From Ulva prolifera (Eukaryota > Chlorophyta > Ulvophyceae > Ulvales > Ulvaceae): DNA of 64,000 nt. The stretch covers positions 310,001 to 374,000 of the forward strand of contig CM041200.1 of assembly GCA_023078555.1 (NCBI GenBank), given 5' to 3'. The translations under genes were made by a program, and so were the position numbers. Shown one piece after another: positions 1 to 64,000 of the stretch (positions are counted from its first letter, which is position 1; each line of letters starts with the position of its first letter). The notes below the pieces were generated by a model. It did not search any database, was not told the origin of the DNA, and saw nothing but the letters and a program-made list of their open reading frames with translations.

Positions 1-684
1 AGGACACAGGTCCTAATGTCTTTGCCTGACGCGGATAGGACGACTGTCTATCGCATGTCGCACTTGTGTGAAGCATGGTCTTACTTGACTGCCAAGTACA
101 GACCTAGCACTGAAGCCGAAATCCACAGACTGTGGAGTCGGTTTAATTCTTTGTCACAAAACAATAAAGATGTTGCGACATATTGTGGTGATGTGATGAG
201 TGTTTACACTCAACTGGAGGCACTAGGTGCCGATGTGGGCCAGCGATGGCTCCGATTGAAACTGTTAGAGGTGGGGGAGGAGTTCAACGCTGTGCGCGGC
301 GAAGTTCAACACTCCTCCCCTCATGTGATAATATCGCGTTTAACTGAGCATGCTGATTTGCTCAAACAACAGCGGTCGCTGCAGGCTAGGTCTGGGGCGC
401 CCGCGGGCAAACCAGGCCATGGCTGGCGCAAGCAGCACCGTGGTGACGGCCCTGTGGTCGCTGCTCTCGCAGCTGGCCAGGCTCCTCGCGAGGAGACCAG
501 GACCTGTTTCTTCTGCAAGAAGAAGGGACATTTGCGTGCGAACTGCCCCCAACGCAAACAGGCTGCGGCCAGAGATGTTTGCACTATTGAAATGCCTGCC
601 AAGTATCCACAGCCGGACGCGTCCATGCCGTGGAACATCATTGTTGATAGTGGGTCGGACATGCATATAGTAGGAAATCGGTAA

Positions 685-3600
685 ATGTTCACTGAGTACG
701 GCCCATGTCAGAAAGTTGCCAATCTCGCGGGACCAGGGCAGCTTTCTATCATGGGCAGGGGAACCATTCAGGTGAACCTGGGTGCTTATGTGGACAAGCA
801 TGGGAACACGCATCCACTGGATGTGGAAATTCCTGGTGTATACTATGCTCCTGAATGTCCGTACAACCTGCTCAGCACGATGGGTCTTAGACACGAGCAG
901 ATGTTCTTAGACACGCGTAGGAATGTGTTGTATGTCCCTGGTCTGGGTGATATGGCTACCGACGTAGAGGACGATGCCAAATATCAGGAACTAGATGTGG
1001 ATGGTCATCCTGTCTTTGCGTTTAAAATGGCAGTAGATACCAAACCTATTCTCGTCGGTGCGCCTGTCAATAGGGGGGTAGTCTGGTCTAACCAGAGCAG
1101 TCCGACCTCGGTTGTTGAGGATCAACAGCAGTGGCATCATGTGGCGGTCGCGGCCATTGACCTGCAGCGACCCAATGCTGGGGGAGCTGAGGTCCCGCAT
1201 GATGCATACTTGCTGGAACCTGCTTTTCTAGCACACTTGTCTTTTCACCAGTCAAATTGGGTCCTGAAACGCATGCAATCTAACAGTGAATTTTATGGTC
1301 ATTTGAATTTGGATGTCGATTCCGAGCCACTAGGGAATCGGTGTCACGGCTGCAGAATTGGCAAAGTGCCTGCGGGCAAGTTTTCTGCCAATGATCGTGA
1401 GCTCATGGGCCAGGCCAAGTGGCCTGGTGAGCAACTGCACGCCGATTTAGCTGGTCCTGTCTCTCCGGTAGGAATTGGTGGTGTGAAATATGTTTTGTTT
1501 GTGATGTGTGCCTTTACCCGTTATACTTTCGTGGTAGGTCTGCGCAAAAAGAGTGAGGCTGCGGCCATGATCTCTTATATTATCGAACGCATTCGGGTGA
1601 ATGTGGTGAAGCCAGGTGAACCGGGTGTGCGCATCCTACACACCGACAAAGGGGGAGAGTTTATGGTCGCGGCCTTAAAACTCTACCTCCAGCGTCGTGG
1701 CATCACTCACCGCTTGACCCCCACAGCCGCTCATCGCTGTAATGGCATGATCGAGAGGAGGATCGGAGTGGCCTTTGAGTCACTCCGTGCTGTGCTGCTC
1801 GCGAGCGGCCTGCCTCTGTTCCTGTGGATAGAATGCCTCGCCAGCGTTGTCCATGGTCACAATCTCACGCCGTCGTCGGCACTGTACCATGACAAACTGG
1901 CGAGCATCCTCAAGGGCTTGAAAGCTCAGCATGCTGTCAACGCATCTGCGGATGTTGACGAAGCTGAGAAGAGCCTGGGGAAAGGTAAGCGCATGAAAAA
2001 GGCCGAGCGTGATAAGTTGAGGGATGAGGAGAAGCGCAAGTACAAATTGCTTGCGACAACAGAATTGGATGAGTTTCTAGTGCGGTCTTGTGATAAGGAT
2101 ATCATTCCTTATATGGCCTTTTTCAGAGACACCTCCGTTGAGGTGTTCCAAGATCTGCTGCGGCAGCAGCGTCCATGGGGGGTTGAAGTGTATGCATACC
2201 CTAGGGATGACAAGCTGCGGAAGTTGTCCCCCCGGGGTGTGCCTGCATACTGGGTCGGGGCTGGGTTAGGCCCCAGCATGCAGCGTGTGTACGCCCAGGA
2301 CGTTCCTGGGGGTAGGGTTTTTGTTGTGCGTCAGGTGATGTGCACTGCGGATCAGATGATCCGGCACGTACGCAAGTACGATGCGTCCGCCGTTGTGGAC
2401 AAGAGGGAACCTAAGGAGTTTGCGAACTCCTATACGGTTGTTTTCGAGCGGGACGATGAGGGTGAGCGTGTGACTGACGCTGATGTCCCTCCTTTCGCGG
2501 CAGAGCACACGTATGATGGGGGAGTGTTGCGCCGTCTGCGTGACCAGCTTCACACCCCCCCTGGTCATGGTAGGGTTCCTGTCATGGAAATGACATTCCG
2601 GCAGGACAACCCTGACCCTGATCCTACTGCGTACTCTCCACGATTTGGAGCTGGCTCCTCTGCGGAGATTATCCGACGTGACCCTGCTAGGGCGACGCCG
2701 GAAATAGCCAGAGCAGCTTTGCATCGCACGCGTGCAATGTCCAGAGCTGCTGCTCACCCTGACGTCCCTGCTCCCCCTCGTGTTCACGGCGAAGTGCATC
2801 ACCCTGTCGCCACGCCCTCTCGCACCGCGCGGTATGTTGTCACGCGCAATGCTGTGTTGCACGACCCTGGTGTAGAAGTTGCGTTCCCCATCGAAATGTC
2901 TGTCAGTGCGTCTGATGACGACATGGAGGATCCGTCCGATGATGACAGTCCTGGCATCTATGACGACGATGACGAACAGCGCATGGACTACACAGTCTCA
3001 GATGATGAAAGAGCTGCGGCTCATCAGAATCTGGAGGCTCAGCGGGTCCGCTCTGGGAGTAATTCGGCAGCGGCCTCAGCATCTGGCGCGGGGGCAGTTG
3101 CTCAGCCCTTGCGAGGAGCTGAGGCGCCGAGGCCCTTCTGGGAGGATGAGCCAGATGAGGTGGAGACCGGGTCCGAATTAGGAGGAGAGGATCCGGACCC
3201 CTCAGCCGCGGTTGGGGTTGATTTGCCTGACGAGGTGAGGGCCATTCCAGCTGCCTTACCTCGTATTAAAATCAATCCTCTTGTACGCAGACGCCTTGTT
3301 CCATTGGCTGCGGATGTAGCAGCTGTACAAATGCATGAGCCTGCGGGCTCTGACATTGCTAGTAGTGAAACAGTTGTAGCTGCTATTGATGCTTCAGCTT
3401 GCGATCAGGACACATCAGCCGCGGCTGACTGTGGAGTGTCCTGTGCAGGCCTGAAGCCTCAGCATGTGGAGTCTGGTGAGCAGCAGAATGCTCAGCGTCG
3501 TGGGTCGCGCAGAGCAGCTGCCGCCAGGAAGCAGAAGGCCTCCGACCCTGATATGCCTTCTTTGAAGGAAGCGCTCGCGAGTGCTGACAGGGATGCATGG

Positions 3601-5097
3601 CTGCGTGCCATGCAGGAGGAGGTAGATGCACTGGGTGAGCACGGAACCTTCGGGTTGTGCTATCTGCCTGCGGGCAAACGGGCTATCTCGGGCAAATGGG
3701 TGCTCAAGATCAAGCGTGGGCCTGCTGGCGAGGTTCAGCGGTATAAGGCACGATATGTAGCTCGTGGTTTTTCTCAGGTAGAAGGTATAGACTTTTTTGA
3801 GACTTGGTCTCCTGTCGGTAGTTATGCGACACTGCGTGTGTTGCTGTCAGTTGCTGCTCAGGAAGACTTAGAGATTAGACACATAGACATTCAGTGCGCT
3901 TTTCTGAATGGTGAGCTAGAAGAAGAAGTGTTCGTTGAACAGCCCCCGTTCTTCACTGACGGGACAGCACGTGTCTGGAGATTGCATAAAACCCTGTATG
4001 GCCTAAAGCAAGCTGCTCGCGAGTGGCATAAAGCTTTAATCAAGGTCTTAGCTGAGATGGGATTTGTGTGCGCACAAAGTGATCCCGGACTGTATGTCAG
4101 AACATCTGGTCGCTGCTTTATCTTCTTATGGGTCGATGACTTGTTCATATTTAGTAGCTCTGCGGGGTTACAAGAACTTGTCGACATCATTCTCACGAAA
4201 TTTGAGGGCAGAGATTTAGGTGAACTTGCATGGGCACTTGGCACAGAAATCATGCGTGATCGCAAGGCCAAAACAATCATCATGACACAACGAAACAAAA
4301 TTCGAAACTTACTTGAAAAGTACAGTATGTCTGACTGTCGTAAATCTCCCACTCCCTTAGTGCCGCGGCAACAACTAAGGAGTGCGAAAGAGCATCCTGA
4401 CCTGGAGAAAGCCAGTGCTGCTGAGCATTCCAGGTTCATGAGTGCTGTAGGAAGCATCCAGTATATTGCAGGAGTGACACGACCTGACCTGAGCTATGTG
4501 GCACATGCCCTGGCCCGGCACATGTCTAGTAGTTTGAAGGAACATTGGTCTGCCGTGCAACATGTTCTGAGATACCTGCAGTCCACAAAGAACTTAGGAA
4601 TAAAGTTCATAGGCTCTGAGGGACACGGGTGTTTGTTAGAGGCTTATTCAGATGCAGATTTTGCGAACTCTGCTGATCTGAAAAGCGTGTCTGGTATGGT
4701 TATTCGGGTGCATGGGAACTGTGTTCTCTGGCGTTCGAAGAAGCAGAGTATAGTGGCTGGGGATACAACAGAGGCTGAGCTCATCGCGATGAGTGCAACA
4801 GCCAACGAGTTGATGTGGGTGAAGCAGTTGCTTCTCGATCTGAAACTCGTCCCACATAAGCCGACTCTGTGGGGTGACAATAAGAGTGCCAATATCTTGG
4901 CTGTGAATGCTGTATCCACTGACAGATCCAAGCACATTCGTGTGCGGCACTTGCGAGTGCGGGAATATGTCCAGATGGATGAACTTAAGGTAGCATGGGT
5001 AGGCACTGTTGATCAGTTAGCAGATGTGTTTACTAAAGTGCTGCCCGGACCTGCTTTGTTAGAAGTTCGTAATAAACTCCAGCTAGTGGAGACTTAG
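685..5097 (+). CDS. Copia pol reading frame (integrase, reverse transcriptase, RNase H)
   Basis: This is a 1,470-codon pol frame of the Copia fossil. The integrase zinc region (HLNLD, then CHGC) is followed by the catalytic core, with HADLAGP, HTDKGGEF and the GMIERR glutamate. A long acidic and low-complexity linker comes next. The reverse transcriptase has WVLKIKRGPAGEVQRYKARY at its start, the IDIQCAFLNG motif and a WVDD box in place of the usual YVDD. The RNase H domain carries AYSDADFA, TTEAELIA and LWGDNKSA, and the frame ends with the family's usual QLADVFTK motif. In the cell this polyprotein would copy the element RNA and insert the DNA. It belongs to the element at 1-5461 and has no host role that I can see. 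Confidence 0.9.
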   Translation: MFTEYGPCQKVANLAGPGQLSIMGRGTIQVNLGAYVDKHGNTHPLDVEIPGVYYAPECPYNLLSTMGLRHEQMFLDTRRNVLYVPGLGDMATDVEDDAKYQELDVDGHPVFAFKMAVDTKPILVGAPVNRGVVWSNQSSPTSVVEDQQQWHHVAVAAIDLQRPNAGGAEVPHDAYLLEPAFLAHLSFHQSNWVLKRMQSNSEFYGHLNLDVDSEPLGNRCHGCRIGKVPAGKFSANDRELMGQAKWPGEQLHADLAGPVSPVGIGGVKYVLFVMCAFTRYTFVVGLRKKSEAAAMISYIIERIRVNVVKPGEPGVRILHTDKGGEFMVAALKLYLQRRGITHRLTPTAAHRCNGMIERRIGVAFESLRAVLLASGLPLFLWIECLASVVHGHNLTPSSALYHDKLASILKGLKAQHAVNASADVDEAEKSLGKGKRMKKAERDKLRDEEKRKYKLLATTELDEFLVRSCDKDIIPYMAFFRDTSVEVFQDLLRQQRPWGVEVYAYPRDDKLRKLSPRGVPAYWVGAGLGPSMQRVYAQDVPGGRVFVVRQVMCTADQMIRHVRKYDASAVVDKREPKEFANSYTVVFERDDEGERVTDADVPPFAAEHTYDGGVLRRLRDQLHTPPGHGRVPVMEMTFRQDNPDPDPTAYSPRFGAGSSAEIIRRDPARATPEIARAALHRTRAMSRAAAHPDVPAPPRVHGEVHHPVATPSRTARYVVTRNAVLHDPGVEVAFPIEMSVSASDDDMEDPSDDDSPGIYDDDDEQRMDYTVSDDERAAAHQNLEAQRVRSGSNSAAASASGAGAVAQPLRGAEAPRPFWEDEPDEVETGSELGGEDPDPSAAVGVDLPDEVRAIPAALPRIKINPLVRRRLVPLAADVAAVQMHEPAGSDIASSETVVAAIDASACDQDTSAAADCGVSCAGLKPQHVESGEQQNAQRRGSRRAAAARKQKASDPDMPSLKEALASADRDAWLRAMQEEVDALGEHGTFGLCYLPAGKRAISGKWVLKIKRGPAGEVQRYKARYVARGFSQVEGIDFFETWSPVGSYATLRVLLSVAAQEDLEIRHIDIQCAFLNGELEEEVFVEQPPFFTDGTARVWRLHKTLYGLKQAAREWHKALIKVLAEMGFVCAQSDPGLYVRTSGRCFIFLWVDDLFIFSSSAGLQELVDIILTKFEGRDLGELAWALGTEIMRDRKAKTIIMTQRNKIRNLLEKYSMSDCRKSPTPLVPRQQLRSAKEHPDLEKASAAEHSRFMSAVGSIQYIAGVTRPDLSYVAHALARHMSSSLKEHWSAVQHVLRYLQSTKNLGIKFIGSEGHGCLLEAYSDADFANSADLKSVSGMVIRVHGNCVLWRSKKQSIVAGDTTEAELIAMSATANELMWVKQLLLDLKLVPHKPTLWGDNKSANILAVNAVSTDRSKHIRVRHLRVREYVQMDELKVAWVGTVDQLADVFTKVLPGPALLEVRNKLQLVET

Positions 5098-5114
5098 CAG
5101 GGTTTATGGGGGAG

Positions 5115-5461
5115 TGTCACAATGCATGAGCCTGCGGGCAGCAGTGTGGTGACAGGTGCACCCATGCACGGACGATCCGCGGATCCAGTGCAGGGTAAGC
5201 CGCCAGCCGAGATTGTCTCGATGTAGTGAGAGAGATCCCGTGAGGGTTTCCCGCCGTAACCTTGTGTGTTCAGTGTGCATATAAGCATGTGCACACTGAG
5301 ATCTGTAACCATTCTCTTTACTGTTTCACGGTATTAGCACTTTCCTTTCAGCATCTCTCGGTTCTACCTCTGTGCGCAGCAGGTACGAGATGCTGGCTGT
5401 CCTGACCTGACTTGAACGAGGACTGCGCGTCCGCACTGCACATAAGATAGCTTTTCTGACA
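5115..5461 (+). repeat. 3' LTR of Copia copy 1
   Basis: A 347-bp LTR begins TGTCACAATG and ends TTCTGACA, so its ends are short inverted repeats (TGTCA/TGACA). It follows a purine-rich tract. A TATA-like CATATAAGC lies at 5278-5286. Two further LTRs of the same family, in the opposite orientation, lie at 10971-11318 and 13478-13826. By eye they are roughly 85-90% similar to this one, so the family has been active over a long time. Confidence 0.9.
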
Positions 5462-7597
5462 AGGTGAACCTGGGCACTTATGTGGATGAGCATGGGAACA
5501 AGCATCCGCTGGATGTAGACATCCCTAGAGATTACTATGCACGTGAGAGTCCATACAACATACTCAGTACTATGGATCTTCATCATGAGCAGATGTACCT
5601 AGACACGCGTAGAAGTGTGTTGTATGTCCCCGGGTTCGGAGACATGGCTACTGGTATTGAGGATGCGTCCAAGTACCAGGAGCTGGATGAGGATAAATGT
5701 CGTGTCTTGCATTCAAAATGTCTTCCATCAAGAAGCCTTTTCTGGAGGGCCATCCCGTGAATAGGGGAGTGGTATGGTCTAACCAGAGCAGCCCGACCTC
5801 TGTTGTTGAGGATCAACAGAAGTGGCGTCATGTGGTCGCCGCGGCGATTGACCTGAAGCGCCATAATGATGGGGGAGTTGTGGTCCCGCGTGATGCTTAC
5901 TTGCAGGAACCTGCATTTCTAGTTCATTTGTCTTTCCACCAGTCCACGTTGTTCCTGAAGCGAATGCAGTCAAATCGTGATTTTTATGGTGATTGAACTG
6001 AATTTGAGAGTTGATCCCAAGCCAATGGGAAATCGTTGTCGCGGCTGCAGCCTTGGCAAAGTGCCTGCGGGTCACTTCTCAGCCAATAATCGTGAGCTCG
6101 TAGGCCAAGTGAAATACCCTGGTGAGCATTTGCATGCTGATTTGGCCGGTCCACATCACTCCAGTTGGGATCGGTGGTGTGAAATATGTTTTGTTTGTGA
6201 TGTGTGCCTTCACTCGTTATACTTTCATTGTCGGTCTGCGCAAAAACAGTGAGGCTGCGGCCATGATCTCTTATATCATTGAGCGCATTCGGGTGAATGT
6301 GGTGAAGCCAGGTGAACCGGGTGTGCGCATCCTTCACACTGACTAAGGGGGTGAGTTCATGGTTGAGGCCTTAAAACTCTACCTCCAGCGTCGCGGCATC
6401 ACTCACCGCACTACCCCCACAGCTGATCATCGCTGTAACGGAATGATGGAATGGAATGATGGAATGATGGAATGATGGAATGGAAGATCAGTATTGCCTT
6501 TGAGGCAGTCCGAGCTGTACTGCTTGCGAGCGGTCTTCCTCTGTCCCTGTGGATTGAATGCCTCGCCAGTGTTATCCATGGTCACAACCTCCCGCCGTGC
6601 TTGGCGTTGTACCATGATAAACTGTCAAAAATAATGAATTCGCAGAAAGCCCAGCGAGCTGCCAATACAGCTGCGGATGTACAGCAGGCTGAGCGGGCTA
6701 ACAAGCGCAAGAAAAAGGCCGAACGTGATAAGTTGAGGGAGGAGGAGAAGCGCAAGTGGGAGTTGCTTACGGTGACAGAACTGGACGAGTTTTTAACCAG
6801 GTCTTGCGACAGGGATATTATTCCCTATATGTCCGTTTTCAGGGACACCTCCGTTGAGGTGTTCCATGATTTGGTGAAGCAGCAGCGACCATGGGGGGTT
6901 GAAGTGTATGCATATCCTAGGAATGACAAGCTGAGGAAACTCTCTGCGCGGAGTATGGTCGCATACTAGGTTGGTGCTGGGTTGGGGCCCAGCATGCAGC
7001 GTGTGTACGCTCAGGATGTTCCTGGGGGTAGGGTTGTGGTGGTGCGGCAGCTCATGTGCACCACGGATCAGATGAACCGACACGTATGCAAGTACGATGC
7101 GTCCGCTGTGGTGGACAAGAGAGAGCTGCGGAGTTTGCGAACTCCGCCCAGCTGCGGAGTTTGCGAACTCCTACCAGGTTGTCTTTGAGAAGAATAGTAA
7201 GGGTTTCCGCGTGACTGACAGTAATGTCCCCTCATTTCTGGATAATTCCACGCATGATGGGGGAGTGTTGCGCCGTCTGCGTGAACGTTCACACGCCCCC
7301 CCAGGCCACGGCAGGGTTCATGTCATGAACATGATCTTCCGGCAGGACGCACTGTCTGATGAGGCGGTGTACTCCCCGTGGTTTGGCGCAGGCTCCTCTG
7401 CGGATGTGATCCGACGTGACCTTGCTAGGGACGCACCGGAGGTGGCTAGGCATGCAATGCATCGCACGCGTGCGATTGCGCGTGCCGTTGCGCACCCTGA
7501 CATTGATGATCCACCTCGGGTCCCAGGTCAGGTGCGCCTGTCTGGGGCTCAGCTTGCCTGCACTGTTGAGTACGTGGCGAGAGATGGCGACAGATGA
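5462..7597 (+). mobile_element. Older Copia remnant (copy 2)
   Basis: This plus-strand Copia fossil starts abruptly at the edge of the copy 1 LTR and matches copy 1 from the protease/pre-integrase region through integrase and the linker before reverse transcriptase. It is clearly broken, with several breaks, and is more diverged than copy 1. It carries a short ATGGAATG-type tandem run near 6.44-6.48 kb. At about 7598 the homology switches to Copia sequence on the opposite strand. The remainder of this copy presumably lies left of the window, beyond copy 1. Confidence 0.85.
6439..6483 (+). repeat. ATGGAATG-type short tandem repeat
   Basis: About 45 bp consists of repeated GATGGAAT and GGAAT units inside the integrase region of the Copia remnant. 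Copy 1 has no such run at the matching place, so it expanded after the copies diverged. Confidence 0.8.
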
Positions 7598-7950
7598 TTT
7601 CCTGCATCCCCGCGGAGCAACTGAAAATGAATCAGTCATCTACCCACAGAAAAATAAAACATCGACCGGCTTTTGTGACATACAGTCCAGGATCACTTTG
7701 TGCGCACACAAAACCCAGTTCAGCCAAGACCTTTACTAAAGCTTTATGCCACTCGCGAGCGGCTTACTTCAGGCCATACAGAGTCTTATGCAATTTCCAT
7801 ACACGTGCTGTCCCGTCTGTGAAGTACGGGAGCTGTTCAACGAAAACCTCTTTCCCCAGGTCACCGTTCTGAAAAGCACATTGTATATCTATATGCCTAA
7901 TCTCCAGATCCTCCTGAGCAGCAATAGACATCAACACACGCAGTGTCGCA

Positions 7951-8661
7951 TAGGGATGGCACAGAGCCGAGGTGGGTGTCCATCTCGTCTCGTGCCGAGG
8001 TCTAGGTGGCAAGAGATCAACCGAGGTGACCTAGGAATCGTACGAGTTGTCCTAGGACTCGTACGATTTGACCTCGGACTCGTACGATTTGACCTCGGAC
8101 TCGTACGATTCACCTCGGATTGCACTAATTCACCTCGGATCGGGTGTGCAGGCATGTACAAAGCAGCACTACGCTTGTTCAATCGATATATAGCATTGCA
8201 ATGCAATACAGTAGATATACAAACCTTACAATAGTCATTCAATTGATTCCACCTCCCTCTGTGCATCCTCATGTGCAAGTGCCTCCATGTCCGCTACTAA
8301 AACCTCCTCACCACAGGCTTCCACCACATGTCTGCAGATGCATTTCTGTACTGTGCGACAAACACCATCCATGTCGGGCAATTGTTTAATTCAATTGTAG
8401 GCTCGCCAATGGTAATCAATGCGAGTAATTTAATTATAGTTTGTTCATGCCCTGGGCTTGTGCACATGTCTCCGCAATATGTGGTCTCCAATCAGTTTCT
8501 AGTAGTGCGTCAGAGACTTTAAGCAGTGTTCGACATAACGGGACCTAGACCCCATCCGAGGTGGGCCATTTTTCCACCTCGGCCTCGGTACGAGACTCGT
8601 ACCGAGTTCATTGACCTCGGACTAGAACGAGGTCCTCGACCTCGCCTTTGTGCCATCCCTA
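7951..8661. mobile_element. Non-autonomous hAT-like DNA transposon (MITE), 711 bp
   Basis: The element interrupts the Copia copy 3 reverse transcriptase region. It has terminal inverted repeats beginning TAGGGATGGCAC at both ends and is flanked by a perfect 8-bp target-site duplication GTGTCGCA (7943-7950 and 8662-8669). An 8-bp duplication with TAGGG-type ends is the hAT superfamily signature. Both subterminal regions are packed with CCTCGG and CTCGTACGA units: on the left a roughly 21-bp unit recurs between about 8030 and 8130, and on the right between about 8560 and 8645. Such subterminal repeats are typical transposase-binding sites in hAT elements. No transposase is encoded, so it must have been moved in trans. 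Confidence 0.88.
8028..8140. repeat. Subterminal tandem repeats of the hAT-like MITE
   Basis: Imperfect units of about 20-21 bp built on GACCTCGGACTCGTACGATT recur four to five times next to the left terminus. Related CCTCGG and GGTACGAG motifs occur in reverse arrangement near the right terminus. They are probably transposase-binding repeats (inference from the hAT family). Confidence 0.75.
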
Positions 8662-10970
8662 GTGTCGCATAACTACCAACAAGGGACCAAGTCTCAAAGA
8701 AATCTATCCCTTCTACCTGAGAAAACCCACGAGCTACATATCGTGCCTTTTAACGCTGAATCTCACCCGAAGGTCCGCGCTGAATCTTGAACACCCACTT
8801 GCCCAAGATAGCTTTCTTACCCGCAGGCAGATAGCACAACATAAAAGTCCCGTGCTCACCCAGTGCTTCCACCACCTCCTGCACGGCACGCAGCCAAGCA
8901 TCCCTGTCTGGACCCGCGAGTCCTTCCTTCATAGAAGGCAGATCAGGGTCGGAAGGCTTCTGCTTCCTGGCGGCAGCTGCTCTGCGCGACCCACGACGCT
9001 GAGCACTCTGCTGCTCACCAGACTCCAACTGCTGACGCTTCAGGCCTGCACCAGACACTCCACAGTCAGCCGCGGCTGATGTGTCCTGATTGCAGCCTGG
9101 AGACTTAATAGCAGCTACAAATGTTTCACTACTGGCAAGATCAGAGCCCGCAGGCTCATGCGCAGCAGCTACATCCACAGCCAAAGGAACAAGGCGTCTG
9201 CGTACAAGAGGATTGATTTTGATAGGAGGCAAAGCAGCTGGAATAGCTCTTACCTCATCGGGCAAATCAACCCCAACAGCGGCAGAGGGGGCAGCCTGGA
9301 TCTCTCCCCCTAATTCGGATCCGGACTCCATCTCGATTTCATCTGGCTCATCCTCCCAGGAAGGTCTCAGCCCCTCAACCCCTCGCAAGGGCTTAGCTAC
9401 TGCTCCCGCGCCAGATGTTGAGGCCGCAGCCGAATTACTCCCTGAGCGGACCCGCTGAGCCTCGCGATTCTGATGAGCCGCAGACCGTTCATCATCGCTG
9501 ATGGTGTACTCCATGTCATCTGCATCGTCCTCGTCGTAAATGCCCGGGCCGTCGTCATCATCATCTTCGTCCATCGGATCGTCAGACGACGGCGGAGACA
9601 TAGGCAGGATAAATGCAGCCTCGATGCCAGGGTCATGGAGCTGCGCATTGCGAGTCACCACATACTCAACAGTGCGTGCTGGAGGGGCCCCAGATAGGCG
9701 CGCCTGGCCTGGGACCCGAGGAGGAACGTCAACGTCAGGGCGGGCAGCTGCACGAGCAATCGCACGCGTGCGATGCATGGTGTGCCTGGCCACCTCCGGT
9801 GTGTCCCGCGCCGGAGCACCTCCGCAGAGGAGCCTGCGCCAAAACGTGGAGAGTGCATTGCCTCATCAGGCAGTGAGTCCTATCTGAACGTCATGTCCAT
9901 AACGGGAACCCCACCATGACCTGGGGGGGCGTGCAAGAATTCACGCAAATGGCGCAACACTCCCCCGTCATGTGTGGAGTCAGCCAGGAATGAGGGGACA
10001 TCACTGTCTGTCACGCGGACACCCTCATTATCCTGTTCAAATACAACTTGGAGGGAATTCGCAAACTACACAGGCTCCCTCTTGTCCACAACAGCGGACG
10101 CATCGTGCTTGCGTACGTGCCGGATCATCTGATCCGTGGTGCACATGATCTGTCGCACCACCACAACCCTACCCCCAGGAACATCCTGGGCGTACACACG
10201 CTGCATGCTGGGCCCCAGCCTAGCACCAACCCAGTATGCGACCATACCCCGTGCGGACAACTTCCGCAGCTTGTCATCCCTAGGATACGCATACACCTCA
10301 ACCCCCCATGGACGTTGCTGCTTCACTAAATCATGGAACACCTCAACGGAGTTATCTCTTAAAAAGGACATGTAGGGAATAATATCCCTGTCACAAGACC
10401 TGGTTAAAAACTCGTCCAGTTCCGTCACCGTAAGCAACTCCCACTTGCGCTTCTCCTCCTCCCTCAACTTATCACGTTCGGCCTTTTTCTTGCGCTTGTT
10501 AGCCCGCTCAGCCTGCTGTACATCCGCAGCTGTATTGGCAGCTCGCTGGGCTTTCTGCGAATTCATTATTTTTGACAGTTTATCATGGTACAACGCCGAG
10601 CACGGCGGGAGGTTGTGACCATGGATAACACTGGCGAGGCATTCGATCTACATTAAGAGAGGAAGGCCGCTCGCTAGCTGCACAGCTCGGAGTGCCTCAA
10701 AGGCAATTCGGATCCTCCACTCGATCATGCCATTACAGCGGTGATCGGCTGCGGGGGTAGTGCGGTGAGTGATGCCACGACGCTGGAGGTAGAGGAACAA
10801 GGTCTCGACCATGAACTCGTCTCCTTTGTCGGTGTGTAGGATGCGCACATCCGGGTCACCTGGCTTCACCACATTCACCCGAATGCACTCAATGATGTAA
10901 GAGATCATGGGCGCATCCTCACTCTTCTTGCGAACACCGACCACGAAAGTATAACGGGTGAAGGCACACT

Positions 10971-11318
10971 TGTCAGAAATGCTTCCCTCGCGCAGGTGAG
11001 ACGCGCAGGCTTTACGTCAGGTCAGATCAGGAGGCCAGTGTTCCATACCTGCTGCGCACAGAGGTAGAACCGAGGAACACTGAAAGGGAAGATGCTAATA
11101 CCGTGAAACAGTAAGAAGAAATGGTTACAGATCACAGTGTGCACATCATTATATGCACACTGAACACTCAAGGTTACGGCGGGAGACCACCACAGGATCT
11201 CTCTCGCTACAGCGGGACAATCCCGCTGGCGGCTTATCCCTGCACTAGATCCGCAGATCGATCCTGCATGGGTGCACCTGTCACCACATTGCTGCCCGCA
11301 GGCTCATGCATTGTGACA
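10971..11318 (-). mobile_element. Copia solo LTR inside Copia copy 3
   Basis: A 348-bp LTR of the same family as 5115-5461, in reverse orientation, begins TGTCACAATG at 11318 and ends at 10971 with TGACA. Integrase-region sequence of the older minus-strand Copia lies on both sides, so this is an insertion that later collapsed to a solo LTR. No clean target-site duplication is visible, which fits an old event. Confidence 0.83.
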
Positions 11319-12406
11319 CATATCACAAATAAAACATATTTCACACCACCGATTCATACAGGAGTAATGGGACTGGCTAAATCGGCATGCAGTTGCTCAC
11401 CAGGGTGTTTCGTCTGGCTGCTGAGCTCACGATCATTGGCAGAGTAGTTGCCCGCAGGCACTTTGCCAATTCTGCATCCATGACAACGATTTCCCATTGG
11501 CTCGGGATCCATTTCACGCAAATCACCACAAAAATCAGCATTTCACTGCATTCTTTTCAAAACCCACGTTGACTGGTGAAAAGACAAGTGCGCTAAGAAA
11601 GCAGTTTCCAGCAAGTAGGCGTCATGTGGGACAACAACTCCCCCAGCATCGGGGCGCTTCATTTCAATTGCCGCAGCAGCCACATGAGACAATGCCTGCT
11701 GGTCCTCCACAACAGAGGTTGGGCTGCTCTGGTTAGACTAGATCACCCCCCTATTCACCGGGTGAACAACCAGAACAAGCTTTGTATCTACACTCATTTC
11801 AAACGTTAGGACTCGGTATCCGTCTTGATCTAGCTCCTGATATTTGGACGCCTCCTCAATACCAGTAGCCATGTCACCAAGACCTGGGACATACAAAACA
11901 CTCCTACGCGTGTCTAAGTATATTTGCTCATGCCGAAGACCCAATGTACTCAGTATATTGTATGGACACTCAGGGGCATAGTAAACACCAGGGATTTCCA
12001 CATCCAGAGGAAATTTATTCCCATGCTCATCCACATAAGTGCCCCGGTTCACCTGAATGGTTCCCCTGCCCATGATGGGGAGATTGCCAGGTCCCGCAGG
12101 ATTGGCAGTTCTTTGACACGGACCGTACTCGGTGAGCATTTCGCGATTGCCCACTACATGCATATCGGACCCACTGTCTGAAATGAAATTCCAAGGCAAT
12201 GACGCATCAGGCGTTGGGTACTCTTTAGGCATTTCTACATCACAGACATCCTTGGCCGCAGCCTGTTTGCGCTGGGGGCAATCCGCACGCAAATGTCTTT
12301 TGTTCTTGCAGAAGAAGCATGTCCTTTTTTCCTCACGAGAAGACAGGCCGGCCGCGAGAGCGGCGACTCCAGGGCTGTCGCCATGAGGATGCTTGCGCCA
12401 GCCATG

Positions 12407-12787
12407 TGTTGTGAAAGTTCCTCGTAGCGCACAAGGCAGGTGCACATGCGAATGCACGCACGGGGTGACACGCGGCAGTCACCAGCCCGCGAATGAGAAG
12501 ACACATTCCAGCTCTCTGTATAGGTCGAACAAGGTCATGGTTCAAATATCTGCCTCAGATACTGACCATGCAGGTGTGATCCCAGATCTCAGGCGTCATG
12601 GGCTAAGTACTCCGCACACATATTTAACATTTCGCCCAACTAAACTTACGGTATGACGCTTCCACTCGCGCTTGCATTCGAACATCATGTGTCATGAATT
12701 CCGTCGAAACTAGTTCACAGCTAGTCAAAGCACTCAACTGTGCAGCGAGAGCTACTCGCACCTCTAACAAACACCTAGTTTGTTATA
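12407..12787. mobile_element. 381-bp LTR-like insertion with 5-bp target duplication
   Basis: A 381-bp block interrupts the gag zinc-knuckle region of Copia copy 3 and is flanked on each side by CCATG (12402-12406 and 12788-12792). The left end reads TGTTGTGAAA and the right end TTTGTTATA. Size and a 5-bp duplication fit a solo LTR of another family, but one end lacks the usual TG/CA dinucleotide, so family assignment is uncertain. No coding capacity is seen. Confidence 0.6.
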
Positions 12788-13377
12788 CCATGGCCGGGTT
12801 TGCCCGCAGGCGCACCAGACCTACCTTGCTTGAGCAAGTCAACATGTTCAGTCAAACGTGCAATGATTACGTGTGAGAAAGACTGGAGAACTTCACCGCG
12901 CACGTCGTTGAACTCCTCCCACACTTCGAACAGTTTCAATCGAAGCCATCGCTGGCCCACATCGGCACCTAGTTCCTCCAGTTGCGTGTACCATACTAAA
13001 TTAAACCCATCGACACGTAGCGCATAACGCAGGCCTGCAGTGGCGTTGAAACACCTCGCTGTACCGCGTAACGGTGGCCAGATGGGCCGTATCTCCAGGA
13101 ATATTTCATACACCCGTGCCGCTTAAGGCACCTCACGTCACGATTCAATGCTGCACTGACTATCGCCAATCTCATACACTCACTCCAGCATGAACATCTG
13201 GATCATAGTTGACGTACTCATCATAATCGTAGTTATCATCACCGTACTGTTGTTTGTCTACGTCGGCATCATCTCCGATGCTTTCATTGTCCAAGACACA
13301 CTTCCGACATGTTTGCTACGCTCACAACTTAACGCTTTGCGACAAAGCAGTTTCACTGTGCTAATTGTTGGCATAGA

Positions 13378-13397
13378 GACACATCAGCTGATGTGTC
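13378..13397. repeat. 20-bp perfect palindrome
   Basis: GACACATCAGCTGATGTGTC reads identically on both strands. It lies in the TIR element just left of the solo LTR. No function is evident. Confidence 0.7.
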
Positions 13398-13477
13398 GTA
13401 GCTGCAGCATGTCCCTTACATGTACTTCGGTGCTGGTTGTCAAACACGTGCCGTGTGTCACCGCACTATAGCGCGCT

Positions 13478-13826
13478 TGTCAGAAACGCTCTCTATCTGC
13501 AGGTCAGACGCGCAGTCTTAAGTCAAGTCAGGCAGCCAGCATTCCATACCTGTTGCGCACAGAGGTAGAACCGAGGAATGCGAGGGGGAGATCAGGATAC
13601 AGCTAGTACCGTGAAACAGTGATAAGAATGGTTACAGATCTCAGTGTGCACATGCTTAGATGCACACTGAACACTCAAGGTTACGACGGGAAACCCTCGC
13701 ACGATCTCTCTCGCTACATCGAGACAATCACGGCTGGCGGCTTACCCCTGCACCGGATCCGCAGATCGTCCGTGCATGGGTGCACCTGTCACCACGCTGC
13801 TGCCCGCAGGCTCATGCATTGTGACA
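13478..13826 (-). mobile_element. Copia solo LTR with intact target-site duplication
   Basis: This is a 349-bp LTR of the same family as 5115-5461 in reverse orientation, with ends TGTCAGAAAC and TTGTGACA. A perfect 5-bp duplication GCGCT flanks it (13473-13477 and 13827-13831), so it is a true insertion followed by LTR-LTR recombination. It lies within the TIR element at 12991-14025 and is therefore younger than that element. Confidence 0.9.
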
Positions 13827-14500
13827 GCGCTGCCCCGCTATTGCAGCGGGTCGCGCTCTCTGCGCACGCGCCTTCGTCATGTGTAACGCTCAATTGTTAC
13901 GCCGATCCTCCGATCCATTTTTTTTAACAGCTATAACGCATAACGGTGGCTAAATTGTCGTGCTCCAGATATATTTTGTACACAGTAACGCTGGCCTCGA
14001 TGTCGATGGGTTCGATTTAGTACGGTATATATTCATGACATCACCACAGTAAGACCCAGCATCTCTGTTTTTTCTGTGACAATGAATTGAAACGACTGCA
14101 CAGTCTGTGGATCTCGGCTTCAGTGCTAGGCCTATACTTTGCAATCAAATAGGCCCATGATTCACACAAATGTGACATGCGATAGACGGTGGTCCTGTCC
14201 GCATCAAGCAAAGACATCGGGACATGTGTCCTCGCTTTGGCATGGACGTGCAGTTCGTCCGCGGACGGGGCGTGCTGCAACAGATCATCTAAACCGAACC
14301 GGCCTAGCTACAAAACGACTTTCTGTTCGTACGCAATGAAAATCTCAGTGTTTATGTTCCACTCAGGCAACTTGCCTTTCGTCAGGTCAGGTTCGCTACG
14401 ACCACGGGATGCACGCTGTGCTTCAGTCAAAGTCTCAAGTGTGATGAAAGATTTAGTGTTGTTTGCACTGTTTACAACATTGGAATCATGAGGCACTTGC

Positions 14501-17500
14501 TGACTGCTCTGCCCTGTTTGGGAAGAGTCACGTGGTTGGATAACTCGTCCGCCACGATTAACATGCCCTCAGGTTGTTCATTGTCGGGCAGCTGCTAGTC
14601 AGCATCCCTGTCGACGAGTGGCTGCTGATCGACCTCGTCTTGCCCTTCCTCACGAGGAGGGTTAGCATTGGTAAGATGGAGATGAGACATCCTGAAGTAG
14701 GACAGACGATACTTTGTTGCGCGCTGCAACTAACCGATTGCTGGCTCGCAAGCTGACAGGGCGCACGGGAAGATCGAGCTCATAACATAAATGTGTGCCC
14801 TGTACGGCTCAGATGAGCTGTGAGTGGCAGATGAGCATTTGACAGGACTGCAAGTCTAGTTACATCTGGATTTTGCACGTTGCGTGCCATCGGCGGAGCT
14901 GGCGATCGACCGTACGGCCATGTGGAGAGATCGCGGTGCCGAGGAGGGCCGTCATGAGGCATCACCACGCCCTGCGCATGCAGCCATGTCAGAGAGCTTG
15001 TCGAGAGTCTCGACTTGAGACAAGCAAATCACGACCGGGCCACCTCGTCCATACATCGATTCAGACCTGTGTACATACATATACATTCCTGTTGAGACGC
15101 CCAATTCTGTCGGCGCCCGGTAGCTGCATACATGTTACCAGCCGGGAAAATATGATCCGATGTGGATGCACTGCAGTACACCGCTCTTTGAGCTATTTCG
15201 CCCCTGGGGAGCTGCGGCCGCCCCTCCAGATGCATAGCCCCCTGCAACCGCCATTGCCCTTGCCGCTGCCTATAGTTTGGCCGACATACCTGACATGTCC
15301 GCCGGACTTCTAGACACAAGCCGGACTCTAAAGTGCAACACTGAAGTTGCTGCTATCTCGAGAAACTGTACTCGCAGGCATGAAGTTCACGCCGATGCCA
15401 GTAGATACATTACCATGGTAGTCCGGAAGTCGAGCCGCACCAACAAGAAATGTCCGTGACCCACCCCACCTGCACGCATTGATCCGTCACAATAGTTGAG
15501 GCGAGGCTCCGGAGTGTGTAGGCGGAAGCTCCCAAGTACATTGTGACTGCCGAAGATGTGATCCCCTAACTCGAAGACTCATCATCCAAACTAGTTATTG
15601 GAGAACCTTGCGTGATTGCTACATGTTTGTTAGCCAAGAGGGCCACATCCGGTGCCATTGAAGACAAAGCCTGTAGGCACCACCGGTGCACGTCACGGTT
15701 AGATCTTTAGGAGATCGCATTTCAATACCGAGGTTCGCATCTGAAGGTAGCTCGTGCTGCCTGGCATACAACCTATTCCAGTGCTCGTTCCATTTCGTTC
15801 TCCATTGCTTGTACCAATGTTCCAACGCGCCCTATGCTGAGCGCTCCACTAGTACCGTGGCCACTTTATATGAGTCAACATTATTTCCCACACGCACAGG
15901 CTTTTGGTGTACATGTGTACACGTGTAGTCTGGTCTCGAGATCGTTACAATCAGTCGATTGCAGCATTGGTGTCTCTCACTCCATAGGTCCACCATTGTA
16001 GACGCACCTCTTCACTGCGGTTGCATGTATACAGCAGCGGCATGCAATAGTCCAACAAGTGCCAATGGCGGGCCTGGGGGCACGGGACAGAGGCCTCTGT
16101 GGTGCACGACACTTCATGCCCATACCAGGCAGTGCCGTCACAGCCACAGTGAGTCCACCAAAGGTTTCCAGCGACCTGCAGTGGAATCAAATGTTATTCA
16201 AGCTGCACACATGCAGACTGGCTACGCGTCTGGCTTCGCCAACTGGCTGGGCCAGAGGCCCATGCTGGGTCGGTGAGCTGAAGGTACGTATACAGGCAGC
16301 CATGGGCATCGCAGGCTTGAACAGTTACTTCTAGTTAGATTGAATTTGTACTGGTTGATTCGCCAAGCGCGACAGGCATCACGCTCCGTACGCCAGAAAC
16401 GCAGCGACCACAACTACCGAGTGAAACAGGCTGAACATCGATCTTGGCATACGCCACTGTACCAAACACCTCTAATGATGCTCAGGAAACTTTGGTTGCA
16501 TTGGCCAGCCGTGAGACGAAGTCGCATACCTTTCGCCGGACATCACTGCACCGCGAAATCGCGGCCGAGGATTGAAATCGGCTGCTCCGTTGTAGCGAAG
16601 CAGCATGTATTCGTATCATTTGATAAGTAAGCTGAAACTTGATCGGCTAGATCCGGCTTGCGTCCCACAAGGCCTCACCAGCTACTTGCCACCATCGAAT
16701 TAGTAGCCTACAGATGACAGAGCCGCTCGAAGCTGGCTAACACAGCATTTGGGACAAACATAATAACACCAAGTTGCTCGCGAGCTGGCCAGGCCCCTGG
16801 CGCTTCGTGCGCGGCTCGCCAGAACTTCCCAAAAGACCGCCCTCAGCTGAGCTCAGGCACAGCACATGTACACACCCCGACAGCTGTGCCAATTCGTTAG
16901 TGTTCCAAGCCTAGGCCCCCCAGGAGAATCGCTTTTTAACATAGACAGCGTTGCCGGCCGCCGCCACCGATCACCAGGAGGGTTACAAAGACTTGACAGC
17001 AGCTACTCGTGCGGCCGTCTGTGTCAAAGCTTTCGCAATCACTGTTTCCATCAAGCGCGCGACAGGCACATCTTCTGAACGCTTGACGAGCATATCGAAG
17101 CCTATCAAAAACAGCAGCCTTCCAGCTCGCGACACGGCGCTCATCTGTAGCAATCTGTTGCGTCGGGCTTGGCTTCTTGGTGCTGCCATCCGAACATTTC
17201 GGGCTCGGTGACCGCTCGACGCCGCGGCACTGAACTTGATACGCAACCACAATGACCACCAAGCTGTCCAATTCACCCGCTTCCAAGCCCAGATAGCATC
17301 AGCTCGCCAATACCCACGCAACAGCTCACTGCCTGGCGCTCGCTGACCGCATGCCAGCGAGAGGTGGCTGTTTTTGCCTCTGCTGATTCATTTGACCGTT
17401 GGCAATGGCGCGCAGCTGCAGCGGGTTGCTGCCCTGATTTGTACGTGCATGGGTCTGTTCTTGCTATACGCTGAATCGCAGCGAGCCGCGATTCGCTTGC

Positions 17501-18878
17501 AATGCACAATACATCCGGATCTGAATGTTCGTTCTAGGCTAGGAACACTTTCGTGCACCTACTGACAGTCCAGATAAGGGAAGCGCGTGGGGCGCGGGCG
17601 CTGCGCGGCGACGGGTGCAGATCCATGGCCAGGGGGGCGAAAAGGACTCGTGGCGAGGGGGAGCCAGCTCTAAACGGTGGCATTGCCCTCCGATTTCTTG
17701 ACACTACTTACACGATATCTGTGCGGTCGAGTTTTGTGCGTGGTGTGTCAGTGTGGGCGTATGCAAGTTGTGGTCGAATTCTCTTAAGAGATGTGTGGGT
17801 GGGCCCGGCACCCGGCCACAGAGTACAAAGCACTCTGCTATGCGTTTACCCTTGCCCACCTCGCTGGGGCAGCTTGAGGTGCATTATTAATCCATTGTGG
17901 TTGTGCGGCCGATGGTGTGAACGTGAGGCGGCCATGGCGCCGTCCTCAGCACACCCATGCATTGTGGCGGGAAACTTCCAGCTCAAACGGTCTGCCCATG
18001 CCAAGACGGACACCGCAACATCTGAGACTTGAAAAGGTGCGACCGAGTGGGTGCATCATATCATCGGCACCTCATGTCTCTCCAACCTTTTGGTCCGCAT
18101 CAAGGGGGGCAGTGCTGGACATGACTAGTCACAGGGGCATGACAGGGGCCGGCCCCTTCAACTTGTTGAACAATGTGCATGCTATGCAAAAGTATGTATG
18201 GTGCACTGTAAGGGCACGAGAAACTTGGCAGTGAGTTGAGTTCCACCTTGCTGATTACTCTCGATGCAGCAGTGGCCTGCCGTCCACAGAGAATTTTCAA
18301 ATGATGTCTCATGGAGCTGGGCCACGATTGACTAGAACGATCGCCGTGCCAGAATGAACCTATTTCACTTCATGCGGCCTGGTATATGACTGTAGTATGG
18401 GCTCAAATTTACACATGTTGCCTTCCGACATGCACACTATTACGAACGAAGTGCAACCCCCCCCCCCCCCCCCCCCCCCAACACCTGATGACGGAGCCTG
18501 ACCCGTGCGACAACATCGGACAGCTCCGGCTCGACTTGCGTAAGTAAATTTCATGTGCAAGCGATTGCTGACCTACAGCGATTGCGCAATCGCTGCACGT
18601 GTCGCTGGCACAACAACCTTGGTTTGGTTCGCAACAGACAGTCCGTGCCTGGAAGCCGCGATGTGTCGATGTAGGCTCACCCGCTTGAGCAAGGAGCACA
18701 ATACGATGAGCAGAGACGAATCCAAACGGAAAAACTTGTATAGATTGAGTAGACATGCCGTTGAGCGTTCACGTGCACTCAATACTGCGCTAATTGTGTC
18801 TTATTTCATGCCCCCGCGGCGCTTCGTTCCGAAACGGGTCAGGGTCATCTTTGCGAAATAAACATAGACGACTCATTC
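14501..18878. other. Gene-poor intergenic stretch
   Basis: About 4.4 kb lies between the Copia remnant and the E-Syt start codon. Several open frames of 60-160 codons occur on both strands, but none has a recognisable domain, plausible splicing or protein-like composition. I found no tRNA, rRNA or clear mobile element. The only conspicuous feature is the C homopolymer at 18457-18479. The E-Syt promoter and 5' UTR must lie in the last few hundred bases. Confidence 0.6.
18457..18479. repeat. Poly-C tract of 23 bases
   Basis: An uninterrupted run of 23 C lies about 400 bp upstream of the E-Syt start codon. Its length in the assembly is probably imprecise, as such runs are error-prone. It could form G-quadruplex or i-motif structure on the two strands. 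Confidence 0.9.
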
Positions 18879-21800
18879 ATGTCTGCGGCTCAAGTAAAGG
18901 CTCAGCCCTCCAGCACCCCCGTCGCGACACCTGTTGCAGCGCCAGCGACGAAGCTTGGCAGCCCGGGGGGCGGAACTTCCACAGCACCAACAGCAACTCC
19001 AGCGCCAAAGCCAAAGACCCCGGCCAAGTATATCACTCATGGCATGCGAATTTTTGACGCCATCGCCGTGATCTTTGCATTGAACGTGATCGTGATCGCT
19101 CGGTTTCTGCGTCCTGGATTCTGGTCCACGTTGATGTACACGGCTCTCGGTCTACCCATTGGCGTGGCCATGTCATTCCTTTACTTCAAGCGGAAGATGG
19201 AGAAACGGTCTCGTCGGCAGCTGGTCCGTATTGCGGCTCCTGTTCAAAGCTCTGTTAATTTCCAGCTGCTTTAGCATCTGTCACAGCTCACTGTCGCCTC
19301 TGTCGTAGCGCGCTTCCCATTCACTACACACTGCTACAAGCTTTGCAGTACAACGTCGAGCCGGGCGCCAAAGGCATAACGGAATTGCTTCAGAAGATTC
19401 CCACTTGGTTGACCCTGTCCAGCAATGAGAAGTGTGAGGTGTGCGGCTGCTCGTCTGTACCAGAGTTGAGGCCCTTTATGACTTCACCAATAATGCACTT
19501 GCGTTCTATGGCTGTAAGGCTTCATGATGTTGCAGTGGCTCAATGACATACTCCTGGAGATGTGGCCGTTCTATGACTATGCTATATGTGAAATGATTAA
19601 GGTGAGAGCCCGGACCTGATGGCCCAGTGACATTTACGTTCAGCAGTGTACATCAGAATTCTGCATGCCCCCCTTGCATTGCTGCTCAGGTTGTGGCGGG
19701 CACGGCAGGGACGGACTGCACAACTCACGCTTGCGAGTCTGGCCACAACAAAGGGCGCCCCTCCGCAGGCATCGCAAATCTTAGTCTGCTGGAGTTCTCC
19801 CGGAGTGCACTCAACAAAAAGCATCCTCCACGTTGGTATGCAAGTAATACAGCCCCGTTAAGCTTGCTCAGACGTCGTGGCAATCCATGTGTATGCTGTT
19901 CATACACTCGGGAGCCTCGCCCACGGGCTGTGAGTCAGCCTGTGACGATGCAACGACAGCTCCGCACTTTTCTGACCGGATCGCTAATGCACGAATCATT
20001 TTCAATAGGAGTCAAAGCGCTGCGTGACCTCGCATGTGATGGGTCACGTACATCCTGGCATGGCCCCAAGCAAACGCGCCTGCGGCTGCTGGCAGCCTGC
20101 GCCATGCCCCTGCGCCATGCCCGTTGTTGCCACCAGCAACTGATAGGTCAGGTTGGTGGGTCTGGCGTGGGCCTTTATGTGGGGAGCGGCCGAGTGTGTT
20201 CTGACAGCGTCGCCGTGGTCCAGGAGATCTGCGAACCGATCTTCGAGAATGTGAAGCCGCCGTTCATGAACAAGCTCGGCTTCCGGAAGCTGAATTTCGG
20301 AGACGCCCCGATCCGCATTGAGGCAGTCCGCATGAATCGCGAGCGCAAGGAGGGCGTGTTCCTCGAGCTCGACTTCCGCTGGGCTGGAGACCCTGACATC
20401 CAGCTCTTCGTCGACGCCATCGGCGGGTGCGTGCTGGACGCGCACGCATTACCTACAAGGCTCGGCAATGTTGCGCTTTTTCAGCAATGCGGGCGAAACT
20501 ACACTCCTGCTTTCGTGCTCAAAACATGCTGTGCTCCCTGCCTTTCTCATGTGCCTTTCTCATGGGCAGCAATCGGCTCCACCTCCACGTTCATCCAGCA
20601 GACTGCCAATCATGTGTGTCGTCTCTGCGGGGTCCGGGACTGGCGGTTGGGGTTAGTACAACCGGCACTGCCCTGTCGGGCACGCTCAGAGAACCACCGA
20701 GGGGACCACGGCGGGTGCACTGCAGGGGTGAAGCATCGCAGATCTGCCCGAAGATCTCGCACGTGCGGCTTGTCGGCACTATTGGTGTGCACCTGCGGCC
20801 GATAGTCAACGAGATCCCGGGCTTTGGATGCCTCATCATCACCTTACTCAAGCCTCCCAAGATCAACTACCGGGTAGACCTCGGTGCAGCTCTGGGCGGC
20901 TCCATCATCGGCGGCCGCATTGCCGCCTTTGTGAACGATCTCATTCCGCAGGTCCTCAACGGCTTCCTTGTCTGGCCGCAGCGCATAGTGACGCCGATTG
21001 TGGACGAGAAGTACTTTGGCTCGATTGAGGACTACATGCTGCGGCACCAGGGTGTCCTCAAGGTGGGTTGCACACCTTTGCTTCTTTGCACAGCAGTGTC
21101 TCGGGCAAGAGGCGTGCCCGCACTGCCCTGACGTGGGTATGGATCGACGACTACCTGCTGCCAGCGGCACAGGTGGATGTGAGGGACCTGCGATGTGCTG
21201 AACCGAGCAGCCCTGCGGAGCTGCAGCATCATGGTCAGCATGTCGATGTCTGGTGTGTGGGACCTGGCCTACACCTTGCGTGTACTATGTGTGCTGATGG
21301 CCTGTGCATGCCGAGGGCGGTGGGATGCAGGTGGAGGTGCTGGAGGCTCGCGAGATCCCCCGCATGGACAAACTGGGCACCAGCGACCCAAGCGTAAGCA
21401 TCTTCACCGACCCCAAGCGCAAGTTGGAAACCAAGACCATGAAAAATACGCTGAACCCCGTCTGGGATAACGAATTGTTTTACCTCATGGTTCAGGTGCC
21501 TTTGCCGCTCATGCAATGCCTTTGCCCGCACATCAGACCTTCGCCACAGGCTCAGTCATGTTGAGTGTGGAACTTATCTCCGTAGCATGGCCATGGGGTG
21601 CTGCCCCCACGCTATGGCCAGGCACGAGTTCACGGTGGAGGTTGTGCGCAGGAGCCAGAGTCGCAGTTCCTGCGCTGGGAGATGTTTGACACAGATGCAA
21701 TTAACGTGAAGTCTTTACTTAAGGTGAATGTTGTTAAGGGCCTGAAGGATGCCGTAAACAACAAAGAGCTAATGTGCAAGGGGGAGGTCAACCTCAATGA

Positions 21801-23078
21801 TGTCTGCGTCGGCCACCCCGGCGAAACCGTTGACCGCTGGTTTCCCATGGGCTCCGATGACTGGTCCGCTGATGATGGACCTGTGCGCCACCCCCTCCCC
21901 TAGCTCCACTTCAGCGTGCCTGCGTTCAGCTGGATTCAGTCAGCTGCTTTCTTGTATACTCAAACACCACCAGCTGCGATTACTCTGTGCTATATCAGTG
22001 CGTGCATGTCGGATACCAGTATGTGCATGTCGGCCACGCCGGCTCGCCTGCGGGGCATTGGAGGTGCAGAACTGGCCGGGTGGCGATGTTGTTTTTCATG
22101 GTTGCCAGTCATGAAGGGAAAGAGGCCCCTAGGGCGCCTCCACCAGCATGCTGTTTATGCCCCCCTTTGGCCCCAACCTCGGCCACGTGCAGGGCAAGGA
22201 TTGTGGAGAGATTAAGCTGCGACTGACATACGTGCCTCTGGCACGCGTGAACCCGCTGGTCGGGCAACGGGGTAATTTCTTCGTGTACCCGAAGAAGGGC
22301 CGTGATTTCCCCCGCATGGTGCCCAAGTCTGCCAAGTCGACCAACCCATACTACATCGGCAAGATTGGCAGCGAGAAGAAGACTGGTAACACGATGTACA
22401 ACACAACGGTGCGCCCGCACCCTGGTTGCGCCCGCACCCTTGTTGCGCCGCTGCACTTCACTGCAATCAATACAGCATGTTGTCTTGTTCTCTTGCATGG
22501 CGTTTACATCTATGCGTCCACCTGAGGGAGTCAGAAACGGCGTCCAGTGTCGGGAAGGGTGAAACTAGTGTCTTTCTGATTCTTTCTTTCTTGCTCAAGG
22601 CTATGGCTATAGTGGCCCATATGCAGTGCATGCACCGTGGTGTGCATGGTTGGTCACTGCATTGAGGGCACAGCATGGCAGAGATACAACAGCATTGAAC
22701 ACATGCACGATGAGATACTTTCGGTGCTGGGCGGTCGCGACCCGGGTGCAGCTCCTCTATCGACATTGGGCCTTCAACTGGATTTGCTTCAGCTGTCACC
22801 GCCACCCAAATTTGAGTAGCTTCTTGCAGGAACCAAACTGGACAGGCGCAGGGATTGCTTTCTATGGTGTTTCTAACGCGGAACTTCTGAAGCTGACATT
22901 CTTTCATGCGGGCGGTCTTGGAATGGACTCCGAGCTGGGAGAGGTCAGCATAGAGATCGCCGACGTCCGCAAGGGGCGCTACCGCGAGCAGCGCGGCAGC
23001 GTCAGGAAAGAGTATGAGCTGCAAGACGCTGACTGTGGGGTAGTTGAGATTGAGTGCCTCTTTGTGCCTGAGTTTTGA
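18879..23078 (+). CDS. Extended synaptotagmin / plant-type SYT, SMP and C2 domain protein, 9 exons
   Basis: This is an ER-anchored tether that moves glycerolipids between ER and plasma membrane. Exons read by eye: 18879-19223, 19349-19438, 19536-19601, 20224-20426, 20726-21062, 21316-21495, 21652-21882, 22193-22408 and 22830-23078. They join in phase into 638 residues. Residues 1-45 are Ala/Pro-rich. Residues 49-97 form a two-segment membrane hairpin followed by KRKMEKRSRRQ. Residues 116-345 are the SMP lipid-transfer domain (LLQKIPTWLTL, WLNDILLEMWPFYDYAICE, later VLNGFLVWPQRIVTPI). C2A spans about 350-505 and keeps likely calcium ligands D365, D371, D420 and D422. A second, degenerate C2-like domain (about 515-638) lacks them. 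The ATG follows TTCATG with no better upstream start. The exon 6 acceptor could alternatively lie 15 bp downstream. The gene is convergent with VPS13, and the gypsy-type element starts 12 bp after its stop. Confidence 0.9.
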
Positions 23079-23089
23079 ATTTTCGACCG

Positions 23090-23765
23090 TGTCATGATCT
23101 TACAAAGGCCCTGAACCAGGATGGTTCCAAGGCAGCTAGGCATGTGAGTGGCCTAGACAACACAAGCTTATGAGCTCTAGTAATAGGGAGTAAGCTGAAC
23201 TGACTGTCACCATGCGAATTGATGCAGTCTTAAGTGCTAATACAATGCCCTCAAGTACCTATGAGAACGCCAGTCTTGCTTGATCCTGTCTTGGTACTAC
23301 TTGACTTGAGCTCGAATCTTGTATCTTGATATCTTAATTAGTTTGAATGCACCATCTTACACTCCCTTTCAACACTGCTCCGCACTGAGGCCTTTGCTTC
23401 CTCCTACATGCCCACAACTCAGAACACTGCCTATTCTTCACTGTCAGCTCGGCACGTCACAACATAGAGGCCGTTCATCCCGATGCAATTGATAGTATTT
23501 TAATTTCGTTTTCAGCCCCAATCGGCCGAGCTTCCTCAAGGATGAGAAGGCTTATGAGCACTGCAACTACATCAAGCAGTGCAGAGACAAGCGTGCATCA
23601 GAGCTGATGGCACGGCTGAGCGCACAGTCACGCATGCATGCATGTGCAGACGGATGCACGCAGCGTGAGTGCATTTGCGCGCAGCTGCGCTGGCTCGAGC
23701 AATGCTAGCAACGAGCATGGCTCAGGTACATAGCTAGGCCACGACATTCATGCCATGCTCTTACA
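23090..23765 (-). repeat. Left arm (inverted LTR-like repeat)
   Basis: The 676-bp arm starts TGTCATGATC and ends CTCTTACA on the plus strand. It begins 12 bp after the E-Syt stop codon. It contains a 63-codon open stretch (23517-23708) preceded by TTTTCAG, which is unusual for an LTR. Confidence 0.88.
23517..23708 (+). other. Open stretch inside the left arm, possible captured exon
   Basis: Sixty-three codons are followed by TAG and preceded by an acceptor-like TTTTCAG. The peptide begins PNRPSFLKDEKAYEHCNYIK and is rich in charged residues and cysteine. I do not recognise it. The mirror copy lies at 26094-26285 on the minus strand. It could be a captured host terminal exon or chance. Confidence 0.3.
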
Positions 23766-26011
23766 AAGGCGCCGAGGATCCTGCAGATCCGGACTCTGCA
23801 GAGAAAGAGTATGTCATAGCGTACTCTAGCAGATCTCTGAACCAAGCTGAGAGCCATTATGCTCCCACGGAAGGAGAGTGCCTGGCCCTTGTATGGGCCA
23901 CCAGAAAATTCAGACCGTATTTACACGGCTACAAATTTCGTGTTCGCACTGACCACGCGGCCTTGAAATGGTTGTCCACGGCTCGCTTCGAAAATTCTAA
24001 GCTAGAGCGATGGGCGATGCGCTTGCAAGAATTCGACTATGAAGTTGAGTACCTGCCGGGAGATCAAAATGTTGTGGCCGACCACCTGTCGAGACACTAC
24101 TCCCACATGGAAGCGGGCAGCGTGACCGCAGTTGCTGGTCACCTGGCCTTTGCTACCGAGGGCCGCGTTCTTGATATTGAAGACGAGGGCCATGATGTGT
24201 TCGATCCCCAGTCATGGTGCATGCATAGCTTGCAAGAGCTGTGGTCATCGGGCGACACGCAAGCAAAGAACAAGCAACCCTGCACCATTTGTGGTGCTGC
24301 AGAGGGTTACGCTCACATGGTGTTATGCGATACCTGCAACCGGCCATACCACCTGCAGTGTATGCACCCCCGACGGTCTGTGGTACCCGATGGAGCGTGG
24401 CACTGCCATCAATGCGATGAAGCGTATTCCAACATCGACGAACTCCGCCGCAGCGACCCGATCTTGTTTGCGCGGCGTGGAGATCCGCACCACCCAGATC
24501 TAGCGGATTTGGTACGTGCGTATGTTGAGCGACAGGAGCGGGCAGTGGTCGAGTCCTTGAACTGCCATGCATCAAGCGGTGGCCGCGCCCCGGAAGCAGC
24601 GTCGCAGCACGCGCGTGCTGCGGCGGAAGCAGTGTTCCACCCCGATATGCCCAAAGCGCTGAAACGCAAAGTCCATAAGAAGGCTGCCACCTTGCGATTG
24701 CATCCGACTCGCCCAGAATGGCTGCTCGAGCATACGCAATTGCGCACAGGCGACCGTTTGTGGCTAGCAGTGCCCCCTGTGGAATTCCGCTGGGGACTGA
24801 TTGGAGCGTATCATGATCGCATGGGACATGCCGGCGTGAGCCAAACACTGGCCGTGCTGCATCAGCACCACCATTGGCAAGGCATCAAGCTAGATGTAGC
24901 AGCTTATGTTGAACAGTGCCATGCTTGCCAAGTCAAGCGGTTGGAATTGCAACATGTGGCAGATGTGCAGCTTCCCCGCATGAGCAAGCCGTTCTGCCAT
25001 GTGCACATTGACCTGGCTGGCCCGTTTCCCCTCCGTGAGGTGAAAGCGGCGCCAGTGCGTGGCAAGGCAGGGCGCACCAAAGCCACCTTGTCCACGGCAC
25101 AGACCGGCCAAGGGTATGTGTGCCTAATGGTGGATTATTTCACAAAGGCAGCGGAATTCGCACCGCTGCGAGACAAGAGTGCCGACACAGTCGCTCGTGC
25201 CGTGCATGACTTCTGGTTCATGCGCTACGGCATCCCGGAATGGGTGACCACGGATAACGGGACAGAGTTTGCTGGAGCCTTCCGGCACCAGCTAGAACGG
25301 TTTGGCATTGACCACGTCCAGACCTCTGCGTACCATCCCCAATCCAACGGCGCCGTCGAGCGACTCGTGCGCACAATGAAGACCATGTTGGCGGCAAAAG
25401 TTGCCGGTGCCATCCATGATTGGCCCGCGCTGCTTCCGCAGACACGCATGGAATACATGCAACGCCGGCATACAGTGACCGGTTATGCGCCGAATGAGTT
25501 GGTGATGGCACACCGCCTCCGGCTGCCGCCTCCGGTGGGCGCGCGCGATGCGCACCCCCACATGGCAGCCGTCGAGATTTCTGCCATGCCCGAGGACGAT
25601 TATGTGCGTGAGCGCGACGCCCGCGCAGAGCGTGTGGCTACGCGCGTATACGATCGCATCCTCCGTTCGCAGCAACGTAATGCTGACAGGCAAGCCCACC
25701 TTCTGGCCGTTCGCAAGCCTAGGAGGGGGAGGAAATTGCAAGCTGGAGACCTTGCTTATGTCCTAGAACGCGGACTGGGCAAGAAAAATGCGGTCACAGG
25801 CCCATTTGTTGTCGAAAGCATATCTAAAAATCAGGCTTTCCTGCGTTCAACGCGCCAAGTGCCAGGTCAGGAAGTGCGCCACTTTCCAATACACTTAGAA
25901 CTTGTGGCCCGATGCCCGACTGTGACGGACGTGTTAGAGAAGCTCTTGCACGCCGCAGGCATGTCGATGCGGCCACCGCCCGAACACGCGGCGGCGCAGC
26001 TCACGAGCTAG
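23750..26011 (+). CDS. Gypsy-type RNase H, PHD finger and integrase protein
   Basis: This is a 753-codon open frame. Residues about 20-120 match the later part of a Ty3/gypsy RNase H (IAYSSRSLNQAE, YAPTEGECLALVWA, TDHAALKW, VADHLSRH). A C4HC3 PHD finger follows at about 177-227 (CTICGAAEGYAHMVLCDTCN, then WHCHQC). The integrase H2C2 zinc region (H-x3-H, CHAC) is at about 350-395. The DDE core has HIDLAGP, TTDNGTEF and GAVERLVRTM, and a GPF motif (TGPFVVESI) near residue 685 marks it as a gypsy-lineage integrase. The first codons overlap the left arm. PHD fingers read histone tails, so the domain may have steered integration (inference). The frame itself looks open throughout. Confidence 0.85.
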   Translation: MPCSYKGAEDPADPDSAEKEYVIAYSSRSLNQAESHYAPTEGECLALVWATRKFRPYLHGYKFRVRTDHAALKWLSTARFENSKLERWAMRLQEFDYEVEYLPGDQNVVADHLSRHYSHMEAGSVTAVAGHLAFATEGRVLDIEDEGHDVFDPQSWCMHSLQELWSSGDTQAKNKQPCTICGAAEGYAHMVLCDTCNRPYHLQCMHPRRSVVPDGAWHCHQCDEAYSNIDELRRSDPILFARRGDPHHPDLADLVRAYVERQERAVVESLNCHASSGGRAPEAASQHARAAAEAVFHPDMPKALKRKVHKKAATLRLHPTRPEWLLEHTQLRTGDRLWLAVPPVEFRWGLIGAYHDRMGHAGVSQTLAVLHQHHHWQGIKLDVAAYVEQCHACQVKRLELQHVADVQLPRMSKPFCHVHIDLAGPFPLREVKAAPVRGKAGRTKATLSTAQTGQGYVCLMVDYFTKAAEFAPLRDKSADTVARAVHDFWFMRYGIPEWVTTDNGTEFAGAFRHQLERFGIDHVQTSAYHPQSNGAVERLVRTMKTMLAAKVAGAIHDWPALLPQTRMEYMQRRHTVTGYAPNELVMAHRLRLPPPVGARDAHPHMAAVEISAMPEDDYVRERDARAERVATRVYDRILRSQQRNADRQAHLLAVRKPRRGRKLQAGDLAYVLERGLGKKNAVTGPFVVESISKNQAFLRSTRQVPGQEVRHFPIHLELVARCPTVTDVLEKLLHAAGMSMRPPPEHAAAQLTS

Positions 26012-26036
26012 CGCACGCTGGCCCCATCGGCGCCTT

Positions 26037-26712
26037 TGTAAGAGCATGACATGAATGTCGTGGCCTAGCTATGTACCTGAGCCATGCTCGTTGCTAGCAT
26101 TGCTCGAGCCAGCGCAGCTGCGCGCAAATGCACTCACGCTGCGTGCATCCGTCTGCACATGCATGCATGCGTGACTGTGCGCTCAGCCGTGCCATCAGCT
26201 CTGATGCACGCTTGTCTCTGCACTGCTTGATGTAGTTGCAGTGCTCATAAGCCTTCTCATCCTTGAGGAAGCTCGGCCGATTGGGGCTGAGAACGAAATT
26301 AAAATACTATCAATTGCATCGGGATGAACGGCCTCTATGTTGTGACGTGCCGAGCTGACAGTGAAGAATAGACAGTGTTCTGAGTTGTGGGCATGTAGGA
26401 GGAAGCAAAGGCCTCGGTGCGGAGCAGTGTTGAAAGGGAGTGTAAGATGGTGCATTCAAACTAATTAAGATATCAAGATACAAGATTCGAGCTCAAGTCA
26501 AGTAGTACCAAGACAGGATCAAGCAAGACTGGCGTTCTCATAGGTACTTGAGGGCATTGTATTAGCACTTAAGACTGCATCAATTCGCATGGTGACAGTC
26601 AGTTCAGCTTACTCCCTATTACTAGAGCTCATAAGCTTGTGTTGTCTAGGCCACTCACATGCCTAGCTGCCTTGGAACCATCCTGGTTCAGGGCCTTTGT
26701 AAGATCATGACA
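26037..26712 (+). repeat. Right arm (inverted LTR-like repeat)
   Basis: This is the reverse complement of 23090-23765. It starts TGTAAGAGCATGACA and ends TGTAAGATCATGACA, so each arm also carries near-identical 15-bp direct repeats at its two ends. It ends 58 bp before the VPS13 stop codon (26771-26773). Confidence 0.88.
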
Positions 26713-26770
26713 ACAGGCAACACCAACACTGGTTCTTCTATTCAAATATGCAACCTAGAACTCCTGTCAC

Positions 26771-29700
26771 TCAGTGCTCTTCTTCAGCCACTAGAGCAAC
26801 CAGACTCTCATCAATGTCATAAACAGTTGGTTTTGTGTCCGAGTGAGACCGCACAGCCCAGAACGTTTCGCTGGGCGAATCGACATTCCAGCATGAAATC
26901 CGCCAGCCCATCTCATCTGAGCTGCTGCACCGCCATGTTGGAGTGTTCCAGCATGCGGCCTGCGTGACGAGATCCTGCAGCACTGCACTGTGAACAGCGC
27001 AGCATAGTGAGAAGTAGTGTCAGGACATCTTCTAAATTCCTTATCATCGAACACGGCTCACATACAGCAACAAATTGTTGACGCACCATTCGAATGCAAG
27101 CCATGGCGGAGTTCGGTGGGGGGTTCAAGCCCTTGGAGGCGACGCATCCTACTGTACGGTACCCTTCAGGTGGCTGGCCACGCCAGATCGTTATGCCTGT
27201 GCCACTGAAATCTCGCCAGACTAGTTGGTAGTGCAGAGGGTGCACAAACGGGGACGCTTCACGGCCCTTGCTGTGCTGGTTACCAAGGTACATTGCCACT
27301 GGGTGAGTCGGCGGCTCACGGCCCTTGCGGAGTACGTCGCCGAGGCTACAGTAGCGGGGGGCACCATATGGCCGCCAGATTGATGCCTCATCGTTCGTGT
27401 GGTCGCTGCGCGAGGTCGTGCACACGAGGCGCCATTCCATGCTTGGCATCTTGAACGGCAGTGCTTGGCCCTGCATAACATCTTCGGAGATCGTAGCTGC
27501 CCCATCAAAGCGGGCAAGCCACACCACCTAGCCCCAGAAGCCCTGTGTCATGGCCACATTCACAATGAAGACCAGAGTGCTGCGTAACCGATGGACATGC
27601 TGTTTCAAAAGCATGCAAGTAAATGGTGTTGGGTGGCTCGTCGCAGAAACCAACCTCTCGCAACAGAGGCCATGCCTGCTCTGCGCCCGGCAATGCGCAC
27701 TGCGCTGCCCGTGAAGTGCACAACGAGATGAAAAACTTCGGAGCACCCAAGGTTGCATGGCGAGAAGCACCTGTTCCAGTGGGGTAGCTGCGTCCTCGAT
27801 GCTGGTGCCGTTCAGCTTGGTGTTCATAATGCGCACATGCAGCATTGAAACAAGCTGGCGCTGCACAGCTTGCAGCAGGTGCTGCGCCTGTGATGGCGAA
27901 GCACATTTGACGTCATATGGCGGAGCAGGCATGCGCGTGTGAAGATTCACATGGTCAGCAGGGCTGCCGGGCTTGCCTCGCAGCTCAGGCGCAAGCACCT
28001 CCCCCCATTGCAGCGACCAGACCACCTCACCTGCAACAGGCCGCACGCTGATGACCAGGAAGCACGATGAGGCATGTACAAGCATCATGTCGCAACACAT
28101 GTGGTTTTGTTGTGTGTTCATTGACACAGTCACTACAAAACACTTGCGGGTCAGTGGTGGCACATGCGAGATGCCAGCCAGCATCTGGGCAAGGCACACC
28201 TGGCTCAAGGCCTTGTACTGGGCCTGTGACAGATGGCTGATGGAGCTGCTGATATATTGCAACGAATGCAGGCGCCCGCAGCAACAAAATGCCTGAGTTT
28301 GTCAGCAGAGCGACGTGACTGCTCGGAAGGACAAAGTACGAGTCCAGCTGTCCCTCGCTCGTCGTACGCGATTTGCGCCGGAGATTCCGCCGACGCCGTG
28401 AAGAGAAGCGTTGCGTTGTCACGCCAGGGGATATTGCAGTGAGCTTCAGCAGACCATGTGCGAGTGAACGCTCAAAATCAAACGGGATCACCGCGCCCGT
28501 AGGTGACACTGCACGCTGCGTGCGCCGGCGCACCATGCCGGCTGTGCTGCTGGTGCCCTGCAGCGCGGTCGTGATAGACGCGTTTACGCCCTGCATGGTC
28601 GATGCGCCGAGGTCCATCGCCCCAGCGAGAGGCATTGCAACCACCCCAGCAAGGCCGTGCCCGAGCCCCTTCATGAACCCTGTTGCGCCGTCCTTTGCGC
28701 CCTCCAGCGGCTGTTGGTACACGCCCTTAAGCCCCTTGAACAACCCCTTTGCCACGCTTGCAGCACCTTTGCTGACTCCCTCGGTGATGTTTGCGACTGG
28801 CGCACTTGACAAGGATTCCGCACGGGACACCCCGGCAACCATCTTCAGTCCCGAGCTTACTGCACTGAGCCCCTGGCCGACAGCCGACGTGCCGAAGTAG
28901 CCGAGGTAACTGTAGAGTAATGAGAAGCCTATGTTCACAACCTCGGCACGGAGCTGGTCCTCGATGATAGCCCACAGCTGAGACGCCCGCATGCTCACGC
29001 CACTCACCTCACGCGCCTCAAGCTTGATCTTGACGCTGTCAAGCGCCTCTGGCAGCATGGAAAGCGCGGCTGCAGAGACAAACAGGTGGGCGTCACGGGG
29101 GCGCGCACGCGGCTCGGAGCGCAGGTACAGCGTACCATCCACGCTGCCGAGGCTCAGCAGGCCGATAATGAGCATCGCATCGACAGAAGGCGTGGAAGGC
29201 GAAGGGGCTGGGCCGACCGGGGCGATTGTGGGGTCAACAGCCATGCTGAGGACGTCCAGAGGAAGCTTACGGACAACGGACAAGAGGCGCCAGCAGGCAG
29301 TCTCTGAGACAGCAAGCTGCAGGCGGCATGGGATGTCCAGCGTCATGTACGGCATGCGCCGCCGTCCGCCTGTGGCGCTGGTTTCAATTAGCATGTGGAA
29401 CTCGAGCACGGGGCTGCTGCTTGAAGGGACACACAGCATGACGGGGAATGGAGTTCCCCATAATTGGTCATCCACCTGTACACGCGTGTGCTCAGAAAAC
29501 GTGAAAGCAGCTAGATGGCACTTTTACAAGATTTCGGAGGCACCATGGTGCAAGATTGCAGATCATGATTCTAGCACTGCAAGGCGTCAGACTAGCAGAT
29601 GGATGTCAGAATGCCTGGTAGGACGGGAGGGGTACCTGAACGTGGCCAATCGTGACAGAGGCACGGGTGAAGCGGGCAGCGGCGCCGACGTTGAGTTCGG

Positions 29701-30300
29701 AGCATGCATGAAAGCTGGTTGCATACAGCATAAGCAGCTCCTCCGGCACATGGTCCACGAAGCTGATGTCTACGGCTGCGAGCGAGAGAGTGGCACGGAG
29801 CGCAGGCGGAGCACGCCGATGCAGCTGAGTGGACACCCGTCGCTCCGATAGCCGAGGCAGAGGCTGAGTCAGCTCTGAGATGACCAGCGTGTTGTCCAGA
29901 CCCGTAGTTCCGAGCCGGCCTGAGCCACCTGCTGCTGCACAGCGTGCTACCACCGCCTGTCATTGTCTGCTACACTCATGCCCATCTGACAATGTAAAGG
30001 AACGCGACATGGCCAAAGCAACCCAGTGCATACGACCTTGGTAGTCACAACCTTGGACAAGCAGGAGACAGGGGAGCGCACATGGCCCTGCAATGTGCGA
30101 GATACCATTGGCCTCCAGCACACCGTCAAACAGGCTGTGCACGTGCAGAAGGTACTCGCGATGCTCGCCCGCGCCCCGCACCACGAGATGCGTCAGCTCG
30201 GAGGTGTCTGCAACTAGGCTGTGCTGTTGGTCGCGCTCCAGTGTTATGCGCACTATAGCATCTGGATTGTCAGCTCTCGCCACCTCCAATCGCTTTGGCC
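26771..30300 (-). other. VPS13: VPS13 segment 4: exons 28-33, ATG2_C helices and C-terminal PH-like domain
   Basis: Exons: 30300-30052, 29934-29636, 29475-28293, 28132-27771 (or from 28030), 27470-27055 and 26921-26771. Exon 29 has the conserved ISFVDHVPEELLMLY. Exon 30 has IEDQLRAEVVNIGF and the amphipathic helices GLKGVYQQPLEGAKDGATGF and LGHGLAGVVAMPLAGAMDLG, which resemble ATG2_C. Exon 31 is the PH-like domain (GEVVWSLQWGEVLAPEL). Exon 32 carries two more modules, ASIWRPYGAPRYCSLG and ITIWRGQPPEGYRTVG, and exon 33 ends with VAEEEH and stop. The exon 30 donor appears to be GC (CTCAG/GCATTT), the only in-phase choice that keeps the last strand. These C-terminal parts target VPS13 to membranes. 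Confidence 0.8.
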
Positions 30301-33300
30301 CTGCACCGGCACGTCACCATCATTGTTCCGCGGTAATGCATTATTAGGGCAGGCTATCAGCGTGTCGTGGCACGATGGACTGGATTGCCGCCAAAAGTCC
30401 CATGAGCCCTCCCCGCGGACTCAAAGACCCTATTGCCGCAAGAATCAAAAGAGCTAGCCCACACTGATTTCCAGGTTCGACTCAATATTACCACAAATAC
30501 ACTTGATGTCAGCGGAAACGACTCATAAACGCATGCGTTGTTACTGTATCCACTGCACCTGTATTGTTGTGACGTGTCGCAGGGGAATATGGTCAAGATG
30601 ATTATGTCAGATTCGCACCCGCGGGATGCGCCCATGCGTATCCAATGGACGAGGTTGGAGGTAACAAGCGCCATTGCTCAGCTGTGTTGTGCTGGCGGTA
30701 CACAAAGGCCTCATTTGTACGATTCTGCAGAAGGTATGGCGCCTGGCAGCCGACAGTGTGCAGGATGACGTGCAGGCACCCCGGGCTGTGCACCTGCATG
30801 CTTACCCGCAGCACTGCAGCGACCTCGTCCTCATGCCCATGATTCAGTACTGCAGAGCGCCTCAGCAGCGCCTTGTTGGGGCCAGCTGACGCGAAACTGG
30901 GCTGCCTTGAATTCTCTGAGCTGGAAGCCTGCAGCTCTGGCAGGGCCCCAGCTTCTGGCAGCCCAGCAGAGGTGCTGCTCTGGACTGGCATGGGCATAGG
31001 GATGTACAGCTCTGGTGTGCCTGGGTAGTTGACCGTCAACGGCGGGGACCATGCAGCATGATCGCCATCACTCAGCATGGAGATGGCGAAAGTGCGGCTC
31101 TGCTTCCGGCCAAAATTCAACGGCACACCTGCAGGCATCCAGGCGAGGTATGCTTCAAGTTCTCCGTTAAGTAGCCAGATCAAGCGTTTATGAGCAGGTC
31201 GGACAGTGTGGGGCAGAGAATTTATGTGACGCAAAGCTGGAGGCAGGCGCACCGACGACTCCAGCAGGAAGAAGCCTTTCGGACGCGGTGCCTGTGATCT
31301 CTGGGAGTGGTGACGCAAGCAGGAGCTCGCCATGCGACTGTGCAGTCAGCATGATCCCGCTGCCACTGGGTGTGGAGCTGGGGCGTGCTGGGAAGACGTG
31401 CTTCAGCTTCAGAGGAATGCCGGTGCGGTTTGTGATCGCAATGTGTGGTGTCAGCTGCAAGATCTTGCACCTCTGGAACGGAGCCGGGGCCGCCTGCACC
31501 ACACATTGACATCTGTGAATATATATAGGGGTCCATGTAGGCTGACGACCATCATCACATGCCTTGCCCTGAACGCAGGATCTGAATCGCCTGTGGAGGC
31601 TGAGTGTTTGTGAGTGGGAGGTTCACACCTGGAGGTGCGCGACAATATCCAGGACCATTCCATTCTCGGGAACGTTGGCACGCAGAAGCACCGGCCGGCC
31701 ATCACGCAGGCTCTCGCTTGCAACTGCGACTGGGTCCTCCGCCGAGCCCGCAAATTCGCCAGGAGCTGACAACACAAGCCCAGGGCTCCATGCGGACCCA
31801 ATAGCATGCACAAACAGCGCCACCTCCAACCCCTTCTTCTGTGACTGCCCCACAGAGTAGGAAAGGAGCTCGCATGCTCCCGGGAGCACCTGGCAGTGCG
31901 ATGATGGGCTCACTGGTGCCACACCCCCGCCATGCAGCTTGGAGCACTCGATCGTGTCCAATCTGAGGGGGGCTGCGATGTGAGCCTCTCCCGGATTTGC
32001 GGTCCGACGCCCCTTTTCTGAGCCGTAAGCCATCTGTCTGGCGGTGGCCTGAGGTGGCGCACTCTGCGGAATCTGGCGTTCCACAAGCGCAGTGCTAACA
32101 AGCACTTGAGTAAGGTTAACGACCCAGTACGGAACAAAGAGTCGTACAAGCATGGAGCAGCCCATCGCTATCTCTGCTCCAGGATCCAGCTTCCTTGTCG
32201 GCTCAACTTCTTCCAGAACTAGGTCGAGCTCACGCTCAATGTGAACGTGCAAGGTGGTCTTTGTGTTGCCATTAGATAGAGGAAGCGTGGTGGGCAGCGC
32301 TTGGTGTCCACCTACCCCTGCAGAGGGGCTAGAGTATCCCGCTGAGAGCATTGCAGCTGTGGGGCTGGACCATTGATATCCCAGTGGCACAAACTTCAGA
32401 CTCACCTGCACATGTCAATCATTGCAGCAGTTGGTCCATGACTTCTGCATTGCAAGTGGGCGGGGTGCACATGCACATGCCTCCACCACAATGTGCTACC
32501 ATCGCCCCGTGACATTGTATGCTCTAAGCAACAAATCAGACCATAATAGCACCTGTTTGCAGCGTGGTAGGAGTGCCATACCTGCGTGCGCACATCAGTG
32601 GCATACACCGCCACTTTCTTACCAGCCGCAACAACACCTGTTTGCCGGGCAACATTTGCTGACCCTGACATACTGGGCAGCTCATACATGATGTACTCGG
32701 CCGGGACTGGCAGCAAATTTTGCAAGGCCAAGGGAGCTGACAGCGTGATGGTCCAGTCCGTCTCTGACGGCCCCGCATTGTCTATTCGGCGTGTGTCGAT
32801 GGAGAGGCTCAAGAATACATCGCCATTCTGTAGGTCTGCAAGATTACACTGTGGCTGTGGAGGGGCGGTTGCTGTGTCCGCTGTTTCTGCTGGTAGTGTC
32901 TTGCACATCGGTTCAACGGGACTCGAGAGTTTCGCACAACGGAGCAGCCGGTTTGTTGTCTGGTCGAGCGCGTCAATGTTCAAAAGGAGGGTGTGTGCAC
33001 CATTGCTTGCGCCCAGAGACCATGCATGTACGCAGGGGGGTCCACAATCACCTGTGCCATTTCCATCATGCGTCTGCAAATTACGCGGACGGACCTTGAG
33101 CTCCGCTGATACCTCAAGAACCGCAAGAGGTATCATCATGTACCCACCAGGTGACAGCGCGCCCAGAGACACGAGACAATCGGACGGCGGAACCGGCGCG
33201 GCCTGATGTGCCCTACTGGAAGAGGCATGCATGGCGGGAGTGGAGGAGGGGTCGCGGCAGCGCTGCCTCACCCACCGGCGGCGCCTGACAAAGTGTGCCA

Positions 33301-36300
33301 TCGACCGTCTGCTGGATCCGTTGTGGAATGGATAGCACAGTAGCGAGAAGTCAACAGCGTAAGACCACCCATTGGTGTCAGTGTTGGGGCCCCGCTCCAC
33401 ACGCCAGGGGCCTTGCCACATCCAACCTGATGGCGGGTTGACAATCGGGAACTGGGTTGAGGAGTTGCTGCCGTTTCGCAGCTTGCTGTACCTGCAGCAC
33501 CATAGCAGCGCTGCGCATGGTGGCCTTTCTCTACTCTGGGCCAAAACGTCTCCATACACAATAGAACACTGAGCTTCAGTTGGGATCCTCATGTTTTGAG
33601 AAAGCAACAGCACACCTCCTGGGATCGAGAGGCATAAGATGCCCTGGTTTGAAACCTTTGAACGGCAGAGAGCGCTCGTTCTCCAGAACCTCATCCTGCA
33701 CAACCTCTGGTGCAGCGGATGCGACTGCGCTTCCCTGCAGGATGTCTGAGCCAGCCATTGATCGTGCCTGTAGTTGCTCAACACCAGACAACGACCCGAC
33801 CCGTGACAATGCGCTGGACTTCAGGGTCCCCTCAAGCCGCATCATCACTTGCGACCCTGGTGCCACCTTCACTGCAACCTGCAACACGCGCACACCAATC
33901 CGAAATCGCTTCAGGGTCACCCGCACGCTCAATTATGTAAATCAACACATCCTGGTGAAGATGTGACAGACTGCAGGAGCAGGTGTGTCTGGCCTACCTC
34001 TACATCAAAGTCCAGTAAGTTGTGCAGGCGAACTGAAGTCCTCACAGTCTCCCTTCGAACTCCACCTGCAAACGACTCCTCAAGGACAAGCCCTGACATG
34101 ACATCGAGGCCGAGCACGCTGCCTGACAGGGCATCTGATCCCGTTGACGCCTGCTTCATCCCATCTTGCACAATGGGCTGCCACCGCATGTCGGCACCGC
34201 CCATCCGAAGCGATCGATTACCCCGCTGTGACTTGCTCTGGTTAAGCTCCACCTCGTCCGGAGTATCATCGACCCAGCTTGCCACCCGCTGCAGCTGCAT
34301 CCTCATCCCCACGGACTCGTTGCAGTCATCGTGTTCTGGCTGTGCTGCTTTCCACAGCAGGACATCGGCTTGGATCCCATCCACGTTCACATCGTGTGCC
34401 AGTGAGTGCTCAAGCGACTTGAGGGCAGCTTTGCGAAGATCCTGCGACTGCAGCACGAACTCACCAGTTGCACGCAGGCCCGTCTGCCTTCCATTGATGG
34501 ATTTGACCTTCTGGTCATGCAGACGGACGACCACCGTAAGCGCATGACACAGGTGCCTTGGGGACGGTGCGCCGCTGCGCGTTCGGCGCCGCCGCATCTC
34601 GGAGTTTACGTCTTCGGCCAAGGCGCTGGCCACACCGTGCGGGAGTTCAAGCAGGAAGGTCTCCCGGACTGCAATTGTGCCGGTGCTGTTTGGGTGACGC
34701 AGGCATCGCGTGCACGTGACGGCCTGTGCACCGTCGACCACCATACGTGCAACACGGCTGCCAGGGGATGCGCTGGTGAGAGCGATTGTGAAGAAGCTCT
34801 CCTTTGTCACGTCCGCAGCAGTATGGTCCGCCTGCGCACATGTCGATGTTTGTCAGCATGTGAAGTCCAGGGCCCTGTGGAAGTTCATGCGACTGTAGCA
34901 GACAGCGGTTTGACCATGCGCCATAAGAGGTCATGAGCTGAAGCGAGAGGCTGTACCGCATGGTGAAAGTCGTCAAGTGTTATGCTGAGCAGCATGGTGG
35001 GCCGGTGTGCTTCCTCCGCAGATGTGGAATTCAGCATGCGTGGCACAGGACGTACAAGTGGCTGCATGAGCCGCTGCACTCCCTTGCCCAGTTCTGCAAC
35101 GTGTGTGCGGTCCCCAAAGTCCATCCACATCTTCAATGGCTCACCAACAGCATTGTGCACCTCGGTGAGTACAACAGCATTGTCTGCTGCAGCAGCATGG
35201 CGGTGCAGGGCGCCACTGTCATTGCTCGCAGCCGCATTACGCCACCATGCCAGGGCTCGCAGGCTGGAGTCCAGGGTAGCATGCGTACAAGTCAGGTGCA
35301 ACGGCGAGTTGACACCGATTGTCAGGGACGTCCCAGAATCTCCGTTCGCTGGTTGAACAGCACCACTGTCTCCGTCATGGGAGAACTGTGCCTGCAGGGG
35401 AAACACATGCCCGAGGGGCGTGAAGATCTCTTGCAGGGGGATGAGAGACAAGTCTTGTTGTATGAGCGCTCAAAACATGTTTGAAATCACACCTGAAGTC
35501 CGACAGGAGCCATCACTTGTTCCCATGTCTTCAAGGGTGCATTGTACGACCAAATCTCTGGAGAGCAGGAGGCATTGCCGGACAGCAACCCATTTGGCCT
35601 CATTTCGCACTCTAACATAACTTGCGATGTTGCGACCTCGAGCAAGGGTACCCGTAGGATGTCACGCACACGGATGCAAACGCTGCTGACATTGACATGC
35701 ACGGAGAATGGATGTGCTTTGGGGCTTTCAAGCGCAGTCGTGGGCACAGTGCCTGAAAGATCAAGCACAGGGCAAGGATGGCCGGTGGAAATTGTCGGGC
35801 GCCACTGAAGTGTTTGCAGTGCATGGTCATACACGCACAGGGAGACTGACGGTGGCGTAGGCCCAAATGGATCGTCAGAGGGGGCCGTAACGTTCACATT
35901 GACGAAAGGCGGGTCTGTGATCATGCTGAAGAGGTCATTGCGGACGCAGTAAGCAGTGAAGGAAGGAGGCGGCCTCCCGTCAGTTGTGGCCACCATGCCG
36001 AGCGCAGCGTATCCAGGCTGTGCTATGGGCTTCCACACCGACAACGATGATCTGGTCCCTTCGTCCTTCCATACCCTCTGGAACTCCTGCAAATGCAATC
36101 AGGCTGTCAGCTTGGAGCAAGTGTAAATCCACACTTGCGTGTCAGGTGTGAAAATGCAATGCAGGGCAGGTGGTGCAAAGGAACATGGCTGCTGGGACTA
36201 AAGCAGCATGCCTTAGCGGGAGCCACAAAGTGCTTTTCAGCCGTGTCATCAACTTGAAGGACAGTGACGGACTTGGGTGCAGCCCAGCTGCCGCTGACAA

Positions 36301-39300
36301 GGCAATCCCCCAAGGCAATGTATCCATGGGCAGGGATGGGCCGCCAAATAGACACAGCATTCTGGCGTGATGGACCACACTGCTTGTTGCTCCATACTCG
36401 ATCAAAGACGACCGTTGAGGAGACAATGGATGCAGCTTGAGCCTGTTGTACAGACCAGCTCCACCGATTCTGGAAGTCCTTGTGCCCCCTACAAAAGACC
36501 ACACCCATGTGTTCTTCCTACACATTGATTCACCTGGACATGCAGCTGTTGGCTTAGTCTACCGCAGGGTACGCACTTGAACGACTGCAGGCCTGCCTTT
36601 GTCGAATACGCGCAGCCACTATCCTCCATCTCTGTTGGAAGCTGGACATCCATTACGTCAGGGGGCCGCGCAGCGCCCAGTGGACTCCTCAGGTCGAAGC
36701 AAGAAACTTCCGGAAGGCCGTCTGCATTCCACGTGATCATTTGCTTTTGCTTGAGACTCGTGCCAACCAAAACGCCTTACACGTAAGCACAAACTGCAAA
36801 TGAACACAAGCTGTGGATCACCTGATGCATGTGTGATCACGGATGGCAGGCAAACTGACGAGTCCCCTTCAGCATTCGCTCAGAGCCGTACCACTACGCT
36901 CGGAGAAGAAGAAGGAGCCAGCAGCATTATCGATTGCCCACAGGCACCCGTCGCCTGTGCGTATGAGGCACTCACCCAGCCGGGACTGCACCAGCACCTG
37001 CCTGTGCACGCACACCATGCTCTGCACCTGTGGTTCTTCGCCCAGTGTGACCATGCAGCCGAGTGCAATGTGTTCTGGTGGCGGAATGGCATCCCACACC
37101 ACGGCCTTGTCTGCTTTCCATCGCCTCTCAAAGCGCAATGGCCACTTGACAACCCCGGAGTTCAATGCAATGCATACAACCTGGTGCGTAGGCTGTGAGT
37201 GCCCAGAGGTGAGAACGTGGCCAAGAATTGCATGGCCAGGTGGGCACACAGGGGCCCAGAAAGTGAAGCCTTTCTCCTGTCCCATGAAATCGAGGCCGCC
37301 AGATCCAATGGACGCAAAGGGCGGGGCGCTGCTCTTCCGGTGGTGAGATGAGCAGATGCACTCATATGAGTTGACTGCGTACAATGGCTGTGCGGCGCTT
37401 GCACTCAAAACTGGTCGCAGGATAGTGTCAGAGACATCAGAGAGAATCGTCAGCACATCTGGAGACACATTGACCATCACTTTCGTGAGTTCAACCGCAA
37501 CATCGTACTTCTCACCATCATTCTTGTAGGCAGCCGTCATGTCCATTGGCTCAAGAACCTTGCCCTGAAGCGGTAACAGCATCACCATCAAGCACAAGGC
37601 ACAATGCCAGTCTCAATGAACAGGACAGCCAGAGCAGCTGCGATGTGATCTCTACTCGCACTGCACATTAAGCTGGCATGCTAGATGGCATCTTGCGTGC
37701 CACCCGGCATACCAATCATGTCTTGATTCCACAAACAGGTTTGTTCCAATGCAAATCACTGCATACTGCACGAACAACAGGTTCACATGTGTTTGGTCCA
37801 TGCATGTGCAGGAAGTTTGTTGCAAACCTGTGTGATTCCAGCACCACGCCGGAGAATGCCACCATGCAAATGAGCAACGACCTCTGACGTTGAGTTTTGT
37901 TCGGTGGATGTGATTTGGCTCTCCATGCGCAGGCCCTTGAGGCAAAGGCTTGCCGTCTCCTTCTTGCCGGCTCCGCAGCCATATGTCGCCTGGACATCGG
38001 CATACACTGCCAGCAGTGGCACCTCCTACATCCTGAATTCTGTTACCAACCATCTGTACACGAAAGCGGCACAGGGTCAAGAAAATCATTGCTTTAATTT
38101 CTGTGCGCCTATCGTTCGACTGCGAACCTTCTCATGGCTTCCACTGCTGGCCGGTGACTGGGGCTCGCACGCAAGAACATGGAAGCCTGCTCCGACTGCT
38201 GTAAAGTCAATCTGCACAACCACTTTCACTTGGTACGTTCAGTTAGGCAGAAAACAGGAATCATAGAACGATATCATCACTCCGTGCATGCCAACGTGGC
38301 AGTCAACATGTTAGCTAGCAAAGGCAATATATTGCAGCTGCCTTCACTTTTGACCCCTCTCATTATTTGGCAGCGGTATCAGGTGGCCACCACTCACATA
38401 AACACTCTTCTTTGCGACAGCGGCGATCGTACAGCCTGACCTTGTGCCAAGACATTCAGTAAGCTTGATTTCATGATTTCAAGAGGCGCGCAAACAGAGC
38501 CTGTTGCACACAGAGCCTGTTGCTCGTTAGTGAGCATGGCAGCACTGAATTAGCTCTACATCCCACAGAGCACATGTATAGCTCATACCTGCAGATGCTC
38601 TGCACTCTGTGGTGATTTTGCAGATGACACCGGAAAGACATCCTGCAACTGTTCTGTCGCGCGCCCGAGGACGGCCATGGGATCCTGCATGTCCACTGGT
38701 GCAAATTCGAGCAGCATCACATTATCCTCCTCTCGAGCGATCAATCTGGCTCCAGGGGACATAAACATGCACGCTGGCAGAGAATGGCTGTTGTAGATGT
38801 TGACATTCTTAAACTGTAGAGTAATGTCATTCCCTATGGCAATCAAGGGCAACTCGTTGGTGGGGTCCAAGTCTGGAGGAAGGATGACGCTGTGGCCAGC
38901 ACCATCATAGACGTAGAAGCTGCGGCTGCTGTCATCTGCCAGCAACCGGTTTGATGGCGACAGCCACAAGTGATCCGTTGCCACAAATTCTGCCTCAGTT
39001 AGACTGCACAGCATAGATGCTTTTAGGATCACTTTTCCGCAGCGCCATGAGACTGCGGGGAACTTGAATAGATCTGTACATGGCACGCACGCATGGACAC
39101 GGTGCAGCCGCATGCGCCGTAATCTGTGCCAGCTGCACCTAAGCAGTACCTCCGCAAGTGAAAATCTGGTGCATATACAGCATGGTCAACACATGGGATC
39201 CGCTGATGAACCAGAAGGGGCGCACTGTGTATCGCGCAAGGTGTATGGCACGGGCTCACCACCGAGCACCAAGGATGGCACGACAAATTTGAGTGAAGCG

Positions 39301-42300
39301 ATGATGAAGTCCACTTCAGCCACAAGAGTGGGTCGTTGCAAGCGGACGACAATGTCCTGGCCTCCTCGTGGATCCAGTCTATACTCCAACGTCAGTAAGC
39401 TGGGCCCCACTAAAGCTGCAGCATCTGAGGATGTAGGCATCTGGGTACTTGAAGACAGCACAAGAGATGATGCAGCCGCCCGAGTTTCCCGCAGGTCATG
39501 CGCCTCCAGCCGTGGCAGGCAGACGCGCACGTCCATGTGGCCTGGCCCGTTGGAGATATAGCTGATGAATAGCTTAGACGCATGCAGTAGACCTAGCTGT
39601 GTCATATCCTGCCTCTCATGCTCGTTTGTGACCTCGAGCTCCACTTTACTAAAACTGAGCGTGGCACGCATCTGTGATGAGACGGCGGCAGTGCCAGGTA
39701 GCACAGGCGCTGGAATTTCACTGTCAGAATGATCCTGCTGTTTCTGAGGATGACATGCACTTACGGCTGCTTTGTCTACCAGCTCTTGCACCCATAGGGC
39801 TGTTGCAGGCAGGCGCATTTGTTCTCGCAGATTGGCAAGGGACACAGTGGTGCAGAAATCATATTCGTTGTCTGAGACACATGCCAACACGCATGGCACC
39901 TCAACGTGACAGTCAACGTAAGGGATGGTCAAGGTTGGGTCCACAAGAGCACGCGTAATGGTCAAGCTCAGGCCCTCGTCCAACTGTCGGATCAAGTTGC
40001 GGCCTTGATTTGGTCCAGAGATGACGCGGGCATTCACCTGCACAGCATCCCTTGCCGATGTGGCATTGCAGACTTGTCTAATATGAATTCCGACGCACTG
40101 GAGAAAACCACCACATTTCAGCAATTGCATACCTGTTGCAGTGAGACCTCCATGAGGTCAACTAACTGGCCAGCCCCGACACAGATGATGCGATTTGTGA
40201 CTGTGAGGATGCCCAGGTCCACCTCGAGGCTGTCCTTTGACTCGGAATTTCTGGGCATCTCGATGACAGGAGCATTCATCTCCACATCAAGGAGCACTGC
40301 GAACCCCAATTGCTTGGTGATGTCTGCGAGGTCTGCTCTCTTCTGATTCAGCTCTCTGGAAATGGCATCCAGGGATGCCGGTCGATCAGGCGCATGCCCA
40401 GGCGTGCTTTCGCAGGTGTTCCGGGAAGGAGGAGGAAGGGGTGTCGGAAAGGCCCCAGCATCCGCCAGAACAGGATCTGCAAGCTGTGGAGGGCAGAAGT
40501 GGAGTAGGCCAGAAATGTACGACAGGAATTCACACAGAAAACGATTGAGGTAGACAATTGTGACGGCCTGCATGTCTGCACGGAGTGAGCAGTAAGGTAT
40601 TCCATCTGGCACCCGAGGCTCGCTGTAGGATTCTTTCAGACTGTGCATCCTGCAGCAAGGCAAGTGCTTCAACTCAAATTGGCAAGATAGCACAGTATAC
40701 CGAGCATATTCTGGTGACACATGATGGCCGGAGATGGCTTGGAGAATCTCTGGGAGTCCCTGGGTATATCTGCGCCGATGGAGCAGAGTGCATAGGAACC
40801 GCACTTGAACTCCATGGTTATGAGCGATTCGCATGCATCATTTCGCAGCCCACAGCTCTGACGGTATGGGTTTTCTATTGGGAGCATGTGATCTTCAACT
40901 TGCACATTCCCTAGATTGGCTTTCAGCAGAAGTGTCTCCGGGTGTACATCAACGTGCATGTCAAAGTCTGAGACATTGCACTGCAGCAGCGGCGTCACAC
41001 TGTATCCCTCAAATCCCAGTTGCAGTTCCAGCTTTGATACGGCCAGCCTGAGCTTGAAGACGGTACGGGCTTCGCCACCAGACCGTGCCGGTGTGTCGCA
41101 CGCAGCACTGGGGGATAGCTGCGGCAGAGAGCCACTATTTGCTGTAGCTGCGCGAGTCGGTGTCTTCAACATTTCGTTTTCATCAGCTGTTACAGCACGC
41201 GGAGTAGCAGCTTCCCCCATGTCTTCTGCCGTGTTTGCTGTAGTCACTACTGGATACACAATGTCCTGTGCGAAGCACATGAGCGCGGCAACAGTCGGAC
41301 GATTGCACAGGAAGTACAACGCTGATACTGACACGTCCAGGGACATGTCCAAACGCTCATATGACGGTGAAGTCGCTGCATCCCACATGTTAAAGGATAT
41401 GACTGCCAAGCTCTGTGCATCACCATCAACTGCTTCTTCCTACACTGCAAGAATGCCTGAAGCTGATGGATCATGACAAAAAGTCACAGCATATGCATTT
41501 AACAGGCCGCATAGCAGCAAAAGTAACATCACAGCAAATCTGAAAGGCTTCCGGCAAGCGTGGGGTTCAAGCAAGATGAAGAAGAATGCGGATCCATCAG
41601 AGTCGACAGGACACCCTGCACCTCGTACTAATGTGATAGCAGAGCACGCACCACAGCGGCCAAGGGCAGCACAGATGGCAGCGCGCTTGACATGTCATCC
41701 CACGTTTCGGAGACATTGCTACTTACGTTGCCTGCGAAAGCCATTTCGCTGCAGGCACTGTGCATACTTTCGCTGCCAGAATCACCTGCAATATCACCTG
41801 CAGCCAATTTACTTGCCTCACGCTTGCTTGATAGGTCCCCTCCAACCAAGGGACTGTCGGCAGCATCTGTGTGTGGGAACGAGCGTGCAAGGAAGCGGAG
41901 AGACTTGTTGATAGCTCCCACCAGGCGATCCTCAATGATAAAACGCTGTAGTCTAAGGCTCAATTCCATTGTACCCAGTCCCTGCAGGATGGAATATCAT
42001 ATTTTGCGACACATTCAGCATTTGGACTCAGTCCGACAGACTGGCGGCAAACCGATTGCGCAAAACCGATACGTCCATACTGTACATCATTCATGCAAAG
42101 ACCCAATTACACACAGGAAGGTACATGCACATGCTTTGAGCTGCTGCAAACAATCAGTCACATGCCATGTTCGAAAACCCTAGAAGCCACCGCGGATGTG
42201 ATGACACTGGGTAGTCAGGATGACGGACACAGCTATTATGGAAGCAGCCAATACCACAGGAGATGGTCTTGCTGTACAAGAAATTCTGAACAGGCATGCA

Positions 42301-45300
42301 GAGTCTTGTGAAGACTCAGTGTAGCAGGATGGAGGTACCTGCTGGTACCTTAAAAGACCTCCTTCAGCCACAATCGAGATCAGCGGCCGTTCATCGCCGA
42401 TCATATGAACGTCATCTCGAACCTCTGTGAGACTTGAAGCATTCCGATCCACTACTGGCGTAGGTGCCTTTGATATTTCAGGTGGGGGCCAGAACTCATC
42501 AGCTGCACGCGCAGATGCATGCAGTGCCAAGCGACCCAGATGTGCTGAAATCCTGAGATAAATGCTAGCATTTGGGCTAAAAGCTGATTCGGCACCGGCT
42601 GTGTACCCTTCTGACATTTCTGCTGCAGACGCTGGGGGAGAGTTGGTCACAGAAGGCATTACAGATGAGTCCTTCACGGAGACATCGTACGGAAACTGTG
42701 TGACTTCCTACACCAAGTGGAGCATCTCTTGATATGCCAGGAGCACACAGCTCACGCTAGCTGAATTGCGGAACAAGTGCTGTGTCAGTGGCTCGGCGGC
42801 AAGATTGAAGGTTCACCTGTTTCCTGTGCCATACTGCCACAGAATGCATCTGTGCGGCAGAATGCCGCAGTCGGCGCGTCCATTCCTGTAACATGTAGTC
42901 GGACTGCAGCCGCAGAATCACCGCTGATACCTCTTCCACGGCGTTGTCACGTTGAATATGCGAAGGAAGGACTGCAAGCACATGTGGCACACCCCCTGCA
43001 ATTCATCGTGATTGCGATCTTGGCTGAACGATTCACCGCAGGTCAACGAGGCAGACATAACATGATGCATCCAAAACAGACTGCAATGGGCTACGGTGCC
43101 TGCTGTAGCCAAGGCGACTGCCACACTGCTTACATAAGCAATAGCGTATCATGTACACAGCTCAAAAAGAAAGTCACTGCAGCAGAGCACCTGTAAGCTC
43201 CTCTGGAAGGGGAAGTACACGGCGGCCCTGCCAAAGCGCGACCTGGCGCACAATGACTGGGGATCCCTCGCTTTGCATAATGTAGAGAGTGCCACGGTAG
43301 ACAACAGCATATCGAGGCAGCCATTGGCTGCTCACTCCGGCCAATCCCTGCCACGCTAGCACATCCACCGCGCTTGTGTACTCCGCAGCTTTCACCCAAG
43401 GAGCGGGGTCTGTGGGAACATCGGTGGTCGGCACAAGGGTTTGCATCACAAGCAGGAGCTGGGTCAGGCGGTATGGACTGACATGCAAAGTGATCTCTGG
43501 AACCTGCACAGCAATGCACTTCACATGATATCAAATGCTGGTGCGGGCACATCCTGCAGGAACCTGCCAAGCCAACGCTCCAGATACTTGTGCTGCCATA
43601 GATGCATACCTCAAGGCCTACACGCACAAAGGGAAGAGTCGGGTGTGATGCATGGGCTACATGCACACTTGCTGTGGTGGAGCAGTGGCCGAGAAACGGG
43701 ACAGCCACAGCTGAGGGTCCAAGATAGTCTGATATCAGTTGACCAGTAAGTCGCCTTCTGGCGTCGCCCGGCTGTACAGGACTGACAAGGCCCGCATCTG
43801 TCAGGGACCCTGATAACGTGCGCGTCATATCGGGCCACACGAAGGGGCCTTTGATCACGTAGACAGCAATGTCGTAGGACAGGAGCCCATAGCAGTCATA
43901 TAAGGCGGCTTCCTCTGGGCTGAGACTGCTGGCTTCAATTTGGTTGCTGGTGATGACAAGGCTGCCCAGGTCAACAAACAAGGTTTGCAGAACTGGCTGT
44001 CCAGCGTCGTCCTGTTGATCGGTAATCGGGATGGCCACCTTGGGAGCATGCAGGTCAAGGTGCATGTGTATCTTAGGTCGGTTGCTCCATGCAGCATGCA
44101 CTTGCTGCTGCGCGATTGCCTGCAGATCACCACTGCTTGTGCAAACGTGAATCCTTTTACCCTGAAGCCATTCACCATGGCATTCAAGCCGGAATGATGT
44201 GTTCTGACATCAAGGCAACCGCAACGTTACCAGGCCTGCCACAGTGACTCCAGGAGATATCATTTAAAATCATGCAGGATTAATGACAGACAAACAACGG
44301 AGATGCAAATCTATTGCTGTTGCCTGAGATGTGATTTGGAACTGCAGGTTGCGTGGTGACAAGGTGGATGAACCTGTGCCAGAAAAGAAAACCGAAAGAG
44401 CAACAAACCGCTTCAAGTAATATGACTAGGGAATTTCACCTGCATCTCCTGGATTCGGGTGGCCGCTTGTGCTCCCAATGCTGAGAGGTCCAGCATTTGT
44501 TGCTCCTCCATGATGAAACATTGATGGATCCGTGCAATGGCGTCAACATCATATGTAACGTATGCCGGTGCCATGCGCACTTTCACATCATGGTCCACAT
44601 TGTGGTTGTGTGGCTGCCTTGTGTACTGCACCAGCAGGAATTGAGGGTTGTCTTTGTCGGACAAGGCCCCTGTTTGAATGATGTTGCATCCTGGTGAAAC
44701 AAGCGCACTCGATTCAATTGAGCAGGTGGCCTTTGCCATGCCCTGGAAAATCTCATGCGTCAGTTTCAAAGCGGAAGCAGACATGGTAGCTACAGTCCCA
44801 TCCTTGTCTACCAAGCACACGGATGTCTTATTTACTGCGACTGCAATGCGTGTTAGCAACTGGAGCGGGTCTGAGCTCTCGATCACAGACGCCTGCAAGC
44901 ACCATGAGTGGTCAGAAATTTTTCACACGGATACCAATTCAAATCAGGCGCAGCTGGACCATGCCTGTGCTTGCACCATGTCTTCCAGCGTCTGGACTTC
45001 AGCATCAGTGAGATACGCTCGCTCCACCTGCAGCTCATCACCGTCCACATGCTGGACATCAACATCCTCTGCTGCAGGGGTGCTCTCATCTACACGGGGT
45101 GTGCCAAAGCCCATCCACTGCACCCACGTTCGCTGCCGTGATCGCCGCTGATTGAGATCACCCTTAGGAAGCTGGGCTTGCTCTAGTCTACGAATACGTG
45201 CATGAGCCAACTTTCGAAAATGTAGAATGACCTCCTTTGGCAGCTGCTTGTCCAGGTCGAGGATCTGTGCATCTAATGTAGCGACGCCACTTCGGATATG

Positions 45301-46793
45301 TTGCACATACAGGGGCACATACTCCCGCTGGATCTTCAGGTACCTCATTAGGTCCCACCACGTTGGCCGCCCCTGTCGCAGCCGATTGGTGACAGCCTTA
45401 AGGGCATACCTCCACCACAAGCGGACACCAGCACCCATGGGGCGAGAGCTGGGCCTGAACATCTGGTGTGGAAGGCGGAGCTGCAGCGAAGAGCTGACTC
45501 ACACGCAGGTGGAACTGTGAAGATCAATGAGTCTGCATGCACGTCCAGGCACGGATGCTGGCATGTCCCAAAAGCAATGTGCATGTGCTTCAACATACCT
45601 GATGACGCGATAGCTCTTGGAGCAGCAGCGTGACATTCAAAGCCTGCACGTGAGATAAACGGAGCGCAAACTCTGGCCAATTCATGATGATCTCTTGGTA
45701 TGGGGTGGATTGAATGTCAACGACGTCAGTGGTGCGCCTCACATATGTCCCTTCACCATCAACTGGATTGAGCACGTACTGGCGATGTTCTACAGCGTCA
45801 TCATCTGCAATTCCTGGGCTGAAGTGCGTGTCCCAGTCAGCTGTGCTCCACTGCTGGATCTGGTGTTCTTCACTGAGCAGGTAATCAACATCTGCAGCAA
45901 CGACACAGTGTGAATGGGACTTGTTGTAATCATGAGCTCCACACACAGCACAGCGGTAAGATTTTGGCAAGGTCTGGGCATGCCTGTGTCAAAGTAGATT
46001 GCAAATCGCGACAGCTGCGAAGCTTTTCTGAGAAGAGCCATTGCCGCCTTCTTCACAAACATCTCATTGCCTACATCATCAACAGTAAATGCGCCCACAC
46101 TGTGCAGCGTAGTCCCAATTGCAAACGGATGCCCCGGGCGTGTGATGGTGTCTTCGTAACGAATGTGCAGGTTCGTTACCTGTACAACAACTAATGTGGC
46201 CGTGCACAGCTCGCCATGACTCACGATCTCCCAGATTTGCACACACCTTGATTTTGAGATTGCCCAAGACGATATTGGTGACGCCTTGCAAGTAGCTGGT
46301 AGAGTCGGAATCGTTGACATGCTCTTGGGCATGCATACCGTCTACCCATAACTTTTCTTGAGCATGCACCTGTGCCCGCTTGAGCGCATCCAAACGCTCC
46401 TCTTCATGCTGCATATCCTCTGGAGGAGGGGCATCTTGCTGGTAGCTTGGAACTGCCAGCAGGTAGAGGCGATCGATCTCAACTTGCACTTGCTGCCTCC
46501 CCAGCGCAGCCCATGGGATCTGAACGTCACATCTGATGTGCATAAGTGCGTGCTTTGAGGCAACGACCACACCATAAGAGCTTAGGCAATACCTTTAGGC
46601 GCAGAGATCCCAAAACACCTCCTTTCACTGTGACTGGAAGGTCGAGGTCTTGCAATGCCTCCGCACGCAGCTGCAGATCCTGCAACACGACGTCTCCAGC
46701 CCATACGGACACCCGTAATTTGTCCGAATCTAGACCTGTCACATACTTGCCGAGATACTTGTTGAGATAAAAACTGAGGACTGGTTCTAACAT
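26771..46793 (-). CDS. VPS13: VPS13 bridge-like lipid transfer protein, about 33 exons
   Basis: VPS13 proteins form long hydrophobic grooves that carry bulk lipid between organelle membranes. The start codon at 46793 opens the family N-terminus (MLEPVLSFYLNKYLGKYV). My 33-exon model joins in phase to about 4,832-4,866 residues; the range reflects two possible acceptors for exon 31. Domain order: chorein N-terminus (1 to about 225), RBG groove repeats, PH domain (about 811-968), further RBG segments, four W-x-P (VPS62/DUF946-like) modules (about 2100-2500), VAB/SHR-binding region, DysF domain (about 3196-3252), more VAB-like sequence, ATG2_C-like helices (about 4300-4480), PH-like domain and two more W-x-P modules. 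One extra T at 33648-33650 shifts the frame in exon 24; the duplicate sequence at 47263-47264 lacks it and is in frame, so the insertion is probably a sequencing error. Exon details are in the segment entries. Confidence 0.9.
30619..36721 (-). other. VPS13: VPS13 segment 3: exons 19-27, W-R-P modules, VAB region and DysF
   Basis: Exons: 36721-36534, 36469-36227, 36086-35493, 35427-34957, 34831-33998, 33878-32582, 32405-31629, 31472-31253 and 31128-30619. Exons 20 and 21 carry VSIWRPIPAHGYIALG and LSVWKPIAQPGYAALG. Exons 22-27 are the VAB/SHR-binding region, with LPVPAEYIMYE in exon 24 and APYLLQNRTNEAFVYRQ in exon 27. In other organisms this region binds adaptor proteins. Exon 24 (about 1.3 kb, the longest) also contains the DysF domain and has the single-T length difference between the two sequence copies. 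The exon 20 acceptor could be 9 bp upstream. Confidence 0.82.
33260..33430 (-). other. VPS13: DysF (dysferlin-type) domain inside VPS13
   Basis: About 57 residues (roughly 3196-3252 of the model) match the dysferlin DysF pattern: GWMWQGPWRV, then TNGWSYAVDF, a short Ser-rich stretch and VRRRRWVRQR. Paired Trp and the Arg-Trp stack are the hallmark of DysF domains in dysferlin, TECPR1 and fungal Pex30-type peroxins. It sits within the VAB region in exon 24. It lies just left of the duplicated block, so only one copy is present. Confidence 0.8.
36892..42707 (-). other. VPS13: VPS13 segment 2: exons 10-18, groove repeats and first W-x-P modules
   Basis: Exons: 42707-42339, 41981-41727, 41439-40805, 40649-40133, 40037-39226, 39003-38589, 38211-38128, 38025-37882 and 37564-36892. 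Exons 10-14 carry RBG-type segments separated by low-complexity loops. Exon 14 ends with the family motif EPVPYTLRD. Exons 16 and 17 are short (84 and 144 nt) and were placed by phase and family similarity (ITSTEQNSTSEGKVLEPMDM at the exon 17/18 join). Exon 18 has two W-x-P modules, FTFWAPVCPPGHAILG and AVVWDAIPPPEHIALG. Confidence 0.8.
42835..46793 (-). other. VPS13: VPS13 segment 1: exons 1-9, chorein N-terminus and PH domain
   Basis: Exons (high to low): 46793-46593, 46519-46247, 46179-45984, 45891-45599, 45480-44977, 44892-44440, 44119-43610, 43503-43191 and 42995-42835. Exons 1-3 hold the chorein domain, including VTNLHIRYED and HPFAIGTTL. Exons 4-5 hold the conserved linker with LWWRYALKAV. 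Exon 7 continues the groove (HLDLHAPKVAIPI). Exons 8-9 encode a PH domain: WLPRYAVVYRGTLYIM, then the C-terminal helix YMLQEWTRRLRHSA. A PH domain at this position occurs in plant VPS13 proteins. Intron 3 appears to use a GC donor (ACAG/GCATGC), which is the only choice that keeps the frame. Confidence 0.85.
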
Positions 46794-47153
46794 AGTTGTG
46801 CAGGACGCATGCACATGATAAGAGAGGGGATGTGACGATCGCTGGACATGGCTCACTTCACGCCAAACTGTACGTTGCCCACAAGCGCGCGGCTGCACTT
46901 CGACAAGACGGCAGAGGTGTAGCAGTTTGGATGCAGTTGCACTTTTGCGAGATCGCTACTTGTAGCCACGAAGCTCGAGCGCGAAGGTCATAGCAACGAA
47001 ATTGACCACACGTGCGCAACATGGGTTCCTGGACAGAACTGCCTACAATCAGTGCCTCGCGTCATGGCTTCAGCGCTCGCGACCGTGGCCACGCGTGACT
47101 AGATTACCAGGCCAGTCAACTTCGATGCGACACCCAGACGAATCAACTTTGCG

Positions 47154-47154
47154 N
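47154..47154. other. Single N at the duplication junction (assembly join)
   Basis: This is the only ambiguous base noticed in the window. It lies exactly between the end of the first copy (AATCAACTTTGCG) and the start of the second (GCCAAAACGTC). It therefore looks like a scaffold join of two overlapping contigs. Confidence 0.9.
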
Positions 47155-50100
47155 GCCAAAACGTCTCCATACACAATAGAACACTGAGCTTCAGTTGGGA
47201 TCCTCATGTTTTGAGAAAGCAACAGCACACCTCCTGGGATCGAGAGGCATAAGATGCCCTGGTTGAAACCTTTGAACGGCAGAGAGCGCTCGTTCTCCAG
47301 AACCTCATCCTGCACAACCTCTGGTGCAGCGGATGCGACTGCGCTTCCCTGCAGGATGTCTGAGCCAGCCATTGATCGTGCCTGTAGTTGCTCAACACCA
47401 GACAACGACCCGACCCGTGACAATGCGCTGGACTTCAGGGTCCCCTCAAGCCGCATCATCACTTGCGACCCTGGTGCCACCTTCACTGCAACCTGCAACA
47501 CGCGCACACCAATCCGAAATCGCTTCAGGGTCACCCGCACGCTCAATTATGTAAATCAACACATCCTGGTGAAGATGTGACAGACTGCAGGAGCAGGTGT
47601 GTCTGGCCTACCTCTACATCAAAGTCCAGTAAGTTGTGCAGGCGAACTGAAGTCCTCACAGTCTCCCTTCGAACTCCACCTGCAAACGACTCCTCAAGGA
47701 CAAGCCCTGACATGACATCGAGGCCGAGCACGCTGCCTGACAGGGCATCTGATCCCGTTGACGCCTGCTTCATCCCATCTTGCACAATGGGCTGCCACCG
47801 CATGTCGGCACCGCCCATCCGAAGCGATCGATTACCCCGCTGTGACTTGCTCTGGTTAAGCTCCACCTCGTCCGGAGTATCATCGACCCAGCTTGCCACC
47901 CGCTGCAGCTGCATCCTCATCCCCACGGACTCGTTGCAGTCATCGTGTTCTGGCTGTGCTGCTTTCCACAGCAGGACATCGGCTTGGATCCCATCCACGT
48001 TCACATCGTGTGCCAGTGAGTGCTCAAGCGACTTGAGGGCAGCTTTGCGAAGATCCTGCGACTGCAGCACGAACTCACCAGTTGCACGCAGGCCCGTCTG
48101 CCTTCCATTGATGGATTTGACCTTCTGGTCATGCAGACGGACGACCACCGTAAGCGCATGACACAGGTGCCTTGGGGACGGTGCGCCGCTGCGCGTTCGG
48201 CGCCGCCGCATCTCGGAGTTTACGTCTTCGGCCAAGGCGCTGGCCACACCGTGCGGGAGTTCAAGCAGGAAGGTCTCCCGGACTGCAATTGTGCCGGTGC
48301 TGTTTGGGTGACGCAGGCATCGCGTGCACGTGACGGCCTGTGCACCGTCGACCACCATACGTGCAACACGGCTGCCAGGGGATGCGCTGGTGAGAGCGAT
48401 TGTGAAGAAGCTCTCCTTTGTCACGTCCGCAGCAGTATGGTCCGCCTGCGCACATGTCGATGTTTGTCAGCATGTGAAGTCCAGGGCCCTGTGGAAGTTC
48501 ATGCGACTGTAGCAGACAGCGGTTTGACCATGCGCCATAAGAGGTCATGAGCTGAAGCGAGAGGCTGTACCGCATGGTGAAAGTCGTCAAGTGTTATGCT
48601 GAGCAGCATGGTGGGCCGGTGTGCTTCCTCCGCAGATGTGGAATTCAGCATGCGTGGCACAGGACGTACAAGTGGCTGCATGAGCCGCTGCACTCCCTTG
48701 CCCAGTTCTGCAACGTGTGTGCGGTCCCCAAAGTCCATCCACATCTTCAATGGCTCACCAACAGCATTGTGCACCTCGGTGAGTACAACAGCATTGTCTG
48801 CTGCAGCAGCATGGCGGTGCAGGGCGCCACTGTCATTGCTCGCAGCCGCATTACGCCACCATGCCAGGGCTCGCAGGCTGGAGTCCAGGGTAGCATGCGT
48901 ACAAGTCAGGTGCAACGGCGAGTTGACACCGATTGTCAGGGACGTCCCAGAATCTCCGTTCGCTGGTTGAACAGCACCACTGTCTCCGTCATGGGAGAAC
49001 TGTGCCTGCAGGGGAAACACATGCCCGAGGGGCGTGAAGATCTCTTGCAGGGGGATGAGAGACAAGTCTTGTTGTATGAGCGCTCAAAACATGTTTGAAA
49101 TCACACCTGAAGTCCGACAGGAGCCATCACTTGTTCCCATGTCTTCAAGGGTGCATTGTACGACCAAATCTCTGGAGAGCAGGAGGCATTGCCGGACAGC
49201 AACCCATTTGGCCTCATTTCGCACTCTAACATAACTTGCGATGTTGCGACCTCGAGCAAGGGTACCCGTAGGATGTCACGCACACGGATGCAAACGCTGC
49301 TGACATTGACATGCACGGAGAATGGATGTGCTTTGGGGCTTTCAAGCGCAGTCGTGGGCACAGTGCCTGAAAGATCAAGCACAGGGCAAGGATGGCCGGT
49401 GGAAATTGTCGGGCGCCACTGAAGTGTTTGCAGTGCATGGTCATACACGCACAGGGAGACTGACGGTGGCGTAGGCCCAAATGGATCGTCAGAGGGGGCC
49501 GTAACGTTCACATTGACGAAAGGCGGGTCTGTGATCATGCTGAAGAGGTCATTGCGGACGCAGTAAGCAGTGAAGGAAGGAGGCGGCCTCCCGTCAGTTG
49601 TGGCCACCATGCCGAGCGCAGCGTATCCAGGCTGTGCTATGGGCTTCCACACCGACAACGATGATCTGGTCCCTTCGTCCTTCCATACCCTCTGGAACTC
49701 CTGCAAATGCAATCAGGCTGTCAGCTTGGAGCAAGTGTAAATCCACACTTGCGTGTCAGGTGTGAAAATGCAATGCAGGGCAGGTGGTGCAAAGGAACAT
49801 GGCTGCTGGGACTAAAGCAGCATGCCTTAGCGGGAGCCACAAAGTGCTTTTCAGCCGTGTCATCAACTTGAAGGACAGTGACGGACTTGGGTGCAGCCCA
49901 GCTGCCGCTGACAAGGCAATCCCCCAAGGCAATGTATCCATGGGCAGGGATGGGCCGCCAAATAGACACAGCATTCTGGCGTGATGGACCACACTGCTTG
50001 TTGCTCCATACTCGATCAAAGACGACCGTTGAGGAGACAATGGATGCAGCTTGAGCCTGTTGTACAGACCAGCTCCACCGATTCTGGAAGTCCTTGTGCC

Positions 50101-53100
50101 CCCTACAAAAGACCACACCCATGTGTTCTTCCTACACATTGATTCACCTGGACATGCAGCTGTTGGCTTAGTCTACCGCAGGGTACGCACTTGAACGACT
50201 GCAGGCCTGCCTTTGTCGAATACGCGCAGCCACTATCCTCCATCTCTGTTGGAAGCTGGACATCCATTACGTCAGGGGGCCGCGCAGCGCCCAGTGGACT
50301 CCTCAGGTCGAAGCAAGAAACTTCCGGAAGGCCGTCTGCATTCCACGTGATCATTTGCTTTTGCTTGAGACTCGTGCCAACCAAAACGCCTTACACGTAA
50401 GCACAAACTGCAAATGAACACAAGCTGTGGATCACCTGATGCATGTGTGATCACGGATGGCAGGCAAACTGACGAGTCCCCTTCAGCATTCGCTCAGAGC
50501 CGTACCACTACGCTCGGAGAAGAAGAAGGAGCCAGCAGCATTATCGATTGCCCACAGGCACCCGTCGCCTGTGCGTATGAGGCACTCACCCAGCCGGGAC
50601 TGCACCAGCACCTGCCTGTGCACGCACACCATGCTCTGCACCTGTGGTTCTTCGCCCAGTGTGACCATGCAGCCGAGTGCAATGTGTTCTGGTGGCGGAA
50701 TGGCATCCCACACCACGGCCTTGTCTGCTTTCCATCGCCTCTCAAAGCGCAATGGCCACTTGACAACCCCGGAGTTCAATGCAATGCATACAACCTGGTG
50801 CGTAGGCTGTGAGTGCCCAGAGGTGAGAACGTGGCCAAGAATTGCATGGCCAGGTGGGCACACAGGGGCCCAGAAAGTGAAGCCTTTCTCCTGTCCCATG
50901 AAATCGAGGCCGCCAGATCCAATGGACGCAAAGGGCGGGGCGCTGCTCTTCCGGTGGTGAGATGAGCAGATGCACTCATATGAGTTGACTGCGTACAATG
51001 GCTGTGCGGCGCTTGCACTCAAAACTGGTCGCAGGATAGTGTCAGAGACATCAGAGAGAATCGTCAGCACATCTGGAGACACATTGACCATCACTTTCGT
51101 GAGTTCAACCGCAACATCGTACTTCTCACCATCATTCTTGTAGGCAGCCGTCATGTCCATTGGCTCAAGAACCTTGCCCTGAAGCGGTAACAGCATCACC
51201 ATCAAGCACAAGGCACAATGCCAGTCTCAATGAACAGGACAGCCAGAGCAGCTGCGATGTGATCTCTACTCGCACTGCACATTAAGCTGGCATGCTAGAT
51301 GGCATCTTGCGTGCCACCCGGCATACCAATCATGTCTTGATTCCACAAACAGGTTTGTTCCAATGCAAATCACTGCATACTGCACGAACAACAGGTTCAC
51401 ATGTGTTTGGTCCATGCATGTGCAGGAAGTTTGTTGCAAACCTGTGTGATTCCAGCACCACGCCGGAGAATGCCACCATGCAAATGAGCAACGACCTCTG
51501 ACGTTGAGTTTTGTTCGGTGGATGTGATTTGGCTCTCCATGCGCAGGCCCTTGAGGCAAAGGCTTGCCGTCTCCTTCTTGCCGGCTCCGCAGCCATATGT
51601 CGCCTGGACATCGGCATACACTGCCAGCAGTGGCACCTCCTACATCCTGAATTCTGTTACCAACCATCTGTACACGAAAGCGGCACAGGGTCAAGAAAAT
51701 CATTGCTTTAATTTCTGTGCGCCTATCGTTCGACTGCGAACCTTCTCATGGCTTCCACTGCTGGCCGGTGACTGGGGCTCGCACGCAAGAACATGGAAGC
51801 CTGCTCCGACTGCTGTAAAGTCAATCTGCACAACCACTTTCACTTGGTACGTTCAGTTAGGCAGAAAACAGGAATCATAGAACGATATCATCACTCCGTG
51901 CATGCCAACGTGGCAGTCAACATGTTAGCTAGCAAAGGCAATATATTGCAGCTGCCTTCACTTTTGACCCCTCTCATTATTTGGCAGCGGTATCAGGTGG
52001 CCACCACTCACATAAACACTCTTCTTTGCGACAGCGGCGATCGTACAGCCTGACCTTGTGCCAAGACATTCAGTAAGCTTGATTTCATGATTTCAAGAGG
52101 CGCGCAAACAGAGCCTGTTGCACACAGAGCCTGTTGCTCGTTAGTGAGCATGGCAGCACTGAATTAGCTCTACATCCCACAGAGCACATGTATAGCTCAT
52201 ACCTGCAGATGCTCTGCACTCTGTGGTGATTTTGCAGATGACACCGGAAAGACATCCTGCAACTGTTCTGTCGCGCGCCCGAGGACGGCCATGGGATCCT
52301 GCATGTCCACTGGTGCAAATTCGAGCAGCATCACATTATCCTCCTCTCGAGCGATCAATCTGGCTCCAGGGGACATAAACATGCACGCTGGCAGAGAATG
52401 GCTGTTGTAGATGTTGACATTCTTAAACTGTAGAGTAATGTCATTCCCTATGGCAATCAAGGGCAACTCGTTGGTGGGGTCCAAGTCTGGAGGAAGGATG
52501 ACGCTGTGGCCAGCACCATCATAGACGTAGAAGCTGCGGCTGCTGTCATCTGCCAGCAACCGGTTTGATGGCGACAGCCACAAGTGATCCGTTGCCACAA
52601 ATTCTGCCTCAGTTAGACTGCACAGCATAGATGCTTTTAGGATCACTTTTCCGCAGCGCCATGAGACTGCGGGGAACTTGAATAGATCTGTACATGGCAC
52701 GCACGCATGGACACGGTGCAGCCGCATGCGCCGTAATCTGTGCCAGCTGCACCTAAGCAGTACCTCCGCAAGTGAAAATCTGGTGCATATACAGCATGGT
52801 CAACACATGGGATCCGCTGATGAACCAGAAGGGGCGCACTGTGTATCGCGCAAGGTGTATGGCACGGGCTCACCACCGAGCACCAAGGATGGCACGACAA
52901 ATTTGAGTGAAGCGATGATGAAGTCCACTTCAGCCACAAGAGTGGGTCGTTGCAAGCGGACGACAATGTCCTGGCCTCCTCGTGGATCCAGTCTATACTC
53001 CAACGTCAGTAAGCTGGGCCCCACTAAAGCTGCAGCATCTGAGGATGTAGGCATCTGGGTACTTGAAGACAGCACAAGAGATGATGCAGCCGCCCGAGTT

Positions 53101-56100
53101 TCCCGCAGGTCATGCGCCTCCAGCCGTGGCAGGCAGACGCGCACGTCCATGTGGCCTGGCCCGTTGGAGATATAGCTGATGAATAGCTTAGACGCATGCA
53201 GTAGACCTAGCTGTGTCATATCCTGCCTCTCATGCTCGTTTGTGACCTCGAGCTCCACTTTACTAAAACTGAGCGTGGCACGCATCTGTGATGAGACGGC
53301 GGCAGTGCCAGGTAGCACAGGCGCTGGAATTTCACTGTCAGAATGATCCTGCTGTTTCTGAGGATGACATGCACTTACGGCTGCTTTGTCTACCAGCTCT
53401 TGCACCCATAGGGCTGTTGCAGGCAGGCGCATTTGTTCTCGCAGATTGGCAAGGGACACAGTGGTGCAGAAATCATATTCGTTGTCTGAGACACATGCCA
53501 ACACGCATGGCACCTCAACGTGACAGTCAACGTAAGGGATGGTCAAGGTTGGGTCCACAAGAGCACGCGTAATGGTCAAGCTCAGGCCCTCGTCCAACTG
53601 TCGGATCAAGTTGCGGCCTTGATTTGGTCCAGAGATGACGCGGGCATTCACCTGCACAGCATCCCTTGCCGATGTGGCATTGCAGACTTGTCTAATATGA
53701 ATTCCGACGCACTGGAGAAAACCACCACATTTCAGCAATTGCATACCTGTTGCAGTGAGACCTCCATGAGGTCAACTAACTGGCCAGCCCCGACACAGAT
53801 GATGCGATTTGTGACTGTGAGGATGCCCAGGTCCACCTCGAGGCTGTCCTTTGACTCGGAATTTCTGGGCATCTCGATGACAGGAGCATTCATCTCCACA
53901 TCAAGGAGCACTGCGAACCCCAATTGCTTGGTGATGTCTGCGAGGTCTGCTCTCTTCTGATTCAGCTCTCTGGAAATGGCATCCAGGGATGCCGGTCGAT
54001 CAGGCGCATGCCCAGGCGTGCTTTCGCAGGTGTTCCGGGAAGGAGGAGGAAGGGGTGTCGGAAAGGCCCCAGCATCCGCCAGAACAGGATCTGCAAGCTG
54101 TGGAGGGCAGAAGTGGAGTAGGCCAGAAATGTACGACAGGAATTCACACAGAAAACGATTGAGGTAGACAATTGTGACGGCCTGCATGTCTGCACGGAGT
54201 GAGCAGTAAGGTATTCCATCTGGCACCCGAGGCTCGCTGTAGGATTCTTTCAGACTGTGCATCCTGCAGCAAGGCAAGTGCTTCAACTCAAATTGGCAAG
54301 ATAGCACAGTATACCGAGCATATTCTGGTGACACATGATGGCCGGAGATGGCTTGGAGAATCTCTGGGAGTCCCTGGGTATATCTGCGCCGATGGAGCAG
54401 AGTGCATAGGAACCGCACTTGAACTCCATGGTTATGAGCGATTCGCATGCATCATTTCGCAGCCCACAGCTCTGACGGTATGGGTTTTCTATTGGGAGCA
54501 TGTGATCTTCAACTTGCACATTCCCTAGATTGGCTTTCAGCAGAAGTGTCTCCGGGTGTACATCAACGTGCATGTCAAAGTCTGAGACATTGCACTGCAG
54601 CAGCGGCGTCACACTGTATCCCTCAAATCCCAGTTGCAGTTCCAGCTTTGATACGGCCAGCCTGAGCTTGAAGACGGTACGGGCTTCGCCACCAGACCGT
54701 GCCGGTGTGTCGCACGCAGCACTGGGGGATAGCTGCGGCAGAGAGCCACTATTTGCTGTAGCTGCGCGAGTCGGTGTCTTCAACATTTCGTTTTCATCAG
54801 CTGTTACAGCACGCGGAGTAGCAGCTTCCCCCATGTCTTCTGCCGTGTTTGCTGTAGTCACTACTGGATACACAATGTCCTGTGCGAAGCACATGAGCGC
54901 GGCAACAGTCGGACGATTGCACAGGAAGTACAACGCTGATACTGACACGTCCAGGGACATGTCCAAACGCTCATATGACGGTGAAGTCGCTGCATCCCAC
55001 ATGTTAAAGGATATGACTGCCAAGCTCTGTGCATCACCATCAACTGCTTCTTCCTACACTGCAAGAATGCCTGAAGCTGATGGATCATGACAAAAAGTCA
55101 CAGCATATGCATTTAACAGGCCGCATAGCAGCAAAAGTAACATCACAGCAAATCTGAAAGGCTTCCGGCAAGCGTGGGGTTCAAGCAAGATGAAGAAGAA
55201 TGCGGATCCATCAGAGTCGACAGGACACCCTGCACCTCGTACTAATGTGATAGCAGAGCACGCACCACAGCGGCCAAGGGCAGCACAGATGGCAGCGCGC
55301 TTGACATGTCATCCCACGTTTCGGAGACATTGCTACTTACGTTGCCTGCGAAAGCCATTTCGCTGCAGGCACTGTGCATACTTTCGCTGCCAGAATCACC
55401 TGCAATATCACCTGCAGCCAATTTACTTGCCTCACGCTTGCTTGATAGGTCCCCTCCAACCAAGGGACTGTCGGCAGCATCTGTGTGTGGGAACGAGCGT
55501 GCAAGGAAGCGGAGAGACTTGTTGATAGCTCCCACCAGGCGATCCTCAATGATAAAACGCTGTAGTCTAAGGCTCAATTCCATTGTACCCAGTCCCTGCA
55601 GGATGGAATATCATATTTTGCGACACATTCAGCATTTGGACTCAGTCCGACAGACTGGCGGCAAACCGATTGCGCAAAACCGATACGTCCATACTGTACA
55701 TCATTCATGCAAAGACCCAATTACACACAGGAAGGTACATGCACATGCTTTGAGCTGCTGCAAACAATCAGTCACATGCCATGTTCGAAAACCCTAGAAG
55801 CCACCGCGGATGTGATGACACTGGGTAGTCAGGATGACGGACACAGCTATTATGGAAGCAGCCAATACCACAGGAGATGGTCTTGCTGTACAAGAAATTC
55901 TGAACAGGCATGCAGAGTCTTGTGAAGACTCAGTGTAGCAGGATGGAGGTACCTGCTGGTACCTTAAAAGACCTCCTTCAGCCACAATCGAGATCAGCGG
56001 CCGTTCATCGCCGATCATATGAACGTCATCTCGAACCTCTGTGAGACTTGAAGCATTCCGATCCACTACTGGCGTAGGTGCCTTTGATATTTCAGGTGGG

Positions 56101-59100
56101 GGCCAGAACTCATCAGCTGCACGCGCAGATGCATGCAGTGCCAAGCGACCCAGATGTGCTGAAATCCTGAGATAAATGCTAGCATTTGGGCTAAAAGCTG
56201 ATTCGGCACCGGCTGTGTACCCTTCTGACATTTCTGCTGCAGACGCTGGGGGAGAGTTGGTCACAGAAGGCATTACAGATGAGTCCTTCACGGAGACATC
56301 GTACGGAAACTGTGTGACTTCCTACACCAAGTGGAGCATCTCTTGATATGCCAGGAGCACACAGCTCACGCTAGCTGAATTGCGGAACAAGTGCTGTGTC
56401 AGTGGCTCGGCGGCAAGATTGAAGGTTCACCTGTTTCCTGTGCCATACTGCCACAGAATGCATCTGTGCGGCAGAATGCCGCAGTCGGCGCGTCCATTCC
56501 TGTAACATGTAGTCGGACTGCAGCCGCAGAATCACCGCTGATACCTCTTCCACGGCGTTGTCACGTTGAATATGCGAAGGAAGGACTGCAAGCACATGTG
56601 GCACACCCCCTGCAATTCATCGTGATTGCGATCTTGGCTGAACGATTCACCGCAGGTCAACGAGGCAGACATAACATGATGCATCCAAAACAGACTGCAA
56701 TGGGCTACGGTGCCTGCTGTAGCCAAGGCGACTGCCACACTGCTTACATAAGCAATAGCGTATCATGTACACAGCTCAAAAAGAAAGTCACTGCAGCAGA
56801 GCACCTGTAAGCTCCTCTGGAAGGGGAAGTACACGGCGGCCCTGCCAAAGCGCGACCTGGCGCACAATGACTGGGGATCCCTCGCTTTGCATAATGTAGA
56901 GAGTGCCACGGTAGACAACAGCATATCGAGGCAGCCATTGGCTGCTCACTCCGGCCAATCCCTGCCACGCTAGCACATCCACCGCGCTTGTGTACTCCGC
57001 AGCTTTCACCCAAGGAGCGGGGTCTGTGGGAACATCGGTGGTCGGCACAAGGGTTTGCATCACAAGCAGGAGCTGGGTCAGGCGGTATGGACTGACATGC
57101 AAAGTGATCTCTGGAACCTGCACAGCAATGCACTTCACATGATATCAAATGCTGGTGCGGGCACATCCTGCAGGAACCTGCCAAGCCAACGCTCCAGATA
57201 CTTGTGCTGCCATAGATGCATACCTCAAGGCCTACACGCACAAAGGGAAGAGTCGGGTGTGATGCATGGGCTACATGCACACTTGCTGTGGTGGAGCAGT
57301 GGCCGAGAAACGGGACAGCCACAGCTGAGGGTCCAAGATAGTCTGATATCAGTTGACCAGTAAGTCGCCTTCTGGCGTCGCCCGGCTGTACAGGACTGAC
57401 AAGGCCCGCATCTGTCAGGGACCCTGATAACGTGCGCGTCATATCGGGCCACACGAAGGGGCCTTTGATCACGTAGACAGCAATGTCGTAGGACAGGAGC
57501 CCATAGCAGTCATATAAGGCGGCTTCCTCTGGGCTGAGACTGCTGGCTTCAATTTGGTTGCTGGTGATGACAAGGCTGCCCAGGTCAACAAACAAGGTTT
57601 GCAGAACTGGCTGTCCAGCGTCGTCCTGTTGATCGGTAATCGGGATGGCCACCTTGGGAGCATGCAGGTCAAGGTGCATGTGTATCTTAGGTCGGTTGCT
57701 CCATGCAGCATGCACTTGCTGCTGCGCGATTGCCTGCAGATCACCACTGCTTGTGCAAACGTGAATCCTTTTACCCTGAAGCCATTCACCATGGCATTCA
57801 AGCCGGAATGATGTGTTCTGACATCAAGGCAACCGCAACGTTACCAGGCCTGCCACAGTGACTCCAGGAGATATCATTTAAAATCATGCAGGATTAATGA
57901 CAGACAAACAACGGAGATGCAAATCTATTGCTGTTGCCTGAGATGTGATTTGGAACTGCAGGTTGCGTGGTGACAAGGTGGATGAACCTGTGCCAGAAAA
58001 GAAAACCGAAAGAGCAACAAACCGCTTCAAGTAATATGACTAGGGAATTTCACCTGCATCTCCTGGATTCGGGTGGCCGCTTGTGCTCCCAATGCTGAGA
58101 GGTCCAGCATTTGTTGCTCCTCCATGATGAAACATTGATGGATCCGTGCAATGGCGTCAACATCATATGTAACGTATGCCGGTGCCATGCGCACTTTCAC
58201 ATCATGGTCCACATTGTGGTTGTGTGGCTGCCTTGTGTACTGCACCAGCAGGAATTGAGGGTTGTCTTTGTCGGACAAGGCCCCTGTTTGAATGATGTTG
58301 CATCCTGGTGAAACAAGCGCACTCGATTCAATTGAGCAGGTGGCCTTTGCCATGCCCTGGAAAATCTCATGCGTCAGTTTCAAAGCGGAAGCAGACATGG
58401 TAGCTACAGTCCCATCCTTGTCTACCAAGCACACGGATGTCTTATTTACTGCGACTGCAATGCGTGTTAGCAACTGGAGCGGGTCTGAGCTCTCGATCAC
58501 AGACGCCTGCAAGCACCATGAGTGGTCAGAAATTTTTCACACGGATACCAATTCAAATCAGGCGCAGCTGGACCATGCCTGTGCTTGCACCATGTCTTCC
58601 AGCGTCTGGACTTCAGCATCAGTGAGATACGCTCGCTCCACCTGCAGCTCATCACCGTCCACATGCTGGACATCAACATCCTCTGCTGCAGGGGTGCTCT
58701 CATCTACACGGGGTGTGCCAAAGCCCATCCACTGCACCCACGTTCGCTGCCGTGATCGCCGCTGATTGAGATCACCCTTAGGAAGCTGGGCTTGCTCTAG
58801 TCTACGAATACGTGCATGAGCCAACTTTCGAAAATGTAGAATGACCTCCTTTGGCAGCTGCTTGTCCAGGTCGAGGATCTGTGCATCTAATGTAGCGACG
58901 CCACTTCGGATATGTTGCACATACAGGGGCACATACTCCCGCTGGATCTTCAGGTACCTCATTAGGTCCCACCACGTTGGCCGCCCCTGTCGCAGCCGAT
59001 TGGTGACAGCCTTAAGGGCATACCTCCACCACAAGCGGACACCAGCACCCATGGGGCGAGAGCTGGGCCTGAACATCTGGTGTGGAAGGCGGAGCTGCAG

Positions 59101-60407
59101 CGAAGAGCTGACTCACACGCAGGTGGAACTGTGAAGATCAATGAGTCTGCATGCACGTCCAGGCACGGATGCTGGCATGTCCCAAAAGCAATGTGCATGT
59201 GCTTCAACATACCTGATGACGCGATAGCTCTTGGAGCAGCAGCGTGACATTCAAAGCCTGCACGTGAGATAAACGGAGCGCAAACTCTGGCCAATTCATG
59301 ATGATCTCTTGGTATGGGGTGGATTGAATGTCAACGACGTCAGTGGTGCGCCTCACATATGTCCCTTCACCATCAACTGGATTGAGCACGTACTGGCGAT
59401 GTTCTACAGCGTCATCATCTGCAATTCCTGGGCTGAAGTGCGTGTCCCAGTCAGCTGTGCTCCACTGCTGGATCTGGTGTTCTTCACTGAGCAGGTAATC
59501 AACATCTGCAGCAACGACACAGTGTGAATGGGACTTGTTGTAATCATGAGCTCCACACACAGCACAGCGGTAAGATTTTGGCAAGGTCTGGGCATGCCTG
59601 TGTCAAAGTAGATTGCAAATCGCGACAGCTGCGAAGCTTTTCTGAGAAGAGCCATTGCCGCCTTCTTCACAAACATCTCATTGCCTACATCATCAACAGT
59701 AAATGCGCCCACACTGTGCAGCGTAGTCCCAATTGCAAACGGATGCCCCGGGCGTGTGATGGTGTCTTCGTAACGAATGTGCAGGTTCGTTACCTGTACA
59801 ACAACTAATGTGGCCGTGCACAGCTCGCCATGACTCACGATCTCCCAGATTTGCACACACCTTGATTTTGAGATTGCCCAAGACGATATTGGTGACGCCT
59901 TGCAAGTAGCTGGTAGAGTCGGAATCGTTGACATGCTCTTGGGCATGCATACCGTCTACCCATAACTTTTCTTGAGCATGCACCTGTGCCCGCTTGAGCG
60001 CATCCAAACGCTCCTCTTCATGCTGCATATCCTCTGGAGGAGGGGCATCTTGCTGGTAGCTTGGAACTGCCAGCAGGTAGAGGCGATCGATCTCAACTTG
60101 CACTTGCTGCCTCCCCAGCGCAGCCCATGGGATCTGAACGTCACATCTGATGTGCATAAGTGCGTGCTTTGAGGCAACGACCACACCATAAGAGCTTAGG
60201 CAATACCTTTAGGCGCAGAGATCCCAAAACACCTCCTTTCACTGTGACTGGAAGGTCGAGGTCTTGCAATGCCTCCGCACGCAGCTGCAGATCCTGCAAC
60301 ACGACGTCTCCAGCCCATACGGACACCCGTAATTTGTCCGAATCTAGACCTGTCACATACTTGCCGAGATACTTGTTGAGATAAAAACTGAGGACTGGTT
60401 CTAACAT
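47155..60407 (-). CDS. VPS13: Second copy of the VPS13 5' part (exons 1-23 and part of 24), probably an assembly duplicate
   Basis: The start codon is at 60405-60407, with exon positions equal to those of the first copy plus 13,614. Exon 24 begins at 47492 and runs in frame into the N at 47154, where it stops abruptly without a donor or stop codon. The reading across 47263-47264 (KGFNQGILCLSIPGG) is continuous here, unlike the first copy. So this copy probably has the correct base count at that T run. If the block is an assembly artefact, this is the same gene as 26771-46793 and should not be counted as a paralogue. It also shows the genuine upstream flank of VPS13. Confidence 0.85.
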
Positions 60408-60767
60408 AGTTGTGCAGGACGCATGCACATGATAAGAGAGGGGATGTGACGATCGCTGGACATGGCTCACTTCACGCCAAACTGTACGTTGCCCACAAGC
60501 GCGCGGCTGCACTTCGACAAGACGGCAGAGGTGTAGCAGTTTGGATGCAGTTGCACTTTTGCGAGATCGCTACTTGTAGCCACGAAGCTCGAGCGCGAAG
60601 GTCATAGCAACGAAATTGACCACACGTGCGCAACATGGGTTCCTGGACAGAACTGCCTACAATCAGTGCCTCGCGTCATGGCTTCAGCGCTCGCGACCGT
60701 GGCCACGCGTGACTAGATTACCAGGCCAGTCAACTTCGATGCGACACCCAGACGAATCAACTTTGCG
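47155..60767. repeat. 13.6-kb duplicated block, second copy (probable unmerged contig overlap)
   Basis: Near-exact copy of 33540-47153, in direct orientation. Its right end continues into unique sequence (60768 onward) that leads to UTP7, whereas the first copy's right end stops at the N. The left end starts in the middle of a VPS13 exon at the N. This is what two overlapping contigs placed end to end would produce. A true tandem partial duplication is possible but less likely. Confidence 0.9.
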
Positions 60768-61200
60768 CAGTGTCAATAACATATGCCACCTGTGTGCTTC
60801 TTCGTAGCACAGTATCGTTGTTCGAGAGCAACTTGCAACTGTATCTGTGTGCCGTGACCTGGTGGGGACCCCACCCCCCCCCGGCCTTGAGGAATCACTT
60901 GCCTATTGGTACCATGCGCAGGATGCTGCATGTATACATTCAATGCAGTCGTACAGTCCATTGGGCACAATCACGTAGGCCAGGCTCTCGTGATGAAGGT
61001 GAACAGTGCGATTGCATCCGGTACAGGAACCGTTTATGGACTGTATCTCAATGTGATGAAAGCTGCCTGTTTACAATTCACAGTTGCAAAACGGCCTGAA
61101 ACCAGATTGGAACGTAGGTAGCCACGGACACGAGCTTGATGTTGGTCTCCATGGTCACACGTGGGCATGAGCAGCGTGCAGACTCTCATATGTCAGGCTG
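60768..61200. other. Intergenic region between UTP7 3' end and VPS13 5' end
   Basis: With the shared 360 bp up to the VPS13 ATG (60407), about 790 bp separate the UTP7 stop from the VPS13 start; both genes are on the minus strand. It must hold the UTP7 3' UTR and the VPS13 promoter. A C-rich run (CCACCCCCCCCCGGCC-like, about 60872-60886) is the only conspicuous feature. No gene is seen. Confidence 0.6.
61071..61075 (-). terminator. Candidate TGTAA poly(A) signal of UTP7
   Basis: TGTAA on the minus strand lies about 126 nt beyond the UTP7 stop codon. TGTAA is the common polyadenylation signal in chlorophyte green algae. A 5-mer is weak evidence by itself. Confidence 0.35.
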
Positions 61201-63620
61201 TCATCCCACACGGTGGAACCGATGCAGGGCACGTGGCACAGGACTCAGCTTGGATTCTGCATCTACAAATGCCCTGGCCTTCATTTCTGCTTGCGCTGCA
61301 TGCAGCTTGTCGTATGTGCTCTTGGCTTTCTCCTGCACCGTGTTGACATCAGCTCCCATGGCTACCATGGACATCAATGCGTACACACAAGATGCATGAA
61401 GTGGGGGGGGTGGGGGGGGGGGAGGAAGTGCTCACTCTGATGATATTGTCCTGTTTCTTGCGATGTCGCTTCATTGCAGTGTTCTTGCCCTTCATCCTCG
61501 TCTTTTCCATATTGTTCATGTCTGCAATCTTTGTGCGCTGTGCATTTGCAGTCTTGGCTGCCCAAGCGACCTCCTTCTGAACTTCCGCTGGTAACTTCCT
61601 GACCTGCACAGAGATAATTCAGGTGTATATGTACTACATAATCGCAATTATATAGGTCGACCTCTGCCGGGGGAAAGACGCACTCGCCCTATCTCAGTTG
61701 GATCTAAAACAATGGTGTCAGGCTGCAACTTGTCCAAAAGCTGGTGGATTTCCCCCTCCTGTCGCTGCTTTGCAGTTTGATAAGGATTTCCAACAAAAGA
61801 ATCGTAATTCGGCTCTCCTGCACCCGGCACGAGCATGGTGGCTAAGCCAGCCGAGTGCCCAACCGCCAGAACATCCTGATACGGACAGAATCTTGCGCAT
61901 GAAACCGCTCCACTAATCTTGTGCTCCAGATAAACAGTTTTGTTGTGTGCCGCAAGAGCATCTTTGCGGGTGTGAACCTGTACATCAGTTTCCTTGGCTC
62001 ATGGCATTTATTGCAAAGTTACTACATGCATGCACACGTGGGCAGCTATTTGGAACCTGTTCCACATCGTTACGTGCTGACATCGGAGATGGGGGTCAGA
62101 CATATGTCATGGTGGAGATCACACCATCGAATTGAAACCGATCGCCAGTAAACCTTGTTGGCTTATATCAAGGCTGTATGTATTGGGGTACCTCGGGTAT
62201 GTATGTAGCTGTTTGTATGATTTTCTTAAATCCCATACGTGCACTTTGTGATCCAATCCTGACGTCACCATGTATTGACCGTTTGAGTCAACAGCGATTG
62301 CACCCACTGCTCCTTGATGACACTGCATGCTTACAACTGCTGTTCCAAGATTCGGCGTCCACATGGTCACACGACCATTTGTATGGCCCACACACATCAC
62401 TGCATTCCATGGATTTGATCTCAACACGTTGATAAGACCTAGTTTCGGACGCTGCTGTGCCACTATCTGACCTTGCGTAGTGTCTTGGTAGGTAATCGTG
62501 CCTGCAGTGTGCACTGGACGGTGTAGCAATGATGGTGTCACCAGCGCATCATGCTGGCAAAGACCCCGCGTACATTTATCAATGCATATGTATGATTGAT
62601 GAGTATATAGCGAGTTCGGAGGTCAGCACCATACCAGACTTTCCAGCAGAAACCAGAAGGAAATGATGCGGCAAGAACTCGAGCACCGTTGGCTCGGAGT
62701 GCTCCCGACAGCAATGAACCTCGGCTCCCGTGCGATCATAGATGTACACATACTTCTTCTGTGCAGCTGCGAAAAAAAGGTCGTTGTGCAGCATACATAC
62801 ATCATGAGTCCTTTCTTTTACCTGAACTTCGCAAAGCATGTGGTAGCGCGGCGAATCAATTAGTGCCAGATGACCCTTTGCACCCCCGAGAACACAATAT
62901 CGACCACTCCGGTCATATGCAATCTTATAGGGGCCAAGAGCTGGTAAATTGAGGTCAAAACTGAGATGATGTGAACCGGTGTCAATTTCCTGCACAGCAC
63001 ATCACTATATGCCAGTGCAACCCAGAGCTTCGATATATGTGTGCACCCCTCGACATCAGAAGTCCGCACAGAAGCCTTACTATCAGGACATGTAAGTACT
63101 GACTAGGCTGTTTACCTGCACGATGTCGTGCTGTTTAAATTGTCGAGTCTTTTCAATGCCTTCTGCCTCCAGGAGACCAGCTTCAGTTGGTTTTAGCCAT
63201 TCATGAACTAATTTCGCTTCCTTCAAAGCTTTGTTTTGAATCTTTTGCTCATACTGGATTTTACCTCTCAGTGGCTGGCTCTTGATATCTTTCAGTGGAA
63301 CCGCTGCCCCGCGTTTGAACCTGGTGTGGGTGCTCGAAGCCACTGGGGCCACCACCCCTGCAGAAAGTCTCAGTTGGGATTAGAGTGCACCTCATGCTGC
63401 TACATTTATAGGACTGCGGGAACTGTCTATGGGACAGGTATTGTATAAATGCACTCTGGAATAACAAAGCAAGGCCCGGCTCGACGCATGGAACGCGAAA
63501 TGGAGGCCCATATAAGATGATAGAGTGTTGGTTAGAGGCCGTTGAGTTCAGCTGTTCGCGCTGCAGTGATCGTCTGAACAATCACAGCACATGCGCACCT
63601 TCTGTTTCAGCCTCCGGCAT
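61201..63620 (-). CDS. UTP7: UTP7/WDR46 U3 snoRNP (SSU processome) WD-repeat protein, 7 exons
   Basis: UTP7 acts in the nucleolus in the small-subunit processome that matures 18S rRNA. Exons (high to low): 63620-63599, 63357-63116, 62989-62635, 62501-62125, 61977-61684, 61603-61436 and 61332-61201. They join in phase to 529 residues. Exon 1 is only 22 nt (MPEAETE) and was chosen because its GTGCGC donor gives the right phase. Residues 30-90 are the basic N-terminal region ending in GLLEAEGIEKTRQF. About 95-350 hold WD repeats (GPYKIAYDRSGRYCVLGGAK, AIAVDSNGQYMVTSGLDHKV). About 365-430 is the BING4CT region with the diagnostic VPGAGEPNYDSFVGNPY and DKLQPDTIVLDP. The tail (430-529) is basic and coiled-coil-like. 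The length is usual for the family. Confidence 0.92.
61401..61426 (+). repeat. G-rich homopolymer runs in the last UTP7 intron
   Basis: Two long G runs separated by a single T, followed by GGAGG, lie in the intron between exons 6 and 7 (C-rich on the coding strand). Length in the assembly may be unreliable. Confidence 0.8.
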
Positions 63621-64000
63621 CCTTCGGCCTCGCACAACTGATAGTCAATTCAAAGGATCGAGGCAGATTTATGCAAGATGGATTTGCTATGTTAGCATAA
63701 TTGACGAGTCTCCACGATTGTCCGCGATGGAACGGACACGTGGTCAGTCAACACAGCTTTACCCGCTTACACCAGCTCCAAACAACACAAAGTCCCTGTG
63801 ACTATGCTACAAAATACTGACGTATGGAGCATTGTTCGAACGAAGATGCGATGCCTTGTGATTATGCGACTTGAGCTGCGGCGTCTTGGTCAGTCGTACA
63901 CACTGGACGGCGCACGCAAGAACGCAATCTACAACTTGTCGTTTCACGGGCGAGGCGTATGCAGCATCTTCACCTGCACAGCAACGGCCAAGGCACCTCT
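63621..64000. other. Upstream of UTP7; possible start of another gene
   Basis: This region contains the UTP7 promoter side. On the plus strand an open frame starts with ATG at 63846 and stays open to the window end (51 codons, including YTLDGARKNAIYNLSFHG). I do not recognise it, and chance is possible at this length. Nothing else is supportable. Confidence 0.3.

Follow-up and report, generated by a model that had tools for sequence, protein, structure and literature searches.

Does the chromosome of Ulva prolifera carry two copies of a 13.6-kb block that includes most of a VPS13-like gene, or was a single copy written twice when the genome was assembled? The question arises from a window of 64,000 nucleotides (contig CM041200.1, positions 310,001 to 374,000; contig positions are prefixed with C5 below), in which this block appears as a direct repeat. 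The most probable answer, which we would give a likelihood of about 94%, is that the doubled block is an assembly artefact, an overlap of two contigs that was left unmerged.

Self-BLAST of the window aligns the two copies (Table 1) over 13,614 columns with 0 mismatches and 1 gap, i.e., 99.993% identity, and places their boundaries exactly where an earlier, sequence-only reading of this DNA had put them. Direct comparison of the copies reveals one difference, a run of T that is 3 bases long in copy 1 and 2 bases long in copy 2. The earlier reading was right that a single T is all that sets the copies apart, but “homopolymer” was a generous term for so short a run. Mononucleotide runs of at least 6 bases are absent from copy 1, where ~11 would be expected from the base composition, and the window as a whole contains 29 of them versus ~51 expected; the shortage within the block may reflect its coding content or a shortening of such runs in the consensus.

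Table 1. Features of the doubled block and its surroundings (window coordinates)
Feature	Position	Strand	Basis or comment
Copy 1	33540..47153		Putative right-hand end of the left contig (13,614 bases); self-BLAST, left-edge query
Single N	47154..47154		Putative scaffold join mark; lone N in 294 kb, analogy with LINKS as described in excerpts of its paper
Copy 2	47155..60767		Putative start of the right contig (13,613 bases); self-BLAST, right-edge query
TTT, copy 1	33648..33650		Direct comparison, reading frames, protein matches
TT, copy 2	47263..47264		Probably a consensus error; inner contig end at a distance of 110 bases
Predicted GT-AG intron (124 nt), VPS13-like gene	33492..33615	-	Spans 33540; splicing by script and alignment of the spliced peptide
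VPS13-like N-terminal exon stretch, copy 1	46590..46793	-	PF12624 (VPS13_N) positions 1-68, 88 bits, E = 4.7e-25; six-frame match
VPS13-like N-terminal stretch, copy 2	60204..60407	-	Six-frame match at C5:370204-370407, score equal to copy 1
DysF-like stretch	33242..33493	-	Left of copy 1, 3' continuation of the gene, without a counterpart in copy 2; PDB matches to myoferlin, TECPR1, and dysferlin
Utp7/WDR46-like gene pieces	61651..63001	-	Beyond the right edge of copy 2 and upstream of the VPS13-like gene; phmmer Utp7 E = 1.3e-33, BING4CT E = 3e-33

The only N in the window sits exactly between the copies, as had been noted before, and it is also the only one in 294 contiguous kb (C5:110001-404000), a region that comprises the window, 200 kb to its left, and 30 kb to its right. 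The observation thus concerns one such junction in 294 kb of an 88.9-Mb assembly. At the outer edges of the block, identity stops abruptly: the sequences share 1 further base on the left and 0 on the right, and no microhomology beyond that one base was found at the block edges. The next longest direct repeat within the window measures ~2.1 kb at 78% identity. For the 294 kb as a whole, 22 pairs of repeats were listed with a length of at least 300 bp and an identity of at least 95%; apart from the doubled block, the remaining 21 are all 2,994 bp or shorter.

Some of the remaining repeats in the window belong to mobile elements. A Copia-type retrotransposon occupies C5:308881-315465 (window positions 1-5465), with an open reading frame (ORF) at 685-5097 that contains the RVT_2 domain (E = 5.4e-56); it is flanked by direct repeats of ~356 bp that are 98.9% alike, the left one lying outside the window. 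Diverged relatives of this element, some of them inverted, are found within window positions 205-13826. Positions 23090-26712 comprise two inverted 686-bp arms (99.4% identical) around an ORF that encodes RNase H, PHD-finger, and integrase domains. The presence of inverted rather than direct arms around this gypsy-like piece looks unusual; by eye, no target-site duplication is visible on the outer sides of the arms.

The number of copies was examined in the assembly (88,887,114 bases in 44 contigs, with the window on a contig of 9,759,355 bases), using DNA searches in which only the best candidates were scored and very common words were skipped. Two queries from within the block (47000-47153 and 40000-42000) matched only at the two copies. 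The query that spans the right edge (60700-62200) gave one full-length match, and its first 68 bases additionally matched the end of copy 1; likewise, the left-edge query (32600-33640) gave one full-length match, and its last 101 bases additionally matched the start of copy 2. The block queries thus match in two places and the tested flanks in one, so that no third copy or alternative haplotype contig was found among the scored candidates of these four queries, which sample the block together with ~0.9 and 1.4 kb of sequence outside its edges.

The VPS13-like gene that fills most of the block is encoded on the minus strand. Its N-terminal stretch scores above the VPS13_N cut-off of 80 bits, and a six-frame search of the assembly with this region as a query returned 9 matches, 8 of which form four pairs in the two blocks, with the ninth at C5:869603. 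Vps62-like matches were obtained for 2 of the 9 ORFs in or beside the block and also at 26916-27527, which suggests that the gene probably extends down to ~27 kb. An exon-by-exon search, with only the best candidates scored, placed the VPS13 adaptor-binding (VAB) domain (PF25036) at three sites in the genome, none of them in the window. Further VPS13-like matches on the same contig, at C5:860219-869758 and C5:1437306-1437644 (VAB domain, part of VPS13_N), indicate that the genome probably encodes additional members of the VPS13 family.

Both flanks of the doubled block continue recognizable genes. Residues 29-112 of a 112-residue peptide predicted across the left edge match only C5:343242-343493, the DysF-like stretch, whereas copy 2 matches only residues 1-23. 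Together with the Utp7/WDR46-like matches, this shows that the VPS13-like gene crosses the left edge of the block and that a neighboring gene lies beyond the right edge. The same order of flanks would, however, result from a real tandem duplication, so that the case for an artefact is carried by the N, the identity of the copies, and the place of their single difference.

A very recent tandem duplication, in which copy 2 would be a genuine truncated VPS13-like paralogue and the N an unresolved base or gap at the junction, accounts equally well for the block order and the continuous outer flanks. If it were very young, even the lack of divergence could be accommodated: 0 substitutions in 13,613 positions give an upper 95% bound of ~2.2e-4. 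Nevertheless, we regard this explanation as quite improbable. The sole N in 294 kb coincides with the junction, and the junction does not occur in the assembly as uninterrupted sequence, because the N breaks it, although reads might show it unbroken. A duplication would make a coincidence, at the level of ~1-2%, of the location of the one-base gap, 110 bases into copy 2 from its inner end; random placement would bring it as near to that end with a chance of ~0.8%, and as near to either inner end with a chance of 1.6%. The block edges, moreover, offer no useful microhomology, although end joining needs none. Least probable of all is a heterotype false duplication, in which two haplotypes of a heterozygous genome, rather than overlapping contigs of one haplotype, were set end to end. 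According to the excerpts of PMC9516828, 5 of the 6 tabulated assemblies contain more heterotype than homotype false duplication, and the single indel could be an allelic difference; with 0 substitutions over 13.6 kb, however, the haplotypes would have to be all but homozygous in this region, and the difference is found near a contig end.

An unmerged contig overlap, the explanation already proposed in the sequence-only reading, agrees with the N at the junction, the near-total identity, the abrupt edges, and the failure of our searches to find a third copy. It also fits two further observations, namely, that the flanks match once and continue recognizable genes and that the lone difference lies 110 bases from an inner end. 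Consensus sequence is expected to be poorer at contig ends. Under the overlap explanation, two contigs of the assembly would share ~13.6 kb. The left one would end at 47153, which is 360 bases upstream of where the minus-strand VPS13-like gene starts, and the right one would start at 47155, close to the 3' portion of this gene and probably in an intron. The scaffolder would have put the contigs in the right order, left the overlap unmerged, and written out both copies with one N between them. Such an overlap would correspond roughly to a single long read in length, so that the contigs may share a read at their ends. We infer that the chromosome would carry the block once and a single VPS13-like gene here, from 46793 (equivalent to 60407) to ~27 kb, beside the Utp7/WDR46-like gene. 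The gene in copy 2 would then be a spurious duplicate, truncated at its 3' end, which probably contains one consensus error close to the end of the contig.

Which copy contains the wrong base depends on how the gene is read at the left edge, where we predict a GT-AG intron of 124 nt. Copy 2 would keep 76 of these 124 nt and lack the acceptor. In copy 1, removal of the intron joins the upstream exon to the DysF-like stretch, and the spliced peptide aligns through the join with both myoferlin (residues 3-109; E = 2.3e-5) and TECPR1 (residues 3-106; E = 4.5e-5). The unspliced frame of copy 2 shows main alignments with these two proteins only from residue 76 or 87 (E = 5.3e-4 and 4.4e-4), apart from an extra 0.6-bit stretch with TECPR1 at residues 3-23; combining the base count of copy 2 with splicing loses the DysF frame altogether. 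Codon usage, with 2,431 codons in eight ORF stretches of the VPS13-like gene as the training set, leans weakly to the spliced model: the tail of the spliced exon scores +0.16 bits, whereas the unspliced copy-2 frame, over its 54 codons, scores -3.94 bits. On the other side, dysferlin gives nearly the same E value with either peptide (3.6e-5 for spliced copy 1 versus 4.2e-5 for the copy-2 frame), and the unspliced copy-2 frame runs without a stop through all 54 codons to 33492. The Pfam domain Pex24p scores 21.6 and 20.7 bits with the two versions, in both cases under the cut-off of 26.8. The better protein match of spliced copy 1 over the copy-2 frame combines the effect of intron removal with that of the one-base difference.

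Because spliced copy 1 gives the better match to DysF-like proteins, copy 2 is probably the one in error and the base count of copy 1 the correct one. By the same gene model, copy 2 probably starts inside an intron. The sequence-only reading, which may have followed the unspliced frame, had it begin in mid-exon; this would hold, with the error then in copy 1, if the unspliced copy-2 frame were right; we consider this unlikely in view of the alignment of the spliced peptide across the join with TECPR1 and myoferlin, even though the alternative frame is open for 54 codons. The argument for an artefact is the same in either case, as it depends on where the difference sits and not on which copy errs.

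If the block is not corrected, annotation of this assembly could report a false truncated VPS13-like gene along with a surplus of 13.6 kb, and reads from the block would be divided between the two copies during mapping. For other assemblies, aligning the two sides of every very short run of N with each other would be a cheap screen.

False duplications are known to arise from unmerged overlaps, as described in excerpts of PMC9516828 and PMC7649008. The doubled block resembles the homotype false duplications of the Vertebrate Genomes Project, which the excerpts of PMC9516828 describe as near-identical copies on one scaffold with a gap between them and a false gain of genes. The copies here, with 0 substitutions and 1 gap over 13,614 columns, would fit that class, and an assembly gap lies between them at 47154. 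This gap is a single N, however, and the likeness is drawn from the assembly sequence, whereas the class is defined by read k-mers and depth. The arrangement is also that of an unmerged overlap in Bionano scaffolding, termed a “negative gap” in the excerpts of PMC8389630: contig 1, a short gap mark, and contig 2, with the shared region present twice. According to the excerpts of the BiSCoT paper (PMC7649008), such scaffolding doubled 515 regions, or ~24.5 Mb, in one human assembly; the mark used there is 13 N, compared to one N in our case.

The mark itself resembles that of the LINKS scaffolder, which, according to excerpts of PMC4524009, writes a single gap letter between contigs that it judges to overlap. 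Among the literature matches listed for scaffolder conventions, the available excerpts contain no single-N rule outside the LINKS paper. LINKS prints a lower-case n in those excerpts, whereas the sequence file used here is entirely without lower-case letters, so that case is no guide to the tool. In the Ulva prolifera sequence, exactly one gap letter separates two stretches that are identical, all the way between the N and their outer edges, save for one one-base gap. By analogy with LINKS, the N at 47154 would be the mark of a contig overlap.
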